Origin: Paenibacillus fonticola DSM 21315
GTDB taxonomy: Bacteria > Bacillota > Bacilli > Paenibacillales > Paenibacillaceae
NCBI RefSeq assembly: GCF_000381905.1
Contig: NZ_KB907256.1
Span: 1-64,000 of the forward strand
Length of the DNA: 64,000 nt
Reading direction: 5' to 3'
The position numbers and the translations under genes are program-made. This document shows, in pieces, positions 1-64,000 of this stretch (position 1 is the first letter of the stretch; each line of letters starts with the position of its first letter). The notes beneath the pieces were generated by a model, which worked only from the letters and a program-made list of their open reading frames with translations, had not been told where the DNA came from and ran no database searches.

Positions 1-72
1 GAGTTAGCCGGATTTGTGTGGGCGATGGCTCGGGAAATGATGAAGGAAGCTCCCCCAACAGCTGCCGCTTAA
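1..72 (+). mobile_element. C-terminal tail of an IS110-family-like transposase (runs in from the left)
   Basis: The window opens inside a reading frame of 23 codons ending in TAA at 70-72. The peptide contains LAGFVWAMAREM, which resembles the conserved end of IS110/IS116 transposases, where a Leu-Ala-Gly-Phe-Ile/Val-Trp stretch precedes the C-terminus. The next 200 bases have no gene and could be the right flank of the element. The IS boundary cannot be placed from this side because IS110 members lack clear terminal inverted repeats. The family assignment rests on a very short peptide and is tentative. Confidence 0.45.
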
Positions 73-294
73 TTCAGGGAAGGCGCAATAAAAGGACGAA
101 GAAGGAGGGGATAGAAGGGACGGATCGTTTTCTTACCTCGAAGGCAAATCAGGCAAGGTGAAGAGAATAACCCGCGATGGACGCTTGCGTTTCGTTAGGG
201 ATACGCGACAATAGTTAGCGGTACGCTCTTCAGACGAATGTAGAATGTGTGTGAACCCACGGATATCAGTATGCCAACTGGCGAATTGCTTTGC

Positions 295-699
295 CTAGAC
301 ATTTCCTTCATGTCCTGCTTCAGCCTCCTCTATTACTTGATAGACATGAGTATAGGCTGAAAAAGTCATAAATAGAAAGTACGCTTTGGTCATGATTTGG
401 TCATATGAACATGTCCAAAAAAGCTGGCGACTATAATAAATTGCAAGCAACAACTCCAATATGCAAAACCAGACTTTGTTCATCCGGCGCCCAGGAAACC
501 AGAACAGCAAAGGGACGACAAGGGCTATGCTCAGCCAGATTACGTTAAATAACGTTTGGGTCGAAAACTCACTTCCTGCCAGAACCTGGTACAATCAATA
601 GCAAAATATAATGGTATAAACGAAGAGCGAATATACCCCATTCCATGAAAGATAATATTTTTTTATATCGTCATCCCACTCTTCTGGTAAAATAAACCA
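295..699 (-). pseudogene. Small integral membrane protein gene with an internal stop
   Basis: A minus-strand frame runs from about 699 to 295 and encodes ILPEEWDDDIKKYY, then several hydrophobic segments (for example LFNVIWLSIALVVPLLFWF). It is interrupted by one TGA at 595-597. A TTG at 592-594 directly after the stop could start a 99-residue product, but no convincing ribosome site precedes it. The coding character on both sides of the stop suggests one roughly 130-residue membrane protein gene that decayed. No family is recognised. Read-through or a sequencing error are alternatives. Confidence 0.4.
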
Positions 700-792
700 T
701 CATTAGTGCATCCAGTTTATCATTATAGTTTTCCTTCAACAATTGCAGCAAAGCGAATATAAATACTTATTTAAGACTCTCTCATCCATGAC

Positions 793-824
793 TTGACACT
801 GACCTATACTGGAGGGTTTATAGT
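793..824 (+). promoter_or_regulatory. MerR-type promoter with over-long spacer
   Basis: A perfect -35 TTGACA (793-798) is followed after 19 or 20 bases by TTATAG/TATAGT (818-824), with an imperfect dyad (ACC..GGT) between them. A 19-20 bp spacer is the classic signature of promoters that MerR-family activators realign. The operon downstream carries a merR gene, now truncated, which supports autoregulation. Confidence 0.55.
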
Positions 825-847
825 CAGAGTGTGGGGGGGGATCACAA

Positions 848-1726
848 ATGAAAAAATGGATCATCAGGGAATTCGAGAAGGACGTACATTATAGTAAAGG
901 GCTAATCGTCGTATTTCTAGGCTGGGCGTCTATGGTAATTGGACTTTTCACAGCGACCTTGATAGGACAACAGATAGAACAAGCGGGCAGCCCAATTTGG
1001 GTTTCACAATTAACCCGAGGTGTAGTCGTCTCATCAATTGTTGTTTCTTTGGTATTCTGGATACGAAGACGCTACCGCATTCAGCTGAGCTTGATACCAT
1101 TGTCCAGAGCCGGTATGTTCCATTTGGTGGGTGCAGCGGTGCTTCCTTTATTGTTGGTAGTTTGTGGTTTTATTGCAGCTAGTCAGTTGAACTGGATTGA
1201 TATTGTGGAGTGGCATTTCTCGTTTCAGCTATTTTTCAGCATTTTTGTTAATGTATGCTTTGCTCTTCTATACGAAGCACTACCTGAGGAATTGACTATG
1301 CGCGGCTTGGTCTATAGTGGCTTGCGGGCAAAACTCCCTGCTTTCTTGGCTTTTATAGGACAGCTCCTGCTGTTCGTGTCTATCCCAGTGACGGTAAATT
1401 TATTACAGCAGCTTGTTGGCATGGAACCTGGAGTTGTGATCAATACGGACTATGTCATTCTGTTGCTTTCCTTCGGAACAGTACTGCAACTGTTACGCAG
1501 TGTTACAGATTCACTTTGGGCATCTATAGGATTTCATCTTGGTTACTTGGAGATATCGAGATTTATGGTCGCGCAGAACGATCTGCGTCTGTTCACGTAT
1601 TCTGAGCGTTATGAGGGTATTGGCAACCTTTTTATATTATTTACAATGGTGATCTTGGGCGGAATTTTTGCCGTTGGAGCACTCTACCTCTGGCAGAGAG
1701 CGAGGTGGAAGAAAGCAGAACCGTGA
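848..1726 (+). CDS. CPBP-family intramembrane metalloprotease (CAAX protease / Abi-like)
   Basis: This 292-residue protein has about seven to eight hydrophobic segments. It carries the family's signature motifs: the glutamate pair and arginine of EExxxR at E147-E148-R152 (EELTMR), and a second motif GFH with H230 near the C-terminal membrane segments. CPBP proteins are glutamate/histidine-dependent membrane proteases related to Rce1. In Firmicutes they are often linked to bacteriocin self-immunity or peptide processing. The stop codon overlaps the GTG start of a merR gene (GTGA), so the two are translationally coupled. The promoter upstream has MerR-type spacing. The substrate is unknown. Confidence 0.85.
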   Translation: MKKWIIREFEKDVHYSKGLIVVFLGWASMVIGLFTATLIGQQIEQAGSPIWVSQLTRGVVVSSIVVSLVFWIRRRYRIQLSLIPLSRAGMFHLVGAAVLPLLLVVCGFIAASQLNWIDIVEWHFSFQLFFSIFVNVCFALLYEALPEELTMRGLVYSGLRAKLPAFLAFIGQLLLFVSIPVTVNLLQQLVGMEPGVVINTDYVILLLSFGTVLQLLRSVTDSLWASIGFHLGYLEISRFMVAQNDLRLFTYSERYEGIGNLFILFTMVILGGIFAVGALYLWQRARWKKAEP

Positions 1727-1887
1727 AAGGGCGGGAGTTAAGATTGTATACTGTAGGACAGTTATCGAAGCTGACGAAAGTATCGATTCGTACGTTGCAT
1801 TACTATGAGAAACTTGGGCTGCTCCATCCGGTTCGGGACAAAAATAACCAATACCTGATGAAGAACCCCATGGGCACTGCGATCTGA
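1723..1887 (+). pseudogene. Truncated MerR-family regulator (N-terminal HTH only)
   Basis: The reading begins at a GTG that overlaps the upstream TGA (GTGA); an in-frame GTG at 1705 is less likely. It encodes the MerR winged-helix start (YTVGQLSKLTKVSIRTLHYYEKLGLLHPV) and then loses similarity, stopping after about 54 residues (KNPMGTAI). MerR proteins normally need the remaining helix, wing and dimerisation coiled coil, so this is a 3'-truncated gene. No continuation is found in the other frames downstream. It presumably once controlled the CPBP operon through the long-spacer promoter at 793. Confidence 0.75.
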
Positions 1888-1958
1888 TTGGGGAGACTTC
1901 GGGGTCATGACAGCCAAATTTTCGTTTTTTGTTTAACGGTATTCCTCTGCACTAAGGT

Positions 1959-2567
1959 TTAGGATGACTTTCTGGAGGACGAATTGCTGGTAGGCCAGGT
2001 GGAGAGAGCCTGCTCAGCAACAGCCTCTAGCATATTGCGACTGAAGCCGGCCTTCGCTTGAACGGCCATACCGTGGAGCACGGCCATCACGAATGCAGCT
2101 AGCACAGCACAGTTCGCGGTTTCCGGCAGATCTCCCTCCTGCTTTGCCCGCTCGAAACGATCACGCAGCGAAGCCTCTCCTTTCGCACGCGCATCAATCA
2201 GTGCACGTCGAATAGGTTCGGCATCATCCGAGCCAGCCAAGCCACCGTGGACATATAGACACCCCTTGTGATCCGGGTAACGAGTTTGCAATTCGGCCGA
2301 ACCGCGAAAAATGTGTGCGACCACCTCCCGCGAGGTCGGCAGCTCAAGCGCCGCCAGGAAGAAATCATGATAGCGCTCGTAATAGCGTTCAATAACTCGG
2401 AGGAACAATGCCTCCTTGTTCCCAAACGCCGAGTAGAGCGCGGGGCGTTCGACGCCCGTGGCCTGCGTCAGGTCAGTGTACGACGCGCCCTCGTAGCCTT
2501 TGCGCCAAAACACGCAAAGTGCTGCGTCCAATGCCTGATCCACATCGAATTCGCGGTTACGTCCCAT
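1959..2567 (-). CDS. TetR/AcrR-family transcriptional regulator
   Basis: The 202-residue protein starts GRNREFDVDQAL and has an N-terminal helix-turn-helix (about residues 25-50, TDLTQATGVERPALYSAFGNKEALF) followed by a C-terminal ligand-binding helical domain. The gene is clearly richer in GC than its neighbours and the HTH wording is typical of proteobacterial TetR proteins, so transfer is plausible. It is divergent from the SDR gene at 3168. Operator-like copies of ATAACGATCGTTAT occur just upstream of it (2592-2605, 12 of 14 matches) and twice around the SDR promoter. It most likely represses itself and the SDR. The ligand is unknown. Confidence 0.9.
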   Translation of the reverse strand: MGRNREFDVDQALDAALCVFWRKGYEGASYTDLTQATGVERPALYSAFGNKEALFLRVIERYYERYHDFFLAALELPTSREVVAHIFRGSAELQTRYPDHKGCLYVHGGLAGSDDAEPIRRALIDARAKGEASLRDRFERAKQEGDLPETANCAVLAAFVMAVLHGMAVQAKAGFSRNMLEAVAEQALSTWPTSNSSSRKSS

Positions 2568-2591
2568 CAGTCAGATCACCTCAACTTTTTT

Positions 2592-2605
2592 ATAACGGTC
2601 GATAT
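2592..2605. promoter_or_regulatory. Operator-like site upstream of tetR
   Basis: ATAACGGTCGATAT matches the core of the perfect palindrome at 2936-2951 in 12 of 14 positions and sits 25 bases before the tetR start. It fits an autoregulatory TetR site. The 2.6-2.88 kb stretch further upstream is GC-rich and contains no gene I can support; one 40-codon open stretch ending near 2815 resembles nothing I can name. Confidence 0.45.
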
Positions 2606-2880
2606 TAATACGGTTCTTATCCAATTTTCATTTCATACTTCACGTTATCATAACATACGTTACAGAATGCTGCCAATCCATCGGTCTAGTACCTGCCTCA
2701 GCGCACGATCGGTAAAATACTCGGCCGTCTGGATCTGGTGTCACGTATCAGGCGCCATACCCGGCCTGCGCTGTTGACCTATCTCGCCAGAGCGCGGCGC
2801 ATCATCCTAACATGACGCCGCCTGACACCCCTGCCATGGAACGAATGACAGTGTGCGCAGAAATGTATAACACAACATAA

Positions 2881-2951
2881 AGTAATGATCGTTATGGTAT
2901 TGACAATTTGAACCAAGTTCTATAATATCTTCTAACATAACGATCGTTATG
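2881..2951 (+). promoter_or_regulatory. SDR promoter flanked by two TetR-type operators
   Basis: A -35 TTGACA (2900-2905) and -10 TAATAT (2923-2928) have a 17-bp spacer. The promoter is bracketed by CATAACGATCGTTATG, a perfect 16-bp palindrome at 2936-2951, and by a 13/16 match at 2881-2896. The centres lie 55 bp apart, about five helical turns, so both sites face the same side of the DNA. About 200 bases of untranslated leader separate this from the SDR start. Confidence 0.65.
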
Positions 2952-3167
2952 ATATTTACAGATCACGATTCACAGACATCTAGAACGTACCAAGCGTTTT
3001 TTTACATTCTTTTTTATACAAAAATCATTAAGGGGGTTCTTTTTATGTAGGAATATTAATGAGCTAAGCAAAGATATGGGGTACCGCCAGCCAAATAACT
3101 TTAAACCCGTGCTGGGGAATTGTTTACCAGAATATCATTTAAAATTCTCTTATAAGGAGTAGATCAT

Positions 3168-3950
3168 ATGCCGACAAATGAAGGAAGATTCAGTGGTAAG
3201 GTTGCTTTGATTACAGGGGCAAGTCGTGGGATGGGGGCTGAAATAGCCAAAAAATTAGCTGCAGGCGGAGCTGAATTTATAGGCGTTCACTACGCTAGTA
3301 ATAGGGATGCTGCTTTAAAAGTTGTTGAAGAGATTAAGGCGCTGGGCTCGAATGCCGTGGCCCTAGAAGCAGAGTTAACCACTGGTATTTCCGGTGTAAA
3401 AAAGCTTTGGGCTGCATTTGAAGATGCTGTTCGTCCGGAAATTGGATCTGTGCAATTGGACATCTTAATCAATAACGCAGGTATTGCACCGGCCATTCCT
3501 TTTGAAGAAACATCAATTGAAACGTTCGAAGATGTCATTAATGTTAATCTTAAAGCTCCATACTTTCTTACTCAAACAGCTAGCCCGTTTATACGGAACG
3601 GTGGACGAATCATTAACATATCTACTGGCTTTACTCGTGTTGCTGGTCCTACGCATTCCATTTATTCGGCTTCCAAGGGAGCCATTGAGACACTTACTTT
3701 GGCGTTAGCTCCACTTTTTGCATCAAAAGGGATTACTGTTAATGCAGTAAGGCCGGGAATTACGGCTACTGATATGAACAAGGATTGGCTCGCCAACCCA
3801 GAAGCCCATGCTGAAGCAGCTTCAATGTCTGTTTTCGGAAGAGTTGGCACCACTAAAGACGTTGCTGATATAGTTGCGTTTGTAGCATCTGAGGAGGCGC
3901 GATGGATCACGGGGCAATTTATTGATGCCACCGGAGGAACTAGGCTATAA
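3168..3950 (+). CDS. Short-chain dehydrogenase/reductase (classical SDR)
   Basis: The 260-residue protein has the classical SDR layout: cofactor motif TGASRGMG (16-23), structural NNAG (102-105), and the catalytic Ser152, Tyr166 and Lys170 (YSASK). The C-terminal Ile-Asp-Ala-Thr-Gly-Gly is typical of the FabG-like group. An AAGGAG ribosome site precedes the ATG. It should be a soluble NAD(P)H-dependent oxidoreductase; the substrate cannot be told from sequence. Its promoter is flanked by operators matching the divergent tetR, so the enzyme is probably induced by the TetR ligand. A strong terminator follows at 4015. Confidence 0.93.
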   Translation: MPTNEGRFSGKVALITGASRGMGAEIAKKLAAGGAEFIGVHYASNRDAALKVVEEIKALGSNAVALEAELTTGISGVKKLWAAFEDAVRPEIGSVQLDILINNAGIAPAIPFEETSIETFEDVINVNLKAPYFLTQTASPFIRNGGRIINISTGFTRVAGPTHSIYSASKGAIETLTLALAPLFASKGITVNAVRPGITATDMNKDWLANPEAHAEAASMSVFGRVGTTKDVADIVAFVASEEARWITGQFIDATGGTRL

Positions 3951-4016
3951 GAAAGCAACAAAATGAATGGGATTTGATGATTAAAGGGTTTGTAGTATGC
4001 TATCCTCCCTGTTAGT

Positions 4017-4060
4017 AAAACGACGGCAGCCGATCATCTAGGACGGCTACCGTCGTTTTT
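4017..4060 (+). terminator. Rho-independent terminator after the SDR gene
   Basis: A long stem starting AAAACGACGGCAGCCG pairs with CGGCTACCGTCGTTTT around an 11-base loop and runs into a T tract. Confidence 0.85.
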
Positions 4061-4328
4061 GCGAGTAAATGTTAATTTAAATCGGGCTCAAGTGGAGAGT
4101 AGTTCAGCGATGTTTCCAGCCTATATTCTTTCGGTTATGCTGAAAATGCCGACCATCCAAGGAATTAACGAAGGCAGTCGTGAAATGTTTGAGACTATGA
4201 ATCGTGCGATTACAGCGATTCAACTGCATCCGGTCATCGATCGTGTGTACCGTATAACAAATGACGGAAAGTTATTGGTTAGTTCATTTGTAGCCGATCA
4301 TGAGGTCTCCATGTTTACGCTTGATTAA
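4059..4328 (+). pseudogene. Relic of a zinc-type alcohol dehydrogenase (MDR) C-terminus
   Basis: An 89-codon reading contains MPTIQGINEGSREMFE followed by QLHPVIDRVY. This matches the C-terminal part of medium-chain alcohol dehydrogenases, where a conserved GSR..F and a PVIDRVF motif precede the last helix. The cofactor domain is missing and the end of the reading is unrelated. It has no ribosome site, starts inside the preceding terminator, and overlaps the convergent SDR gene. It is a fossil fragment, not a working gene. Confidence 0.7.
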
Positions 4329-5156
4329 TTCTAGCGTGAGGTGAAGCAGTCTCTCGGATTGATCTTTGTTTAGTATAACTTGAGCAATATCTAATTTCTT
4401 GTTTTGTTTATAAGCAGTTAGCGATCCTTCAGGCGGCGATTGTACGAAATGAAGAATGGGTTCTACGGCTTTCTGAACAGGCAGTCCGATGATTTTGTAC
4501 ATGAGCTTGACTATTATTTTTATCAGCTTGTGATCGAATGCTTCCGTCGCTCCTTTTGTTTGAACGGCCCCGGGATTGAATAATACATATTTGATATTCG
4601 TATCTGCAGCGCTTTGAGCATACGCTACGCCCAGCAGATTATTGAGTCTGCTGCCATGCATAATGGCTTTAATGCTATTAAATGGTCTCTGGCTTTGTAG
4701 TTGCAAATCTCCCCATAGGATGTCCCCCTTCACGCCTGGAGCGCAAACATTGATAATAAGAGGATTCGCGCTGTTTCTAAGTAGTTCTCGAAATTGATAG
4801 CTTAGAATAAATCGACTCAAATAATACAATGCAAAATGAAGCTCAAATCCTTCTTTTGTCTCCCGATACACTTTACTGAATTTTTGGGACTGTGCGCAGA
4901 GAATTAATAGATCGATGTGATTGACTCTTTCGCTTACTTCTTGGACTATACGAATATTTTCCGAGACAAGGCTTAGATCTGCTTGGAGAAATCGGAATCT
5001 GTGTTTTCCGTCTAACTTCGCTGCCTCTAGTCGCAAAGCTTCGCTTTTCTCTGGACTACGACCGATAATAATGACATGTTCTCCATTACGTATAAATTGT
5101 AAAGCTAATTGCCTTCCAATCCCATCGGTTCCTCCGGCTATTACAATCGTACGCAT
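4284..5156 (-). CDS. SDR-fold protein with degenerate catalytic residues
   Basis: The 290-residue protein starts with a Rossmann nucleotide motif GGTDGIG (8-14) and aligns with retinol-dehydrogenase-like SDRs, including the SRLNNLL helix. The active site is altered: the position of the catalytic Tyr is Met166, the Lys is Arg170 (MHGSR instead of YxxSK), the Ser region reads VCAPG, and NNAG is replaced by LCAQS. It may bind NAD(P) without ordinary reductase activity, similar to NmrA-like sensors. It is divergent from an HxlR regulator, which probably controls it. The ATG at 5156 is followed immediately by the Rossmann strand, which supports the start. Confidence 0.8.
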   Translation of the reverse strand: MRTIVIAGGTDGIGRQLALQFIRNGEHVIIIGRSPEKSEALRLEAAKLDGKHRFRFLQADLSLVSENIRIVQEVSERVNHIDLLILCAQSQKFSKVYRETKEGFELHFALYYLSRFILSYQFRELLRNSANPLIINVCAPGVKGDILWGDLQLQSQRPFNSIKAIMHGSRLNNLLGVAYAQSAADTNIKYVLFNPGAVQTKGATEAFDHKLIKIIVKLMYKIIGLPVQKAVEPILHFVQSPPEGSLTAYKQNKKLDIAQVILNKDQSERLLHLTLELIKRKHGDLMIGYK

Positions 5157-5282
5157 AATGACTTTACCCCCTAACGACTTAGGTCATTTTCTCACTATTA
5201 AATTACTATGAAGTATAATGGAATCAACCATGGGGTTGAAGAAGGCACTTTTTTCTTATTTAGTTTGCTTTAATGAAGCTGC

Positions 5283-5295
5283 TTACTATAAGTAA
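5283..5295. promoter_or_regulatory. Candidate HxlR operator
   Basis: TTACT-ATA-AGTAA is a short perfect dyad just upstream of the hxlR ribosome site, in the divergent control region. Assignment to HxlR is by position only. Confidence 0.3.
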
Positions 5296-5311
5296 TAGCG
5301 AGGTGAATGTA

Positions 5312-5665
5312 ATGTATACAGACAGCCAGAAAGAAGAATGCTCCGCCTCAATGGGTGAGGCTATGCAAATTATGGGGAGCAAGTGGACGTTCTGGGTCAT
5401 TGGTGAGCTCGCTACAGCTCCTCGACGATTCAATGAACTGAGGAGAGGCTTAGGCAACATTAGCACCAAATCGTTAACAGATGTATTGCGCTCCTTGGAG
5501 CAGGCCCACATCATTCACCGTCAGGTGTTTGCAACCGTACCTGTAACCGTCGAGTACTCCATGACAGACAAGGGAATGGATTTTCTCCAAGTGTACTACG
5601 CTATGCAAGGTTGGGGAGAGAAGTGGAAAGGCTATGATATTCAGGTGCAAGGGGATAAAACATAG
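5312..5665 (+). CDS. HxlR-family winged-helix regulator
   Basis: The 117-residue protein begins at an ATG preceded by AGGTGA; an upstream in-frame start at 5273 lacks a ribosome site. It has the HxlR pattern: a Cys near the N-terminus (C10, EECSAS), MGSKWTFWVIGELATAPRRF, then a winged helix with LTDVLRSLEQ and a wing ending VEYSMTDKG. HxlR proteins often sense thiol or carbonyl stress through the N-terminal Cys. It is divergent from the degenerate SDR at 4284. A copy of the dispersed intergenic element starts five bases after its stop. Confidence 0.92.
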   Translation: MYTDSQKEECSASMGEAMQIMGSKWTFWVIGELATAPRRFNELRRGLGNISTKSLTDVLRSLEQAHIIHRQVFATVPVTVEYSMTDKGMDFLQVYYAMQGWGEKWKGYDIQVQGDKT

Positions 5666-5669
5666 AAAA

Positions 5670-5712
5670 CTTGCCGTTACGGATAGTTCGGAGAACCGTA
5701 TTATAAGTAGGC
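5670..5712 (+). repeat. Dispersed 3'-intergenic element, copy 1 (tail block only)
   Basis: The block begins CTTGCCGTTACGG and continues with GGAGAACCGTATTATAAG. It has a nested hairpin TACGG..CCGTA. The same block, with small changes, recurs after genes at 9907, 29440, 47140, 49971 and 62010. The 290 bases that follow (to 6000) hold no gene I can support. Confidence 0.75.
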
Positions 5713-6005
5713 GAAATTTGAAGATATAAACTGATTTATTTCAATAACACTTAGCCTACCCCGCATTAGAGGAGTTGGCATAACAAGAGACATGTTGAAA
5801 AGACGAAAGACGTGTCTGGCTTATTCAGTAAACAGCGGCCTAGGCATCACGTACTACCACGATAAGGCGCTTTCTTGTGGTTCTACTAGACTTGATGATC
5901 CTGGAACCTATCACAGGCAAAACACAGCTCTCCGATTGGGTGAAGAAGTATAATAGTCATAAGAACATTCTTGAAAAAAACAGGAGTACAAAATAAGGGT
6001 AAATA

Positions 6006-6034
6006 AAGGACAGGGGCATCCGCCCTGTCCTTTC
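6006..6034. terminator. Bidirectional terminator
   Basis: A perfect 11-bp stem, AAAGGACAGGG pairing with CCCTGTCCTTT around seven bases, is flanked by A and T tracts and lies just past the end of the minus-strand aldo-keto reductase gene. Confidence 0.85.
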
Positions 6035-6082
6035 TTAAATAGATGAGGATAAACGCGTAATGAGTTATGTTTCGACCGTGGA

Positions 6083-6934
6083 TTACAGCTCGACTCTCCA
6101 GTTGCCCATCATCTTGGCGACTTCCGGATCATGGTACGATAAGAAGAGACTTTCCCGTGTATCGAGGGTCGAAATTTGTTCCATATCGTTCGCACTTAAC
6201 TCAAAATCGAAGATGTCGAAGTTTTCGACGATTCGTTCTTTGCGCACCGATTTTGGAATGACAACGACTTCACGCTGAACAAGCCAGCGCAACACGATCT
6301 GGGCGACGGACTTGTTATGTTTTTCAGCAATCGAGGTCAGCACTTCGTTGCTGAACATGTTGCCCCGTCCTTCAGCGAACGGCGCCCACGACTGGTGTTG
6401 AACCCCCTGCTCTTTCAAAAAAGCGGTGGTCTCCGTCTGCTGGTACAACGGGTGCGTTTCGATCTGGTTGACGGCAGGCACCATTTTGTTATGCACGATA
6501 AGGTCCATCAGACGGTCGGGCAGGAAGTTGCTGACCCCGATCGCCTTGATTTTGCCTTCACGGTACAGCTCTTCCATCGCTCGCCACGTGCCGTAGTAAT
6601 CGCCGAACGGCTGGTGAATCAGGTATAGGTCGAGATAGTCGAGCTGCAGCTTCTTCAGGGATTTGGCAAACGCCAGTTTGGCACTCTCGTAGCCAGCATC
6701 CTGGACCCAAATCTTGGTTGTAATGAACAGTTCTTCACGCGGTACACCGCTGCGTTTGATCGCGCGTCCGACCGCTTCCTCGTTCAAATAACCGGCGGCG
6801 GTGTCGATCAGGCGGTATCCGGCCATCAGGGCTTCATATACGGCGTTCTCGCATTCTTCAGCGTCGGGAACTTGGTAGACACCGAAGCCGATGATCGGCA
6901 TTTTCACTCCGTTGTTTAATGTTACAGTTTGCAT
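6083..6934 (-). CDS. Aldo/keto reductase
   Basis: The 283-residue protein is full length for the family and has the catalytic tetrad Asp44, Tyr49, Lys74 and His107 ([20 protein letters not shown]). The GVSNF and IPKS motifs that position NADPH are also present. It resembles the bacterial AKR5-type reductases that reduce 2-oxo aldehydes and diketo compounds in the cytoplasm. A GGAGG site lies ahead of the ATG. It is divergent from a MerR-family gene, and its promoter has a 19-bp spacer containing a dyad, so activation by that regulator in response to reactive carbonyls is likely. Confidence 0.93.
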
Positions 6935-7042
6935 GGTAATTCCTCCTATTGTTCAAATGTATATTAGCAAACGGCCGCCAACCCCGAGGGATCGGCAATG
7001 CAAAGTGGGGGCTTTCGCTTGGAGCCGATTTACTCTACAATC

Positions 7043-7073
7043 AGCTTAGAGCCTTCGTGTTACACGAAGTCAA
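7043..7073 (-). promoter_or_regulatory. MerR-activated promoter and operator for the aldo/keto reductase
   Basis: On the minus strand TTGACT (7073-7068) and TAAGCT (7048-7043) are separated by 19 bases. The spacer overlaps the palindrome CTTCGTGT-T-ACACGAAG (7053-7069), which has perfect 8-bp arms. This is the canonical MerR arrangement. Confidence 0.7.
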
Positions 7074-7111
7074 GCCATGTTCAAAAAATTATTTTCCAAG
7101 GAGGATTTCAC

Positions 7112-7561
7112 ATGCATACGGTCAAAGAAGCTGCCCAGATCACGGGACTTACCGAGCACGCTGTGCGCTTTTACACGGATAAAGGCCTGGTGCCAAGCGT
7201 ACAGCGCAATGGGAATAATATCCGGATGTTCGATGAAGAATCGATCAACTGGCTGCATGGCGTCAAATGCCTCAAGCAATCCGGGATGCCGATTGAGGTT
7301 ATAAAAAAGTACGTCGATTTATGTCTCGAAGGGGATGCGACCATACCACAACGCTACACACTCATGATGGAGCATAAAGAAGCGGCGCTCGCCAAGCTCG
7401 AAGAAGCCAAACGGCACGTTGCCCACTTGGAGGAAAAAACCGATCTTTATCAGGCTATTCTTGAGCGCCGCTCCCCGGACACGACCAATCCCGGCAACTG
7501 GGACAGAGTTCAGCATATGCATAGTGACGTATTTTACTCGCCCTCTGTTCGTAAGGCATGA
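7112..7561 (+). CDS. MerR-family regulator (AdhR/NmlR-like)
   Basis: The 149-residue protein starts at the ATG behind CAAGGAGGA; frames extending to 6998 have no signal. The N-terminal winged helix reads TVKEAAQITGLTEHAVRFYTDKGL. A dimerisation helix with MMEHKEAALAKLEEAKRHV follows at about residues 85-120. It is small for MerR and lacks an obvious metal site, as in the AdhR/NmlR group that responds to aldehydes and electrophiles. The divergent aldo/keto reductase and the 19-bp-spacer promoter between them make that gene the expected target. Confidence 0.92.
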   Translation: MHTVKEAAQITGLTEHAVRFYTDKGLVPSVQRNGNNIRMFDEESINWLHGVKCLKQSGMPIEVIKKYVDLCLEGDATIPQRYTLMMEHKEAALAKLEEAKRHVAHLEEKTDLYQAILERRSPDTTNPGNWDRVQHMHSDVFYSPSVRKA

Positions 7562-7647
7562 GGGATATTGTGTTGGAAGTACCCCCCAATTACGTATTGG
7601 GATTTTAATGTACCTATCGAAGAAGGAACATAATAACTAATTGACTT

Positions 7648-7675
7648 AAAGTCCCGATGGATATCGGGGCTTTTT
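7648..7675 (+). terminator. Terminator after merR
   Basis: AAAGTCCCGAT pairs with ATCGGGGCTTT across a short loop, followed by a T run. Confidence 0.8.
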
Positions 7676-7732
7676 CCTTGATAAGGATCGAACTCTTATT
7701 AAGAGAGGTGATTCTCCGGTTATAGTATAGAA

Positions 7733-7945
7733 TTAGTAGGCTTTGGGGCGTGAAATGCGCTCCATGATCAAAGCTGCTCTGCGCCTAGGAAGAAAACGGC
7801 CATCTGGGCCGCCATGTAAATTTTTACGCTCGTCGACGATATAGCTGCTTAACACTGCCGATTCCGCGAAATCCAGCTTCAGCCACGCTTTCCGGGGTGG
7901 ACAACGGGCTGCCTGCCGCCATTTCCCGGTATGTAAATGGCACCC
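7733..7945 (-). pseudogene. Unrecognised coding remnant
   Basis: A minus-strand frame stays open for about 70 codons and ends LIMERISRPKAY at a TAA (7735-7733). It contains LDFAESAVLSSYIVDERKNL, which looks protein-like, but it has no clear start and no family I can name. A plus-strand hairpin at 7939 (GGCACCC..GGGTGCC plus T4) lies at its 5' end. The rest of the 7.68-8.05 kb gap shows nothing. Confidence 0.25.
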
Positions 7946-7960
7946 GTTTGGGTGCCTTTT
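7939..7960 (+). terminator. Short hairpin terminator
   Basis: GGCACCC pairs with GGGTGCC around four bases and runs into TTTT. No intact plus-strand gene ends just upstream, so it may be left over from a lost gene. Confidence 0.6.
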
Positions 7961-8057
7961 GATGTCGCCCTAAAGACGATACGTTGAAAATATTGAAAAC
8001 CTAACAGGGGTGAGTGGTCATAATGGCAAGTTTTGAGCCAAAGGGTCTCGGCTGGCT

Positions 8058-9020
8058 TTAGAACTGAATAATCACGTTGCCTTTTTTACGCTCGGTCTCT
8101 ACATATATGTGGGCATCGGGCAGACGCTCCAAAGGATATCGACGATCAATCACGGCGTTCAGCGTTCCATTGTTGGCGAGTTCCATGAGAAACGTCAAAT
8201 TCGCTTTGTTCTGCATAAGCCCGGCTGCGGCAAAAACAGCCCTTTTGCCTTTTAACATAGATGTCCACATCATCTGCAACAGGATAGACAGCCCGGGTAC
8301 GGTCGTCAGATAAATTCCCTTGGCGGTGAGCACGCGCTTGCATGCCGAGAAGGAGCGTTTGCCTACAGCATCAAAAATGACATCATAGACTTTGTCCGCC
8401 TTCGTGAAATCTTCCCGGGTATAATCAATAACAAAGTCTGCCCCTGCTTTTCTCACCAGCCCCTCGTTGCCGCCAGAGCATACCCCGGTTACTTCAGCGC
8501 CATAATATTTGGCCAATTGCACCGCATAGATACCGACAGCCCCTGAGGCGCCATTAATCAGCCCTTTCTGTCCTTCCCGCAATTTCGCCTTATCTCTTAG
8601 AAACGTCAATGCGGTGGCGCCCCCGTCACAGACTGCGACGGCTTCTTCAAAGGTGAGAGTGTCCGGTATAACCGCAAGAGGGCTCTCATCGGAAAGACAC
8701 TTGTATTCGGCGTAAGCACCAAAGGTTTTGACGCTCATTCCCAAGACGCAGTCCCCTGGCTTAAATTGTTGTACTTCCTTGCCAACGGCCTCGATCACTC
8801 CAGCTAATTCGCATCCTCCAATGGCATATTTCGGCCTGGACCATCCATAGATCAATTTAATCATCGACGGATCGCCCTTGCGAAAAGCGCAATCCGACGG
8901 CCCTACTGATGCTGCCTGGATACGTATGCGAATTTCTTTGTCTCCCGGCGACGGTTCTGCGATTTCTTGCAGAACAATAACTTCCGGTGGACCATACGAA
9001 TTTTGAACCATCGCTTTCAT
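8058..9020 (-). CDS. Zinc-independent MDR oxidoreductase (quinone oxidoreductase-like)
   Basis: The 320-residue protein starts at the ATG (MKAMVQNSYG) preceded by GGAGGGGA; a longer frame to 9086 lacks a ribosome site. It has the N-terminal GroES-like fold, then a Rossmann motif in LINGASGAVGIYAVQLAK, with AKYYGAEVTGVCSGGN defining the cofactor pocket. The four structural-zinc cysteines and the catalytic zinc ligands of alcohol dehydrogenases are absent, as in the QOR/TED2 group. It probably reduces quinones or enones with NADPH. A Crp/Fnr-type regulator is divergent, so the two likely form a regulatory pair. Confidence 0.9.
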   Translation of the reverse strand: MKAMVQNSYGPPEVIVLQEIAEPSPGDKEIRIRIQAASVGPSDCAFRKGDPSMIKLIYGWSRPKYAIGGCELAGVIEAVGKEVQQFKPGDCVLGMSVKTFGAYAEYKCLSDESPLAVIPDTLTFEEAVAVCDGGATALTFLRDKAKLREGQKGLINGASGAVGIYAVQLAKYYGAEVTGVCSGGNEGLVRKAGADFVIDYTREDFTKADKVYDVIFDAVGKRSFSACKRVLTAKGIYLTTVPGLSILLQMMWTSMLKGKRAVFAAAGLMQNKANLTFLMELANNGTLNAVIDRRYPLERLPDAHIYVETERKKGNVIIQF

Positions 9021-9167
9021 GGGTGTTCCCCTCCTAACGGCAATTTTAAATACTCCTTTGCATCGGCCCTTTACAATAAGCTCCAACCGTTAGAATATGA
9101 ATAAGAGACGAGACGGAAGAGAAGGAGCTGAAGGGCACTGGCAAGGAAAAATATTTTATATAAATAC

Positions 9168-9728
9168 ATGTCGAGATGGACTTCTCTTAACGAGGAAGAT
9201 CAGCAAGCTATAATGAACGAAATTTGTACGGAGGAATTTACAAAAGGAACCGTGCTCATTAAGCAAGGAGATATCCCCACAGTATGCTATTTCATCTTGA
9301 AAGGCTGCGTAAGGCAGTATTCGCTCGATGAAGAGGGTAGAGAGGTCACGTCCAATTTTTACACCGAGGAGCAAGCCATCGCGATTTTCAATTATCACAA
9401 ACCTGACAAGTCTTCCGATTACACTTTCGTGTGTGTAGAAGATTCGGTCATGGTCGTTGGCGATCTGGATAAGGAACAGGACATGTATGACAAGCACCCT
9501 CAACTGGAATTTATGACCCGCAGGATGATAGAGGAGAACTTCAGTCAGGTCCAAGAGGAATTCGCTGCCTTTATCGCTTCTTCGCCTGAAGAACGCTTCA
9601 AGACGCTGCAAAGGAAACGCCCTTCTTTGATCGACCGGGTACCCCAACATCAACTGGCTAGTTATCTCGGCATGACTCCGGAGTCACTAAGCAGAATTAA
9701 GAAGAGAATTCACCAAGACCACCGCTGA
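9168..9728 (+). CDS. Crp/Fnr-family transcriptional regulator
   Basis: The 186-residue protein has a cyclic-nucleotide-binding-like beta-roll (about residues 15-115, GTVLIKQGDIPTVCYFILKG) and a short C-terminal HTH ([20 protein letters not shown]). It lacks Fnr iron-sulphur cysteines and a convincing cAMP pocket, as do many Bacillales paralogues. It is divergent from the MDR oxidoreductase gene. Its last 90 bases have a 94 percent identical truncated copy at 42009-42098, 32 kb away. The ATG has only a weak upstream AAGGAA. Confidence 0.9.
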   Translation: MSRWTSLNEEDQQAIMNEICTEEFTKGTVLIKQGDIPTVCYFILKGCVRQYSLDEEGREVTSNFYTEEQAIAIFNYHKPDKSSDYTFVCVEDSVMVVGDLDKEQDMYDKHPQLEFMTRRMIEENFSQVQEEFAAFIASSPEERFKTLQRKRPSLIDRVPQHQLASYLGMTPESLSRIKKRIHQDHR

Positions 9729-9761
9729 TCCGATCTTTCTATCCATGGCATACTTATGACA

Positions 9762-9805
9762 ATCCCCCTAAGTTCAAGTAATGATTACATTGTAACTAGG
9801 GGGAT
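9762..9805. terminator. Hairpin after crp
   Basis: Perfect 9-bp arms ATCCCCCTA and TAGGGGGAT, extended inside by AGTT/AACT. The following T tract is weak, so termination is likely but not certain. Confidence 0.5.
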
Positions 9806-9906
9806 GTTTACGTGCATTGACTTAAGTCAAGAGATGAGACCGGGAGTTTGATTATATTTAAAGTTTCCCTGGAATTCAGTGGAATTCTTTTCGTGTTGAT
9901 CCTAAG

Positions 9907-9959
9907 CTTGCCGTTACAGACAGGGCGGTGAGCCATTTCACAGGTAACGGCAATCTTTT
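9907..9959 (+). repeat. Dispersed 3'-intergenic element, copy 2
   Basis: It begins CTTGCCGTTACAGACAG like the other copies. Here its start pairs with GTAACGGCAA at 9942-9952 in a perfect 10-bp stem followed by a T-rich tract, so the copy itself could act as a terminator. The rest of the 9.73-10.08 kb gap is without genes. Confidence 0.7.
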
Positions 9960-10076
9960 ATAGTCAATCGCCGGCAATAGTAACGCTATTTGAAGAAAGA
10001 CTGCGGTGCCACATTAAAATTAGGGATACAAATTCGGAAATAAGGCGAGCCGTTATACCAAAGAGAGGAAGCAGAT

Positions 10077-10418
10077 TCAAGGGTGTTGGTTTTTTGCTCC
10101 CCACTCACATAGGCCTTCCAAAATAGGCAGCAGTGTCTTCGCTTTCTCTGTGAGACGGTATTCGACTTTTGGAGGAATTTGCGGATACTCTTTCCGTTCG
10201 ACGATACCGTCTTCCTCCAATTCTTTGAGTTGTGAGCTCAGTATTTTATAAGTAATGGCCCCAATCTGTCTCTTTAGATCGTTAAAACGAACCGGTTCGT
10301 TTTCTGCCAGGAGGTAAATAATTACCATCTTCCACTTCCCGCCAATGACGGATAACGTATATCCGAACGGGGTATCTTGAATATTTTTAACCTTACCTTT
10401 GTAATCCGCCATTCCCAT
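10077..10418 (-). CDS. HxlR-family winged-helix regulator
   Basis: The 113-residue protein contains GGKWKMVIIYLLAENEPVRFNDLKRQI, a typical HxlR recognition region, then the wing VEYRLTEKA. It has no N-terminal cysteine, so it is not the thiol-switch type. It is divergent from the RidA gene, which is the obvious candidate target. A GTACT motif occurs twice in the 108-bp control region (around 10467 and 10497). The last 13 codons have a near-identical orphan copy at 29148-29190. Confidence 0.92.
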   Translation of the reverse strand: MGMADYKGKVKNIQDTPFGYTLSVIGGKWKMVIIYLLAENEPVRFNDLKRQIGAITYKILSSQLKELEEDGIVERKEYPQIPPKVEYRLTEKAKTLLPILEGLCEWGAKNQHP

Positions 10419-10525
10419 CTTTACACTATCCTTTCTGATAGTATCTATCTATAAAGTGCGTACTACTTTTTTATTTATCCCTATTTTATACTAATCGTAC
10501 TTTGAGCTAAAGGAGTTAAAAAATA

Positions 10526-10915
10526 ATGATGGCTAAAACCTATAATCACGGTGTTGCATGGGAAGAAGGTAGCGGCATTTCCCAAGGTTATTCCGTTAAC
10601 GGCACGATCTACATTTCCGGGCAGTTTTCCCATGATATGCAGAGCGAGTTCGTCGGGGCAGGAGATATTGAGGCGCAAACCAGACAGACGCTGGAAAATC
10701 TCGATCGTGTACTAGCCGGATTTGGGGCCACGAAGTCTAACCTCGCTTATGTTGAGATCTATCTGACCAATGTAAAAGAACATTTTGAGCCCTGCCTCCA
10801 GCTGTTTAAACAATATATGGGGCAGCATCGGCCCGCCGGCAGTCTTATTGGCGTCACCTCGCTAGCGTTCCCTGAGCAGCTGATCGAAATCAGCGCCGTC
10901 GCTCACACGGACTGA
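10526..10915 (+). CDS. RidA/YjgF-family protein
   Basis: The 129-residue protein has the family's length and pattern: a GYSVNGTIYISGQ strand, EAQTRQTLENL helix, an interior arginine-containing strand near HRPAGSLIGV, and a C-terminal strand ending IEISAVAHTD. RidA proteins deaminate reactive enamine/imine intermediates in the cytoplasm. In this copy the usual arginine of the RPAR motif is shifted (RPAG), so it may belong to a related subgroup with another activity. An AAAGGAG site precedes the double ATG. It is divergent from hxlR and is followed by a hairpin and element copy 3. Confidence 0.9.
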   Translation: MMAKTYNHGVAWEEGSGISQGYSVNGTIYISGQFSHDMQSEFVGAGDIEAQTRQTLENLDRVLAGFGATKSNLAYVEIYLTNVKEHFEPCLQLFKQYMGQHRPAGSLIGVTSLAFPEQLIEISAVAHTD

Positions 10916-11006
10916 CACTCACGGACATAAAAAATTACCGATAGCATCGTTCCGCGAAAAGCAGAGCATCCGGCATCGATAACGAGGTAAACCTTATCAT
11001 AAAGAA

Positions 11007-11064
11007 GGGCAAGTTACTCAAAGGTAACTTGCCATTACATACAGCGCAGTGAACAGAATCAAAA
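11007..11064 (+). repeat. Terminator hairpin plus dispersed element, copy 3
   Basis: GGCAAGTTAC pairs perfectly with GTAACTTGCC across six bases. The right arm is continuous with CTTGCCATTACATACAG, a diverged start of the element's tail block. It follows the ridA gene by about 90 bases. Confidence 0.6.
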
Positions 11065-11233
11065 GAAGAAGCCAGAACTTTAAATTAACGGGAAGATTTT
11101 TATCCAAACGATAATTTTAACGAAGGCACATGACTACAATCGGTCGAGTGTCATATACCCTTTGCAAACCCAATAGTTATGATCTAAAATATGAACATCA
11201 TAAGAGACAGTGGAATTAAATAAAGTGATTAAG

Positions 11234-11275
11234 CAGCCTTAGCCCTAGCTCCCATTGGGTTAAGGCTGTTTAGTT
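11234..11275. terminator. Terminator-like hairpin
   Basis: CAGCCTTAgccc pairs with gggTTAAGGCTG and is followed by a T-rich tract. It overlaps the 3' end of the minus-strand remnant at 11260. Confidence 0.6.
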
Positions 11276-11415
11276 TTCTGCAACCGCTCGTAGTGGAGGT
11301 AAGAGAAAATTATCGTATGGATTGAGCTTGTCCCTATAACGTCACTTACAGCCCCTGCCACTAATCCTACAAATAATACAAATAAATATGCTCCCAAATG
11401 TCCCCAATTGAACAC
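11260..11415 (-). pseudogene. C-terminal remnant of a small membrane protein
   Basis: A 51-codon minus-strand reading (GTG possible at 11415, TAA at 11260-11262) encodes HLGAYLFVLFVGLVAGAVS, a clear membrane segment, then HTIIFSYLHYERLQ. There is no ribosome site and a stop lies just upstream in frame, so it is probably the end of a lost membrane protein gene. No family is recognised. The surrounding 11.06-11.70 kb has no other gene that I can support. Confidence 0.4.
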
Positions 11416-11705
11416 TCCAAAAATCTATCATAGCTTGGTCTCATGAAGAAGTGAATCGTGCACATTTCCAGGGTTAGGGTAAAAGGTAGATAGATTAAGG
11501 ATAAGAGATCACTATAATGAAAATAAGATACATATTATATAGGGCTGCTATGTTAAGAAATGACCATAAAAAAGCCTTGTTTTAGGAGGTTCCTCCAAAA
11601 GTAAAGTAGATCAAGAAAAACAAAATTCTTTATTGAATTTGGGTTTCCAAAATGGAGCATCTGATATAAGGGTACAAGAAAGGATGCAGAAATGCCAAGT
11701 GATAA

Positions 11706-12695
11706 CCAGGCCCGCCCTGGCCGCGAGTTCTGCACTATACAGGCGGTGATGCGGGCTTCTTTGAATGGGCGCAGAAACGTCCCATTGAAAGGATGAGTTG
11801 GGCTCCGGTCCTGACTGAGGATACGGTGGTGGACGCCAGCCAGTCCATTTTGCATGGCTTGCATATCGAGCTGGGCTCGTCAGGCGGGCGTCTGAGCTTG
11901 AAGCTTCCGAAGAGGCGTCTTGACCTGAACGTGTCCGGCAATCTAACCCGCTTCTCGGCCACTGGCGATATGCCATCATCTCTGACATTAGCGCCACGCA
12001 CCGGCCGACGCAAAAATGATCCTCCTTTCATGCTGCCCGACCTGGGTGAATTGCATCAGGTGACGAGTCTGATTGTACAAAATGAGCCAATGGGACAGCC
12101 CATTTCGTTAAACTGCCTAGACCGTTTCCCAAACCTTGACTCGCTGAGTTTGTGGGGGAACTTCTGCGACTTGGACTTGTTGGCTCGTCTTACCGGGTTA
12201 ACGAATCTGGAGCTGCGCTTCATGCCGGATCTGGAGGGATTGCCGCCCTTGGACACGTTGCCGTTGCTTGATAGATTTATCGCCTACAATGTGGAAGAGA
12301 CCACGGGCAAGCGCCTAAGGCAGCAAATGAAAACACGTGCTAAAACCCGTCCGTGGAACGGTTATGCTTCAGTGAGCCAATTGCGCAAGCCGGAGTGGTG
12401 GACGACCGAATTTGGCCGCCCGTTCTCGTCCTGGCCTAAACGTCTGGCCAAGCTGGCTAACGAAGCTTACAACGTTGCCCAGGCGGCCTTGGCTCAGGCC
12501 CGCAGTTTTGCCGATGCCGAGGCAGCCATCACCGCTTTCACCGTGCGCTTCAATACCCTCAAAGGCATCGAAACTACCGAAAGAGAAGACCTTGGCGAAG
12601 CAGTATGGCAGCTCAGCCAGTCCGATCACTTGATTGGCGAGCCTATTCCAGAGGAGATGGCTCAAGGCTGGTTCGATGCCGCGCGGGATTACTGA
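11706..12695 (+). pseudogene. 5'-truncated leucine-rich-repeat-like protein gene, GC-rich
   Basis: The frame is open from just after a TAA at 11703-11705 and is plainly coding before the first ATG at 11793 (HYTGGDAGFFEWAQKRP). That ATG also has no spaced ribosome site, so the N-terminus of the original protein is missing. Residues about 100-160 show Leu-rich spacing (FPNLDSLSLWGNFCDLDLL, then ARLTGLTNLEL). The C-terminal 130 residues are helical and Trp-rich. GC content and codon choice are far from the neighbours, which suggests transfer. I do not recognise the family beyond an LRR-like fold. Confidence 0.55.
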
Positions 12696-12803
12696 TTAAC
12701 ATCAAAATATATGACTCATCTATGAAATGTGACGGGGAACACAATTGATAAAGATATGTTCATTAGAATAATAAATAGTAAACAAGTTAGGGGTGATAAT
12801 GAA

Positions 12804-13118
12804 GTGGCAAATGTCCGCATAGAAAAAAATGAACTACTGCTCGAAGCAGGCCTTGAGGATATTGAAACGATCGTGAAGGAAGCCGTAAAGAATATCGATC
12901 AATATAAAGATGAAATTGCCGTCATCTATGATAAAATGCCAAAATTCGAGTATAAGTACTTCTGCTTCTATGCCTATTCAACGTATCGGTTATTGGAAAA
13001 GGCACTTAACTTTTCTTGTGATGAGGTCGGCCATTTCAGATTAGTTGCGCCAGAACAATTTTATTATGCTTTCTTCGGTGTGATATCAACACTGTATCAC
13101 GAACATTGTGAAAAATAA
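12804..13118 (+). CDS. Small hypothetical helical protein, first gene of the DUF2249 cluster
   Basis: The chosen GTG start has AGGGGTGA seven bases ahead; an in-frame frame reaches back to 12729 without a comparable site. The 104-residue product is acidic and helical at the N-terminus (LLLEAGLEDIETIVKEAVK). Its second half is rich in aromatic residues (KFEYKYFCFYAYSTYRLL). I do not recognise the family. It lies 21 bases upstream of the DUF2249 gene with a GGAGG site between, so the genes probably form one operon. Confidence 0.65.
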   Translation: MANVRIEKNELLLEAGLEDIETIVKEAVKNIDQYKDEIAVIYDKMPKFEYKYFCFYAYSTYRLLEKALNFSCDEVGHFRLVAPEQFYYAFFGVISTLYHEHCEK

Positions 13119-13139
13119 GACTTTCTAGGAGGAAATCAA

Positions 13140-13373
13140 ATGGAAAACTTTAAATCTACAGTAAATGCGACCGAATATCCGCCACAAATTAAACATAAGG
13201 TCATTTTCGAAACCTTCGATGCGTTAAATCCAGGAGAAGATATGTTGTTGATCAATGATCATGATCCCAAACCGTTGTTTTTCCAATTTCAAATTGAACG
13301 GCCTAATCAATTCACATGGGAATATCTTGAGCAAGGACCGGTAACCTTCCGTGTGAAAATTGGACGTGTCTAA
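13140..13373 (+). CDS. DUF2249-domain protein
   Basis: The 77-residue protein matches the DUF2249 pattern almost end to end: FDALNPGEDMLLINDHDPKPL followed by FQFQIERPNQFTWEYLEQGP and a final Val-Lys-Ile-Gly. The family is small, cytoplasmic and TusA-like in fold. It is often found near genes for nitrogen-oxide or haem metabolism, but no biochemical role is established. A strong AGGAGG site precedes the ATG. Its end overlaps the next gene by 14 bases. Confidence 0.88.
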   Translation: MENFKSTVNATEYPPQIKHKVIFETFDALNPGEDMLLINDHDPKPLFFQFQIERPNQFTWEYLEQGPVTFRVKIGRV

Positions 13374-13713
13374 AGAATCGCTTGTGGTAAGCTGGCTACC
13401 CGTTTGTCATGTGCCTCATGGTTATCGCAGAGTTTTTATAGTATCGAATAATCATCAGGTACAATATGTGGTTGTGCTATCCTTCATGGGATATGAGGAT
13501 GTGTACAACATCAAACAAATGGTACAATCACATGAGATACAGGATCCTTCCCTGTTATGGGGACTTTCAGTTGTAAAGTCTCTCATTGATACGGAGGCTA
13601 TAGAATCAGAGGATGGGTATGTAAGTTTGCGACCTAAACCGATGCATGAAGATGGACTCTTGCCCATCGACGTTTTTCTGAAGGCTGCAGAAGACGCAGA
13701 GCTTGCTATCTAA
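13360..13713 (+). CDS. Hypothetical protein coupled to the DUF2249 gene
   Basis: The frame begins at a TTG inside the DUF2249 gene (a GTG at 13366 is the alternative) and gives a 117-residue soluble protein (RRVFIVSNNHQVQYVVVLSF, C-terminal LPIDVFLKAAEDAEL). No membrane segment or known motif is seen. The 14-base overlap and a terminator 26 bases after its stop mark it as the last gene of this operon. Function unknown. Confidence 0.6.
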   Translation: MDVSKESLVVSWLPVCHVPHGYRRVFIVSNNHQVQYVVVLSFMGYEDVYNIKQMVQSHEIQDPSLLWGLSVVKSLIDTEAIESEDGYVSLRPKPMHEDGLLPIDVFLKAAEDAELAI

Positions 13714-13738
13714 CAATTATATGCGCGAATAGAAACAA

Positions 13739-13769
13739 GGAGAGGCTCAATCGGCCTCTCCTTTATTAT
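13739..13769 (+). terminator. Terminator of the DUF2249 operon
   Basis: GGAGAGGC pairs with GCCTCTCC around seven bases and is followed by TTTATTATT. The 350 bases beyond, up to the ribosome site at 14098, contain no gene or clear element. Confidence 0.85.
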
Positions 13770-14115
13770 TGTACACCCAGCATGGATCACAAAAACTAGT
13801 AGACTCGGATTGTATTAAATATTAAAATTTTAATAAAAAGGGCATGCATATTCCCCGTCAGTAGCTTTCAATCACACCAATCACCCCCAGATCTAGCAGA
13901 TCGCATTGCATTGAACTCTCCAAAATAGGAAATACTGCTACGCGACATTCAATCTAGTTACAGTATTTTCTTTAGTATATTAATAGTCACATGTGCCCGA
14001 TAAAAGGAGGTAGGCCGTCTAGAACTACATAGCAGCATCAGCTTTTGTGGCCCGACATGCAGATGACAATAAAAGCAACTTAGAATTTAAGCCTATGAGG
14101 TGAAAGGGGAACAAT

Positions 14116-17100
14116 ATGAGGAACATGTATAGTCGTTTGTTAATCGCTGTTATGATTATGACCTTAATTGGAGGTACCGTCGCAGGGGCTGCTGGTGTTC
14201 AAAGCGAACCGTCCCAGGGTGACAGCCATGAGGCTCTGTCAAGGATATCGAGTTTTGCAGGAAGCGGCCATTTTGACGATTGGGATGGAGGGGCATCAGA
14301 GGCCTCGTTCCGTATGCCCCAGGGAATCGCTGTCTTAAAGGATGGTTCTTTGCTTGTGGCAGACACCCAAAATCATCTCATTCGTCAGGTGAAGCATGGA
14401 GAGGTTTCTACTTATGCAGGCTTGGTGCTTGAGGAAGACAACGTAACTCCTGAGGGAGCTTGGCAGGACGGTGCTAAGGATGACGCCGTGTTTAATGGTC
14501 CTTCGGGTATAGACATAGATAAAAATGGAAATCTCTACATAGCGGATACGGACAATCATCGGGTAAGAAAAATATCTAAAGACGGAACGGTAACCACGAT
14601 TGCCGGAGATGGCATCATCGGCGATGAAGACAGTACAGGTACCAGAGCGAGATTCTATCATCCTCAGGATGTGGCTGTTGCTTCAGATGGAACGCTGTAT
14701 GTCGCGGATACGTTGAATCATTTGATCCGTCAAATCACGCCAGATGGGCAAGTGACTACGCTTAATGCTCCATCAGATCGTGTGGTAGAGGTTGAAGCCG
14801 GCTACGTGGTTCCTGCAGGAGACTATGCGGACGGTGCATTATCGGCATCCAAGTTTAATGAACCGGCCAGCATTGCAATCGACCATAAAGGCAATCTATA
14901 TGTAAGCGATACAGGTAATCACGTGATTCGATATATTGACCTGGCAAAAGGTACGGTTGCAACCGCGGCGGGCTTGTCCCCGGGGGAGAAGCCAGTGTAT
15001 GCGGCAGGCAGCCTGTATGCCGAAGGCGGTTATGCGGATGGAGCAAGTTCGGAGGCACGTTTTCTGTTTCCGAAGGGGATCGCAGTAACGGAAGAGAATG
15101 GGCTGATGATCGCCGATAGCTTGAACCACACCATTCGTTATTTTTCTGATGGACTTGTGAGTACAATTGCCGGTGTACCTGCGCAGTTTGGTCAGGTAGA
15201 TGGCATTAACGGTCAGAACCTGCTCCATTATCCGACCGACGTAGCGGTGCTGCCAAGTGGCGGTTTGCTCATTGCGGACAGTTATAACAATAAAATCCGT
15301 GAGCTTGAATACTATCGGCTTCCATCCAATCTGCCCCGCAATGAGCAGGTGAAGGTTGTGTTGGATGACTCGGTGATCAGCTTTGCTACCCAGCCCGAGG
15401 TCGAAAAGGGATACACGATGGTGCCTGTGAGAGCCTTAAGCGAAATGATGGGCTATAAAGTTGGGTTGTTGGATAACCAGCGTACCATTGAATTGGCGAA
15501 GGGCGAGGTAAGCATCAAGCTGCAACTAGGGAGTGAAGTGATTTCGGTCCAGAATGCCGCGTCGGAAGCGGAAGAGCAGCGGGTAATTGAGGCAGCGCCT
15601 TATACAAAAGATGGCCGCATCTATGTTCCAATCAGGTTTTTCAGCGAGGCCTTCGGAGCAGATGTACAATGGGATCCTTATACGAGAACGGTTGTTTTGC
15701 GTGAAATCACGGAAGCCGTCGATAAGCTGCCTGTTGTAGATCGCAAGTCGCGTACTGCGGTAATTGAACAGATTCGAGGAAAGGTCTGGATCAATCAGGC
15801 GGGCGGTTCATTGACTTACCAGGCCTATAATGGCATGAAGCTTCATCAAGGTGATCATATTGTCACTGAAAATGATACCAGCGCGATCATCAAAACAGCT
15901 GACCGTGAGGATGAAATTACGATTAGCGAAAACTCGAAGCTCTACATTTCAAATTTAAGTGTAAGTGATACCTCCCATACAAAGCACACGAGCTTTATGT
16001 TATGGAGCGGGCTGGCTTCGGCCAACGTGTCTTCGCTGGCAAATGCCAAGGATACCTTCAACATTCTGACGCCGACGGCTGTAAATAATGTTCGCGGCAC
16101 GAATTTTATGGTGAGCATCGATCCGGTTACGGGGCTGCCGAAGCTTTTTGTGAGCAGCGGCCTTGTTCAGGCAAGCGGCAAGGGAACCAGTCAGGATCCT
16201 GCTTTCGTCTATCCTGCGCAGCAGCTGACTCTTTTTCCAAATTCGCAAGCGCCGAATGAGCCTTATATAGTTGACCCGTCCGATCTCGTTAATCAAGCTT
16301 CACCTGCTGTTATCGAGGCCCTATTAAGGGCTAAGCAGAAAATAGATCGGGAAAATGAGGAGCTGCTGGAAAGAATGCGGAATGGAGCTTCCGGCTCTAA
16401 TCCTGGCGACTTGCCTCAAGGTGATCTGGATCAATATCAACAAAATTTGAATCAACTGCTTGGCAATATTGTAAAGCAGACTCTTGTTCAGAAAAAAATG
16501 GACCCGATTGATCTCCAGACACTTATCGATCAGGTCAATAAGCAATCCGATGCAAAGATCGATTTGAATCATGTCCCGCCGCTTCAATTATCGGAAAAGG
16601 AGAAGCAGCAGCAGGAAAGACAAAAGCAATTAGAAGAAGAACAGAAAAAGCGGCTGGAGCAACAAAATAAGGAGCGTCAACTAGCCGAGCAAAGACAATC
16701 CCTGATCGCTAAAGTAGAAGCGGAAAGGGAACGGATCGAGCAGGAAAATAAAAAGAAACAGGAAGAAGCGGCCAAGCGAGCGGAGGCATTGTATAAGCAA
16801 AGTCTCTCGGACGCTGAAAAACAAAAATTTGAACAGCGACAAAAAGATTTGGAGCAGAGAAAGCAGCAGCAGGAACAAGTACGGAAATCGGAGGCACCAA
16901 CGCCGACGCCAACATCAACATCAACATCAACATCAACATCATGGCCAACACCGACACCGACACCAACGCCAGCCAATACTGCTCCAGTGGTGGTTGAGCT
17001 ATTATCCGATATCATGGTGAACGAAGATCTTCCTTTCGAGTTCAATTTAAGCGAGGTATTCCATGATGCGGATGGAGATGAGTTAACATTTGCAGCCCGT

Positions 17101-17514
17101 TCGAGTGATTTGGCAGTTGCAGAAGCAGCCGTGGATGGACCCCTGCTGCACATTACACCAACAGGCAATGGTTCATCAGAAATTCATATTACAGCCGATG
17201 ATGGAAGGGGCGGATTAACTGAAACATCCTTCCGTGTCGCGTATTATCGGGAATTACAAGATTTGAGGGCTGAAGTCTCGTCCGATTTCATTGGACTCTA
17301 CTGGGATGAATATGAGGAAGAAGAGGTAAGCTATCAAGTTTATATGAATGGTGAGCTAATCGATTCCGTCGATACCAATCATATTTTACTTACGGATCTT
17401 GAGCCGGATACGGTTTATGATCTCCGTGTATTTGCGGTTAATGGCGATGAAGAGATTAAGGCGTTCGGCGACTATTCAGTAACGACACAACCTATGTATG
17501 AGCCTATGGAATAA
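14116..17514 (+). CDS. Large secreted protein: NHL repeats, copper-amine-oxidase-N domain, FecR domain, coiled coil, cadherin-like and FnIII domains
   Basis: The 1132-residue protein has a signal peptide (about residues 1-27, hydrophobic core LLIAVMIMTLIGGTVAG, cleavage near AGA). Residues 40-395 hold five or six NHL repeats with the recurring phrase ADTxNHxIR, predicting a beta-propeller. About 405-535 is a copper-amine-oxidase-N type stalk domain (MVPVRALSEMMG, YVPIRFFSEAFGADVQW). About 550-690 is a FecR-like domain (VNNVRGTNFMVS). A Gln/Glu/Lys-rich coiled coil spans about 820-920. A Thr/Pro/Ser linker then leads to a cadherin-like DADGDELTF domain and a final FnIII module. There is no sortase signal. 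It is probably a cell-wall-associated or exported structural or binding protein. Confidence 0.88.
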   Translation: MRNMYSRLLIAVMIMTLIGGTVAGAAGVQSEPSQGDSHEALSRISSFAGSGHFDDWDGGASEASFRMPQGIAVLKDGSLLVADTQNHLIRQVKHGEVSTYAGLVLEEDNVTPEGAWQDGAKDDAVFNGPSGIDIDKNGNLYIADTDNHRVRKISKDGTVTTIAGDGIIGDEDSTGTRARFYHPQDVAVASDGTLYVADTLNHLIRQITPDGQVTTLNAPSDRVVEVEAGYVVPAGDYADGALSASKFNEPASIAIDHKGNLYVSDTGNHVIRYIDLAKGTVATAAGLSPGEKPVYAAGSLYAEGGYADGASSEARFLFPKGIAVTEENGLMIADSLNHTIRYFSDGLVSTIAGVPAQFGQVDGINGQNLLHYPTDVAVLPSGGLLIADSYNNKIRELEYYRLPSNLPRNEQVKVVLDDSVISFATQPEVEKGYTMVPVRALSEMMGYKVGLLDNQRTIELAKGEVSIKLQLGSEVISVQNAASEAEEQRVIEAAPYTKDGRIYVPIRFFSEAFGADVQWDPYTRTVVLREITEAVDKLPVVDRKSRTAVIEQIRGKVWINQAGGSLTYQAYNGMKLHQGDHIVTENDTSAIIKTADREDEITISENSKLYISNLSVSDTSHTKHTSFMLWSGLASANVSSLANAKDTFNILTPTAVNNVRGTNFMVSIDPVTGLPKLFVSSGLVQASGKGTSQDPAFVYPAQQLTLFPNSQAPNEPYIVDPSDLVNQASPAVIEALLRAKQKIDRENEELLERMRNGASGSNPGDLPQGDLDQYQQNLNQLLGNIVKQTLVQKKMDPIDLQTLIDQVNKQSDAKIDLNHVPPLQLSEKEKQQQERQKQLEEEQKKRLEQQNKERQLAEQRQSLIAKVEAERERIEQENKKKQEEAAKRAEALYKQSLSDAEKQKFEQRQKDLEQRKQQQEQVRKSEAPTPTPTSTSTSTSTSWPTPTPTPTPANTAPVVVELLSDIMVNEDLPFEFNLSEVFHDADGDELTFAARSSDLAVAEAAVDGPLLHITPTGNGSSEIHITADDGRGGLTETSFRVAYYRELQDLRAEVSSDFIGLYWDEYEEEEVSYQVYMNGELIDSVDTNHILLTDLEPDTVYDLRVFAVNGDEEIKAFGDYSVTTQPMYEPME
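16897..16974 (+). repeat. In-frame trinucleotide/hexanucleotide tandem repeat (Thr-Ser/Thr-Pro linker)
   Basis: The units ACATCA and CCGACA recur and encode (TS)n and (TP)n. The tract can expand or contract in steps of six bases without frameshift, so the linker length may vary between strains. Confidence 0.85.
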
Positions 17515-17624
17515 CTCCAAGAATTGTCGTACCACATAAAATGTCCGGAAAATCTGCACATGAGGTTTATCATGAAATTTATTCGTTAGTTTTGCGTTGT
17601 AGATGATAGGCGCAGTAGTTCAAA

Positions 17625-17672
17625 AGAGGGTGTCTCAAAGTCCTGAAAGGGCGGAGAGACACTCTCTTTTTC
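17625..17672 (+). terminator. Terminator downstream of the secreted multidomain protein
   Basis: AGAGGGTGTCTC pairs with GAGACACTCTC over a 19-base loop and runs into TTTTT. It lies 110 bases after the stop. The stretch 17673-17978 contains nothing I can assign. Confidence 0.75.
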
Positions 17673-17978
17673 CACATGATGGAGTAAGTTTGTTGCCGAG
17701 ATTCATAGCTGAGCGACCCTCCGTTCTGTCCTGCTGAGTTGTTTCATCCGTTCCTCCAAGCTCTGCTTCATGCTTATACTACTTGATAAGCCTAACCTGA
17801 AGAAAGACTAGACGATTCTTAAAAATGTATTTTTCACCTCGTTTGATGAGTGACTCCATTATACAGCTTATTGGAACGGCCGAAAAAGAATGGATTTCTA
17901 AAAGTTATCATCCTATGACGACTAATTAGCCTACCAGTAGGCAGAATTTAGCCGAGGCAGACCTGCTTTCCCGACCGG

Positions 17979-18821
17979 CTAACGGCTGCGAATTTTTCCC
18001 GGGGCGATCCCGTAGGTGTCTTTGAATAGATGATAAAAATGGCTTAAGTTGTCGAAGCCGGCTTCGTAGGCGATGTCCATGATGGCCAGATTAGTTGTTA
18101 GCAGCAAATTTTTGGCGTAGGCAAGACGCAGTTGGTTGATGTAAGCCGTCGGCGTTATACGGAGATATTGCTTGAACACGCGGTTCAAGTGGCCGCTGCT
18201 GCGGTCCGAAAGCTCATTGAGCCGGACGAGCCCTGCGGTGAAGTTTTCCTTTTTCTGCAACTGGGTGAGCAGGAGGTCGAGCCATTGGGGCATCGACTTT
18301 TTTTTCTCGTTTCGGTAATCGAGGAAGTAATGCATTAGCGCGTCAGTCAGAAAACATCGTGCCAAGATACGCGCTTTCTGCTTGTCGGTTGTCGTGTAGA
18401 GCTGGATTTTGGCGCTTTTATTGATCAGTTCTTCCAAGTCCGTCTCTGGCAGCATAATGTAGGGGGACAAGTCCGGGCTCTTGAGCGAATGTGCGAAAGC
18501 AGAATTGTCAAAGTAATCGAAAGCGCTTTCCACCATCTCCCGATAGAAATTCACATTGATGAACTGGCAATCCTCGCCTTCATAGAAGTCGTAGCAATGT
18601 GTATCGTTCGGACGGATGAATACCATGGCCCCTTTTTCCAAATATTGTGCATCACCGTTGACTATATGGGTGCATTTGCCCGCCGTAATGATAAAGATTT
18701 CGTAATAATCATGGCCGTGCAGCGGGGAAGTGTGCTTAACCGAATATTCGATATGAAAGTTGGACTGCACCAGCGGGTCGATTAGCGTCGCCGCACGCAG
18801 CATGGGAATGGGCATTGACAT
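17979..18821 (-). CDS. AraC-family regulator with N-terminal cupin domain, next to beta-mannosidase
   Basis: The start is the ATG at 18821, preceded by GGCGGAGAA; the open frame beyond has no signal. The 280-residue protein has a cupin sugar-sensing domain (HGHDYYEIFIITAGKCTHIV, residues about 35-60) and a C-terminal double HTH. The second HTH motif reads IMDIAYEAGFDNLSHFYHLFK. This layout is standard for carbohydrate-responsive AraC regulators. It is divergent from the GH2 beta-mannosidase gene, which is the expected target. An inverted repeat lies between them. Confidence 0.92.
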   Translation of the reverse strand: MSMPIPMLRAATLIDPLVQSNFHIEYSVKHTSPLHGHDYYEIFIITAGKCTHIVNGDAQYLEKGAMVFIRPNDTHCYDFYEGEDCQFINVNFYREMVESAFDYFDNSAFAHSLKSPDLSPYIMLPETDLEELINKSAKIQLYTTTDKQKARILARCFLTDALMHYFLDYRNEKKKSMPQWLDLLLTQLQKKENFTAGLVRLNELSDRSSGHLNRVFKQYLRITPTAYINQLRLAYAKNLLLTTNLAIMDIAYEAGFDNLSHFYHLFKDTYGIAPGKIRSR

Positions 18822-18887
18822 GAAATTCTCCGCCTCTCTCGTCAAATAATGAATTAAGATATATGTTACTATAGCACAAAAAAAGTA

Positions 18888-18939
18888 GGAATATAACAAG
18901 ACTTGATCTGCACGAACTGCTACGATCAGGCTATATTCC
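18888..18939. promoter_or_regulatory. Inverted repeat in the araC/beta-mannosidase control region
   Basis: GGAATATAAC (18888-18897) and GCTATATTCC (18930-18939) form an imperfect dyad. An inner pair CTTGATC/GATCAGG extends it. Position between divergent genes fits an AraC binding region, but hairpin function is also possible. Confidence 0.4.
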
Positions 18940-19016
18940 CTGGGAAAGTCTTTTTTAATCAATCCGGGGTATGCAATTATAGAACAAAAATAAAACGAGA
19001 AGCAGGTGGAGTGTGC

Positions 19017-21485
19017 ATGCAAGAATTGACGCTGAACGGTGAATGGAAGATGAAAAGAACCGACGAGACGGAGTGGATCGATGCGGTCGTTCCCGGCTCC
19101 GTATTCCATGATTTGCTTCAGGCAGGGAAGATGGAGGATCCGTTCTTCAGAGACAACGAGTACGACATTCTTGAACTGACCAAGTTTGACTACCAATACC
19201 GGAGAAGCTTCTTCGTCGAGCAGGCCGTGCTGGATCACGATACGGTGCTGCTGCGCTGCGACGGATTGGATACGTTGTGTGAACTGTCCGTGAACGGGAC
19301 GGCCGTGTTGAAGACGAACAATATGCACCGGACCTACGAGGCGGACGTTAAGGCGCTGCTTGTTGCAGGTTGGAACGAAATACATGTTATCATCCGCTCG
19401 GCGACGAACTACGTACTGGAGAAGGATAAAGAATACCATCTAACGAGCTGCGCTGACGCGGTGCCCGGCATCTCCCATCTCCGCAAGGCGCACAGTATGT
19501 TCGGTTGGGACTGGGGACCGAAGCTGCCGGATATGGGGATTTGGAGAGATATCTCTATTCGCGGTTACGATTTGGGCAGAATTGACGATGTTTATGTGAC
19601 GCAGCGGCATGAGGAAGGCAAGGTTGAGCTTGAAGTCGCAGTAGGAATCAAGAACTGGACGAATGCTGGCCTACAGCTTCGGGCAACGCTGGAGACGCCT
19701 GACGGGAGAATGCTTGAAGCAGAAGTGGAGGACATTGGAACCGCAAGCACGCTTGTGCTTGAAGTGGAAGATCCTGAACTCTGGTGGCCTAACAACTACG
19801 GCAGCCAGCCGCTCTATACATTGCGCGTATCACTGATTGAGGGTGGACGGGAACTCGACGATACAACACTGTGCATCGGCTTGAGAACGTTAACCGTCAA
19901 GCAGGAGCAGGACGAGTGGGGAGAATCTTTTGCGTTTGAAATCAACGGGAAGAGCATCTTTGCCATGGGCGCCAACTTTATACCGGAGGACAATGTGTTC
20001 GGTCGAAGAAGCGCCGAGCGGATGGAGCAATTGATTCAAAGCTGTGTGGAAGCCAACTACAACTGCATCCGAGTATGGGGCGGCGGCTATTACGCTGACG
20101 ATTATTTCTACGATCTGTGCGATCGCCATGGCCTCATTGTCTGGCAGGATCACTTGTACGCTTGCGGCGCCTACGATTTCAACGACGAATTTAAGGAAAA
20201 CATCAGGCTGGAGACTATCGACAACATGAAGCGAATTCGCCATCATGCCTCCCTTGGCATATGGAGCGGCAACAACGAGCTGGAATACGCCTGGGCGTAT
20301 TGGGGCTGGGTCGAGCGTTACGGCCAGAAGCTGAAAAACGATTACTTACTCCAGTTTGAGCAATATTTGCCGGAGCTCTCCAAGTCACTTGACCCGAATA
20401 CGTTCTATTGGCGTTCGTCGCCTTCCTCCACCGGAGGCATCGACGACCCGAACAACGAGCATATCGGGGATATGCATTATTGGGACGTGTGGCATGGCCG
20501 CAAGCCTATTACAGAGTTTAGAACGCTCTACCCGAGATTTATGTCTGAGTTCGGTCTGCAGTCGTTCCCGTCGCTTAAGACGGTAGAGACTTTCACGCTC
20601 CCGGAGGACCGGAATATTTTTTCCTACGTAATGGAAGCTCATCAGAAGAACGGCACAGGCAACGAGAAGATCATGTATTACATCAGCGAATATTTCAAAT
20701 ATCCAAAAAACTTCGAGTCGCTGCTCTACGTGTCCCAATTGATTCAGGCCGAAGGCATGCGCTGCGGCGTGGAGCACTGGAGACGGAACCGCGGCAGATG
20801 TATGGGCGCCGTATATTGGCAGCTAAACGACATTTGGCCGGGGGCTTCATGGTCGAGTCTGGATTATTTTGGCCGCTGGAAGGCTACCCATCATGCCGCT
20901 AAACGGTTTTACGCGCCGGTACTGGCTTCGGCCTGCGAGGAAGGGACGCAAGTCGCGCTGCACGTGACCAATGAGACCTTGCATCATGTTGACGGACAAC
21001 TGCGCTGGCGTTTGATGAATCATCTGTCCGAGGTTATCCAGAGCGGGGAAGCCGAAGTGTCCATGGACTCACTCTCCACCCGGGAGGTTATCGGCCTCGA
21101 CTTCAGCGAGACGCTGAACACCAAGCAGAAACTGCGGCAAAGCTATCTGGCATTCGAGTTGATCGTTGATGGCAAGCCGATCAGTTCGGGGACGGTGCTG
21201 TTCGTCAAAGCAAAGCATTTCGATTTCCTTGACCCCGGGATTAGTGCGAGCGTGACCGAGGAGGAGGAACGATTCGTGATCAGGCTGGAAAGCAAGGCCT
21301 TTGCCCAATTTGTGTCACTTGACCTGAAGGGGGCAGACGCGCGCTGGAGCGATAACGTCTTCGATTTGTCAGCGGGCCGTCCAGTCTCCGTCGTGGTTGG
21401 GAAGGACAGCCTTTCCGTGTCGCTTTCCTTGGAAGGATTCAGGGAGCAGCTTACGGTCATGAGCTTATTCGATACGTTCGAGTAA
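19017..21485 (+). CDS. Beta-mannosidase, glycoside hydrolase family 2
   Basis: The ATG at 19017 follows AGGTGGA; a longer frame to 18903 is unlikely. The 822-residue protein has the usual GH2 layout: N-terminal jelly roll (NGEWKMKR), immunoglobulin-like domain, TIM barrel and C-terminal beta domains. The acid/base is Glu421 in [11 protein letters not shown] and the nucleophile is Glu511 in FMSEFGLQS, both matching beta-mannosidases rather than beta-galactosidases. It lacks a signal peptide, so it cleaves imported mannosyl oligosaccharides in the cytoplasm. The AraC gene upstream probably controls it. A terminator follows at 21514. Confidence 0.94.
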
Positions 21486-21513
21486 ACAAGTGAACATCCA
21501 TTTTGCGAAGGGT

Positions 21514-21558
21514 CAAACGTTGGGGCAGTTCCGTCTGGACCCGGCGTTTGCCTTTTTT
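21514..21558 (+). terminator. Terminator after beta-mannosidase
   Basis: CAAACGTTGGG pairs with CCCGGCGTTTG (two G-T pairs) and is followed by CCTTTTTT. Confidence 0.85.
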
Positions 21559-21716
21559 CGTCGGCATAGCAGCCCGGTCTGCAGATGTGTCGATTGTTGC
21601 TGTTGTGGCTGCCATAATCCTGCCATGATCCGCAATGATCTGTACAAATAAGCAAGCATAACGATAGAAATCCAATCGTTGTTGCCTAGTATCACCTTTC
21701 GGCTGCTTTAAACAGT

Positions 21717-21752
21717 AGGAGACCGTTATGTTATTTAGACGGTCTCCTTTTG
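21717..21752. terminator. Bidirectional terminator at the end of the VOC gene
   Basis: AGGAGACCGT pairs with ACGGTCTCCT around 12 bases. It ends seven bases short of the minus-strand VOC stop codon. Confidence 0.8.
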
Positions 21753-21758
21753 GTTTTC

Positions 21759-22136
21759 TTAAACTTGTACTTCACTCATTAATGCATGAGTATTATCTTC
21801 CGTATCTTTAAAAAATACCATCCATGTTTCTGATTGTCCCATTTTTGCCACAACATGTGGTTCATCGATAAACATAACTTCTTTTTCTACTAAGTGCTTA
21901 TATGTATCTTTAATATTATTTACTTGAAAATAAATAACTGAACTGGAATGGGCAAAATCCTCCTTTTCAGGAAGTGTTAACATAAGCCGCAAGCCATCGC
22001 ATTCAAAGAATGCCATACGATCCGTGTTAAATAAAAGAGAGAGACCTAGTTTCTCTTTATAAAAATTTAGTGCCCTATTTATGTCTGTAACAGGTACACC
22101 GATTTGTCCAACATTTTTAATCATTGTAGTTTCCAT
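21759..22136 (-). CDS. VOC-superfamily protein (glyoxalase/bleomycin-resistance fold)
   Basis: The 125-residue protein has the two beta-alpha-beta-beta-beta modules of the VOC fold (GQIGVPVTDINRALNFYKEK, then DTYKHLVEKEVMF and VFFKDTEDNTHALM). Such single-chain proteins act as metal-dependent lyases, dioxygenases or drug-binding proteins. The substrate cannot be predicted. It lies 58 bases downstream of an AraC gene in the same direction and is probably controlled by it. Confidence 0.88.
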   Translation of the reverse strand: METTMIKNVGQIGVPVTDINRALNFYKEKLGLSLLFNTDRMAFFECDGLRLMLTLPEKEDFAHSSSVIYFQVNNIKDTYKHLVEKEVMFIDEPHVVAKMGQSETWMVFFKDTEDNTHALMSEVQV

Positions 22137-22193
22137 AAGGCATTTTTTCTCCCTTCAAATATCTTCTTCTTAACTAAGAATAAATAATTTCAC

Positions 22194-23057
22194 TTAAAGT
22201 GTCTTATCCAATATCACTTTTTTTCGATATTCTTTTGGAGATAAACCAACATGCTGCTTGAACATTTTACTAAAGGATACAGGGTTTTGAAATCCAAGTT
22301 CAAAGGATATTTCAGTCATATTATGATCTAATTCTGCTAGCAGTTGTTTTGCCTTTTGTATCCTAAATAATGAAATATGCTGATGGGGTGTTCTACCGTA
22401 TATTTGAGAGTAAGTTCTTAATAAATGATTAGGTGATAAACAAGCAGCCTTAGCAACTTCATCTAGCTTTAAAGGTTCATTATAATAAGATCTAATATAA
22501 TCATGCGCTATACTTACCCTTCTATACAATTCTTCACGTGTGGAATTACGAATTGCATGCAATGATTCGATTTCTTTGTATGTATTAAAATGTTCATTCA
22601 AAATAGAACCCATTATCTTATGAAATTGTTCCTCATAGCCAACGGAACCGAGTTCAAGACTAGGTAATATCTGTTTAAAGGTTTCTAATTGAGAAGACAA
22701 AGTATTATTTTTATGATAGGTTTTATCAAAAAAGCGAATAGAACCTGTATCTTTATACGGATCGCTTAAAAGTACATTGTTTGTTGCTTTTAATGAATGA
22801 AAGACCTCCGCCGGAAACTCATCTTTAAAGAAAATACAAAAAGACTCCACTTCATCTGTTTCATCAATTGAAATGGTGTAAGGACCCTCATTGAGAAGAA
22901 GGTATCTACTCTCTTCAACAGCATAAAAGCCTTTATCAGTTTTATAATGAGCTTTACCATTTGAAAATGTTTTTATGGATAGTTGGCCCATTCCTTCCCA
23001 ATAAAAGTGATCACTTTTTGCATGTAAAACAAAATTGGAAGAATCTATTTTTTTCAT
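22194..23057 (-). CDS. AraC-family transcriptional regulator
   Basis: The ATG at 23057 (MKKIDSSNFV) has GGAGAG at proper spacing; upstream in-frame ATGs lack one. The 287-residue protein has an N-terminal cupin-like ligand domain and a C-terminal pair of HTHs. They carry LDEVAKAACLSPNHLLRTYS and MTEISFELGFQNPVSFSKMF. The gene is AT-rich like the VOC gene after it, and the two appear to form one operon, perhaps acquired together. Confidence 0.92.
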   Translation of the reverse strand: MKKIDSSNFVLHAKSDHFYWEGMGQLSIKTFSNGKAHYKTDKGFYAVEESRYLLLNEGPYTISIDETDEVESFCIFFKDEFPAEVFHSLKATNNVLLSDPYKDTGSIRFFDKTYHKNNTLSSQLETFKQILPSLELGSVGYEEQFHKIMGSILNEHFNTYKEIESLHAIRNSTREELYRRVSIAHDYIRSYYNEPLKLDEVAKAACLSPNHLLRTYSQIYGRTPHQHISLFRIQKAKQLLAELDHNMTEISFELGFQNPVSFSKMFKQHVGLSPKEYRKKVILDKTL

Positions 23058-23103
23058 AACACAACTCTCCATGAAGACAACTTTTTTTCTTTTATAACTT
23101 TTA

Positions 23104-23289
23104 TTATACATAATAGTGGAAATTAAGTATGAACATTGGGTAGTCAATGGAATCGCCTATAACAAGATGAGAAATAATCGCTCCCGCTATTGTAAAGAAG
23201 AAATCAGCATAGGCCCATTCTTTAAGATATGGAAATTTATGTATGAATATGGCGGCCATTCCCAAAGTTTTAGAAACTTCTATTAGCAC
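23104..23289 (-). pseudogene. DoxX-like membrane protein remnant
   Basis: The 61-codon reading contains EVSKTLGMAAIFI, then FPYLKEWAYADFFFTIAGAI and SHLVIGDS. This is the central/C-terminal signature of small DoxX-like (DoxX_2) membrane proteins of about 120 residues. The N-terminal half is missing and the end is out of pattern. No ribosome site is seen. It lies upstream of the AraC/VOC pair and is a broken gene. Confidence 0.65.
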
Positions 23290-23334
23290 GAGTAAATAGG
23301 GGGATACCCCAATTCTGTCATCTTCTCGAGTTCA

Positions 23335-23363
23335 AGGTGCTCTTTTGACGGGCGCCTTTTTTT
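23335..23363 (+). terminator. Hairpin upstream of the arsR promoter
   Basis: AGGTGCTC pairs with GGGCGCCT and is followed by seven T. It insulates the arsR promoter from upstream plus-strand transcription. Confidence 0.75.
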
Positions 23364-23364
23364 G

Positions 23365-23416
23365 TTGACTCGACACTAAGTGGTGTCTTATAATAAAACG
23401 GACACCGAACGGTGTC
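23365..23416 (+). promoter_or_regulatory. ArsR-type promoter with two operators
   Basis: TTGACT (23365-23370) and TATAAT (23389-23394) are 18 bp apart. GACACTAAGTGGTGTC fills the spacer (23372-23387) and a cleaner palindrome GACACCGAACGGTGTC lies just downstream (23401-23416). Binding of the adjacent ArsR protein would occlude RNA polymerase. Confidence 0.8.
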
Positions 23417-23449
23417 TAATATAAGACATGAGGAAATTTGGTGGTTGCG

Positions 23450-23779
23450 ATGAACCAAGCTGTACAAAAACGGGATGTGTTTGACGCGATTGCGGATCCG
23501 ACGAGGCGCAGGCTGATTCATCTGTTGTCAGATGCAGATGAGTTGCCTTTACACGAGATCACGCCGCATTTTCCAATGGGCCGGACGGCGGTGTCCAAGC
23601 ATCTGACTATCCTTAAAGAGGCCAGTCTGGTGCAAGATCGTAGAGTAGGCAGAGAAACGCGATATAAGTTAAACGCATCTCCACTCAAGGAAGTTGAAGA
23701 CTGGGTTGCTTTCTACAGGAAGTATTGGAGTAACAATATGATGCGATTAGGCCAGTTATTAGAGGAGGATGAAGAATGA
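23450..23779 (+). CDS. ArsR-family winged-helix repressor (SRPBCC-linked type)
   Basis: The 109-residue protein has VFDAIADPTRRRLIHLLSD, then HFPMGRTAVSKHLTILKEA and the wing VGRETRYKLN. It lacks the metal-binding cysteines of ArsR/SmtB, as in the group paired with AHSA1-type SRPBCC genes. Start choice is open: ATG 23450 with GGTGG, or GTG 23441 with AGGA. It overlaps the SRPBCC gene by ATGA. Two palindromes in its own promoter indicate autoregulation. Confidence 0.92.
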   Translation: MNQAVQKRDVFDAIADPTRRRLIHLLSDADELPLHEITPHFPMGRTAVSKHLTILKEASLVQDRRVGRETRYKLNASPLKEVEDWVAFYRKYWSNNMMRLGQLLEEDEE

Positions 23780-24177
23780 GTTTATCATTAAACATGGATT
23801 TTCAATTTACGACATCAGTTGAAAAGCTGTGGACTGCCTTAACCGATTCAAGCAAGTTAGCCAAATGGATTGCGGATAATGATTTTGAGCCCGTTGTCGG
23901 ACATCGCTTTCAGTTCCGCCATCAACCGAGCGAATATTGGGATGGAATCGTAGACAGCGAAGTGCTTATCGTGGATGAACCGAACCTATTGTCCTTTACT
24001 TGGGCAGTCGGGGAGGAGAGACATACGGTTACGTTGACGATACAGGATTTGGGAGATGGGAAGGTGAACCTGCACCTTGAACAAACTGGAATTACCAATG
24101 AACAAGGACTTGCAGGCGCTAAATATGGTTGGATGGCATGGATCGACAAGCTGGTAAAAGTGTTGTTGGAACAATAA
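23776..24177 (+). CDS. SRPBCC/AHSA1-family protein
   Basis: The 133-residue protein has the START-like helix-grip fold signature (FTTSVEKLWTALTDSSKLAKW and a C-terminal helix AKYGWMAWIDKLVKVLLEQ). Family members bind hydrophobic ligands; the ArsR-coupled ones have no defined substrate. The ATGA overlap with arsR shows translational coupling. A partial copy of its first 65 bases lies at 26040-26105, before the sigma-factor gene. Confidence 0.9.
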   Translation: MSLSLNMDFQFTTSVEKLWTALTDSSKLAKWIADNDFEPVVGHRFQFRHQPSEYWDGIVDSEVLIVDEPNLLSFTWAVGEERHTVTLTIQDLGDGKVNLHLEQTGITNEQGLAGAKYGWMAWIDKLVKVLLEQ

Positions 24178-24179
24178 AT

Positions 24180-24600
24180 AACCGGGCGGGAACAGCAAGA
24201 ATTGGCGGGTGCGACTTAACCTGGAAAGCGGGGCAATACGGTTTGTTTAGCATTACACATAAGTCCGTAAAAAATGGTACGCGCCCGTTCAGCGTGTCAT
24301 CCGCTCCAACTGAGAATGCGGTTAGAATCACAACGCGTATTGGTGAACAACCGAGTGAGTTTAAGAAAGCATTGCTGGAATTGACACCAAATATGAAAAT
24401 CACGATGCGCTGCCCAGCAGGCCCCTTTCATCTCCAAGATGAAAACCCGGCACTTTTCATTGCCGGACGGAATCGGCATTACCCCGTTTCGGTCGATCCT
24501 CAAGCAAATCGATTCAACACCGAAGGAAGTCGGAAAGCCGATCCATCTTCTTTATATGGATGGGAATAGGGAATACCTAAGGGGGCTTTGTTTTGATCAC
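24180..24600 (+). pseudogene. Flavodoxin/ferredoxin reductase-like gene, truncated and frameshifted
   Basis: One frame reads GQYGLFSITHKSVKNGTRPF, then SVSSAPTENAVRIT and FIAG. A shifted frame from about 24466 continues GIGITPFRSILKQID and LLYMDGNREYL. Joined, these are the FAD-binding RPFSVSS motif and the NAD(P)-binding GIGITPF motif of flavodoxin-reductase-like proteins. The N-terminus and the final third are missing, and one frameshift separates the halves. It begins directly after the SRPBCC stop, so the operon once had a third gene. Confidence 0.8.
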
Positions 24601-24606
24601 GAATAT

Positions 24607-24691
24607 AAACATGATATTTCTGTGCAAGAATTGCAAGGCTCCATTTTCCACCATCACCTAAAATTAAATTTGGAAGGAGGATCTGAATGGA
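24607..24691 (+). repeat. 85-bp duplicated leader, copy 1
   Basis: This stretch (AAACATGATATTTCTGTGCA onward) is about 85 percent identical to 50033-50117. In both places it ends with an AGGAGG ribosome site and the codons ATG-GAT of the next gene, although the two genes (AraC and an APH-type kinase) are unrelated. Confidence 0.85.
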
Positions 24692-25565
24692 TTGGCTGGA
24701 CCGCATGAATAACGCAATGGAATATGTCGAAACACATCTGTCTGAAGCAATCGATTACGAACAAGTGGCTAGAATTTCCTGTTGCTCGACTTACCACTTT
24801 CAGCGGATGTTCTCGTTCATCACTAATGTTACGCTGGCGGAGTATATTCGGCGCAGGCGGCTGACCCTTGCCGCATTTGAACTGCAGAACAGTGGTGTAA
24901 AGGTCATCGACATTGCATTGAAGTATGGTTACGAATCGCCTGAGGCATTTTCCAGAGCGTTCAAAAAAATGCATGGCGTGGTGCCGATGGCAGCGCGTGA
25001 CAAGGGCGTTTCACTCAAGGCCTATCCTCGGCTATCCTTTCATATTTCAATTCGAGGAGATGTGGAGATGAATTACAGAATCGAGGAAAAACAAGGTTTT
25101 GAAATGTTCGGGGTTTCAATTATGGTCAATGCCAATGGCGAGAATCCGTATGTTGAAATACCTCAATTTTGGGAGAGGTGCATTTCCGACGGAACAGTAA
25201 AGCGAATTCGTTCCGCCGCAGGTTTGGGGGAAGATGGTCAAATTCATGGGGTTTTATACAACCACCAAGGTGAGCGATTCTCCTATATGATCGGTTATTT
25301 CTTGCCTCAGAATGGCTTGTCGCAAGGGTTTGAAAAGCTTCAAATTTCCCCACAGACTTACGCGATTTTCTCTACAGGAATTAATCCCGATGGACAGAAT
25401 GATATTCATGGATTGTGGAGGCGGATCTGGGGTGAGTGGTTTCCGAGCTCTAATTACGAATTTGCAAACGGTCCCGAGTTCGAAATGACCTATGATCGAG
25501 GAAACAACATGTACGAAATGGAAGTCTGGATTCCTGTCGTTAAAAAAACAGAGTTTGCTAACTGA
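24687..25565 (+). CDS. AraC-family regulator with C-terminal GyrI-like effector domain
   Basis: The 292-residue protein starts with the DNA-binding pair (FQRMFSFITNVTLAEYIRRR and VIDIALKYGYESPEAFSRAF, residues about 20-105) and ends with a GyrI-like/AraC effector-binding domain (about 130-290, FEMFGVSIMVNANGENP). This inverted order is typical of Rob/SoxS-like sensors of small hydrophobic molecules in Firmicutes. A good GGAAGGAGG site is part of the duplicated 85-bp leader. No obvious target gene is adjacent except the decayed reductase upstream. Element copy 4 follows. Confidence 0.92.
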   Translation: MDWLDRMNNAMEYVETHLSEAIDYEQVARISCCSTYHFQRMFSFITNVTLAEYIRRRRLTLAAFELQNSGVKVIDIALKYGYESPEAFSRAFKKMHGVVPMAARDKGVSLKAYPRLSFHISIRGDVEMNYRIEEKQGFEMFGVSIMVNANGENPYVEIPQFWERCISDGTVKRIRSAAGLGEDGQIHGVLYNHQGERFSYMIGYFLPQNGLSQGFEKLQISPQTYAIFSTGINPDGQNDIHGLWRRIWGEWFPSSNYEFANGPEFEMTYDRGNNMYEMEVWIPVVKKTEFAN

Positions 25566-25572
25566 AACCATG

Positions 25573-25640
25573 TGTTGAAATAACGTGGACTTAAAAGAAG
25601 GGCCATCCCCACAAAGGATGGCTTTAATCTTGCCATTACC
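25573..25640 (+). repeat. Dispersed 3'-intergenic element, copy 4
   Basis: GTTGAAATAACGTG leads to the hairpin GGCCATCC..GGATGGC and the tail TCTTGCCATTACC. The first 55 bases are nearly the same as copy 9 at 51142. The next 400 bases, up to 26040, hold no gene I can recognise. Confidence 0.8.
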
Positions 25641-26039
25641 GTTTAGTTGCGTCAAAATTGGCATTAAATTCGCATTATAGATGATATGGGCTTGCGGCAG
25701 GATCATCAAGAACAACATCGATACGAATTTTGAGTCAATACGATTATGTTCGAAATTTCATACTGGATCGTTACTTTATTGCTAATTTGAGCAAATGTAT
25801 ATGAATTTCCATATAGAAATCATAGAATCGGCCATTCGAAGGATCATTTAGTATGATTTTTCGACCACATTATACGGAACGGAAATTTGACTGAATTAAC
25901 GTAGTATGGGTGCACTTGCTGTGCTGAGGTAATAGATAGATATGGGGTGTATTGGTACACAACTGTTTAGATATACATTGCTTAAGGGATTAATTGGCGT
26001 ACCATTTTAGAGAATAATGATACAATGAGTTTACTATAG

Positions 26040-26106
26040 ACATGGACTTCCAATTCACGACATCGGCTGAAAAGCTGGGGTCAGCCTTGGCCGTTCAAGC
26101 AAGTCA
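26040..26106 (+). pseudogene. 5' fragment of the SRPBCC gene (duplicate of 23792-23857)
   Basis: The 65 bases starting ACATGGACTTCCAATT correspond to the first codons (MDFQFTTS-EKL) of the SRPBCC gene at 23776, about 80 percent identical, and then diverge. The fragment lies just upstream of the sigma-factor ribosome site and is in frame with it. It is a gene fossil or a relic of the recombination that placed the sigma gene here. Confidence 0.75.
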
Positions 26107-26137
26107 CCTATTTCCCCGTCAAAAAGGAGGGACTAAT

Positions 26138-27097
26138 ATGACCGAGACGGCATTGGACGTGCAATTACTAGAGAATTTAAAGCCTGGGCTCACATCGTTT
26201 TGCTACCGAATGTTGGGTTCCATTGAGGACGCAGACGATGCGGTTCAGGAAACCTACATCCGTGTTTGGCAAAACTGGAATTCATTCAGGCAGGAATCGT
26301 CGCACAAAACATGGATTTATCGAATCGCCTCCAATGTGTGCCTGGACAAGCTGAGACAAGCCAAGCGCCGTACTCTGCCCGTTGATCTGTCCGATCCGGC
26401 GGTCTCTATTATTGAACCCCGCGAAACGCTGCCCGACTCCTCATGGATATGGCTTGCTCCTGACTTTGGAGAGAATCCCGAAGATGTTCTTATTCGTAAA
26501 GATACTTTGCAGATCTGCTTCATCGCACTTTTGCAAACGTTACCACCTCGCCAACGTGCCGTTCTGATTTTGAAGGATGTTTTCGATTGGTCCTCCAAAC
26601 AGATCGCAGAAACTTTGGGGATGTCGCCGGCGGCTGTGAATAGCGCTTTGCAAAGAGCCAGGGAGACGATGAGGGGGACCCGGCTCCGTTCCGACGAGCT
26701 CAGCCGGATGGATACAGAACCTGATCGTGAGCTGCTGTCACGATACGTGGATGCCTTTGAACAATTTGATATCGATGCGCTGGTCGCATTATTTCATGAG
26801 GAGGGCTGCTTGTCCATGCCGCCTTTTGCGATGTGGGTGCGAGGGAAGGACGATTTGTTCAAATTTTTTTCGCTGACTCGCTGGCATTGCGAGGGCTCCC
26901 GCTTTTTGCCAGTCAGGGTGAACGGCGGCTATCCTGCTATTGCACAGTATGCGCCGAGTCCTGAAGCACCAAACGTCCTCATCCCTTGGGGAATTCACGT
27001 GATTGAAGTTAAAGACCGGAAAATACTCCATGTCCAAAATTTTATTAACACCAAATTATTTTCCCGATTTGGGCTGCCGGAGCAAATTCACCGATGA
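26138..27097 (+). CDS. ECF-type RNA polymerase sigma factor with SnoaL-like C-terminal domain
   Basis: The ATG (MTETALDVQL) has AAAAGGAGGG ahead. The in-frame stretch back to 26042 is a duplicated fragment and is not counted. The 319-residue protein has sigma region 2 (DADDAVQETYIRVWQNW), region 4 (LPPRQRAVLILKDVFDWS and AAVNSALQRARET) and a C-terminal SnoaL/NTF2-like domain of about 120 residues. It belongs to ECF groups that use the fused domain in place of an anti-sigma factor. An SRPBCC gene follows 72 bases later in the same direction and may be in its regulon. Confidence 0.92.
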   Translation: MTETALDVQLLENLKPGLTSFCYRMLGSIEDADDAVQETYIRVWQNWNSFRQESSHKTWIYRIASNVCLDKLRQAKRRTLPVDLSDPAVSIIEPRETLPDSSWIWLAPDFGENPEDVLIRKDTLQICFIALLQTLPPRQRAVLILKDVFDWSSKQIAETLGMSPAAVNSALQRARETMRGTRLRSDELSRMDTEPDRELLSRYVDAFEQFDIDALVALFHEEGCLSMPPFAMWVRGKDDLFKFFSLTRWHCEGSRFLPVRVNGGYPAIAQYAPSPEAPNVLIPWGIHVIEVKDRKILHVQNFINTKLFSRFGLPEQIHR

Positions 27098-27169
27098 ATT
27101 TTGATTTCGAATGACGTCTATATCATTGAGAAGCAAAAAATGATGATATTGAGCGAGGTGTCTTTCAAA

Positions 27170-27595
27170 ATGGGAACAAGTAATCCAACGAAAGTAACTG
27201 TACAGGTAGTTGTTCAAGCGCCTATTGAAAAAGTATGGAGCTGTTGGACGGAGCCGGAGCACATTACGAAGTGGAATCAAGCTTCCGAGGATTGGCATGC
27301 GCCGAGGGCTGAGAATGATTTGCGGGCTGGCGGCAAGTTTATGACCCGAATGGAAGCGAAGGATGGCAGCATGGGGTTTGATTTTGCTGGAGTATATGAC
27401 GAAGTGAAGCCGCATGAATGGATCTCATATACGATGGCAGATGGGAGAAGGGTCGAGATCACCTTCACGGATCAAGGCGGGGAAACGAAGGTCGTTGAAA
27501 CGTTTGATGCAGAAAGTACGCATCCGATTGAGTTCCAGCAAGCAGGATGGCAAGCGATTATGGACAATTTCAAAAAGTACACGGAAGAATCCTAG
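27170..27595 (+). CDS. SRPBCC/AHSA1-family protein
   Basis: The 141-residue protein begins at an ATG behind GAGGTG. It shows the family start VQAPIEKVWSCWTEPEHITK, the strand FDFAGVYDEVKPHEWISYTM and the C-terminal helix WQAIMDNFKKY. It is a paralogue of, but not close to, the gene at 23776. Its place just after the ECF sigma gene suggests joint expression. The ligand is unknown. A strong terminator follows. Confidence 0.92.
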   Translation: MGTSNPTKVTVQVVVQAPIEKVWSCWTEPEHITKWNQASEDWHAPRAENDLRAGGKFMTRMEAKDGSMGFDFAGVYDEVKPHEWISYTMADGRRVEITFTDQGGETKVVETFDAESTHPIEFQQAGWQAIMDNFKKYTEES

Positions 27596-27634
27596 CATAC
27601 ATGGCGTCCAATTGAGCGCTCAGATTGCTGCCTG

Positions 27635-27671
27635 AAGGGGACTTTTGCTTGCCAAGAGCAAAAGTCCCTTT
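27635..27671 (+). terminator. Terminator after the sigma/SRPBCC pair
   Basis: AAGGGGACTTTTGCT pairs with AGCAAAAGTCCCTT around a seven-base loop, followed by a T-rich tract. Confidence 0.88.
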
Positions 27672-27857
27672 CGCTATTTTTTGGGGAAGGCACTTTAAAT
27701 AAATGCCCTCAGACGATCGGTAACTCAAGCTCTATGACAAAGACCTTAGTAATGCCCTTTTATGCGATTCTGCTAGACCACATTCTGGAGCAGTGTCTTC
27801 TGTATGTCGGAGTATTGTAATTGGTATGGGGTAACAGGCCAATTTCATAAATAGGAA

Positions 27858-27909
27858 TTGACAGGTTCATTTCCATTATTTTATAATGAGTAAAAATTCA
27901 TTCATTAAA
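27858..27909 (+). promoter_or_regulatory. Promoter and candidate operator of tetR/GNAT
   Basis: TTGACA (27858-27863) and TATAAT (27882-27887) are 18 bp apart. AATGAGTAAAAATTCATT, an imperfect dyad, overlaps the transcription start region. Autoregulation by the TetR gene product is likely. Confidence 0.6.
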
Positions 27910-27923
27910 AGAGGTTGATCGTT

Positions 27924-28535
27924 TTGCCGCGTACTAAGGAACAGTTTGAAGAAATGCGCAATGCTACCAGAGAAAAAATCCATTCGGCCGCGATGCAGCT
28001 ATTTGTTCATCGAGGCTTCGGATCGACGACCGTTCAGGATATCGCGGATACAGCCGGCATTAGTGTGGGGCTGCTATATCGCCATTTTAAAACGAAGGAT
28101 CAGTTGTTTAACGAATTGGTTGCCTTCGCGATGGAAGGATTGGAGCGTAATATTAGGTTTTTCGAGTCCGATCAATCTCCTGCAAAGTTATTGGTACAAT
28201 TTGTTGATGAAATCTACACCGATATGATCAACGGGGAGGAATTGGCCCATCTGTTGATCCTTATCAATCAGTCGCTATTAGCTGGGGCTGCTGCAGACTC
28301 TAAACAAAATGAAGAGATCCTCCAGGTAAACTTCAGGTTGCTGGATTCAACGACACAGCTCATTCGCAAGGGCCAGCAGCTTGGGGAATTTAGGCCGGGT
28401 GATGCGAAGGAGATGGCCTTCCTTTTTTATGGATCGATTCATGGGTTAGCTCAGATGAAAGTATTGCTAAAGAGCAGCTTTGTCATGCCGTCACCGTCAA
28501 CTCTCACTGCATTTCTATTGAAGGAAAGGAAGTGA
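27924..28535 (+). CDS. TetR-family transcriptional regulator
   Basis: The TTG at 27924 has AAAGAGG nine bases ahead; an in-frame TTG at 27915 is too close. The 203-residue protein has a clear HTH (TVQDIADTAGISVGLLYRHFKTKDQLF, residues about 28-55) and a helical ligand domain ending with PSTLTAFLLKERK. It is followed after seven bases by a GNAT acetyltransferase gene, so the pair forms an operon in which the regulator probably controls its own expression and that of the enzyme. Confidence 0.92.
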   Translation: MPRTKEQFEEMRNATREKIHSAAMQLFVHRGFGSTTVQDIADTAGISVGLLYRHFKTKDQLFNELVAFAMEGLERNIRFFESDQSPAKLLVQFVDEIYTDMINGEELAHLLILINQSLLAGAAADSKQNEEILQVNFRLLDSTTQLIRKGQQLGEFRPGDAKEMAFLFYGSIHGLAQMKVLLKSSFVMPSPSTLTAFLLKERK

Positions 28536-28542
28536 ACCTGTC

Positions 28543-29139
28543 ATGATCAACGTGATTCGAGCCGATCTGGCTGATTCGGACGTGAGAAGGGGAATTTCTA
28601 AAGTATTCGCAGAGGGATTTACACAATGGCTTGTTTTTTTCTCTAAGGATCCGAATCGGATTGCTGCAGCGTTCGCCCATATGTTCGTCTTGAACCAATT
28701 TTACGTGGCTTTATACGAGGAGCAAGTGGCAGGCATGGCTGCATGTACGGATGGAGCTTCAACTTCGGTTAAACTGGATAAGAAGGAGCTTCGTAAACAT
28801 TTAGGTTTTATTAAAGGCACTTTGGCCGGTATTTTTCTAAAAAAGGAATTTGAAAGGATTGTCGTTCATCCTTTATCGGGTATAGCAGGCTCCATTGAAT
28901 TTGTTGGGACGGCCGCTGAATTCAGGGGGCAAGGTATTGCTTCCCAACTGATTCGTCATATCCTCGAGCACACCCCTTATGAAACTTATTTGATTGAAGA
29001 AGTAGCGGATACCAATACTCCGGCCATGAAACTATATAGTAAATTAGGTTTTAAAGAATACAAACGCAAGCAAATTCCCATTAAAGTTGCAAGGAAAATC
29101 GGGGTCAATTACATCGTATCCTTGAAGTTATGCTTATGA
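28543..29139 (+). CDS. GNAT-family N-acetyltransferase
   Basis: The 198-residue protein has GNAT motif A at FRGQGIASQLIRHIL, with the acetyl-CoA pyrophosphate loop Q/RxxGxG/A, and the C-terminal DTNTPAMKLYSKLGFKEYKR signature. AGGAAGTGAA precedes the ATG. The N-terminal 100 residues are unusual for single GNAT domains (FTQWLVFFSKDPNRIAAAF) and may bind the acceptor. It is the second gene of the tetR operon. The acceptor is unknown; antibiotics or small amines are typical. Confidence 0.9.
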   Translation: MINVIRADLADSDVRRGISKVFAEGFTQWLVFFSKDPNRIAAAFAHMFVLNQFYVALYEEQVAGMAACTDGASTSVKLDKKELRKHLGFIKGTLAGIFLKKEFERIVVHPLSGIAGSIEFVGTAAEFRGQGIASQLIRHILEHTPYETYLIEEVADTNTPAMKLYSKLGFKEYKRKQIPIKVARKIGVNYIVSLKLCL

Positions 29140-29147
29140 ATAGCAGA

Positions 29148-29190
29148 TTAAGGGTATTGGTTTTTCGCTCCCCACTCACATAGTCCTTCT
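29148..29190 (-). pseudogene. Orphan 3' end of an hxlR gene (duplicate of 10077-10115)
   Basis: On the minus strand the bases encode EGLCEWGAKNQYP and a TAA. The intact HxlR protein at 10077-10418 ends EGLCEWGAKNQHP, and the DNA is about 90 percent identical. No further hxlR sequence is present upstream. This is a 3' gene fossil placed just after the GNAT stop. Confidence 0.85.
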
Positions 29191-29197
29191 CGGCGAA

Positions 29198-29326
29198 GAT
29201 CTGGAGTGTGATGAGGATTTGTCATACCGGATAAAGTGTAGGGAATATGATATCCCGTACTTGGGTTTCTTCCATGGAATTTACTCGTGTGAAGATCTCT
29301 TTGAGTATGAGAAACGAACGATTTAG
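29198..29326 (+). pseudogene. Unassigned 42-codon coding remnant
   Basis: From the breakpoint of the hxlR fossil, a frame encodes DLECDEDLSYRIKCREYDIP, then YLGFFHGIYSCEDLFEYEK and a TAG. The acidic DEDLSYRI is reminiscent of family-2 glycosyltransferase ends, but evidence is slim. It has no start signal and looks like the 3' end of a lost gene. Confidence 0.3.
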
Positions 29327-29395
29327 TCTTTATGAAGCAGCCTTTGAAAAGGTTGCTGTGATCGCGCTACGCTAAGGGATTACTATAGTTGAAAA

Positions 29396-29478
29396 AAAGC
29401 AAGATAGAAAGGGCCATCCCGTAAAGGATGGCCTTACTTGCCGTTACAGACTGCGCCAAGAACTGCATTATAAATTTG
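29396..29478 (+). repeat. Dispersed 3'-intergenic element, copy 5
   Basis: Hairpin GGGCCATCC..GGATGGCC is followed by CTTGCCGTTACAGAC and AACTGCATTATAAAT. All three blocks recur in other copies. It marks the left boundary of the murE segment. Confidence 0.85.
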
Positions 29479-29491
29479 AGTGGAACATCCT

Positions 29492-29596
29492 CGTCACATC
29501 CCACGGTTGGAAGAGGGCATCGTGAACGGAGGAGGCTCCCCAAGGCCCGGAAAGAAAAGCGTTAGAGGCCACTTCCATTTGTTGGTGGATGTGACG
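29492..29596 (+). ncRNA. Candidate structured leader of murE
   Basis: CGTCACATCCCAC (29492-29504) can pair with GTGGATGTGACG (29585-29596) with one bulged base, closing an 80-base loop that holds AACG/CGTT and other short stems. It ends 40 bases before the murE start. It does not match a riboswitch class I know, and no terminator lies between it and the gene. It could be a 5' leader or an independent RNA. Confidence 0.35.
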
Positions 29597-29637
29597 TAGT
29601 ATAAAGATATTGTATGTAATGTAAGGAGGTCTGTTTA

Positions 29638-31155
29638 ATGAAATTACGTGAACTGACTGCTCTGATTCCTAATGCGGTTGTCCAAGGGAATACAGATGAT
29701 ATCGAAATTACTGGAATAGCCAATCATTCGCGGCGTGTTATGCCGGGTGACCTCTTTGTGTGTATCTCAGGCATTCCGGGTTATCAAGAAGATAGACATC
29801 CCTATGCTAAGGATGCAGTACAGGCAGGGGCGGTAGCAGTTGTTGCAGAACGGAATGTAGAGGTCAACGTGCCATTAATTCTTGTGAAGGATGCACGGCA
29901 TGCGCTTGCGGTACTATCTGCGCATTTTTTTGGTTATCCGAGCAGTGAACTGAAACTGATTGGGGTTACTGGCACAAACGGTAAAACGACGACAGCTCAC
30001 ATGATTGAGGCGATTCTTCGGTATGCTGGCAACAAGACCGGGCTGATGGGAAACATAGGTACGAAGGTTGGTGACACGCTATTCAAAACAGATATTAATA
30101 CGCAGGAGCCGCCCGTATTACAGGCGAACCTTCGACGAATGGCCGATGCGAACTGTGCGTTTGCCGTGATGGAGGTAACTTCGCAGGGACTTGATGCTGG
30201 TCGGGTGCTAGGTTGCGATTTTCGGACAGCGGTGTTTACGAACGTTACACAGGACCATCTGGACTATCACGGCACGATGGAGAATTATATCGTTGCAAAA
30301 GGGCTTTTCTTTTCCCGTCTAGGTAATGGGTTCACAGACGATCCTAGTGCGTGCAAATTCGCCGTTCTGAACGCAGACGACCAGGCATCCGCCATCTTTC
30401 AGAAACTGACTGCAGCTTATGTGCTGACGTACGGTATCCGAGAGGAGGCGGACGTACGGGCAGAGGAAATTCGACTAAGCGCGCGGGGGACGTCGTTCCG
30501 GGTCGTAACTTATAAGGGGACTGCTGAAATGCAGATTCGTATGGTAGGCACCTTCAACGTTTATAATGCGTTGGCAGCGATTACGGCTGGACTCGCTGAG
30601 GGACTGACGCTGGAAACTATCCGGGCTGGACTTGCGTCATTGCCAGGGGTTCCGGGACGGCTGGAGATTGTTGACGAGGGGCAACCGTTTCTTGTGCTGG
30701 TAGATTACGCCCATACGCCAGACGGGCTGGACAATGTACTTCGGGCTGTCCGAGCGATTGCTGATAATAAGATCATCACAGTGTTCGGATGCGGTGGCGA
30801 CCGCGACCGGACGAAACGCCCTATCATGGGTGGTATCGCGGCCGAATACAGTGACTATGTGGTCATCACATCCGACAATCCGCGTTCCGAGAATCCTGAA
30901 CGGATTCTCACAGATATAGAGGAAGGTTTGCGTGAAAAGCAATATTCGGCCGAGAAGTATGAATTAATGGAAGATCGCGCCGCGGCTATCGTGCGTGCGG
31001 TCGCCATTGCGAATACAGGGGACGTCGTCGTGATTGCGGGCAAAGGTCACGAAACGTATCAGATCACAAAGGATGGAACGATAGACTTTGACGACCGAGA
31101 CGTTGCTCGGGATGCAATCCGGGAGAGGAAGGTCTGGGGCGCCTGGTTAAATTGA
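29638..31155 (+). CDS. murE: UDP-N-acetylmuramoyl-tripeptide synthetase, MurE-type, outside the dcw cluster
   Basis: The 505-residue protein has all Mur ligase domains: N-terminal UDP-MurNAc domain, ATP domain with GVTGTNGKTTTAH (Lys116 of the P-loop), the conserved EVTSQGLDAGR and C-terminal VDYAHTPDGLDN. The specificity loop reads DNPRSENP, close to the DNPR motif of meso-diaminopimelate-adding MurE, so the reaction is addition of DAP to UDP-MurNAc-Ala-Glu in the cytoplasm. AAGGAGG precedes the ATG. It stands alone between two copies of the dispersed element, with no other cell-wall gene nearby, so it is presumably a second murE. A role in spore wall, resistance or a secondary pathway is inference only. 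Confidence 0.93.
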   Translation: MKLRELTALIPNAVVQGNTDDIEITGIANHSRRVMPGDLFVCISGIPGYQEDRHPYAKDAVQAGAVAVVAERNVEVNVPLILVKDARHALAVLSAHFFGYPSSELKLIGVTGTNGKTTTAHMIEAILRYAGNKTGLMGNIGTKVGDTLFKTDINTQEPPVLQANLRRMADANCAFAVMEVTSQGLDAGRVLGCDFRTAVFTNVTQDHLDYHGTMENYIVAKGLFFSRLGNGFTDDPSACKFAVLNADDQASAIFQKLTAAYVLTYGIREEADVRAEEIRLSARGTSFRVVTYKGTAEMQIRMVGTFNVYNALAAITAGLAEGLTLETIRAGLASLPGVPGRLEIVDEGQPFLVLVDYAHTPDGLDNVLRAVRAIADNKIITVFGCGGDRDRTKRPIMGGIAAEYSDYVVITSDNPRSENPERILTDIEEGLREKQYSAEKYELMEDRAAAIVRAVAIANTGDVVVIAGKGHETYQITKDGTIDFDDRDVARDAIRERKVWGAWLN

Positions 31156-31194
31156 GCAATACTCGATCCCTGTACGATATAGCCTGTTTGGAAA

Positions 31195-31266
31195 CGATAG
31201 TTGAATAAAGAAGTCTCAAAGAAAAGGCCATTCCCAACGGGGTGGCCTTTAAACTTGCCATTTTAG
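31195..31266 (+). repeat. Dispersed 3'-intergenic element, copy 6
   Basis: AAAGAAAAGGCCATTCC..GGGGTGGCC hairpin followed by TTAAACTTGCCATTTTAG. It lies 40 bases after the murE stop and bounds the murE segment on the right. An extra palindrome GGAGT-TTAG-ACTCC follows at 31291. Confidence 0.8.
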
Positions 31267-31367
31267 AAAATTTTTATTTTTCCTTTCGAGGGAGTTTAGA
31301 CTCCTCCTTTAGACTAAGGTTGTAGGCAAGAAAGAGAAACTATATAACCTTAAGGAGCGTGTTGGAG

Positions 31368-32339
31368 ATGAAAAAGAAAAGCAAAGTATTGATGATTGGT
31401 GCGTCGGTGGCTGCAGCAAGTATTTTTACGGTGACGGCATTTGCGTCCACACCGGATACGGGGGGTTACGAGGCATTTAAAGAGGTGCTGAAATCGAATC
31501 TAATGTCGGAGCAAACGATCGAGAGTGCGACGGTGAACGGAAACTTCGCGGTTACGCTGAATGGCGAGACGGTGCTGGAGGCGGACGGCTCGACGAAGTT
31601 CAAGGCAGCGGGAGATACCCAGAGCGTAAGCGGCGACTTTGATTTCACCCTCATGGGTATTGAACGCAGCGGCAGCATGTATAGCAGTGACGATGACACG
31701 GCATATCTCGTAGACCGAACGCACGGTTTGGACTATCGGGTGATTAACCTGGACGGCGAGCATGCCGGGAAGCACCATGAATGGAAGGAAGAGGGGGACT
31801 TCGATCATCGTCCGATGAATAAAGCGGAGGAAGCACTTCTCGACTTCATGGTCGGCGATCTCAAGGATAACTTCAGCGTAGTGAACCATACGGATGACTC
31901 GAAGACGATTTCTGTCGACGTGAGCAAGGAGGAGGTTCCGCTAGCGGTCCGTTTGCTGATGGACGTGGCATCGGCCAATGACAGGGAGAAGCATCCGAAT
32001 GCATCGGAAGTGACGACAGAGTGGGAGGGGCTGAAGCAGATTCCTTTCTTCCAGGGTTTGGAAACAGCAAATCTTGAGGAGCAGCTGCCGGAGCTGACAG
32101 AGGAGGTCGCAATTGAGCATTTGCGTCTGCAACTGACGGTCGATGCGGACAATAGACTGCAAGGGGTGGAAGGCAAGCTCGAGGTGAGCGGCAAGGACAA
32201 AGCGGGCGTCACCCATCGCGTGAAGATGGAAGGCGAAGGCGGCATCAGCGGCATCAACGCCACGACGCCTGAAGTGTATAATCCTGCGGGCAAATCGATA
32301 GAGACCATCGACGCTCAAGCGTTAGAAGGACGTAAATAA
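31368..32339 (+). CDS. Secreted protein of unknown function linked to ABC transporter and two-component system
   Basis: The ATG at 31368 follows GGAG; the frame also extends to a TTG at 31359. The 323-residue protein has a signal peptide (about 1-27, MIGASVAAASIFTVTAFAS) with no lipobox cysteine. The mature part is acidic, with beta-rich stretches (VNGNFAVTLNGETVLEADGS, then HRVKMEGEGGISGI). It resembles no family I can name, though the pattern recalls secreted proteins that bind or measure envelope components. It opens a five-gene set, 27 bases before an ABC ATPase gene, and probably works with that transporter and the downstream kinase. Confidence 0.8.
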   Translation: MKKKSKVLMIGASVAAASIFTVTAFASTPDTGGYEAFKEVLKSNLMSEQTIESATVNGNFAVTLNGETVLEADGSTKFKAAGDTQSVSGDFDFTLMGIERSGSMYSSDDDTAYLVDRTHGLDYRVINLDGEHAGKHHEWKEEGDFDHRPMNKAEEALLDFMVGDLKDNFSVVNHTDDSKTISVDVSKEEVPLAVRLLMDVASANDREKHPNASEVTTEWEGLKQIPFFQGLETANLEEQLPELTEEVAIEHLRLQLTVDADNRLQGVEGKLEVSGKDKAGVTHRVKMEGEGGISGINATTPEVYNPAGKSIETIDAQALEGRK

Positions 32340-32366
32340 CAGCTCAATTTGGGGAGGACCTAACTT

Positions 32367-33089
32367 ATGTTTGAAGTCTACGATCTTACGAAGGTCTACC
32401 CCGGCGGCCGAGGCATCCAGGGGCTTAATCTCACCGTACATTCCGGTGAGGTTGCAGCCCTGCTGGGGCCGAACGGTGCCGGGAAGACGACAGCGCTGCA
32501 GGCGATGGCCGGATGGATCACGGCCGACCGCGGGGAAGCTCGCTGGAACGGTGCTTCCGTCGAGGAGCGGCCTGATCTGACGAGGCTGCACATGGGCCTG
32601 ATGCTCGGCGAGCCGGCCCCGTACCCCTATTTTACAGGCAGTGACTATCTGAAGCTCTACTCCAAACTGTATCCGGGTATCGATGAAGCGCGTATCCAAC
32701 AGACGCTGGAACTCGTGGGCATGTCCAGGCACCAAAAGATCAAGATCAAGAAGTACTCCACCGGCATGAAACAGCGGATCGAGCTTGCCAGCGCGCTGCT
32801 CCACAGGCCGAAGCTCCTGATGCTCGATGAGCCGTTCTCGGGTATGGACATTGAGGGCCGCCTAGAGATGACGGCGATGCTGCGAAGTCTCGTGACCGAA
32901 ACGGGTATAAGTATCGTCATCTCTTCTCATCAGGTACACGAAATCGAAGATTGGATTACGCATGCTTACATTATTTATGAGGGGAAACACGTTGATACGG
33001 CAAGCATTGCACAGATTCGAGAGTCGTTCGCAAGCGTTGAGGACTACTATTTGTACTGTATAGCCAAGGAAAGGGGCGGAGCTGCATGA
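32367..33089 (+). CDS. ABC transporter ATP-binding protein
   Basis: The 240-residue ATPase has Walker A GPNGAGKTT, signature YSTGMKQRIELA (STGMK in place of LSGGQ, common in ABC-2 type exporters), Walker B LLMLDEP and the H-loop in VISSHQVHE. GGAGGACC precedes the ATG. It overlaps the permease gene by ATGA. The pair resembles small two-gene exporters that act in peptide-antibiotic resistance or signalling (BcrA/CcmA-like). Half-size ATPase; it should dimerise. Confidence 0.93.
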   Translation: MFEVYDLTKVYPGGRGIQGLNLTVHSGEVAALLGPNGAGKTTALQAMAGWITADRGEARWNGASVEERPDLTRLHMGLMLGEPAPYPYFTGSDYLKLYSKLYPGIDEARIQQTLELVGMSRHQKIKIKKYSTGMKQRIELASALLHRPKLLMLDEPFSGMDIEGRLEMTAMLRSLVTETGISIVISSHQVHEIEDWITHAYIIYEGKHVDTASIAQIRESFASVEDYYLYCIAKERGGAA

Positions 33090-33811
33090 TGGCACCCATT
33101 CTTTATCTTACTGGAGAAGAGCTGCGCAAGCTGTTCCGCGGAGGCAAGCTGAAAGTACTGCTGACGCTCTCTTTTCTTATCGGTGTGATCTTCGTCTTGA
33201 TCGGCGAACGCGTCGGACTGAGCGGCAACCTGCCGGTAACCGCGCTGGAACTGCTGCTGGCAGTCGTTCTGCCCTTGTTCATGGTTTCGCTTGGCAGCGA
33301 CCTTATGGTGGGCGAATTTAAGGATGGTACAATGAAGAATGCGCTGAAGCTTCCGCTCAGTCGGGAGACCCTTTTCATAGGAAAAATACTCGCAGGATGG
33401 ACGGCGGGCGCCTTGATTGTTCTAAGTGTGTTTGTGCCAACGTTTATCGGAAGCATCGTGCTAAAGGGCATGTCTGCCCTGTCGACATTTGGAATGACTA
33501 TGGCAGAGGTCGGCGGCGCGATCCTTTTCTGCGGCTTGTTGGTGGTACTGGCAAACAGCGTGTCTCTTTGGACGGGGAGCGGCGGGGTCGGAATGGTCGT
33601 CGGCATCGTGCTGTGGATGACGATGGGCGTCGTTGGATTTTTCGAGCCGCAGCTGAACCGGTTCTTCCTAACGGACTTTACGGATTGGTTACATCCGCTC
33701 TTGTATAGAGGCGATTTCGGCGCGTCTGTAACGCCATTGCTATTTATGACAGCTTACTATATTATGGGCATTATTACGGGCTTGCTAGCCTTTCAAAAGA
33801 AAGAAGTTTAA
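33086..33811 (+). CDS. ABC-2 type permease
   Basis: The 241-residue protein has six predicted membrane segments, beginning after a cytoplasmic helix (LLTLSFLIGVIFVLIGERVG is the first). It carries the ABC-2 cue ELRKLFRGGKLK followed by GEFKDGTMKNALKLPLSRE, the elbow that contacts the ATPase. It overlaps the ATPase gene by four bases and lies three bases before the histidine kinase start, so all are co-transcribed. The substrate is unknown. Confidence 0.9.
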   Translation: MMAPILYLTGEELRKLFRGGKLKVLLTLSFLIGVIFVLIGERVGLSGNLPVTALELLLAVVLPLFMVSLGSDLMVGEFKDGTMKNALKLPLSRETLFIGKILAGWTAGALIVLSVFVPTFIGSIVLKGMSALSTFGMTMAEVGGAILFCGLLVVLANSVSLWTGSGGVGMVVGIVLWMTMGVVGFFEPQLNRFFLTDFTDWLHPLLYRGDFGASVTPLLFMTAYYIMGIITGLLAFQKKEV

Positions 33812-33814
33812 CTC

Positions 33815-35284
33815 ATGTCCATTCGGCTTAAGCTTATTTTAACGTATATTATCGGCATCATCCTGACTGCAGTAATCGTTACGGCGACCGGCATCGGGAT
33901 CGTCTCGGCTGTCTTTTCCTATTTCGCGAATAGTTTCGTAAAGGAACAGACTACGGAGGATGCGCTTCATCGAGGCATCGATCTGTTCGTAGACCTGCGT
34001 TATGCGGAGCGGTATACGCCAGAGGAGCTGACGTCCCCCTCGTTCGCTGAACAGCTTGGAGACCGGTTGGAGCCGTTCGGGGGCTTCCTTGTTGTCCGGC
34101 AGGGGGAGCAATGGGCAAGCTACGGCAAATTGAGAGAAGGAGAAGCGTTCCTTGCGCAGATGCAGCAGGACATTTCAACTTCTGAGAAGCACGCGGATAG
34201 GGCGTTCGTGATGAGTGAGTGGGAAGGGCGCGAATTGCTCTCCGTGCGCTACGAATTTCCGGGAATGGACGATTCCTTATCGTATTATCTCGTCGCCGAT
34301 GTGACGGAGACTGGGACCAAGGGCAACCAGTTCCACATCTTCGTGTTTCTAGCCATTGCGATCTTATTCGGTATCATTCTGGTCCCATTGATCTGGATCA
34401 CGACGAAGGATATCGTGAGGCCGCTGCGGCAGCTCGAGCAGGGCTCACGCCGTATCGCAGAAGGGGACCTGAACTTCAGTCTGCACTCGGAGGTTCGCAA
34501 CGAGGTCGGCAGCGTCATTCGCTCGTACGAGAAAATGCGCAGCGAGCTGCAGCTGGCGATCGGCGCGCAGCTGGCGATGGAAGAGAGCCGCAAACAGCTG
34601 ATATCGAATATTTCGCATGATCTGAAGACGCCGCTGACCTCGATTAAGGGATATGTGGAGGGAATTCGGGAAGGCGTAGCGAATGATCCGGAGAAGCTGA
34701 AGAAGTATATCGATGTGATTCATTCGAAGACGCTCGACATGGATCGAATGATTGACGACCTGTTCCTGTACTCCAAGCTGGATCTGGATCAGGAGAGATT
34801 CGATTTCGAAGCGGTGCCGCTGCAGGAGTTCTACCGGCAAACGCTGAATGAGCTGTCCATGGAATACGAGAGTGCGGGGGTTCGTTTGACGGGCCAGTAC
34901 GAGGCCGGGGCCGACGCTGTCGCGACGATGGATGCACAGAAGATCAAGCGTGTCATTCTCAACATTGTCGGCAATTCGGTGAAGTTTATGGATAAACAGG
35001 AGCCAAGTATCCAAGTTTACTTTGGCAAGCAAGCGCAGCAGGAATGGGTCATTGCGGTGACGGATAATGGACCCGGGATGGATCCAAGCGAGCTGGAGCA
35101 AATCTTTGACCGCTTCTACCGCGGGGACGTAAACCGGAATCAGAACGTGGCTGGCGCGGGGTTGGGCCTGTCGATCGCGAAGCAGATTGTCCAGCACCAT
35201 GGCGGGAAGATGTATGCAAAAAGCGAGCCGGGGCGGTTCATGACTGTGATGTTTACGATTCCGATTGTTCAGGATAGAACGTGA
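33815..35284 (+). CDS. Membrane sensor histidine kinase
   Basis: The 489-residue protein has two membrane segments (about 8-35 and 173-196) around an extracellular sensor of about 135 residues. HAMP follows (about 197-250). His268 lies in NISHDLKTPLTSIKGY, and the ATPase domain shows N-box NIVGNS, G1 DNGPGMD and G2 GAGLGLSIAKQIV. It is an OmpR-class kinase. It follows the ABC permease by three bases and overlaps the region before the response regulator. The extracellular sensor could detect the secreted protein or a compound the transporter handles. Confidence 0.93.
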   Translation: MSIRLKLILTYIIGIILTAVIVTATGIGIVSAVFSYFANSFVKEQTTEDALHRGIDLFVDLRYAERYTPEELTSPSFAEQLGDRLEPFGGFLVVRQGEQWASYGKLREGEAFLAQMQQDISTSEKHADRAFVMSEWEGRELLSVRYEFPGMDDSLSYYLVADVTETGTKGNQFHIFVFLAIAILFGIILVPLIWITTKDIVRPLRQLEQGSRRIAEGDLNFSLHSEVRNEVGSVIRSYEKMRSELQLAIGAQLAMEESRKQLISNISHDLKTPLTSIKGYVEGIREGVANDPEKLKKYIDVIHSKTLDMDRMIDDLFLYSKLDLDQERFDFEAVPLQEFYRQTLNELSMEYESAGVRLTGQYEAGADAVATMDAQKIKRVILNIVGNSVKFMDKQEPSIQVYFGKQAQQEWVIAVTDNGPGMDPSELEQIFDRFYRGDVNRNQNVAGAGLGLSIAKQIVQHHGGKMYAKSEPGRFMTVMFTIPIVQDRT

Positions 35285-35298
35285 CTGGAGAGTGTGAG

Positions 35299-36015
35299 AT
35301 GTCGAAGCGAAAGGTGTTAATCGTCGAGGATGACCAAGCGATCGCCGAGCTGGAGCGGGACTACCTCGAAGTTCATGGTTATGAGGTTACCCTTCGGGCA
35401 GACGGCAAAGAGGCGCTCGAGGAAGCGCTGGAGCAAGAATACGACCTGATCATCCTGGACGTTATGCTGCCGGGCATGGACGGATTCGACCTCTTGCGGC
35501 GGATCCGGGAAACGAAGTATATTCCGGTACTGATGGTATCCGCCCGCAAGGAGGATATCGACAAGATCAGGGGATTGGGTTTAGGCGCGGATGATTACGT
35601 GACCAAGCCGTTCAGCCCGTCGGAGCTTGTTGCGCGGGTGCGGGCACACCTCGAACGATATGACCGATTGACCGGGGCTGCGGTTGGCGCCGGCGCGTCG
35701 CCTATCCGGAAGCCGCGCGAGCTGAACATCCACGGACTTGTAATTCAGGTCGATGCCAGGCGGGTGATGCTGCATGGGGAAGAAGTCTCACTCACGGCAA
35801 AAGAGTTTGATCTGTTGCTCTTCCTCGCGGAAAACCCGGATCGGGTATATTCCAAGGATGCGCTGTTGGATAAGGTTTGGGGGATCGAGAATTTTGGCGA
35901 TTCCGCCACGGTCACGGTCCATGTCGGAAAGATTCGTGATAAGATTCAGAAGGATCCGTTGCAGCACCAGTTTATCGAGACGGTATGGGGCGCGGGGTAC
36001 CGCTTTAAGGTTTAA
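35299..36015 (+). CDS. OmpR/PhoB-family response regulator
   Basis: ATG 35299 is preceded by GGAGAG; a GTG at 35281 overlaps the kinase stop. The 238-residue protein has a receiver domain (acidic pair ED, phospho-Asp in LIILDVMLPGMDG, Lys in YVTKPFSP) and a winged-helix C-terminus (SLTAKEFDLLLFL, TVTVHVGKIRDKI, VWGAGYRFKV). It lies at the end of the operon, after its kinase, which is a less common order. It should control this operon. Confidence 0.93.
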   Translation: MSKRKVLIVEDDQAIAELERDYLEVHGYEVTLRADGKEALEEALEQEYDLIILDVMLPGMDGFDLLRRIRETKYIPVLMVSARKEDIDKIRGLGLGADDYVTKPFSPSELVARVRAHLERYDRLTGAAVGAGASPIRKPRELNIHGLVIQVDARRVMLHGEEVSLTAKEFDLLLFLAENPDRVYSKDALLDKVWGIENFGDSATVTVHVGKIRDKIQKDPLQHQFIETVWGAGYRFKV

Positions 36016-36219
36016 GGTGCTGGAAGGTTTTTTTCTATGGGGTCGCTGTTGGCTTCGCTTGGGGTGAGGACGGGTTAAGTTGTTTTGGAATGGCCCTAGA
36101 AGATACCCCAAGTCCGCTCCCGCCGCTAGGTGAGGGCTATTTGATGACCCCTTAAAAAGGGCCGTGGCTCTAAGTCAGGTGCAGCTCGCAGGCCATGCCC
36201 GCCGTAGGAAAATATGAGG

Positions 36220-36777
36220 TTATTCTGCAAATTTCTCTTCTGAAAAAATGTTCATTTTTGAAAATAGTTCCTCGTGATCGATAGGCACGTTGCTCTCAAT
36301 CCACCAAGTGACCACACCAAGCACGGCTCCGATGTAGGCCTCTATTTTGATTTGCATATCGATGGAAATCTCATGGATCGAATTATGCTGGGCTAAGTAT
36401 TCCTTGATGCCCCTCCCCATTTCTTTTCGCAACAGATTTCTCAAGGAATCCCTCTCTTCCGCTAGAAGAATAGAAAACAATTTCTTATGTTTCTTGGCTA
36501 AAGAGAATAATTCCCTGAAATTTTCGGATGGAGAAAAGGAGGCATCAACAAAGTCCTTAAATTCTTCCTCCGCAATTTGTTTCATCGCACGTGAAAGCAA
36601 ATCGAATTTATCCTGAAAATGCGTGTAGAACGTAGTTCGATGCACCATCGCCAGATCACAGATCTGCTTCACTGTGATATTCTCAAACGGGTGTTTGTCC
36701 ATTAACTCTAACAGAGCAGTGTATAAAAGCTTACGCGTTCTTTTGACTCGAAGGTCTTCGGTTGTTTTATGGTCCAT
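36220..36777 (-). CDS. TetR-family regulator
   Basis: The 185-residue protein has an HTH (TVKQICDLAMVHRTTFYTHFQDKFDLL) and a C-terminal domain of the DhaS-like TetR_C group (SENFRELFSLAKKHKKLFSI). GGGAGGGAA precedes the ATG. It is divergent from a flavin-dependent monooxygenase gene, and the region between carries a perfect 11-bp inverted repeat pair. The regulator most likely represses that operon. The 204 bases after the phosphorelay operon (36016-36219) show no gene. Confidence 0.92.
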   Translation of the reverse strand: MDHKTTEDLRVKRTRKLLYTALLELMDKHPFENITVKQICDLAMVHRTTFYTHFQDKFDLLSRAMKQIAEEEFKDFVDASFSPSENFRELFSLAKKHKKLFSILLAEERDSLRNLLRKEMGRGIKEYLAQHNSIHEISIDMQIKIEAYIGAVLGVVTWWIESNVPIDHEELFSKMNIFSEEKFAE

Positions 36778-36839
36778 GACAGATTTCCCTCCTTGTATCG
36801 TTTCTCGACATATTCCTGATTTTATCGGTTGTTGAAATC

Positions 36840-36897
36840 AATTATACATTATATCATTTACCCTACAAATGGATCTTAAGTATATAAATGTATAATT
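36840..36897. promoter_or_regulatory. Widely spaced inverted repeat between tetR and monooxygenase genes
   Basis: AATTATACATT (36840-36850) and AATGTATAATT (36887-36897) are perfect complements 36 bases apart. Each arm also looks like a TATA-type -10 for its own direction. They fit two TetR half-operators or two sites over divergent promoters. Confidence 0.6.
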
Positions 36898-36912
36898 AAG
36901 GAGTGGATCTTA

Positions 36913-38166
36913 ATGGCAAATTTAAGTACAGAATGTCAGCTCACTGATCTTGAACAGCAATTGCTAGACCGGGCTGCCGAGTTAGTTCCCTATCTGCAGA
37001 AGTTCGGTACGAGGATTGATGAAGAACGGCATATTCCTGAAGAAGTGATTCAAAGAATTTCAGATGCGGGGCTGTTTAAGCTGGGCACACCGAAAGAGTA
37101 CGGGGGTCATGAGGTTGGTATCCGCGCCATGGTCGAGATTGTATCCGAGGTGGCTAAGGGGAATGGTTCTGTTGGCTGGGTCGTACAAATCATCAACGGA
37201 AATAACTATAATGCAGCACTATCCTTACCTCCGGGCGTATTAGATTCGATCTATAACCCGGTAGAGGAGATCCGCTTTTGTTCTGTTTTGCTGGCACAAA
37301 AAGCGGTCGTGAAGAAAGTAGACGGAGGATATTTGGTAGAGGAAGGATTGTGGAGGTTCGGTTCAGGTTCAAAGCATGCCACCCACGCCTTGTTGAATTT
37401 GAAGGACGTAAAGTCTATGCAAGAAGGCAAAGCTATGGAGATGATGCTGGCCGTTGTTCCGATGAGTGAAGTCACGATTGTTGACGATTGGTATACGATG
37501 AGTTTAAAAGGATCCGCAAGCAATAGTCTGGAAATCAAAAATGTGTTCATCCCCGACAAATATGTCGTCGCCCATCAGGAAGGTTCGTTGCCTGCCCAAT
37601 TGCAGGGGCGTGACAGATACAGACCTTACGGACAGCTAATCATTATCATCACGACAGGAATAAGCGCGATCCTCGGACTCGCCAGGGGGGCTGTCGAGTA
37701 TTTTGTTGAACAAGCACCTCACAAGGGAATTGCAATGACGGTTCATACTTCTCAAGCGGCAGTGGGTCATATTCAATATAAAGTAGGACTTGCGGCGATG
37801 AAGGTCGAATCCGCGCATCTTCATATCAGTCGAACGATTGACCAATTGGAGCGCCACGTGCAAAACACAGAACCGTTTAGTTTAAGGGAAATGGCACAGC
37901 TGCAGACAGATATGACCTATGCAGCCATGCTGTGCTGGGAAGCCGTAGATCTGCTAATGGCAGAGAGCGGAGGGAGTGTCATTGCCGACTCGAATCGCTT
38001 GTCTCAAATCTTCCGGGATATTCGAGGCGGTTCCAATCATGCGCTGACTACCGCATCGACGGGACTAGAGCTATATGGCAGAGTATTGATGGGTTTGCCT
38101 CCACAGCATCTCATGACATTAGGTGCCGCATCTGTTTTAAATGGGGCTAGGGGGAGGGTCACATGA
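36913..38166 (+). CDS. Acyl-CoA-dehydrogenase-fold flavin-dependent monooxygenase
   Basis: The 417-residue protein has the acyl-CoA dehydrogenase fold (N-terminal helical domain, AMVEIVSEVAKGNGSVGWVV, beta domain VEEGLWRFGSGSKHATHAL, C-terminal four-helix bundle). It lacks the catalytic glutamate arrangement of dehydrogenases. The IFRDIRGGSNHALT end matches group D flavin monooxygenases such as HsaA, HpaB-C2 and DszC. It would hydroxylate an aromatic substrate using FMNH2 from a separate reductase, which is not encoded next to it. An AAGGAGTG site precedes the ATG. It overlaps the next gene by ATGA. Confidence 0.88.
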   Translation: MANLSTECQLTDLEQQLLDRAAELVPYLQKFGTRIDEERHIPEEVIQRISDAGLFKLGTPKEYGGHEVGIRAMVEIVSEVAKGNGSVGWVVQIINGNNYNAALSLPPGVLDSIYNPVEEIRFCSVLLAQKAVVKKVDGGYLVEEGLWRFGSGSKHATHALLNLKDVKSMQEGKAMEMMLAVVPMSEVTIVDDWYTMSLKGSASNSLEIKNVFIPDKYVVAHQEGSLPAQLQGRDRYRPYGQLIIIITTGISAILGLARGAVEYFVEQAPHKGIAMTVHTSQAAVGHIQYKVGLAAMKVESAHLHISRTIDQLERHVQNTEPFSLREMAQLQTDMTYAAMLCWEAVDLLMAESGGSVIADSNRLSQIFRDIRGGSNHALTTASTGLELYGRVLMGLPPQHLMTLGAASVLNGARGRVT

Positions 38167-38777
38167 CTCTTTCACCCTCTCTCCGTAAGCTTGTACTCGC
38201 TATACATGTAATTACTACCATGGGATGGCTCGGCTCCGCAGCCGCTTATATCCCCTTAGCCGCCTATCTCCTAAACAATCAAGATGCCGATACGATACGA
38301 TCCGCTATTCAAATGATGTCCTTGGTTGTTCGTTTTATTGTGGTCCCAGCCGCTTTTGTCTCGCTGCTCACCGGAGTTGCGTTATCCCTTGGCACCAGGT
38401 GGGGGTTGTTCCGTCATTATTGGATCTCTTTTAAGCTTTTGTTTACCGTGATAGCCGTATTTATGTTAATCGCATACTTAGTAGAACTGAACCATGCGGC
38501 TTCCATAGCCGCAAAAAGCATATTGACGAGCACCGACCTAAGTATCTTGAAAGATTCGATTCACATCGTACACCCAAGTGGAGGATTGTTGATCGTGCTT
38601 GTGGCAACAGTCTTGTCGGTATACAAACCAAAAGGTATGACTAGGTATGGACGGCGTAAGCAACAAGAAATCATAAGCAGCACCGAGCCCTATACAACAC
38701 CAATCTGGATAAGAATAGTTGGGTCCGCAGTTATCGTTTTGCTTCTGCTAATCGTTGCTTTAATCCTTTTCAACTAG
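38163..38777 (+). CDS. DUF2269-like integral membrane protein
   Basis: The 204-residue protein has five predicted membrane segments (KLVLAIHVITTMGWLGSAAA, FIVVPAAFVSLLTGVAL and others). The conserved His in AIHVITTMGWLG and WxxxK in HYWISFKLLFT recall DUF2269 proteins, which may bind haem or quinones. It is translationally coupled (ATGA) to the monooxygenase, so it may supply electrons or protect the membrane; this is inference. Confidence 0.8.
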   Translation: MTLSPSLRKLVLAIHVITTMGWLGSAAAYIPLAAYLLNNQDADTIRSAIQMMSLVVRFIVVPAAFVSLLTGVALSLGTRWGLFRHYWISFKLLFTVIAVFMLIAYLVELNHAASIAAKSILTSTDLSILKDSIHIVHPSGGLLIVLVATVLSVYKPKGMTRYGRRKQQEIISSTEPYTTPIWIRIVGSAVIVLLLLIVALILFN

Positions 38778-38915
38778 TGATTCTATTAGATAAGCGATCT
38801 GTAAGGCAGCGTCACAAGAGCGGAAGTCATGATCAGGGTACAACCATTGTCGCTGAAGTCGGATCTAGGTTAAAATATGGTAAAGCATGAGCAATTTTCA
38901 AAATGGGGTGATGAC

Positions 38916-39728
38916 GTGGTGAAAGAGGTAACAGATCATTATTCAGAAATCGACGAAGTCATTGCCTATATTCACAAGCATATTGACGAACCGCTTCAGC
39001 TTTCGCGTCTGGCCAACATTGCGTTATACAGCCCGTATCATTTTACGCGCATCTTCAAAGAGAAGATCGGGCTTCCGCCCTTGTATTATGTCTCGGCTCT
39101 CCGATTGCAGAAGGCCAAAGACCTGCTGCTGCAGACGAACTTGACCATTCGCGATATCGGACTCGAGATCGGGCAGCAGAGCCTTGGCACGTTCACTACC
39201 CGGTTTACCGAGCGGGTAGGCGTTACGCCGTCCGAGTTCCGCCGTTCAGCGCAAGAAGCAGACGCGCATTTCAAGTCGTTGCGTAATCTGAGCGACTGGG
39301 GAACGACGTCTTCTGTTCTACTTCCCGGCAACTCCACGATAGAAGGAAGGATCTATTCGTCAGTTCCGTTCGACGGCTTCATCCTCATTGGCTTGTTTGC
39401 TAAACCGATCCCCGAAGGACTCCCATTATACGGGACACTGCTTCCTTCATTGGGGCGCTTTCGTTTTGTGGATGTCAGGCCTGGCACTTATTATTTGATG
39501 GCAACGTCCGTCTCATGGGAGATGCAGACGAAGGATTTCCTGCTGCCGCATGCTACCTTGCGTACCCGGTCGCACGCGCCGATTGTCGTTCAACCTCATA
39601 CACCTGTCCATTACCAGGAAGTCATGCTTCATCCTGCCCGGCAAGATGATCCCCCGATTCTGATATCTTTGCCTTTGCTAATGCAGAACTTTCTTAGTCG
39701 AAAGAATCAATCCTGGCAGTGGATTTAG
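38916..39728 (+). CDS. AraC-family regulator with C-terminal beta-rich domain
   Basis: The preferred start is GTG 38916 behind GGGGTGAT; an ATG at 38877 lacks a site. The 270-residue product begins with the double HTH (about residues 10-110, LSRLANIALYSPYHFTRIFK and IRDIGLEIGQQSLGTFTTRF). A beta-rich domain of about 120 residues follows (GLPLYGTLLPSLGRFRFVDV, then RPGTYYLMATSV), which looks like a carboxypeptidase-regulatory-type sandwich rather than a usual AraC sensor. No target is evident. Confidence 0.88.
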   Translation: MVKEVTDHYSEIDEVIAYIHKHIDEPLQLSRLANIALYSPYHFTRIFKEKIGLPPLYYVSALRLQKAKDLLLQTNLTIRDIGLEIGQQSLGTFTTRFTERVGVTPSEFRRSAQEADAHFKSLRNLSDWGTTSSVLLPGNSTIEGRIYSSVPFDGFILIGLFAKPIPEGLPLYGTLLPSLGRFRFVDVRPGTYYLMATSVSWEMQTKDFLLPHATLRTRSHAPIVVQPHTPVHYQEVMLHPARQDDPPILISLPLLMQNFLSRKNQSWQWI

Positions 39729-39802
39729 AGTTTATAGCCTGCAAACTATAAAAAAGGTCAGCCTAATGGCCAACCTGTGTAATAGGGAGTCGCCCTATCC
39801 GT

Positions 39803-40204
39803 CTAGTTCGGTTTAACCTCGTTAGAAATCATCCACAGCACGCCGAATTTGTCCTCAAGCTGTCCGTGCAGGGCGCCCCAGAAAGCGGGTTCTAGAGGGT
39901 ACTTCACCTTGCCACCTTCCGCGAGCTTTGCGAAAGCTTCACGAGCTTCGTTCTCCGTTGCGAATTCGAGTGACAAGTTGATATTGTTCCCACATTGAAT
40001 CGGTTCGAAAGAGTCAGACATGTAGAGATTAACTCCGCCCGCCACAAGGCTCAGGTGAACGACTTTGTCCTTAATGGCGTCATTGGAATCGGGCAGCTGT
40101 CCGTATGTCATGATGGAAAGAACTTCCCCTCCGAGTGCATTCGTGTAAAACTCAGCTTGCGATCTTGCATCCTCGGATAAAATGTAGGTTGTGTGTTTGG
40201 CCAT
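39803..40204 (-). CDS. VOC-superfamily (PhnB-like) protein
   Basis: The 133-residue protein has the PhnB/glyoxalase pattern: LSEDARSQAEFYTNALGGEV, NINLSLEFATENEAREAFAKL and a final PAFWGALHGQLEDKFGVLW. No catalytic metal triad is obvious. AGGATG precedes the ATG. A second VOC gene lies 175 bases upstream in the same direction. Confidence 0.9.
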   Translation of the reverse strand: MAKHTTYILSEDARSQAEFYTNALGGEVLSIMTYGQLPDSNDAIKDKVVHLSLVAGGVNLYMSDSFEPIQCGNNINLSLEFATENEAREAFAKLAEGGKVKYPLEPAFWGALHGQLEDKFGVLWMISNEVKPN

Positions 40205-40378
40205 TGTTCGTACATCCTTTCTTCGTTATATTTGAATATTTATGGACTCAGTATAGCATCCGATCCACAAGTGCATTTCTTCTGGATTGCTACGATTTCG
40301 CTCAGTAGATGATATGGTGATCTCGAAGAGCCTTAAGCCATGGAAGCTTACAACGAGTTTAATCGATCTGCTTGAAAA

Positions 40379-40804
40379 TTAGTCTTTTTCTGTGAAAATT
40401 TGAAATGTAACCCCAAACCGATCCGTTACCATGCCATAGGCGGGACTGAAATAGAGTGGCTGCAGGGGCAAGAGTACCTTTCCTTCTGAACGCAATGCTT
40501 CATAAATTCGCTCCGCTTCTGATACGTCCTTCACAGTAAGGCAAATGTTGACCTGATCCCCGCGCTCCAATGGCTGGCCCGATTCCGAATCGCTGACAAA
40601 CAGTTCGGAGCCGCCGGCAACGAGTATGGAATGGGCAATTCTTTTCTTCATTTCTTCAGTCATCGCCGGAGCATTACCGTCCTCCGGAGCTTCTCCGAAC
40701 GTTTGTTTGAACACGACTTGCGCACCTAGAGCCTGCTCGTAAAATGGGATTGCTTGATTTGCGTGGCCATCGAGCATAATAAATGGGGTGAATTTTACAT
40801 TCAT
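40379..40804 (-). CDS. VOC-superfamily (PhnB-like) protein
   Basis: The 141-residue protein reads FIMLDGHANQAIPFYEQALG at the N-terminus and ends with YFSPAYGMVTDRFGVTFQIF, a standard PhnB-like layout. It is paralogous to the gene at 39803. AAGGAGATG precedes the ATG. It is divergent from a YafY-type WYL regulator gene, which is the probable controller of the VOC pair. Confidence 0.9.
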   Translation of the reverse strand: MNVKFTPFIMLDGHANQAIPFYEQALGAQVVFKQTFGEAPEDGNAPAMTEEMKKRIAHSILVAGGSELFVSDSESGQPLERGDQVNICLTVKDVSEAERIYEALRSEGKVLLPLQPLYFSPAYGMVTDRFGVTFQIFTEKD

Positions 40805-40921
40805 CTGCTTTCATCTCCTTAAACTTGATTTTGTACTGGGTTCATCTTCGATTGTATTAGATGATAGTGACAAATCACGTCATGGTTATAGATAATTTTT
40901 ACAAGCGAGGAGGATTGGAAT

Positions 40922-41875
40922 GTGACAAAGGCCCAACGGTTGATGGAATTGATTTTTGCGGTCAATCGCAAGCGCCGATTTACGGTAAAGGAGCTTGCCC
41001 ATGAGTTCAGTGTTTCTGCCCGCACGATTCTTCGGGATTTACAGGAGCTCAGTGAACTGGGCGTACCTTTGTATTCTGAAGTAGGCCCTCATGGCGGGTA
41101 CCGGATTTTGAAAGAAGGGCTCTTGCCTCCGATCGCCTTTACGGAACGGGAGGCGGCGGCGGTATTTTTCGCTGTCCAGGCGTTGCGTCATTATTCATCT
41201 CTCCCGTTTCAAACAGAAACTTCAGCTGTGTTGAACAAGTTCTATAATTTTATGCCGGAAGATGTGCGTGACCGGATCGATCAGATGAGAGACCGGGTTG
41301 ACTTCATTACGCCGGTTCGACAAGCGCAGTCCCCGCATTTGTCCGTATTGCTGGATGCAGCCGTTCGGCAAGTTGTCTTGCTGGTGGATTATGAATCTAA
41401 ACAGCAGCGGGGAAAGCGGGAGATTCAACCGGTTGGCATTTACACTCAGGAGGGATTGTGGTATTGCTGGGCCTACTGCTTTCTTCGCAAGTCTTTTCGT
41501 GTATTCCGCTGCGATCGGATTGATTCTGCTGTCCCTTCGGATACTCCGCCGCTTGACTTGCAGCAGATTGATCTGGGGAGTAAGGAGGAGCTAGTTCACC
41601 CGGAAGACGATAGCTTATACCTGTATGCTGAGCTGTCCAAAGAAGGGGTGGAAGCCTGCGAGGCGGATCCTCACCCGGTCCCTCTTCTCCATGTTCGCGA
41701 TGACAATACGGGGTGGCTTGAGGGAAACGTGCCGAGAAGTGATCTCCCGTTTCTTGCTTCTTATTTTGTCGGGCTCGGGAAGGAAGCTGCGGTGCTGCAA
41801 CCGAAGGAGTTGCGAGCATCGATTAGGCAGCTCCTGTCTGAACTGATGATTCGATACGACGACGAAGTGAGTTAG
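40922..41875 (+). CDS. YafY-type regulator (HTH + WYL domain)
   Basis: The GTG start follows GAGGAGG. The 317-residue protein has an HTH_11 domain (FTVKELAHEFSVSARTILRD, residues about 18-45) and a WYL domain (about 135-225, with GIYTQEGLWYCWAYCFLRKS and the arginine-rich strand FRVFRCDRI). A WCX-like C-terminal extension follows. WYL proteins sense nucleic-acid or nucleotide ligands. It is divergent from the VOC genes, as often seen in Bacillales. Confidence 0.92.
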   Translation: MTKAQRLMELIFAVNRKRRFTVKELAHEFSVSARTILRDLQELSELGVPLYSEVGPHGGYRILKEGLLPPIAFTEREAAAVFFAVQALRHYSSLPFQTETSAVLNKFYNFMPEDVRDRIDQMRDRVDFITPVRQAQSPHLSVLLDAAVRQVVLLVDYESKQQRGKREIQPVGIYTQEGLWYCWAYCFLRKSFRVFRCDRIDSAVPSDTPPLDLQQIDLGSKEELVHPEDDSLYLYAELSKEGVEACEADPHPVPLLHVRDDNTGWLEGNVPRSDLPFLASYFVGLGKEAAVLQPKELRASIRQLLSELMIRYDDEVS

Positions 41876-41934
41876 ATGTAAGAATAAATTAGGGGGGGAA
41901 CAATTTGCCATGATAAGTCCAATTCAGAAAGTAA

Positions 41935-42102
41935 CTGGTGGGTCGAGGAGGGCTTATACATACGGTTGAAGCGGTTCAGAGCGCTATAGATTATATTGAG
42001 GAGCTAATGAAACGCCCTTCTCTGATCGAGCGGGTACCCCAACATCAACTGGCTAGTTATCTCGGCATTACGCCGGAGTCACTAAGCAGAATTAAGAATT
42101 GA
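41935..42102 (+). pseudogene. Chimeric gene fossil: AraC-like helix joined to the 3' end of crp
   Basis: A frame reads [17 protein letters not shown] and continues without a stop into [20 protein letters not shown], then [10 protein letters not shown] and TGA. The second part is 94 percent identical in DNA (42009-42098) to the end of the Crp gene at 9614-9703. The first part resembles the N-terminal helix of AraC-type proteins. A short frame from an ATG near 41910 with a GGGGGGAA site runs alongside. It is a recombination product, not a plausible working regulator. Confidence 0.75.
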
Positions 42103-42150
42103 CTTTCTCCACCCCTTGGTGATATATTGTGAATACACGGTATACACAAT
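42099..42150 (+). promoter_or_regulatory. GntR/YtrA-type promoter and operator
   Basis: TTGACT (42099-42104) and TATATT (42123-42128) are 18 bp apart. A dyad with arms ATTGTGAATAC and GTATACACAAT (one mismatch, 3-base centre) spans 42126-42150, over the -10 and start site. It should be bound by the GntR protein encoded at the end of this operon. Confidence 0.8.
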
Positions 42151-42168
42151 TTAGTGAGGAGGTTTGAT

Positions 42169-43023
42169 ATGCTAGCATTAGATGTTCAAAATTTAAACAA
42201 GGAGTATCCTAATTTTCAGCTCAAAGATGTGTCGTTCCAACTGGAGAAGGGCTATATTATGGGCTTCATCGGCGCCAATGGCGCTGGAAAGACAACTACC
42301 ATCAAATCGATCATGAATATGATTCAAACCGATGGCGGCGTTGTCCGCGTTCTGGGCAAGAACATGGCTGAACACGAAATAGAGTTGAAGCAAGAGATCG
42401 GGTGTGCATTTGGCGGCATCGACTTTTATAACCGCAGCAAGATCAAAACGTTAACCGACGTAATCAAGAGGTTCTATAAGCATTGGGACGAAGCAGCCTA
42501 TTCCCGCTATTTGAGTCGATTTAAGTTGGATGAGAATAAAAAAGTCGCCGAATTGTCGACGGGGATGAAAGTGAAGTATACTCTGGCCCTTGCGTTATCC
42601 CATGGCGCGAAGCTGCTCATTCTCGATGAGCCGACAAGCGGGCTTGACCCGGTGGCCAGGGACGACCTGCTGGATCTCTTCCAAGAGCTTGTCGCAGGCG
42701 GCGAGATCAGCATTCTTTTCTCGACCCATATTACCTCCGACTTGGAGAGGTGTGCAGATTTTATTACCTTTATCGCGGATGGGAAAATCATTAGCAGCGC
42801 TGAGAAAGAAGAGTTTAAGGAGTCCTATCGTTTGCTGAGCGGTAACACCAGCCAACTGAACCGGGTGAAGGAACGGATGATTTCCTACAAAGTCAATTCG
42901 TTCGGGTTTACGGGATTGATCCGTTCCAAAGACTTCGATCCCTTTTCCGGCATCAAAGCTGCCACGCCGAGCCTTGAGGAGATCATGATCTACTTCGCGA
43001 AGAAGGAGCCTGCATATGTATAA
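42169..43023 (+). CDS. ABC transporter ATP-binding protein of a YtrA-type operon
   Basis: ATG 42169 has GAGGAGG at good spacing. The 284-residue ATPase has Walker A GANGAGKTTT, signature LSTGMKVKYTLALAL, Walker B LLILDEPTSGLDP and the H-loop in STHITSDLE. The C-terminal extension of about 60 residues is typical of YtrB/YhcH-like proteins. It overlaps the permease gene by eight bases. The GntR gene at the end and the operator upstream make a self-regulated envelope-stress-type exporter. Confidence 0.93.
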   Translation: MLALDVQNLNKEYPNFQLKDVSFQLEKGYIMGFIGANGAGKTTTIKSIMNMIQTDGGVVRVLGKNMAEHEIELKQEIGCAFGGIDFYNRSKIKTLTDVIKRFYKHWDEAAYSRYLSRFKLDENKKVAELSTGMKVKYTLALALSHGAKLLILDEPTSGLDPVARDDLLDLFQELVAGGEISILFSTHITSDLERCADFITFIADGKIISSAEKEEFKESYRLLSGNTSQLNRVKERMISYKVNSFGFTGLIRSKDFDPFSGIKAATPSLEEIMIYFAKKEPAYV

Positions 43024-43678
43024 TTTAGTTATGAAGGATTTGAAATTAGGCATTCAGCCGATGTTTTTTGTCCTCCCCATTTTGTTTGGATTGCTAGTGC
43101 TCATTCCTAGCTGGATTTACTTTCTTGTCCCTATGTATTTTTTCTGGATCTCGGTCCCTAACTTATTCGGCAATTTTAAAACGCAGAACGACTTGATGTT
43201 TACCTCGTTGATGCCCGTAACTAAAAAGGATATTGTGAAAGCAAGGGTATCCGTTATTGTCATCCTGGAGATTTTGCACATCGGGTCTGCGTTGATCTTC
43301 GGTCTGGTCCATGACCTTGTATACTCGAATTCAAACATAACCTACTATTTCTTCGCACCTTCCATCGGTTTTTGGGGACTTTGCATGGTCATGCTGGCGA
43401 TCTTCAACATTATTCTTATCCCCATTTACTACAAGACGGCGTACAAATTTGGCAGGGCGCTGTTCTTAGCTACTGCAGCCGCTATGATTTTTGCCGGAAT
43501 CGTACAATGGCTGGGAATTCAGATCAAGCCCGTGTCCGACATTTTTAATGTGACCATCGCTGAACATATCGCTGTTCACGCATCCGTATTGATCGCAGGA
43601 ATCGTCATCTTTGCTGTATTTACCCTGATGGCTTACCGGATTGCGGTGAAACGATTTCTCAAAGTGGAACTTCTATGA
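43016..43678 (+). CDS. ABC-2 type permease
   Basis: The 220-residue protein has six membrane segments (MFFVLPILFGLLVLIPSWIY is the first pair). It starts YNLVMKDLKLG, as in bacitracin-type ABC-2 permeases, and has FMSLMPVTKKDIVKAR-like wording (FTSLMPVTKKDIVKARVSV) in the coupling region. Start and stop overlap its neighbours by 8 and 4 bases. The substrate is unknown. Confidence 0.9.
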   Translation: MYNLVMKDLKLGIQPMFFVLPILFGLLVLIPSWIYFLVPMYFFWISVPNLFGNFKTQNDLMFTSLMPVTKKDIVKARVSVIVILEILHIGSALIFGLVHDLVYSNSNITYYFFAPSIGFWGLCMVMLAIFNIILIPIYYKTAYKFGRALFLATAAAMIFAGIVQWLGIQIKPVSDIFNVTIAEHIAVHASVLIAGIVIFAVFTLMAYRIAVKRFLKVELL

Positions 43679-44040
43679 ACATATCGATTTCGAACACAAC
43701 GGAAAAACCGATCTACCAGCAGTTATACGAGCAGATCAGCGGCCAGATTCTTAATGGTGAACTAGGAAGCGGGTATGTATTGCCGCCTATTCGGAAGGCC
43801 GCTCATGAGCTTCGCGTCAGTGTCATCACCGTTAAGAAAGCTTGGGAAGAGCTTGAACGAAGTGGTTTGATCAACACCGTAACTGGCAAAGGATGCTTTG
43901 TCGCCGAATTTTCACCCGAGGAGATGCTGCAGAAGCGCAATGAGATGGTTTTGAAGCAAATGGAAAGCGACACTTCCTACTACAAATCCTTCGGGCTTAC
44001 CTTGGATGAAGTCATTGAGCTGTTGAAGAGGATTTATTGA
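43675..44040 (+). CDS. GntR-family regulator, YtrA subfamily
   Basis: The 121-residue protein is the short YtrA type: one winged helix (PIYQQLYEQISGQILNGELG, LRVSVITVKKAWEELERSG, VTGKGCFVAE) and a brief dimerisation tail. YtrA repressors control their own ABC operon through a dyad near the promoter, and a fitting dyad is present at 42126. Here the regulator is the last gene rather than the first. Its ATG overlaps the permease stop. Confidence 0.93.
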   Translation: MNISISNTTEKPIYQQLYEQISGQILNGELGSGYVLPPIRKAAHELRVSVITVKKAWEELERSGLINTVTGKGCFVAEFSPEEMLQKRNEMVLKQMESDTSYYKSFGLTLDEVIELLKRIY

Positions 44041-44237
44041 AAAAAGGAGCACAGAGGCCGGAGGGGCGCACTGGACGTATATTCCGGGATCAGTGCGTAG
44101 TATTCGCTGCAGAAACGGGATTCGTGCTGTGTACTTATTTTGGAACGTATGGAGCAGTCATTCAGATACCCGGAAATTTCGGCAGACGTTCTCCTGCGTT
44201 TGATCCGACATCAAGAAACCATGCTCGTGCTTAATAT

Positions 44238-44278
44238 GAGGAAGTGTGCTTACAACAGTACACTTCCTCGTTTTCTTT
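44238..44278 (+). terminator. Terminator upstream of rrf2
   Basis: GAGGAAGTGT pairs with ACACTTCCTC over a 12-base loop and is followed by GTTTTCTTTT. The 200 bases before it, after the gntR stop, contain no gene I can support. Confidence 0.85.
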
Positions 44279-44361
44279 TATCGTATTTTTCTGGCGGTTT
44301 GACGCAAAGGAACATAATGGTTATTATAGATATGTGAAATCCTTGATTGAGGTGATATTTT

Positions 44362-44763
44362 ATGAAATACTCCAAGGCAACCGATTATGCTCTTCATACT
44401 ATGCTCTTTCTTACTGCGGCGACTCCGCAAAAACCAATAGGGGTACAGCAGTTAGCAGAGCGGCAAAATGTGTCTCCATCCTATTTATCCAAAATACTGA
44501 CCAAGTTAGTGAAGGCGGGCATGATTGAATCGATAACGGGGGTAAACGGCGGATATCGGCTTAAACGAGATTGGGAAAACATTTCGTTCCTTGATATTAT
44601 TCATGCGATTGAAGGCTCGGCTTCCTTATTCGATTGCAGTTTTGAACATGGACCAAACTGTCCGATTCAAAAGGTGGTATTATCGGCAGAAGAGAAGATG
44701 GAGGAACAGTTGAGAAATCAGAAGATGTCGGACCTTGTGCGGGATCTGAATATCGAGATATAG
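44362..44763 (+). CDS. Rrf2-family regulator
   Basis: The 133-residue protein has the Rrf2 HTH (YSKATDYALHTMLFL, LAERQNVSPSYLSKIL, GVNGGYRL). The region that binds an iron-sulphur cluster in IscR/NsrR holds just two cysteines (FDCSFEHGPNCPI) where three are usual, so cluster binding is doubtful or atypical; thiol sensing as in CymR/HypR-like members is possible. GAGGTGAT precedes the ATG. A frameshifted methyltransferase gene follows 260 bases on. Confidence 0.92.
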   Translation: MKYSKATDYALHTMLFLTAATPQKPIGVQQLAERQNVSPSYLSKILTKLVKAGMIESITGVNGGYRLKRDWENISFLDIIHAIEGSASLFDCSFEHGPNCPIQKVVLSAEEKMEEQLRNQKMSDLVRDLNIEI

Positions 44764-45021
44764 TACATCTTTTTTTTAAGTTAATTAAAGACAACATATA
44801 TCTTTAAAGTATTTAATAAGGGAGGTCGAGCGAATGGATGTATTCAAAAGCAGTAGGAATTGATCCAACGCACTAGGGAATCATTGTTGAGGCATATTCA
44901 CATACCGGATTCAGAAATAACGTTTAGCCATTCTCGACCCATGTGGAAAATGGTTATGAATAATCCTCCGGCTTGGGTCCGATGGAATCATAAAAATGGA
45001 GAGAAAAAGGTGATAAATACA

Positions 45022-45910
45022 ATGAGCAATGAACTGTTTGATGCGGTGGTATGGGAAAAAGCTTGGAAGGAAGATTCGAATACAGGCGTCAACAAGATGA
45101 AGAGGGCTGGCATCGATCCGGCACATTCACTTGATTCATCGGCCAAGTCGTTCAATCAGGAGGTATTCAGCGAAGAAGGCAGACGAAGGGCCAGACGGAT
45201 AATGAACTGGCTAAGGGATCAGGGAGTTGAATTTTCGGGATCTTCTGTTTTGGATATAGGTGCGGCATCGGGCGGCTTTTCCGTACCTTTCGCGGAGCGG
45301 GGAGCGGATGTAACGGCGGTAGAAACATCCCGTCCGTTGATCGAGCTCTTACACCAAAATAGTTCGGGCTTGACAAATGGAACGGTTAAGGTAGTGCACG
45401 AACCCTTCGAAAACATCGATCTTGAGGCGAGGAGCCTTTGATCTCGTCTTTGTCTCCATGTGCCCGGTTCTGGTCGATTGGGCCAGTGTGGAGAGGGTGC
45501 TGAGCTGCGCGAGATCGTTCTGCTACATGAGCCTGCCGGTAGGTTCCAGGGAGCACAGCCTGGTCGACGAGGTATGGCCACTTGTCACCGATCGCCCCAG
45601 AAAGACCGAACATTTGGAGATGCTTTACCTGACTCAATTACTGCTGCTAAAGGGTTATTCTTATCAATCGTTGATAACCCGGGAAATGAAAACAACAACA
45701 GTCTCTAAAGAGGCGGCATTCCATGATACGGTCAATTGGTTGAAAATGCACGGTATCCCGTTGGATGAGAAGGTTCGTCATATCGTCTCCCGTCATTTGG
45801 ACACACGCTATCCTGGCGAACAAGTAGAAATCCGGCAAGGCGGCCGGTTCGGCAAAGTGCTTGTTCAACTGCAAAGCCAGTATATGCACAGCAGAGAAGA
45901 CCGTATCTAA
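45022..45910 (+). pseudogene. SAM-dependent methyltransferase gene with a frameshift
   Basis: The first frame (ATG 45022, weak AAGGTGAT) encodes VLDIGAASGGFSVPFAERGA, the SAM-binding glycine loop, and continues to FENIDLEA. It then meets a stop at 45441. A second frame entering near 45425 continues GAFDLVFVSMCPVLVDWASV to the natural end at 45910. Together they give a protein of about 295 residues. One inserted or deleted base near 45420-45430 explains this. The preceding stretch 44834-45021 also looks weakly coding (one 9-codon frame with its own ribosome site, then an open frame). Sequencing error is possible. Confidence 0.75.
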
Positions 45911-46147
45911 CTTACAGTCACGATAAATATCGAATAGTTGGCGAGTTGGGTTAAATTCTGAAATCCCGTCGGATTTCGGGATGCTTCTCGCTTTTGACGA
46001 CAGTGGTAGCACACTGTACTAGAAGCGGACAGCGGCAGTCCACTCAATTTCACGCGATTTGTAGTGTACTGACGATCTCTGCAACGCAAGAACAAAAAAA
46101 TCGCTCAAGAGTAACGGATTGAGTGAAGCGAGAGGGATGGAATAATC

Positions 46148-47056
46148 ATGAACAAAGTGGATGTAGCGATTATCGGGGGAGGTCCCGCCGGTTTGAGCGC
46201 CGGACTTATGCTTGGACGTGCGAGGAAGCAGACGATCGTCATTGACGAAGGACGTCCCCGTAATGCTGTGACTCGGGAGGCGCACGGTTTTTTGACGCGG
46301 GACGGCATCAGCCCGGATGAATTTCGACGCATTGCGAAGGAGCAGTTGCGCGTCTATCCGTCGGTTTCCCAGTATGAAGATACCGTTGTGTCGATCACGG
46401 GTGAGGATGGGGACTTCTTGTTGGAGACGGCCACAAGGAAGAAGATCGCCAGCAAAAAACTGCTGTTTGCCGTAGGCATGAAAGATCAAAAGCTTGGAAT
46501 ACCGGGATTAGCCGAGGTATACGGGAAAAGCGCATTTGTTTGCCCGTATTGCGATGGCTGGGAACTAAGGGATGAGCCGCTGGTTGTCATTAGCAGGGGG
46601 GCGGCGCTCATGCATTTCGCTCCATTGTTGTCGGGGTGGACGAATCAGTTTGTCGTATGCACGAATGGCCCCGATGAATTGAGCGAGGCTGAACGCGAGG
46701 ATTTGCGAAATCATCATATCCCGCTATTCGATACGCCGATTCGTGCCATTGTATCCAGTAAAGGTATGGTGAACCATGTTGCGCTTGAGGATGGGACGGA
46801 AATTCCGTGCACAGGAATTTTCTTCAAGTCGGAGCTGGTCCCGGGAACGGATTTGCCGCAGACCCTTGGTTGCCGCATATCAGATACGGGGGAGATTGCA
46901 GTCGACGAAGTTGGAAAATCCAGCGTACCCGGCGTTTACGCAGCGGGTGACGTGTCATCACTCATGCATCAATCCATTGCCGCAGCTGCATCGGGGGCTA
47001 GAGCTGCAGCCGTCATAAATGGTGAATTAAATCAGGAAGTCTGGCGAAATAACTAA
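46148..47056 (+). CDS. Thioredoxin-reductase-like FAD-dependent oxidoreductase
   Basis: The 302-residue protein has the FAD motif GGGPAGLSAG (about 10-19), a CPYC redox motif with Cys132 and Cys135 in FVCPYCDGWEL, and the C-terminal FAD segment VPGVYAAGDVS. The second dinucleotide site, usually GGGxSA, reads VISRGAALMHFA, so NADPH binding may be altered. This group includes reductases that work on small disulphides or form dithiol bonds in natural products (gliotoxin-type). GAGAGGGATGG precedes the ATG. Its partner, if any, is not adjacent. Confidence 0.9.
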   Translation: MNKVDVAIIGGGPAGLSAGLMLGRARKQTIVIDEGRPRNAVTREAHGFLTRDGISPDEFRRIAKEQLRVYPSVSQYEDTVVSITGEDGDFLLETATRKKIASKKLLFAVGMKDQKLGIPGLAEVYGKSAFVCPYCDGWELRDEPLVVISRGAALMHFAPLLSGWTNQFVVCTNGPDELSEAEREDLRNHHIPLFDTPIRAIVSSKGMVNHVALEDGTEIPCTGIFFKSELVPGTDLPQTLGCRISDTGEIAVDEVGKSSVPGVYAAGDVSSLMHQSIAAAASGARAAAVINGELNQEVWRNN

Positions 47057-47105
47057 ATGATTGATCCAACCAAATGATATGCCATAGAGTAGCAGATTCT
47101 AACAA

Positions 47106-47197
47106 CATAAGGGTCATCGCGCAAAGGATGGCCTAAAGACTTGCCGTTGCAGACAGTACGGAAAACCGTATTACAAGTAAACAGCAAGTTTTTTGTT
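47106..47197 (+). repeat. Dispersed 3'-intergenic element, copy 7
   Basis: The GGTCATC..GGATGGCC hairpin is followed by CTTGCCGTTGCAGACAG, the perfect hairpin TACGG-AAAA-CCGTA and AGCAAGTTTTTT. The outer CTTGC..GCAAG pair plus T6 gives this copy a terminator-like end. Confidence 0.88.
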
Positions 47198-47254
47198 GTG
47201 AGTGGGCATAATAGATCTATTGAGTGTGAAAGGAAGGAGCTGCATGACAAGGAG

Positions 47255-47842
47255 ATGGATCGATCCTTTGTAATCTTACCTGAAGAGCAAGCGCCTGAAG
47301 GTATAGAGCATTGTGAACTGTGCGAGCTATCCAAGCAGCGGAATCGGGTCGTCTGGGGTGAAGGAAATCCGCAAGCTTCGCTTATGATGATTTTGGATAA
47401 TCCCGGAGCCAGGGAGGATCGGGAAGGAAATTCATTTCTATGCGGTACCCGAGAAACACTCCAATTCGGCATGAGGGAAGCAGGGATAGATGTAAATGAG
47501 GTTTATGTCACTTATTTGCTAAAACGCCGACCGATGCGTGCTTATAATAAGCCTGAGGTTAGAGCCGCGTGTCTTCCTCATTTGCAGATGCAGATCTTTC
47601 AGAAGCGGCCGCTTGTACTATTTGGATTTGGAAATGTCGTGGCGGAAGCCTTATTCCCAGATAAGGAGAGTGCCGTTGTTAAGGAGTTACGTGGCAGCTG
47701 GCATGAGTTTCAGGGTACGTCTATCAGCTTCACCTATCACCCGCTTGCAGTAAGAAGACGACCCAATCTGCTAAGATTCTTCGTAGAAGATTTAAAAGCT
47801 TTGAAGGAGAAGTGGAAGGAGATTCAACACGCCAGGATATAG
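47255..47842 (+). CDS. Uracil-DNA glycosylase superfamily protein (family-4-like)
   Basis: The ATG at 47255 is the best in-frame start, although the AGGAAGGAG upstream is 15 bases away. The 195-residue protein has the UDG motif 1 (MILDNPGAREDREGNSFLCG) and motif 2 THPL-like (FTYHPLAVRRRPNL). The family-4 iron-sulphur site normally uses four cysteines. Here CELC and the C in RAACLPHL are present, but the cysteine of KCRPP is replaced (KRRPM), so the cluster may be lost or use C of FLCG. It would remove uracil from DNA. It lies between element copy 7 and the MetRS T-box. Confidence 0.85.
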   Translation: MDRSFVILPEEQAPEGIEHCELCELSKQRNRVVWGEGNPQASLMMILDNPGAREDREGNSFLCGTRETLQFGMREAGIDVNEVYVTYLLKRRPMRAYNKPEVRAACLPHLQMQIFQKRPLVLFGFGNVVAEALFPDKESAVVKELRGSWHEFQGTSISFTYHPLAVRRRPNLLRFFVEDLKALKEKWKEIQHARI

Positions 47843-47929
47843 AATGACCACTTGTTGAGGCTCACGACAATGTCGTCCAGTAGTTTTGGCGTTTGTACTA
47901 CCGCCGCAAGCCGTACCCGAATAATAACC

Positions 47930-47958
47930 TTGACTTTGGAAACGGTGTTCAGTATAAT
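47930..47958 (+). promoter_or_regulatory. Promoter of the T-box/MetRS transcript
   Basis: TTGACT (47930-47935) and TATAAT (47953-47958) have a 17-bp spacer. Transcription would begin near 47965, about 20 bases before the T-box stem I. Confidence 0.75.
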
Positions 47959-47984
47959 TTCCAATAACTTGAATAACCAAAAAA

Positions 47985-48259
47985 GCTAAGAAGAGAAAGA
48001 GTACCTTGGTGACGTCTTTTTACAGAGAGCTCCGGCAGCTGAAAAGGAGTAAAGAATAGCCTAGGGAATATGGTCTCAGAGCTGCGCATCGAAACCTCAT
48101 GTGGTTGTAGGCTGCGCCGGAACCCGCACCCGTTACTGTGCTAGGGTATAAACGCGAATAGCGTCGTACCTGAAGAGGTGAATGCCGTGAGGCATTTAAT
48201 AAAATTGGGTGGTACCACGTGAGCACAACTCTCGTCCCTTTGGGATGAGGGTTTTTTTG
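47985..48259 (+). promoter_or_regulatory. T-box leader (probably methionine) of the MetRS gene
   Basis: The leader has an AGTA S-turn at 48000-48003 and a stem I distal region with AGAGAG near 48023. GAATATGG at 48067 contains ATG at 48070-48072, the likely Met specifier. The T-box GGGTGGTACCACG is at 48207-48219. The terminator CTCTCGTCCC-TTT-GGGATGAGGG with seven T is at 48230-48259. Uncharged tRNA pairing with TGG of the T-box should stabilise the antiterminator and allow reading of the synthetase gene. Specifier placement is my reading by eye. Confidence 0.88.
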
Positions 48260-48286
48260 TGTGTCAAAAATGAGGGAGGGAATCTT

Positions 48287-49927
48287 ATGGCGAAAATATT
48301 TATCGGCGGAGCATGGCCGTATGCGAATGGTTCATTGCATCTGGGACGATTGGCAAGTTTATTGCCGGGGGATGTATTGGCACGTTATTTCCGTGCGAAG
48401 GGAGATGACGTATTATATGTGTCAGGCAGCGATTGTCACGGAACTCCTGTCGCTGTTCAAGCTATGCAGGAGGGGGTCTCGCCAGGTGATATTGCAGATC
48501 GTTTCCATCTGGAATTTGTCGAATGCTTCAATCGGTTGGGCTTCACTTATGATTTATACACGCGTACCGATCAAGAATTTCATCATCGTGTAGTTCAAGA
48601 TGTATTTCTGAAACTTCTGGAAAATGGACATCTGTATAAAAAAACTATCCTGCAGACGTATTGTGAAGTAGATCAACGATTTTTGCCAGATCGATACGTT
48701 GAAGGGGATTGCCCTGTCTGTGGTCATCGTGCCCGAGGGGATCAATGTGACTTTTGTTCAACATTGCTTGATCCAGCGGACTTGTCAGAAAAAACATGCA
48801 AAATTTGTGGCAATCCACCTGTCGAGCGCCCAACGGAGCATTATTACCTTGCATTGTCTCAATTTCAGGCTGAATTGACCCAATATGCTGAACAGGCTCA
48901 GGGATGGAAGGAAAATGCTGTCCAGTTGACCCGAAGGTACTTGGAAGAGGGCCTTCAAGATCGTGCAGCGACGAGAGATCTAACATGGGGCGTTGAAGTT
49001 CCGGTTGAAGGATTTGATGACAAGAAAATCTATGTCTGGGTTGAAGCCGTTAGTGGTTACTTGTCTGCAAGCAAACAATGGGCAAGTCAGACAGGCGGCA
49101 GTTGGGAATCCTTTTGGCTGGATGAGGAGAAGGATTTAACCGCGTATTATGTACATGGAAAGGACAATATACCTTTCCACACACTGATTTGGCCTGCTTT
49201 GCTCTTGGGAGTAGGGGGACTGCACTTACCTGATCGAGTGATTTCATGCGAGTACATGACACTAGAAGGGAAAAAGTTTTCGACAAGCCGGAATTGGGCG
49301 GTTTGGGTACCAGACATTCTGAAAAGGTACCAGCCGGACTCCATTCGCTATTTTCTGATCGCAAACGGGCCCGAGAAACGCGACACTGATTTTTCATGGA
49401 GGGAATTTATTCATAGTCACAACGGGGAGCTGCTAGGCGCGTTCGGAAATTTGGTCAACCGTACGTTGGCGTTTATCGACAAATCCTTTGAAGGTTATGT
49501 TCCTTTAGGAGAATTTAGTGAGGAATGGACAAGGTCAACCGAAGATATATATCGAGATGCTGGAGCCCTAATTGAAGAAGGCCGTCTAAAAGAAGCGATT
49601 GAATTGATTTTCACCTACGTCCGTCAAGCAAATAAATATTTTGATGAACAAAAACCATGGGTGCAAATCAAGGAAAATCGGGAGGCATGTGGACTTACAC
49701 TACATTCATGTGTACAGATTATAGCCAATCTCGCAAACTTGCTCGAACCCTTTATTCCCTTTTCATGTGAGAAAATAAGAACGTTTCTTACGCTGGAAAG
49801 ACCGAACTGGCAGTTGATTTTTGTTCCTGCTGGCTTACAGATTCATAAGTATGAGCTTTTGTTCGAGCGCATTGACGTAAGTCGGATTGAAGAAGAGATA
49901 AGTTTATTGGAGAAGCAAAAGATGTAG
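48287..49927 (+). CDS. metG: Methionyl-tRNA synthetase, two-zinc-knuckle type
   Basis: ATG 48287 follows GAGGGAGGG. The 546-residue class I synthetase has the HIGH-like GSLHLG (16-20), the KMSKS-like KKFSTS, and a connective peptide with several CxxC knuckles ([16 protein letters not shown] and CKICG). This resembles the E. coli type (MetRS2) rather than the usual single-knuckle Bacillus MetS. It lacks the C-terminal EMAP-like tRNA-binding domain, ending soon after the anticodon-binding domain. MetRS2 enzymes occur as second copies in Firmicutes and can be insensitive to MetRS1 inhibitors. Regulated by the T-box upstream. A first copy elsewhere in the genome is expected but not visible here. 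Confidence 0.94.
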
Positions 49928-49934
49928 CTGGATA

Positions 49935-50022
49935 GGGAAGGGCCATCCATTGGATGGCTCTCTTCAAAATTTGCCGTTACGGACAGCTCGGAGAACCGTA
50001 CCATAAGTAGGGCAAGTTTTTT
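49935..50022 (+). repeat. Dispersed 3'-intergenic element, copy 8
   Basis: GGGCCATCC-ATT-GGATGGCTC hairpin, then TTTGCCGTTACGGACAG, GGAGAACCGTACCATAAG and GGGCAAGTTTTTTG. Outer TTGCC..GGCAA pairs and a T6 run make this the most complete copy. It begins eight bases after the MetRS stop. Confidence 0.9.
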
Positions 50023-50032
50023 GCGGAATGGC

Positions 50033-50117
50033 AAACATGATATTTCTGTGCAAGGATTGCAAGGCTCCATTTTCCACCATCACCTAAAATGAAACTTAAA
50101 AGGAGGCATTGAATGGA
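50033..50117 (+). repeat. 85-bp duplicated leader, copy 2
   Basis: It is about 85 percent identical to 24607-24691 and ends in AAAGGAGGCATTGAATGGAT, giving the ribosome site and first two codons to the kinase gene. It starts right after element copy 8. Confidence 0.88.
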
Positions 50118-51087
50118 TAATGCAATCATTGCGCAGCATGCGCTTGCACAGTACGATATAAACGTTGTATCCGTATCGCCGATAGCTCAAAGCGGTGCTG
50201 CCGTGTTCAAAGTTGAAGATCACCAGGGATTATTATACAGTCTGCGTGTTCACGAATCTAAAATCAGTACGATTGAGAAGATGTGGATAAGCCCAGATGT
50301 GCTGGATTCCGAGTTGGTATGGCTGGATGCGCTTAATCGTGATACTGGCCTTACCGTCCCCGTACCCAAACGCAATCGGCAAGGGGCGTATGTTACGCAG
50401 GTGGGCGATATGAATTGCACTATGCTCAGTTGGGTGACAGGCGAGCAAAAGCCATACTTTACTAATAAGCAAGAAATGAAATCCACCGCTGTAATGACGG
50501 CAGCTTTGCACCAACATGCCAGTAAGTGGCAGCCGCCTTCATCCTTTATCCGTCCAACGGTTAATCGCGCACGCATACAGAATGCTCTGGACTTGCTCAA
50601 GCAGGCCGTACGGGAAGGATTATTAGATGCAAATGATGTTCAGATACTTGAAGCCGCTGGGGAAAAAGCAATGGCTCTGCTCGACACGCTCCCTAAAAAT
50701 AACTTGACTTGGGGCATATTGCACGGAGATATCATTCCTCCCAATATTGTGTATGTGGATGGGGTTGCAAACTCCATTGACTTTGGCGCGTGTGGATTCG
50801 GTTTTTTTCTCTCTGACTTGGCCATCACATTCTGTTTTATTCACCCCAATACTAGACAGCAGTACATTGATTGGTATGGAAAGCACTTTCCGCTACCGAA
50901 TGATTATGTGGTACAAATAGAAGCATTATTTATTGCATTTCGGCTAATTATGATGAGGAACGCCCTCGGTATGCCTGACGCAAACAACTGGCTGCCGATG
51001 GATGTGCAAAAGTCTGCGTCCCGTGAATTTGGCAGGTATGTAAATGGTGAAGGTTTTTTATTTTTAGGCACACCATTTTGGGAATGA
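50113..51087 (+). CDS. APH/ChoK-type phosphotransferase (aminoglycoside kinase-like fold)
   Basis: The 324-residue protein has the kinase-like catalytic signature HGDIIPPNIV with the conserved His-Gly-Asp and Asn, followed by the Mg-binding IDFGACGFG. An N-terminal beta domain carries AAVFKVEDHQGLLYSLRVH with a short GxxxxxV loop. The fold serves aminoglycoside, homoserine, choline or macrolide phosphorylation; the sequence does not decide. The ribosome site and first two codons are part of a duplicated leader. It stands alone between element copies 8 and 9, with no linked resistance or biosynthetic gene. Confidence 0.88.
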   Translation: MDNAIIAQHALAQYDINVVSVSPIAQSGAAVFKVEDHQGLLYSLRVHESKISTIEKMWISPDVLDSELVWLDALNRDTGLTVPVPKRNRQGAYVTQVGDMNCTMLSWVTGEQKPYFTNKQEMKSTAVMTAALHQHASKWQPPSSFIRPTVNRARIQNALDLLKQAVREGLLDANDVQILEAAGEKAMALLDTLPKNNLTWGILHGDIIPPNIVYVDGVANSIDFGACGFGFFLSDLAITFCFIHPNTRQQYIDWYGKHFPLPNDYVVQIEALFIAFRLIMMRNALGMPDANNWLPMDVQKSASREFGRYVNGEGFLFLGTPFWE

Positions 51088-51141
51088 TCAACCTTTTCTT
51101 ATCAGGAAAATGATACTTGATTGTGCTAACTAAAAACATTT

Positions 51142-51215
51142 TAGTTGAAATAACGTGAGTTCAAAGAAAAGGCCATCCCCACAAAGGATGGCCTTAAAAT
51201 CTTACCGTTACGTGA
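51142..51215 (+). repeat. Dispersed 3'-intergenic element, copy 9
   Basis: AGTTGAAATAACGTG, hairpin GGCCATCC-CCACAAA-GGATGGCC and the tail TCTTACCGTTACG. Its first 55 bases are almost identical to copy 4 at 25573, in contrast to the tail, which differs. Confidence 0.85.
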
Positions 51216-51232
51216 AGAGAAGTTAATGATGA

Positions 51233-52162
51233 TCAGCTTGATGCTGCCGGACTGTTCTTTAGACACTCGAGAAGTGTATGATTAAACGCCATTTGGTCTT
51301 CTTTGTAATTGTTCGTATATCTATTAAACATTCTTACTCCAACAGCATTATATTTTGGAAGAACAACACAATGACAGCCTGCTGCTCCGGTTGCATAGTA
51401 CCAGTCCTCCTGATAGTACCACCCAAAAAGACGTTTGCTGGCATCTTCCTTTAATTGAAGATCGGCATATAAATCAAAGACTGCTTCTGGTAGTATCTGC
51501 TTGCCATGCATAAGTCCATCTTTAAGGTGTAGATATCCCCAATGTGCAAGGTCAAGTGAACTAGTATATAGATTTCTTTCATGGCCTTCATTGGACTCGA
51601 TTCGAACAGAAGCATAATTACCATCCGCCTGAAAATCACATACTAGACTCTCTTTAGGAGACGTTACCCATTCTGTGTGATTAAGTTGCAGAGGCTTTAA
51701 TACACGCTCGCTTATAAGCTGCGCAATGTTCATGCCTGTAATAGTCTCAATCACCTTTCCCGCCAATTCTTCTCTTTCGATTCTATTGGCTCCGAAATAT
51801 TTAGCACCCGTTTTTGTTGCTAAGTCACGGATTGTTATTTCCCCGAGATCGTCCTTAGGGATGTCGTGAACCAGTTTGTATACAGGTGTCTCCAGGGGGA
51901 TATTACTTTCAACCACAGCAATCGCCGTTGCTAATCCTATGTATGTTTTTCTTGTTGAGTAAATGTTAAACATAGAGTCTGCATCAATTTGCTTTGCTCC
52001 CTTTTTAGAATGGTGGAAGCCGTCATACCATTCGAGCACAACCCTATCATTTTGAATTACAATTAATGAAGCAGCAGATGAGTTAAATTCATGCATTTTT
52101 TTTTGAGTAAGAGCTAATAGAGGGCTAAAGAGAGCGGTTTGATCTTCTATAATAAAATCCAT
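51233..52162 (-). CDS. Serine hydrolase (class C beta-lactamase/penicillin-binding-like)
   Basis: The ATG at 52162 (MDFIIEDQ) has GGAGGT at seven bases; an extra 5-codon frame is not needed. The 309-residue protein has the SxxK motif in IYSTRKTYIG, a Tyr-x-Asn-like second motif region (NYASVRIE) and a C-terminal GAAGCH where KTG would be expected. The modest conservation points to an esterase/peptidase-like class C hydrolase rather than a true beta-lactamase. There is no signal peptide, so it is intracellular. Confidence 0.85.
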   Translation of the reverse strand: MDFIIEDQTALFSPLLALTQKKMHEFNSSAASLIVIQNDRVVLEWYDGFHHSKKGAKQIDADSMFNIYSTRKTYIGLATAIAVVESNIPLETPVYKLVHDIPKDDLGEITIRDLATKTGAKYFGANRIEREELAGKVIETITGMNIAQLISERVLKPLQLNHTEWVTSPKESLVCDFQADGNYASVRIESNEGHERNLYTSSLDLAHWGYLHLKDGLMHGKQILPEAVFDLYADLQLKEDASKRLFGWYYQEDWYYATGAAGCHCVVLPKYNAVGVRMFNRYTNNYKEDQMAFNHTLLECLKNSPAASS

Positions 52163-52433
52163 TTTACTTACCTCCAAACAGATGGTGAAAGATTAGTATT
52201 AATTGTACTGGTGAATGGTAGAATGAGGCAATATAAAAACAAATGTTCTTGTTTTTCTATGCTGATGGGATTCGGGTTTGTGTAATCGAAAAATAGTCGA
52301 TACTGTCCATTAAGATCGATTGATCGGGCTGAATGACTAATGTCGACATCATGCGAGGCAAAGTGACATGTTTATTTCTTTTCCGATCCTCAACATTTAT
52401 GGTGAAATGAATTTTGGAAAAGAGGTTAAGTTA

Positions 52434-53381
52434 ATGAATTTAAAAAGTATTAAAAAAGCTAAAATAGGTATAGGTCTAGGGGCTACTTCAGCGATAGCTT
52501 GGGGGGTAGATACAGTATTAATTGGCATTATTATAGCTAGCTCGCCATTTAAAGAGGCTATTATGCTTGCTCCAATAATTGCCGCGTTCATGCATGATTT
52601 TTTCTCTGCACTATGGGTATCCTTGTTTATGATTGTAAAAGGTGAATTTATTAATGTGTTAAAGGTGCTGAGAACAAAGAGCGGCGTGATTTTAATGTTC
52701 GGAGCGTTGTCTGGCGGCCCCTTGGCAATGACCTTTTATTTTCTTGGTATTCAATATGTAGGAGCAACCTATGCAGCAAGTATTGCCTCCATATTCCCAG
52801 GTATAGGGGCTATACTTGCGTTCACTTTTTTGAAGGAAAAAATGGGCAAGAGAACTTGGCTCGGTGTTGTTATAAGTATTACTGGTGTCATTATTTTAGC
52901 TTATATGCCATCGAAGTTTAGCGTGGATAGTAACTTTTTCATCGGCATATTGTTTTCATTTGGAGCTGCGATATTTTGGGGTCTTGAAGGGATAATCGGT
53001 GCTTGGGGAATGAAAGGCAAAGAAGCCGTTCCTGCTTATGCAATTAATATAAGACAGATGACCTCCGCGTTTTGTTATGGAATATTAATTGTACCGATGA
53101 TTCATGGCTATCCGATAGCATTTCAAGTCGCGTCATCAAATATAGTATGGTTGATCATCTTAGCAGGTTTATTAGGAGCTGCCAATTATTCTTTATATTA
53201 CATGTCAATTAATATAATCGGTGCTGCTAGAGGGCAATCGCTGAACAATACTTATGTTTTCTGGGCGATCGTGACGGAAGTTTTATTTATAGGTACCCCA
53301 ATTACCTTACAATTTGTCATTGGAACGGCAATAGTGCTTACAGGTTCTATCCTTGTTTCAGGACTAAAAAAGTTAAAATAA
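52434..53381 (+). CDS. EamA/DMT-family transporter
   Basis: The ATG at 52434 follows GAGG; in-frame ATGs at 52407 and 52368 are possible. The 315-residue protein has ten membrane segments in two EamA repeats (first: GATSAIAWGVDTVLIGIIIA; second: IGILFSFGAAIFWGLEGII). It exports or imports small metabolites; the specificity is unknown. The gene is AT-rich compared with the MATE gene that follows. Confidence 0.9.
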   Translation: MNLKSIKKAKIGIGLGATSAIAWGVDTVLIGIIIASSPFKEAIMLAPIIAAFMHDFFSALWVSLFMIVKGEFINVLKVLRTKSGVILMFGALSGGPLAMTFYFLGIQYVGATYAASIASIFPGIGAILAFTFLKEKMGKRTWLGVVISITGVIILAYMPSKFSVDSNFFIGILFSFGAAIFWGLEGIIGAWGMKGKEAVPAYAINIRQMTSAFCYGILIVPMIHGYPIAFQVASSNIVWLIILAGLLGAANYSLYYMSINIIGAARGQSLNNTYVFWAIVTEVLFIGTPITLQFVIGTAIVLTGSILVSGLKKLK

Positions 53382-53517
53382 AGCTCCTGATAAAGAGGTG
53401 GATTTCAAATACTGTTAAACCGAGTTTTCTGCAATGGTAAAAGGGTAGACTTGTTGGATTGCGGGCGCTACACTAGGGAAAGCGATAGAGAAAAAATAGG
53501 GTAGGAGTTTGTTAAAC

Positions 53518-54909
53518 GTGACATTAACTGATCGTATTCCATCATGGAAAAAACTTAGTCTTTTTGCTGTAACCTGGCCGATTCTCATCGATTCCGTGCT
53601 GCGGATGATGCTGGGCACAGTGGACGTGTTCATGTTAAGCCGGATCTCCGATAAGGTCACCGGGGCAGTAGGCTTAGCCAACGAAATTATATACTTCTGC
53701 ATTCTGATGTTCGGCTTTGTCGGCATTGGCACTAGCGTCGCGGTTGCCCAGTATATCGGCGCCGGGCGGGAGAGAGAAGCGGGCCGCATTTCGGCCAACG
53801 CCATTACGTTAAATCTGATTTTCGGGGTGCTCGTCAGCCTGGTCCTTTTTCTATATGGGGAGCCTATTTTGCATTTGATGAAGTTAAATCCCGAGCAAAT
53901 CGGAATTGCAAGTCATTATTTAAAAATCATTGGCGGTTTCATCTGGATCGAGGCGCTCTCTTATGCGGTTTCGTCAGTGATCCGTTCGACGGGACACACC
54001 AAAAGCGTGATGTTCGTCACCCTAGGTGTCAATCTCGTACACGTCGCAGGAAACTATCTGCTTATTTTCGGGAACTTCGGCTTTCCGGAGCTAGGCGTGA
54101 CGGGAGCGGCCATATCCACGGTCGTTAGCCGCTTGCTCGGCATTATCGTTCTGTTTATCATTCTATATCGCCGGAGTCCTGCACCGATTCGTGCTAAAGA
54201 TTACGTGGTCTGGAACGGCACTTACGTAAAACAGATTTTGCACGTCGGATTGCCCGCGGCGGGCGAACATCTCGCCTGGCAGTCACAGTACCTCATAATC
54301 ATCAGTTTCGTCAATATGATCGGCATCACTGCGCTAAATACCCATGTTTATGTCATGAACATCTCGAACTATTTTATGGCCCTTGCTCTGGCGATCGGAG
54401 CAGGTACGGAAATTATTGTCGGACAAATGGTCGGGGCGGGGGAAATGAAAGAGGCCTACAAGCGACTCATGAGAAGCGTGTGGATCAGCTTTGGGTTAAC
54501 TTTAGGCATTGTGGGTATTGCATCGCTGTTCCGGCATGAGCTGATCGGCATGTTCACGAAAGACCCCGTGATCATTGCCGCCGGGGCGGGTATTTTTCTG
54601 CTCTCCATTATTCTCGAACCCGGCCGGACGTTTAATATGGTCATCATTAATTCGCTGCGTGCCGCCGGGGATGCGCGTTTTCCCGTCTTGATGGGTGTGC
54701 TCTCGATGTGGGGCGTCTCTGTGCCGCTTGCTTATGCGCTGGGCGTTCATTTCGGGATGGGACTGCTTGGTGTGTGGATCGCTTTCACGGTAGATGAATG
54801 GCTGCGCGGCATGATCATGCTGCTTCGCTGGAGAAGCCGGGCCTGGGAGAAGAAGGCGCTCGTGAAGCCTGTTTCTACGCTGGAAAACGGCGTGGGGATG
54901 CAAGCATAG
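53518..54909 (+). CDS. MATE-family multidrug/Na+ antiporter
   Basis: GTG 53518 is 11 bases after GGTAGGAG; TTG 53509 is the alternative. The 463-residue protein has 12 membrane segments in two MatE halves (ITWP-like AVTWPILIDSVLRMMLGTVD at the start, GLPAAGEHLAWQSQYLIIIS in the second half). MATE proteins expel cationic drugs or flavin-like compounds using ion gradients. A terminator follows at 54942. It is GC-richer than the EamA gene before it, so the pair is probably not one acquired unit. Confidence 0.92.
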   Translation: MTLTDRIPSWKKLSLFAVTWPILIDSVLRMMLGTVDVFMLSRISDKVTGAVGLANEIIYFCILMFGFVGIGTSVAVAQYIGAGREREAGRISANAITLNLIFGVLVSLVLFLYGEPILHLMKLNPEQIGIASHYLKIIGGFIWIEALSYAVSSVIRSTGHTKSVMFVTLGVNLVHVAGNYLLIFGNFGFPELGVTGAAISTVVSRLLGIIVLFIILYRRSPAPIRAKDYVVWNGTYVKQILHVGLPAAGEHLAWQSQYLIIISFVNMIGITALNTHVYVMNISNYFMALALAIGAGTEIIVGQMVGAGEMKEAYKRLMRSVWISFGLTLGIVGIASLFRHELIGMFTKDPVIIAAGAGIFLLSIILEPGRTFNMVIINSLRAAGDARFPVLMGVLSMWGVSVPLAYALGVHFGMGLLGVWIAFTVDEWLRGMIMLLRWRSRAWEKKALVKPVSTLENGVGMQA

Positions 54910-54941
54910 ACAGGTATATTTGTTTAGAATGATATCGCAAG

Positions 54942-54970
54942 AAGCCGCTTCTCAAGGGAAGTGGTTTTTT
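54942..54970 (+). terminator. Terminator after MATE gene
   Basis: AAGCCGCTTC can pair with GAAGTGGTTT (with G-T pairs) over a short loop, then TTTTTT. The next 280 bases, to 55251, hold no gene I can support. Confidence 0.7.
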
Positions 54971-55251
54971 GCGCTGCCTTTTCGGAGCGAGAGGAGGAAC
55001 GATATGAGGATCGTGATCATCTCGGGAACCTGGGCGGCAGGGCCGCTTGTTCTTTAAAGAGTCACCAGACCGGGCTACATGATCCATCATGTGCGCAGCT
55101 TGGCATGTACTTGCGTCTGCTCGATCCAGCCGGTCCCGGAAATCGCCGTGGGTTCAGCGAAGAGGGCTTGATCGCATCCTGCATTCGCACAATCAGGCAG
55201 CCCGCCCCTGGCGTACAATGAACTATTACCAGTGAGCGAGGTGAACTTTCC

Positions 55252-55803
55252 ATGGCACAATCCAAAGAGGTGTTCGCACGGGCCAAGCGGCTGCAGGGCC
55301 GGCCGGTGTGCATCACACTGCACAACGGAAAGACCCACGTCGGCTATATTACCGACGTTAACAGCAGCGTCTTGACGCTGGCTAGCGCCGGAGCTCAGCC
55401 GCGCACCTCATACGGGAAGCAAAGCTCCCGGCCTAAGCAGCACAGAGCCAACTCCCCTGCCTCGGGCAGCCGTTCCGGCAGCCGGCGAAGCGGCGCACGC
55501 AAACCTTCCGTCCGTTCCCGCTCCCGTTCCCGCTCCCGCTCCCGCAAACCGGATGCCCAAGTATCGTCCTTTCTACCGATGATAAGCTCGCTGTTCGGGG
55601 GATTAGGCGGCAGCGGCGCTGCTGCGGGAGCGCTAGGCGGTGCATTGGGCGGGGGGGTGCGGCTGTTCAGCATGATCCAGCGATTTGTCCCGGTCGTGAG
55701 GTTGGGATACGGCATGATCAAGTCCATACGCCCGTTTCTCGGTGCCGTTAAAGGCTTGATGGCGCCACCCGAAGCTGAAGCGGCAAAAGACGAATCACCG
55801 TAA
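55252..55803 (+). CDS. Hypothetical protein: LSm-like N-terminus, Arg-Ser repeats, Gly/Ala-rich C-terminus
   Basis: The 183-residue protein starts with a segment that looks like half an Sm fold (PVCITLHNGKTHVGYITDVN and SSVLTLAS), as in Hfq/LSm-like small proteins. Residues 55-105 are extremely basic with runs of Arg-Ser (RSRSRSRSRSRK). The last 80 residues are hydrophobic and Gly/Ala-rich (FGGLGGSGAAAGALGGALGG, then VPVVRLGYGMIKSI), possibly membrane-inserting. I know of no family with this order. GAGGTGAACTTTCC precedes the ATG. RNA or surface binding is inference only. Confidence 0.65.
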   Translation: MAQSKEVFARAKRLQGRPVCITLHNGKTHVGYITDVNSSVLTLASAGAQPRTSYGKQSSRPKQHRANSPASGSRSGSRRSGARKPSVRSRSRSRSRSRKPDAQVSSFLPMISSLFGGLGGSGAAAGALGGALGGGVRLFSMIQRFVPVVRLGYGMIKSIRPFLGAVKGLMAPPEAEAAKDESP

Positions 55804-55963
55804 CTGCAAGAGGAACAGCCCTTTTGGATGGCCCAAGGGGGCTTTTCGTGGTCAATAAGGAGCCGCCATTACTGCAACCAAAACCAAGCTGTATATATAT
55901 ATATATATTGAAAAAGGAAGTATGATCAAAAAGGTTGCAGTCTGCGGTAAAGTGATTGCTTCA

Positions 55964-56392
55964 CTATAGTCCCCAATCGGATTGCAAAATCTTCTTAAGA
56001 AGGGTTGCTTGTTCAGCCCCGATCGTTTCGATGATTTTTGCCTCAAGTGTTGCTTTGATGACCTCTCTCTTTTCAAAACACTCTTCGCCAAATTTTGTTA
56101 ACCGTATGCATTTATCTTTATTGTTATGCTGTGCCTTGCTAATCTCAACTAATCCCTTGGATTCCAGACTTTTAATGAACTTATGAGTAGCCTGCCGAGA
56201 AATATCTACATGTTTGGTAACATAGGATATCGTTGGCTGCTTCTTGTAGATCCTCGCCATAATAAACCACTCTGAATTAGATATATGTAGGTCATGACTT
56301 TCATTCCACAATTGGCTGTTCAAGTTGCGAAGCAGGACATGACGCTCGCTAATCAAGTCTATCAAGTCTAAGTTCTGTGATGCTGAACTCAT
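55964..56392 (-). CDS. MarR-family regulator
   Basis: The ATG at 56392 (MSSASQNLDL) has AAAGGAATG at good spacing; earlier in-frame starts do not. The 142-residue protein has the MarR winged helix (PTISYVTKHVDISRQATHKF and IRLTKFGEECF). The recognition helix is typical. It is divergent from a CarD-like gene across a 23-bp perfect inverted repeat, which is presumably its operator and controls both genes. Confidence 0.92.
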   Translation of the reverse strand: MSSASQNLDLIDLISERHVLLRNLNSQLWNESHDLHISNSEWFIMARIYKKQPTISYVTKHVDISRQATHKFIKSLESKGLVEISKAQHNNKDKCIRLTKFGEECFEKREVIKATLEAKIIETIGAEQATLLKKILQSDWGL

Positions 56393-56445
56393 TCTATTCA
56401 TTCCTTTCAATATAATTCTCATCCAATATACAAAAGCGTTTGTTC

Positions 56446-56505
56446 ATCGTCAACTAAGATGACAATATGGTATAATAGAATTATATTGTCATCTTAGTTG
56501 ACGAT
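56446..56505. promoter_or_regulatory. Perfect 23-bp inverted repeat enclosing a promoter
   Basis: The left arm (56446-56468, starting ATCGTCAACTAAGATGACAA) is the exact complement of the right arm (56483-56505) with 14 bases between. The centre contains an extended -10, TGGTATAAT (56468-56476), for the plus-strand carD-like gene. Each arm includes TTGTCATCTTAGTTGAC. A MarR dimer pair could bind the arms. The near-perfect symmetry and length exceed typical MarR sites. Confidence 0.75.
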
Positions 56506-56523
56506 CGCGAGGAGGCGACTGCA

Positions 56524-57075
56524 TTGTTTGAAGTGGGTGAATTGATTATATATTCAGGACATGGCATATGCCGAATCGATAGTATAAGTGAAAAAGAAAT
56601 TTCCGGCGTTTCAAGGTATTATTATGATTTACATCCGCTGCATGGGGCTGATTTAAAAATCAGTATTCCAGTAGATAATAAGTCCAAACTTATGCTGGAT
56701 CTTATTCAAAGGGATGAAGCAGAGAAAATTATTCAATCCTTTAGATTGCCAGGTATTCATTGGATAGAAAGAAATACGGGACGGAATCATACCTATTCAA
56801 GTATCGTTAATACAGGCAATAGGGAAGAGATTGCAAAAGTTATTAATACTCTAATGCGACAAAAGCTTAAGGTTGAACTAAACAATAAAAAGTTTAGCCA
56901 ACAAGATCAGAATTTGTTAAACTCTACTCAGCAGATTTTGTTTCATGAGATTGCAATCTCACTGGAAACTAGCTACGAAGCTATATTAGACGAAGTTCAT
57001 CATATCATTCAAGCTGACTTCGACTGCGAGAATAAACCTGAACCTAGTTATCCAGGTTCATTAGATAATAAATGA
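56524..57075 (+). CDS. CarD/TRCF-RID-domain transcription factor-like protein
   Basis: TTG start with GAGGAGGCG ahead. The 183-residue protein begins with the RNA-polymerase-interacting domain of CarD (FEVGELIIYSGHGICRIDSI, YYDLHPL, IPVDN). The second half is helical (about 90-170) as in CarD. CarD proteins stabilise open promoter complexes by binding the beta subunit. The conserved Trp that wedges the upstream fork lies in HWIERNTG. It is divergent from marR and probably repressed by it. Confidence 0.88.
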   Translation: MFEVGELIIYSGHGICRIDSISEKEISGVSRYYYDLHPLHGADLKISIPVDNKSKLMLDLIQRDEAEKIIQSFRLPGIHWIERNTGRNHTYSSIVNTGNREEIAKVINTLMRQKLKVELNNKKFSQQDQNLLNSTQQILFHEIAISLETSYEAILDEVHHIIQADFDCENKPEPSYPGSLDNK

Positions 57076-57099
57076 TTTAAGAAATAGTACAGATTGGTG

Positions 57100-57152
57100 A
57101 AAGCCGCCGCTGACGGGCACCTACCAACCGATGCCCGTTAGCGGCGGCTTTA
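57100..57152 (+). terminator. Strong terminator after the carD-like gene
   Basis: AAAGCCGCCGCTGACGGGCA pairs almost fully with TGCCCGTTAGCGGCGGCTTT around 12 bases and ends in TTTAT. Confidence 0.9.
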
Positions 57153-57190
57153 TGTCTATCCCCCGATCCCCCTTTTCACTTCCTCTAATA

Positions 57191-57605
57191 TCACCTTCCC
57201 TCCTGTATAAAGATGCCTGAATCGACTCCCGATAGCGCCACCGCTCCCTCGCCGTTATGACGATTTACCGACCCGTTTATCGCCCGGATTCGTGCAGTAT
57301 ATTGGCTGCTGATCTTGTGCAAGTCGTCCTCGACAATGTATACATCGTATATTCCCGCCAGACTGGCTATGGCCTTTCGCTCTTCCGCACTATCCGTAGT
57401 CCTAGTGGATTTTGATATCTGGACATGGTGTAGAAAACTTGATTCCGCCGCTCTTGAACTTTTGCCCCAACTCCTGCAGGTCAATGCCAACTGGACTGCG
57501 TGGAATTCCAACCACCGGAATGCCTTCCGTTTCCAAATATCGCAAATAGATATCATAACTCGGCAGCACGACCAGAATCGTTTTTATAATCGTTACGTAG
57601 AACAG
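57191..57605 (-). pseudogene. MocR/PdxR-type regulator relic (aminotransferase domain)
   Basis: On the minus strand, one frame reads YDIYLRYLETEGIPVVGIPR, then VGIDLQELGQKFKS. After a shift the next frame gives FYTMSRYQNPLGL, and a further frame gives IASLAGIYDVYIVEDDLHK. This is the central fold-type-I aminotransferase part of GntR/MocR regulators, broken by at least two frameshifts, without its N-terminal winged helix. It is divergent from an EamA transporter gene, a common MocR partner, so a regulatory link was lost here. Confidence 0.85.
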
Positions 57606-57722
57606 TATCGATAAAGTTCTGGAAATTTGTAGTTGTTGGGATCTCCATTTTGTTTTACCATTTCATGTATCAACGCCAAATCCGCGAACATGACACTCTT
57701 TTTTAAGGGGGCACTTGCTTTA

Positions 57723-58664
57723 ATGAATCCATCCGGATTAAAACTTGCTTATCTATGCGCGATTATAAATGCAATGATCATCGGATTTTCTTTTTTATTC
57801 ACGAAGATCGCGCTCGAATTCGCTGAGCCTATGGATACACTGACATTCCGGTTTGCTGCATCCTTCGCCGCTATGTCCATTCCCGTCCTGATGGGCCGGG
57901 TCCGTTTGAACTACCGCGGGAAAAAGCTGTATAAGGTGCTGCTCCTGGCCACTTTGTATCCGCTGGGATTCTTTACGCTCCAATCCTACGGTTTGAAGTA
58001 TGCCGCATCCAGCGAAGGGGGCATCCTGTTTGCTTTCACACCGGTTTTAACGATGCTGCTGGCATTTCTGTTTTTGAAAGAAACGACTACGCTCCTGCAA
58101 AAGTTATCTATCGGTCTGTCGGTTAGCGGTGTTCTGTTCATCTTTATCATGAAGGGCAGCCGCATCGATTGGTCCAACATGACGGGGATTATTCTCTTGT
58201 TCTTGTCTTGCCTGGCGGTGGCCGGGTACAGCGTGCTCGCGAGGCGGCTCCTCAAATCGTTCAGTCCTGCGGAGATCACGTATGTCATGCTTGGCATTGC
58301 CTTTCTATCTTTCCTTGCCGTGTCACTTGCGGGGCATGCAGCTACTGGAACGCTCAGTCAATTGTTCTCTCCGCTTGCCAGTGGTACGTTTATCGCGGCT
58401 ATTCTCTATCTAGGCATTTTGTCTACACTGGTTACAGCGCTTAGTTCAAACTATGCCTTGTCTAAAATAGAAGCGTCCAAAATGAGCGTATTCTCTAATC
58501 TATCGACGATTGTGTCGATCGCTGCTGGAGCGCTTTTGCTTGGGGAGGAAGTCAGATTGTACCATATCGCCGGTTCGGTGCTTATTATTGCCGGTGTCAT
58601 GGGCACCAATCTGCTCGGGAAGAAAGGCGAGAGGCAAGTTCTCAATCGGGCAAAGGCCGGATAA
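57723..58664 (+). CDS. EamA/DMT-family transporter
   Basis: The ATG at 57723 follows AAGGGGG; longer frames to 57633 are possible but lack a site. The 313-residue protein has ten membrane segments and two EamA repeats (AIINAMIIGFSFLFTKIALE, then IILLFLSCLAVAGYSVLARR). It lies beside a decayed MocR-type gene, so it probably once was controlled by it. Substrate unknown; amino acids or cofactors are typical of MocR-linked EamA proteins. Confidence 0.92.
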   Translation: MNPSGLKLAYLCAIINAMIIGFSFLFTKIALEFAEPMDTLTFRFAASFAAMSIPVLMGRVRLNYRGKKLYKVLLLATLYPLGFFTLQSYGLKYAASSEGGILFAFTPVLTMLLAFLFLKETTTLLQKLSIGLSVSGVLFIFIMKGSRIDWSNMTGIILLFLSCLAVAGYSVLARRLLKSFSPAEITYVMLGIAFLSFLAVSLAGHAATGTLSQLFSPLASGTFIAAILYLGILSTLVTALSSNYALSKIEASKMSVFSNLSTIVSIAAGALLLGEEVRLYHIAGSVLIIAGVMGTNLLGKKGERQVLNRAKAG

Positions 58665-58897
58665 GGTTAATTAAAGGAGTGAAAATATCATGTCCTGTCG
58701 AAGAAACGATCGCTTGCCCGCAAACATTCAATCAAACCGTTCAAATCATCAATGGTTTAATCAGGTGTCCTAAATCTCCTCCCTGAGACGGAGGCCATTT
58801 CCATCTGGGGCCAGTTTAAGAAACTAATATTCAAAAATACAATAAAGGTATCAATGGCATCACCTTTTTATTTCGTTCGGGAGAGGATGGTTATGTG
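58665..58897. other. Short gap between EamA and ABC genes
   Basis: It contains an AAAGGAGTG site and ATG at 58690 for a 27-codon frame (SCRRNDRLPANIQSN) that ends at 58773. An alternative frame reads PVEETIACPQTFNQTVQII. Neither is recognised; they may be a truncated gene. No other element is seen. Confidence 0.25.
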
Positions 58898-59887
58898 ATG
58901 GAGAATATTATAGAAGTACGGCGTATTAGTAAGGTGTATGGACGAAGAAAAACGAAAGAGAAGATCCATGCGGTTCGTGATGTTTCTTTCACTGTGCACC
59001 GTGGAGAGGTTGTCGGTTTATTAGGGCCCAATGGGGCGGGGAAGACATCAACGATAAAAATGCTCTGTGGTTTGCTGGAATCGGATGGGGGCTCTATCTC
59101 CATTAATGGTCTGGATATTAGTAAGAAAAGACTTAAAGCTCTAGAGCATATTAGTGCTGTATTGGAGGGGAACCGAAATTTATATTGGCGCCTTACCGTT
59201 CGGGAGAACCTGGAATACTTTGCGGGTAACCGCGGTTACTCTCGGAAGCAGGTTGCCGATCAAGCGGATAAATTGTTAGAGCAATTCAACCTGAAGGAAA
59301 AGGAGAATGAGCTGGTCAGTGGATTATCCCGGGGGATGCAACAAAAATTGGCCATCGCAGTAGCATTATTAGCTAATACGGATGTTATTCTGTTGGATGA
59401 GCCAACTCTCGGGCTGGATGTTGAAGTTAGTTATGAATTGCGTGAAATTTTAAAGACGATCGTGAAGGAAGAAAAACGTACGATTATCATTAGCTCACAT
59501 GATATGCCCGTTGTTCAGGAGCTGTGTGATCGTGCCATTATCATTAATAAAGGTGAAGTTGTCGTCGACGACAGGGTGGAGAATTTGCTTAAGCTGTTTG
59601 AAACAAGAGCATACTCAATTAAGCTGGGTGAGCAATTAAGCTTGGACCAGGAGAAGAAGCTGTTTGGCCGTTTTCCTTTAAGTATATATAAAGCAGGCTC
59701 CCATGAGTGCATTGTGGAAGTTAATTTAGAGTACAGTCAGGACATCTATGAGTTATTCGATCTTCTAAAAGAGGAAGGAACCATTGTGGAGAGCATTGAT
59801 CGTATAACCATCGACTTTGAGCAAGTGTTTATTCAGATTGTTAAGGGAGGGAAGAATCATGAAATGGCTGCACTTATTGAATGCTAA
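58898..59887 (+). CDS. ABC transporter ATP-binding protein (DrrA-like)
   Basis: ATG 58898 follows GGAGAGGA; a GTG three bases earlier is possible. The 329-residue ATPase has Walker A GPNGAGKTST, signature LSRGMQQKLAIAVAL, Walker B VILLDEPTLGLDV and the H-loop in IISSHDMPV. A C-terminal extension of about 90 residues is typical of DrrA-type exporters. It overlaps the permease gene by 29 bases. Confidence 0.93.
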   Translation: MENIIEVRRISKVYGRRKTKEKIHAVRDVSFTVHRGEVVGLLGPNGAGKTSTIKMLCGLLESDGGSISINGLDISKKRLKALEHISAVLEGNRNLYWRLTVRENLEYFAGNRGYSRKQVADQADKLLEQFNLKEKENELVSGLSRGMQQKLAIAVALLANTDVILLDEPTLGLDVEVSYELREILKTIVKEEKRTIIISSHDMPVVQELCDRAIIINKGEVVVDDRVENLLKLFETRAYSIKLGEQLSLDQEKKLFGRFPLSIYKAGSHECIVEVNLEYSQDIYELFDLLKEEGTIVESIDRITIDFEQVFIQIVKGGKNHEMAALIEC

Positions 59888-60632
59888 TTTTCGTAAGGAA
59901 TATATCGAACTGAAACGTTATCTGCCGAACACCATTGCATTAGTATTCACCTTTTATATTATTTTCTTAGCTGCATTCTTTGGCATTATGTTCATCGGTG
60001 ACCCGGTCAGTTTTGATACCAATGTGCAATATTCGATTGTAAGTGTAGCCTTCTGGAGCTTAACGATGATGACGATGAATTTCCTTGGTTATTCTGTGGT
60101 CACAGAGGCAACGCGCGGAACGTTGGAACAAATATATATGTCTCCTATGGGGGTGTGGAAAATCATGCTTACCCGCATCATTGGGCAATTTGGCATCCAG
60201 TCGGTTGTGATGGTCATCTTGCTGTTCGCTGCGATGCTTACCTCCGGGCAGTGGTTGAGTCTAAATCCATTGACGACAATCCCGATCATTGTAATTACAA
60301 TGATAAGTATGGCGGGTGTCAGCTTTATGATTGCTGGCCTTGCTGTTATCGTGAAACAGATTCAGGCATTTCTACAGATTTTCCAATTTGTATTGATGGG
60401 GCTTATCTTTGTTCCGTTAACTGCAGCTCCATTTCTAGCCTTTGCTCCATTCGTCAAAGGGGTGAATATGGTAAGAACGGTGATGATTGAAGACCTGACG
60501 CTGACTCAATTGCCTTTGGCAGACTATGCGGTCTTAATCTTAAATTCGCTGGTATATTTATTTGCAGGGCTTTTTGTATTTCATCTCTGCGAAAAAATAG
60601 CGATGAAGAAAGGTCTGCTTGGACAATACTAA
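59859..60632 (+). CDS. ABC-2 type permease
   Basis: The ATG at 59859 follows AAGGGAGGGAAG inside the end of the ATPase gene. The 257-residue protein has six membrane segments (LPNTIALVFTFYIIFLAAFF is the first). The ABC-2 signature TRGTLEQIYMSPMGVWKIML supports the assignment. It forms a two-gene exporter with the ATPase. A methyltransferase gene and an Asp/Glu racemase gene follow in the same direction at short distance. Confidence 0.92.
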   Translation: MKWLHLLNANFRKEYIELKRYLPNTIALVFTFYIIFLAAFFGIMFIGDPVSFDTNVQYSIVSVAFWSLTMMTMNFLGYSVVTEATRGTLEQIYMSPMGVWKIMLTRIIGQFGIQSVVMVILLFAAMLTSGQWLSLNPLTTIPIIVITMISMAGVSFMIAGLAVIVKQIQAFLQIFQFVLMGLIFVPLTAAPFLAFAPFVKGVNMVRTVMIEDLTLTQLPLADYAVLILNSLVYLFAGLFVFHLCEKIAMKKGLLGQY

Positions 60633-60676
60633 CACTCGTCTTAGTTTTCGTATGAGGGTGGATTGGAGAGATAGGA

Positions 60677-61279
60677 ATGGCAAATACGGATAAGTTTGAA
60701 ATGATAGCTAACATGTATGATACGCCTGAAAGAATTCAAATCGCAAAGGTATCGTCTGAGGCGATCCGTGAATATGTAGTTGACGCTAAAAGTAAAAATG
60801 CTGTTGATTTTGGCTGTGGAACGGGTCTTGTCGGAATGAACTTGTTAAATGAGTTTCATTCCATGCTTTTTCTGGATACCTCACCAAACATGATTCATCA
60901 AGTCAAGCAGAAAATTTCGGATTTTAATATTCGGAATGCAGATACATTGTGCTTTGATTTTGAACAAGAAGGTTTATCGGATTTACATGCTGACTATATT
61001 TTTATGGCCCAGGTTCTCCTCCATATTCCTGATGTTGAATTCGTTTTATCCAAATTATTCGATGTTCTAAATGACGGGGGACATTTACTAATTGTAGATT
61101 TTAATAAAAATGAGAATATCGTTTCAGATATCGTTCATAACGGATTCCATCAAGATGAGCTATCCGGCATGATGACGAAAATCGGGTATAAAAACATTCA
61201 ATCCAAAACTTTTTATCATGGAAGTAAAATATTTATGGGACAAGACGCATCGATGTTTGTTCTCGATGCCCAGAAGTAA
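60677..61279 (+). CDS. Class I SAM-dependent methyltransferase
   Basis: The 200-residue protein has the SAM-binding motif AVDFGCGTGLVGMNLL (about 40-55), the acidic post-motif LFLDTSPNMI, and LLHIPDVEFVLSKLFDVLND downstream, typical of Methyltransf_11 proteins. AGGA precedes the ATG. It lies 44 bases after the ABC permease gene and 19 before the racemase gene, consistent with one operon. The acceptor is unknown. Confidence 0.9.
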   Translation: MANTDKFEMIANMYDTPERIQIAKVSSEAIREYVVDAKSKNAVDFGCGTGLVGMNLLNEFHSMLFLDTSPNMIHQVKQKISDFNIRNADTLCFDFEQEGLSDLHADYIFMAQVLLHIPDVEFVLSKLFDVLNDGGHLLIVDFNKNENIVSDIVHNGFHQDELSGMMTKIGYKNIQSKTFYHGSKIFMGQDASMFVLDAQK

Positions 61280-61298
61280 CGGGTGGGGTGAGTAGGTA

Positions 61299-62000
61299 GT
61301 GAAAACAATAGGGCTTATTGGCGGCATGAGTTGGGAATCATCCATGCTCTATTACCAAATCATCAATGAGAAGGTAAAAGAAAGGAAGGGTGGTCACCAC
61401 TCAGCAAAGAGTCTGCTGTATTCCGTAGATTTTCAAGAAATCAAGGACCTCCAGCATCAAGGGAATTGGACAGAGGCTACGAAGCTTATGATTGAATCGG
61501 CACAGAAACTGGAAGCAGGCGGAGCCGATGTCATAGTTATATGCACGAATACGATGCACAAGATGGCACCCGAAGTGATGAACTCGGTATCGATTCCTTT
61601 ACTTCATATTGCAGATGCAACAGCAAATAAAATTGTTAGCGATAAAATAAAGAAGGTAGCTTTGTTAGGGACTGCCTTTACTATGGAGCAGGAATTTTAC
61701 AAGGGTAGGCTGATCAATCAGTTTGGACTTGAGGTTGTTGTACCGGATGAAGCAGATAGGGTAGTCATTCACGACATCATTTATCACGAGCTTTGTCTTG
61801 GAATTATAAATGAACATTCAAAGAAAAGATATCTAGACATCATTGACCGTCTTATCCGAAAGGGAGCGGAAGCTGTTATTCTCGGATGTACGGAAATCAC
61901 AATGCTCATCTCCCAAGAAGACTGTAATATCCCGATTTATGATACAGCACGGCTTCACGCCGAGGCTGCCGTTGATTTTGCGTTAGGAGACGAGGAGTAA
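61299..62000 (+). CDS. Aspartate/glutamate racemase-family protein
   Basis: A GTG start follows GGGGTGAGTAGGTA. The 233-residue protein has both catalytic cysteines of the family, in ICTNTMHK and ILGCTEI, and the N-terminal IGLIGGMSWESS motif typical of PLP-independent aspartate racemase-like proteins. It interconverts L- and D-acidic amino acids or a related compound. It is the last gene before element copy 10. Confidence 0.93.
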   Translation: MKTIGLIGGMSWESSMLYYQIINEKVKERKGGHHSAKSLLYSVDFQEIKDLQHQGNWTEATKLMIESAQKLEAGGADVIVICTNTMHKMAPEVMNSVSIPLLHIADATANKIVSDKIKKVALLGTAFTMEQEFYKGRLINQFGLEVVVPDEADRVVIHDIIYHELCLGIINEHSKKRYLDIIDRLIRKGAEAVILGCTEITMLISQEDCNIPIYDTARLHAEAAVDFALGDEE

Positions 62001-62006
62001 AAGTGA

Positions 62007-62043
62007 AGCTTACGTTATGGACGCTCGGAGAACCGTACCAGAA
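62007..62043 (+). repeat. Dispersed 3'-intergenic element, copy 10 (partial)
   Basis: GCTTACGTTATGGACGC, then CGGAGAACCGTACCAGAAC. It starts six bases after the racemase stop and lacks the GGCCATCC hairpin. Confidence 0.7.
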
Positions 62044-62068
62044 CAAGAAGAACAAGATAATAACAAGA

Positions 62069-62105
62069 AAACCAAGCCCTGATGCTCAGGGGCTTGGTTT
62101 TTTTA
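62069..62105 (+). terminator. Terminator of the ABC/methyltransferase/racemase operon
   Basis: AAACCAAGCCC pairs with GGGCTTGGTTT over a 10-base loop, followed by TTTTT. Confidence 0.9.
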
Positions 62106-62254
62106 TGCAATATCGAGTGTAAAACAATATGCTTCGTAACCCTATTTTTGGAGCCACGATAAAAATATAATACTACAAGGATAAATATAAGTCTATATTT
62201 TTCTTCCAATTTCTCTATACTTTGGAGTGAAATCAAGGGAGAAGAGGGATAAAA

Positions 62255-64000
62255 ATGACCGTGAATCAAACGGAAGCGGAAGAAAGGAAATATCTCAGCA
62301 CGATGGTGTCCAGGCTGCAAAAAGCGATTGAGCTTTTGGAAAACAAAATAAGCACGACCCGTCAGGAAGTCATTGAAGCAAAAAAATACGTTTGGGATAA
62401 CATGGCTGGACTCGATCCGGCGGAGAGAGCGGCCAATCGGGTCGAAATCTCGCTCGCTATCGATCATGGGGAAAAGGCGGTCGATAAACGGAGAAAGCTC
62501 AGAAAATTAGTGGAAGCCCCTTATTTCGGAAGAGTGGATTTCGTTCCTGATGGACACGAGAAGGGAGACGCTTACTATATCGGGGTACACGCATTCAGCG
62601 AAGAAGACAGCCAGGAGAATCTGATTTATGATTGGCGTTCCCCTGTCGCCAGCATGTTTTACGATTATAATGCCGGGAGAGCCGAATATTCGGCTCCTGC
62701 AGGGGTAGTCGAAGGGAAGATCGCTTTAAAGAGACAGTTCAAGATTAAAGGCCAGACCATGGAATACATGATTGAAAGCTCTATGAATATTAATGACGAG
62801 GTATTGCAAAAAGAACTGAGCCAAACGTCGGACGAGAAAATGCGAAATATTGTCGCCACTATTCAGAAGGAACAAAACGTCATTATCCGGAATGAGCATT
62901 CCTGCGAGCTGATCATTCAAGGTGTTGCCGGCTCCGGAAAAACCTCGGTCGCGCTGCACCGTATCGCCTTTTTACTGTACAGGTTCAAAGGAACGTTAAC
63001 GTCTGACAACATTTTGATCATTTCTCCGAATAAAGTTTTTGCCGACTATATTTCCAATGTGCTGCCGGAACTGGGGGAAGAAAACATAGTCCAAATCGGC
63101 ATCGAGGAGTTGGCCTCCAGGGAACTGAAGGGGATATGCGAATTCCAGACCTTCAACGAGCAGGTGACGGAGCTTACTGATTCAAGGAACGAAGGGAACG
63201 AATCCTTGATTGAGCGCATCAGGTACAAAGCTAGCATGGACTTTGTGCAGAAATTGGATCGTTTTGCTGCGCATATTCGCGATAACGATTTTGTGCCTGC
63301 CGACCTAAACATCGATAATGTGAGAATTGACAAGGCAGATATTTTAAGCGCGTACGAAGCTGCTGGAAACGTGCCGATCAAACAAAAACTGGAGAAAACA
63401 GCTGCGGTCATTGCAGGAAGCGCAAGGGATGAGGATGGCGGCAGGGTAAAGCCAGCCGCTGCCAATAAAATCAAAACGGCCATAAAAAGGATGTTTAAAT
63501 CTCTGAATCTCCTTGCGATTTATAAAGAATTTTATCATTTTATAGGCAAAGCGGAATTGTTTAAGCTGAAAAAGGCGAGGATGCTGGAGTTTTCCGATGT
63601 TTTTCCACTTGTATATTTGAAGATTCTTGTAGAAGGAGTGAATAGTTTCGATGCCGTAAAACATATATTGGTAGATGAAATGCAGGACTATACCCCTGTT
63701 CAATACGCCGTAATATCCCGTTTGTTCACCTGTAAGAAGACGATTCTGGGAGACAGCAGCCAATCGGTCAATCCTTACTCCTCATCATCGATCACCGAAA
63801 TCAAGAAGGTTTTTCCCGGAGCGGATACAGTTGAACTATTAAAGAGCTACCGCTCGACGATTGAAATCATCAACTTTGCCCGGCATATCGACCCGAACAG
63901 CAGGATTGTTCCGATTGAACGCCATGGCTACCACCCTCGGATTAAAAGTTCTGATAGTCGGGCCGGCGAATTGACGGATGTGAAACAAGCGGTCATGGAA
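62255..64000 (+). CDS. helD: HelD-like UvrD-type ATPase, RNA polymerase recycling factor (partial, runs off the end)
   Basis: ATG 62255 follows GGGAGAAGAGGGA. The 582 visible codons include the N-terminal coiled coil (about 1-70, TMVSRLQKAIELLENKI), Walker A GVAGSGKTSVALHR, the DExx-like ILVDEMQDYTP and the helicase motif LKSYRSTIEI. This order (long N-terminal coiled coil, split superfamily-1 helicase core) is that of HelD, which pries stalled or inactive RNA polymerase off DNA in Gram-positive bacteria. The remaining C-terminal part of about 200 residues lies beyond the window. Confidence 0.93.
   Translation, partial: MTVNQTEAEERKYLSTMVSRLQKAIELLENKISTTRQEVIEAKKYVWDNMAGLDPAERAANRVEISLAIDHGEKAVDKRRKLRKLVEAPYFGRVDFVPDGHEKGDAYYIGVHAFSEEDSQENLIYDWRSPVASMFYDYNAGRAEYSAPAGVVEGKIALKRQFKIKGQTMEYMIESSMNINDEVLQKELSQTSDEKMRNIVATIQKEQNVIIRNEHSCELIIQGVAGSGKTSVALHRIAFLLYRFKGTLTSDNILIISPNKVFADYISNVLPELGEENIVQIGIEELASRELKGICEFQTFNEQVTELTDSRNEGNESLIERIRYKASMDFVQKLDRFAAHIRDNDFVPADLNIDNVRIDKADILSAYEAAGNVPIKQKLEKTAAVIAGSARDEDGGRVKPAAANKIKTAIKRMFKSLNLLAIYKEFYHFIGKAELFKLKKARMLEFSDVFPLVYLKILVEGVNSFDAVKHILVDEMQDYTPVQYAVISRLFTCKKTILGDSSQSVNPYSSSSITEIKKVFPGADTVELLKSYRSTIEIINFARHIDPNSRIVPIERHGYHPRIKSSDSRAGELTDVKQAVME

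Follow-up and report, generated by a model that had tools for sequence, protein, structure and literature searches.

Staphylococcal cassette chromosome (SCC) elements are characterised, in the available text of PMC6222049 and PMC10061031, by the 3' end of rlmH as target, a TATCATAA core, terminal inverted repeats, Ccr large serine recombinases and the formation of tandem composites. The Enterococcus cassette chromosome (ECC) has the same rlmH site together with ccrAB and an att site of ~50 bp with dyad symmetry and TATCATAA; the accessible part of PMC6222049 describes elements of 21-78 kb with fewer than five att matches per genome, and tandem ECCs with several ccrAB were not observed there. 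According to the available sections of PMC10061031, SCC-like islands with PolA-SSB primases are also inserted at rlmH in Bacillota, and a composite in Paenibacillus pinistramenti carries more than one rlmH-end repeat.

The window, a stretch of 64,000 nucleotides from Paenibacillus fonticola DSM 21315 (genome G000, contig C12), contains a repeated element that is an SCC-type attachment site rather than a terminator family or a repeat of the REP type (Table 1). The original prediction had described ten copies of a dispersed element with a shared hairpin. Graded with R1, a sequence profile built from 69 sites (BLAST with a single copy recovers only part of the sites), four of these are full sites, one is moderate and two are degenerate (29435 and 62013). 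The other three (25573, 31195 and 51142) are core-less, having in common just the hairpin and a portion of the left arm. The GGCCATCC hairpin, a terminator belonging to one type of cassette tail, is absent from copies 1, 2, 3 and 10 and is thus not a common feature. The tail block has six matches in the window at ≤3 mismatches, compared with 0.12 expected, and none of 100 shuffles reached six. As predicted, all ten copies lie on the plus strand directly behind a plus-strand gene, the junction at 5664..5723 beginning at the end of an HxlR gene (5273-5665); this is weak evidence alone, because 47 of the 62 window genes used are on the plus strand and (47/62)^10 = 0.06.

Table 1. Site copies and site-bounded units in the window (positions are those of the window).
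Feature	Position	Strand	Evidence
Copy 1, full junction (att): left arm, rlmH-like core GAACCGTATTATAAG, right arm	5664..5723	+	R1 43.3 bits at 5666-5719, E 1.3e-12
Unit flanked by full sites: aldo-keto reductase, MerR, ADH and CRP-like genes	5724..9900	n/a	Pfam, R1
Copy 2, full junction, closing the unit begun at 5724	9901..9960	+	R1 35.9 bits at 9904-9959
Copy 3, moderate: site 10976-11015 and second left arm 11025-11054	10976..11054	+	R1 19.3 and 11.9 bits
Copy 4, incomplete: tail with GGCCATCC hairpin, partial left arm; possible core-less left half-site 25664-25689	25573..25689	+	R1 6.3 bits, E 0.53, below significance by itself
Copy 5, tail with hairpin and degenerate site, core GAACTGCATTATAA	29386..29474	+	R1 9.1 bits at 29435-29474, E 0.07; tail similarity
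Copy 6, tail with hairpin and partial left arm, without core	31195..31262	+	Hairpin and tail similarity; G035/G036 homology starts at 31259 (its end)
Copy 7, hairpin and full junction	47106..47193	+	R1 37.5 bits at 47136-47190; G035/G036 homology starts at 47125
Unit flanked by full sites: UDG-like ORF, T-box-led methionyl-tRNA synthetase gene	47194..49963	+	Pfam, Rfam, R1
Copy 8, hairpin and full junction, best copy of the window	49935..50023	+	R1 49.1 bits at 49965-50022, E 2e-14
Copy 9, cassette tail: hairpin and partial left arm, without core	51142..51215	+	Hairpin and tail similarity
Copy 10, degenerate site right behind Asp/Glu racemase-like gene	62013..62043	+	R1 9.9 bits at 62023-62040, E 0.04

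The site is an imperfect dyad of ~56 bp centred on GAACCGTATCATAAG, a core that at the level of sequence matches the final rlmH codons (...GEPYHK and stop); the rlmH 3' end is identical to the core and right half of the site. Its consensus has the TATCATAA motif and imperfect inverted repeats found in SCC-type att sites. Across the 69 sites the arms pair in 60.4% of cells, compared with 33.5-40.4% when they are slid, and show no covariation (60.1% paired after shuffling; score 0.163 versus 0.159). A dyad without covariation indicates that the arms are independent half-sites and not a folded hairpin; in four pairs, found by eye, the same cassette start stands behind differing cassette ends. Since the arms do not covary, the strong folding z-scores of single copies 7 and 8 (-6.1 and -3.8) can be ascribed to the dyad plus the upstream hairpin. 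An RNA reading of the copies was rejected on this lack of covariation and on a Rfam search of the window, in which a T-box was the only match at the gathering threshold; a possible likeness between the core and domain V of group II introns was set aside, since rlmH accounts for the core. R1 matches occur in 39/39 genomes of the genus and in 141/148 of a wider set, not all of them arrays, because a match may be the rlmH end itself. A single genome has up to 37 profile matches, the number in G010, where 25 of these or nearby sites fall within one 120-kb stretch. One contig of a viral sequence collection holds a single site match.

Location and orientation both track rlmH, which is entered at its 3' end as in SCC. 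The genus has at least 150 sites. Among the matches listed, all 98 Paenibacillus sites within 150 kb on the rlmH contig are downstream of the gene and 96 are oriented like it, while 44 of 150, including those of the window, fall on a different contig or in a genome that has no rlmH call. This test is partly circular, because the training sites of R1 were drawn from regions chosen as clusters. Sixteen genomes of other genera, outside the training set and chosen from the wider set of 148 for having matches and being closed, gave the same picture: all 62 sites near rlmH, in 15 of the 16 genomes, are downstream and co-oriented, with none upstream. Uniform placement would put 3.2 sites in such a stretch. 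A further 66 of the 139 sites are far from rlmH, many in co-oriented clusters. The proposed check of orientation against genes covered seven other arrays. In these, the ORF preceding a site is on the plus strand in 34 and on the minus strand in 18 of the 52 units having an ORF, so that site orientation follows rlmH and not the adjacent gene. In G000, rlmH is on contig C25 and linked to the window only by synteny with G036; C25 probably joins C12, and the window covers a partly decayed portion at the distal side of the cassette array.

Homology between genomes breaks at the sites, with 40 of 332 homology ends near a site against a mean of 5.0 and a maximum of 13 in 2000 shifts; on C12 and C25 the figure is 4 of 58. 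A single-ORF unit of 1407 bp is 98.1% identical between G010 and G015, whose rlmH genes are 76.8% identical, and ends within 2 bp of the sites. A small unit of 1907 bp, with both ends at sites, is 99.2% identical between G035 and G036 (rlmH 96.8%), and one common to G000 and G036 is, at 98.7%, barely closer than rlmH (96.8%). At the level of sequence, different species have cassettes in common. The suggested search for filled and empty sites in relatives yielded a between-species pair at rlmH: in G036, a 9-kb unit with two CcrB-family matches, one in a short 282-aa frame, separates rlmH from a unit that directly adjoins rlmH in G000.

Many array units are 0.5-1.6 kb long and lack ccr, and many hold no more than two genes, in some cases together with a terminator. 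The ~1-kb unit between the sites at 9901 and 10976 carries HxlR on the minus and a RidA-like gene on the plus strand (Pfam). In the G010 array, units of a single gene code for AAC(3)- and APH-family proteins and for an AraC-Cass2 regulator; APH-like and AraC-Cass2 genes lie in units of this kind in the window as well. The seven other arrays comprise 54 units, a set that includes three weak, possibly false sites that may split units wrongly; four are large (13.6-22.1 kb), beside small ones, and two have a PF07508 match. Of their ORFs, called mechanically at ≥70 aa, 86/222 are antisense.

Of the 39 genus genomes, 10 carry PF07508 recombinase genes in the 30 kb that follow rlmH. Nine of the ten have a farther site among the matches listed, and in all nine the nearest recombinase precedes the first such site; G019 has an additional recombinase gene past its first site. 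For five recombinases of G020, G019 and G032, CcrB is the top NCBIfam match (253-438 bits over 414-499 residues), the next non-Ccr family scoring 131-164 bits. The 900-bit cut-off of the SCCmec CcrB equivalog NF047343 was reached in none of 12 genomes (best 438 bits). One G020 recombinase matches 16 PDB sequences, which all come from other serine recombinases and of which none bears the name Ccr. By these matches, the array-associated recombinases appear to be members of the Ccr family, not SCCmec CcrB, and distant from the SCCmec Ccr proteins. Ccr-like genes are found in the first units of relatives and are absent from C12 and C25 of G000. Despite their long arrays, G030 and G033 lack any match to the CcrB family, and that of G010, also with a long array, is weak (274-aa frame, E 1.9e-8).

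These results indicate that the copies are very probably att-site junctions of a tandem SCC-family cassette array behind rlmH, with units presumably moved by Ccr recombinases akin to those of the methicillin-resistance cassette. The original prediction had rightly listed cassette ends among its readings, though in an SCC/Ccr form it did not name. In the proposed scheme, the left arm is the end of the upstream cassette, the core GAACCGTATCATAAG the last rlmH codons and the right arm the start of the next cassette. Autonomous SCC-like elements bearing Ccr-type large serine recombinases would dock directly at rlmH, and Ccr would recombine two sites as double-stranded DNA, so that units are added, removed or swapped and small cassettes accumulate behind rlmH one after another. 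Ccr is presumably the enzyme acting on the array sites and may still do so today; since only two of 54 units have a recombinase, most would be moved in trans.

The decayed and half sites of the window, the few large units and the long arrays in genomes with no recombinase gene would also fit full-size SCC elements that inserted serially and were cut down by deletion, the small units being remnants that never moved as single-gene cassettes. We regard this history as unlikely, though worth keeping in mind: the 1407-bp and 1907-bp units are shared whole, with both ends at sites, and one cassette start recurs behind different ends. Single-gene cassettes, uniform orientation, ~56-bp dyad sites and Cass2-type cargo recall an integron-type attC array, in which a tyrosine integrase acts on folded single strands. 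attC sites are marked by GTTRRRY/RYYYAAC boxes. The consensus has none, the arms do not covary as folded arms should, and none of the 43 PF00589 matches in G000, G010, G030, G033 and G036 is in an array or on C12 or C25, which makes an attC array very improbable.

It is equally improbable that the copies are a terminator module spread by gene conversion, as had been suggested. A perfect hairpin (score ≥12, within 64 nt upstream) does precede 19 of 86 sites, compared with 1 of 430 random stretches (plus-strand sites, E <0.01, excluding rlmH junctions), and every window copy follows a plus-strand gene, but the conserved core belongs to the coding sequence of rlmH and not to the hairpin, the sites are placed behind rlmH, and a hairpin in 19/86 and antisense ORFs in 18/52 do not tie a hairpin and T run to sense gene 3' ends. 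A REP/bcr/MITE-like small mobile element, also proposed, would account for a short imperfect palindrome in many copies, some far from rlmH. This reading has next to no probability: it is contradicted by clustering behind rlmH in one orientation, where dispersal in both would be expected, five of the seven matches in G000 (≤2 mismatches) sit in the window, and cross-genome homology breaks at the sites.

If the units truly move singly, bacteria would have arrived at the integron principle twice, on the second occasion by way of an unrelated enzyme. The array would then be an integron-like store of exchangeable genes for soil Paenibacillus. Such arrays would also offer a place to study how SCC elements, including the staphylococcal carriers of resistance, collect cargo, and cargo capture would become directly testable in harmless soil bacteria.

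Composites of SCC are known. Long arrays in which most cassettes lack a recombinase, and often hold a single gene, look like a novel variety; no account of them appears in the full texts searched, a collection with most subscription papers outside it, or in the available parts of PMC6222049, PMC10061031 and PMC12033364. As far as those texts describe SCC, SCCmec, composite and pseudo-SCC elements, the arrays share their rlmH target, TATCATAA core, inverted repeats and tandem arrangement, with Ccr-like recombinases in relatives. They resemble ECC, as portrayed in the accessible text of PMC6222049, in their location at rlmH and dyad att with TATCATAA, and differ in having many sites and small units. 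G020, with two large serine recombinases, a helicase and PolA, is similar to the PolA-SSB primase islands on which PMC10061031 centres; small-cassette arrays and independent half-sites belong to the arrays here and are not described in its available text. Unlike SCC, the arrays reach dozens of profile matches in one genome with many small ccr-less units, and the recombinases of array relatives are distant from SCCmec Ccr.

Chromosomal integrons have co-oriented sites between small cassettes of varied cargo, and arrays without a recombinase are known as CALINs. The arrays are alike in their co-oriented sites, small cassettes, varied cargo and CALIN-like recombinase-less members; they differ in a probable serine instead of a tyrosine recombinase, double-stranded half-sites, a core gene end as platform and frequent antisense ORFs. 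We tentatively propose, at slightly less than an even chance, a counterpart of the chromosomal integron that works with serine recombinases: an rlmH platform with a Paenibacillaceae-wide pool of cassettes of one gene each, mostly devoid of a recombinase and equipped with modular half-sites, which the Ccr of visiting SCC-like elements would integrate, excise and reshuffle in trans.

The element copies are very likely the junctions of a cassette array of the SCC (staphylococcal cassette chromosome) type at rlmH. The original prediction described ten copies of a hairpin and tail block behind plus-strand genes; four of them are complete sites, one is moderate and two are degenerate, and the remaining three proved to be cassette tails only. 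The GGCCATCC hairpin, which had been counted into the element, belongs upstream of the site. With a single copy as BLAST query, 25 of the 40 genomes from the genus gave the element, among them the window's own. The alignment of 69 sites spans 60 columns, with the consensus CGGTGAACCGTATCATAAGTAGGG in the right part. A perfect hairpin lies within 64 nt upstream of 19/86 sites versus 1/430 random stretches; in the examples listed (by eye, uncounted), the GGCCATCC hairpin pairs with an ACTTGCC arm and GGCACCC-type hairpins with a TTTCGC arm. The dyad is real, yet its two arms assort independently, as would be expected if each arm came from a different cassette and were bound in duplex form by a dimeric recombinase.

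The leading site of the array coincides, in 14 genomes, with the end of a gene finishing in INRGEPYHK-stop, which is rlmH (PF02590); positions were checked against rlmH calls, with the closed genome G036 placed by homology. In G025, the rlmH end escaped the site profile. In the window's genome (6.3 Mb, 62 contigs), rlmH lies on contig C25, and the window is bases 1-64000 of C12 (176,559 bp). Stretches of both contigs map to adjoining, slightly overlapping parts of G036, where, however, the final ~3 kb of C25 have no counterpart; the window therefore very probably continues the rlmH array, with its start some 24 kb or more away from that gene. Short rlmH 3' fragments also occur inside two arrays, as if some units carried an rlmH end.

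Coordinates of features in the window and in related arrays
Feature	Location	Remark
rlmH, window's genome	C25:71375-71848	sites follow on C25
C25 stretch mapped to G036	C25:91018-92889	ends at 5,560,817 in G036
C12 stretch mapped to G036	C12:444-1762	starts at 5,561,096 in G036
T-box leader	window 47979-48242	precedes methionyl-tRNA synthetase gene, both within one unit
103-nt direct repeat, 91% identical	window 9608-9710; 42003-42105	CRP-like gene end; upstream of ABC transporter gene
40-nt direct repeat, 93% identical	window 10079-10118; 29150-29189	HxlR gene 3' end; just past GNAT gene
86-nt leader, 91% identical	window 24607-24692; 50033-50118	genes behind: AraC-Cass2; APH-like
~89-nt tail, 83% identical	window 25573-25640; 51142-51215	closes the same AraC-Cass2 / APH-like pair
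rlmH 3' fragment, G010 array	L040:13904-13963	by eye
rlmH 3' fragment, G001 array	L106:11224-11283	by eye and rlmH search
Second site array, G167	G167:C1:3285029-3310477	begins downstream of duplicated rlmH 3' fragment

In closed relatives, the copies form long, almost wholly co-oriented arrays (24/25 sites in 120 kb in G010, 12/13 in 60 kb in G030 and 10/10 in 100 kb in G036). Among 150 genus sites listed, 98 shared a contig with rlmH at a distance of no more than 150 kb, all downstream and none upstream, 96 of them in rlmH orientation, in a test that is partly circular; one was the rlmH end itself, seven lay far off on the same contig, and 44, the window's included, belonged either to contigs other than that of rlmH or to a genome lacking an rlmH call. 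Sixteen genomes of other genera held 139 distinct sites: 11 rlmH ends, 62 downstream of rlmH and all co-oriented, none upstream, and 66 elsewhere, many in co-oriented clusters. Such clusters lie far from rlmH in G154, G126, G089 and G167. The second array of G167 begins behind a duplicated copy of the rlmH 3' end, a hint that a further array can grow from a displaced end of this gene.

When arrays are compared across genomes, homology ends at sites eightfold more often than by chance (40/332 versus 5.0). Whole units are common to G010 and G015 (1407 bp), the window's genome and G036 (4952 bp), and G035 and G036 (1907 bp), with ends at most 3 bp from sites. The 4952-bp unit abuts rlmH in the window's genome; in G036 another unit, 9 kb long and matching the CcrB family twice, stands between it and rlmH. 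The two genomes present an empty and a filled site, between species. Against the cassette-array reading, only 4/58 homology ends fall at sites in the window's own two contigs. The distance of the recombinases from SCCmec CcrB (438 of 900 bits) counts against it too, as do the decay of the window and its lack of a recombinase.

Seven arrays comprise 54 units (median 3.1 kb), 19 of them 0.5-1.6 kb. PF07508 matches occur in two, each the opening unit of its array (G020 and G021); that of G020 encodes a D5-type helicase and a family-A polymerase beside two large serine recombinases, a combination that PMC10061031 reports for SCC-like islands. CcrB-like matches were absent throughout G030 and G033, and G010 gave only a weak one; there, movement of cassettes by the Ccr route would depend on a visiting SCC-like element. 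We infer the acting enzyme, its action in trans and its present activity. Ten small-unit proteins were scanned, two being the same cassette in two genomes; they include AAC(3), APH, AraC-Cass2, WYL, IMPase and RibD-like proteins, and three had no Pfam match. The G010 array (L041) has units with aminoglycoside 3-N-acetyltransferase-family and APH-family genes.

The window itself is a decayed stretch, with no recombinase in it and a mixed assortment of genes: regulators (HxlR, CRP, MerR, AraC/Cass2), RidA, GNAT, APH-like, beta-lactamase-like, MATE, EamA, ABC and UDG. Two genes from different families (AraC-Cass2 and APH-like) stand inside a matching leader and tail, as though a single frame had been filled twice, each time with another gene.

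In the family, 141/148 genomes have a match and 31/148 at least ten, where a match may be the rlmH end itself. With the Paenibacillus-trained model, 81 of 200 genomes of the class sample match, and the three with at least ten are all of the window's family. A strict pattern excluding most rlmH ends occurs in at least 118 stretches of named genomes; the 80 matches listed are mostly from Paenibacillus or Cohnella, and the rest of them include pattern matches in Alicyclobacillus, Neobacillus, Alkaliphilus, Romboutsia and Enterococcus.

The cassette array is known in kind, because SCC composites, one in Paenibacillus among them, are already in print (PMC10061031). Full-text literature searches returned no description of arrays of small, mostly recombinase-less cassettes; as far as these searches show, such an array is a new variant.
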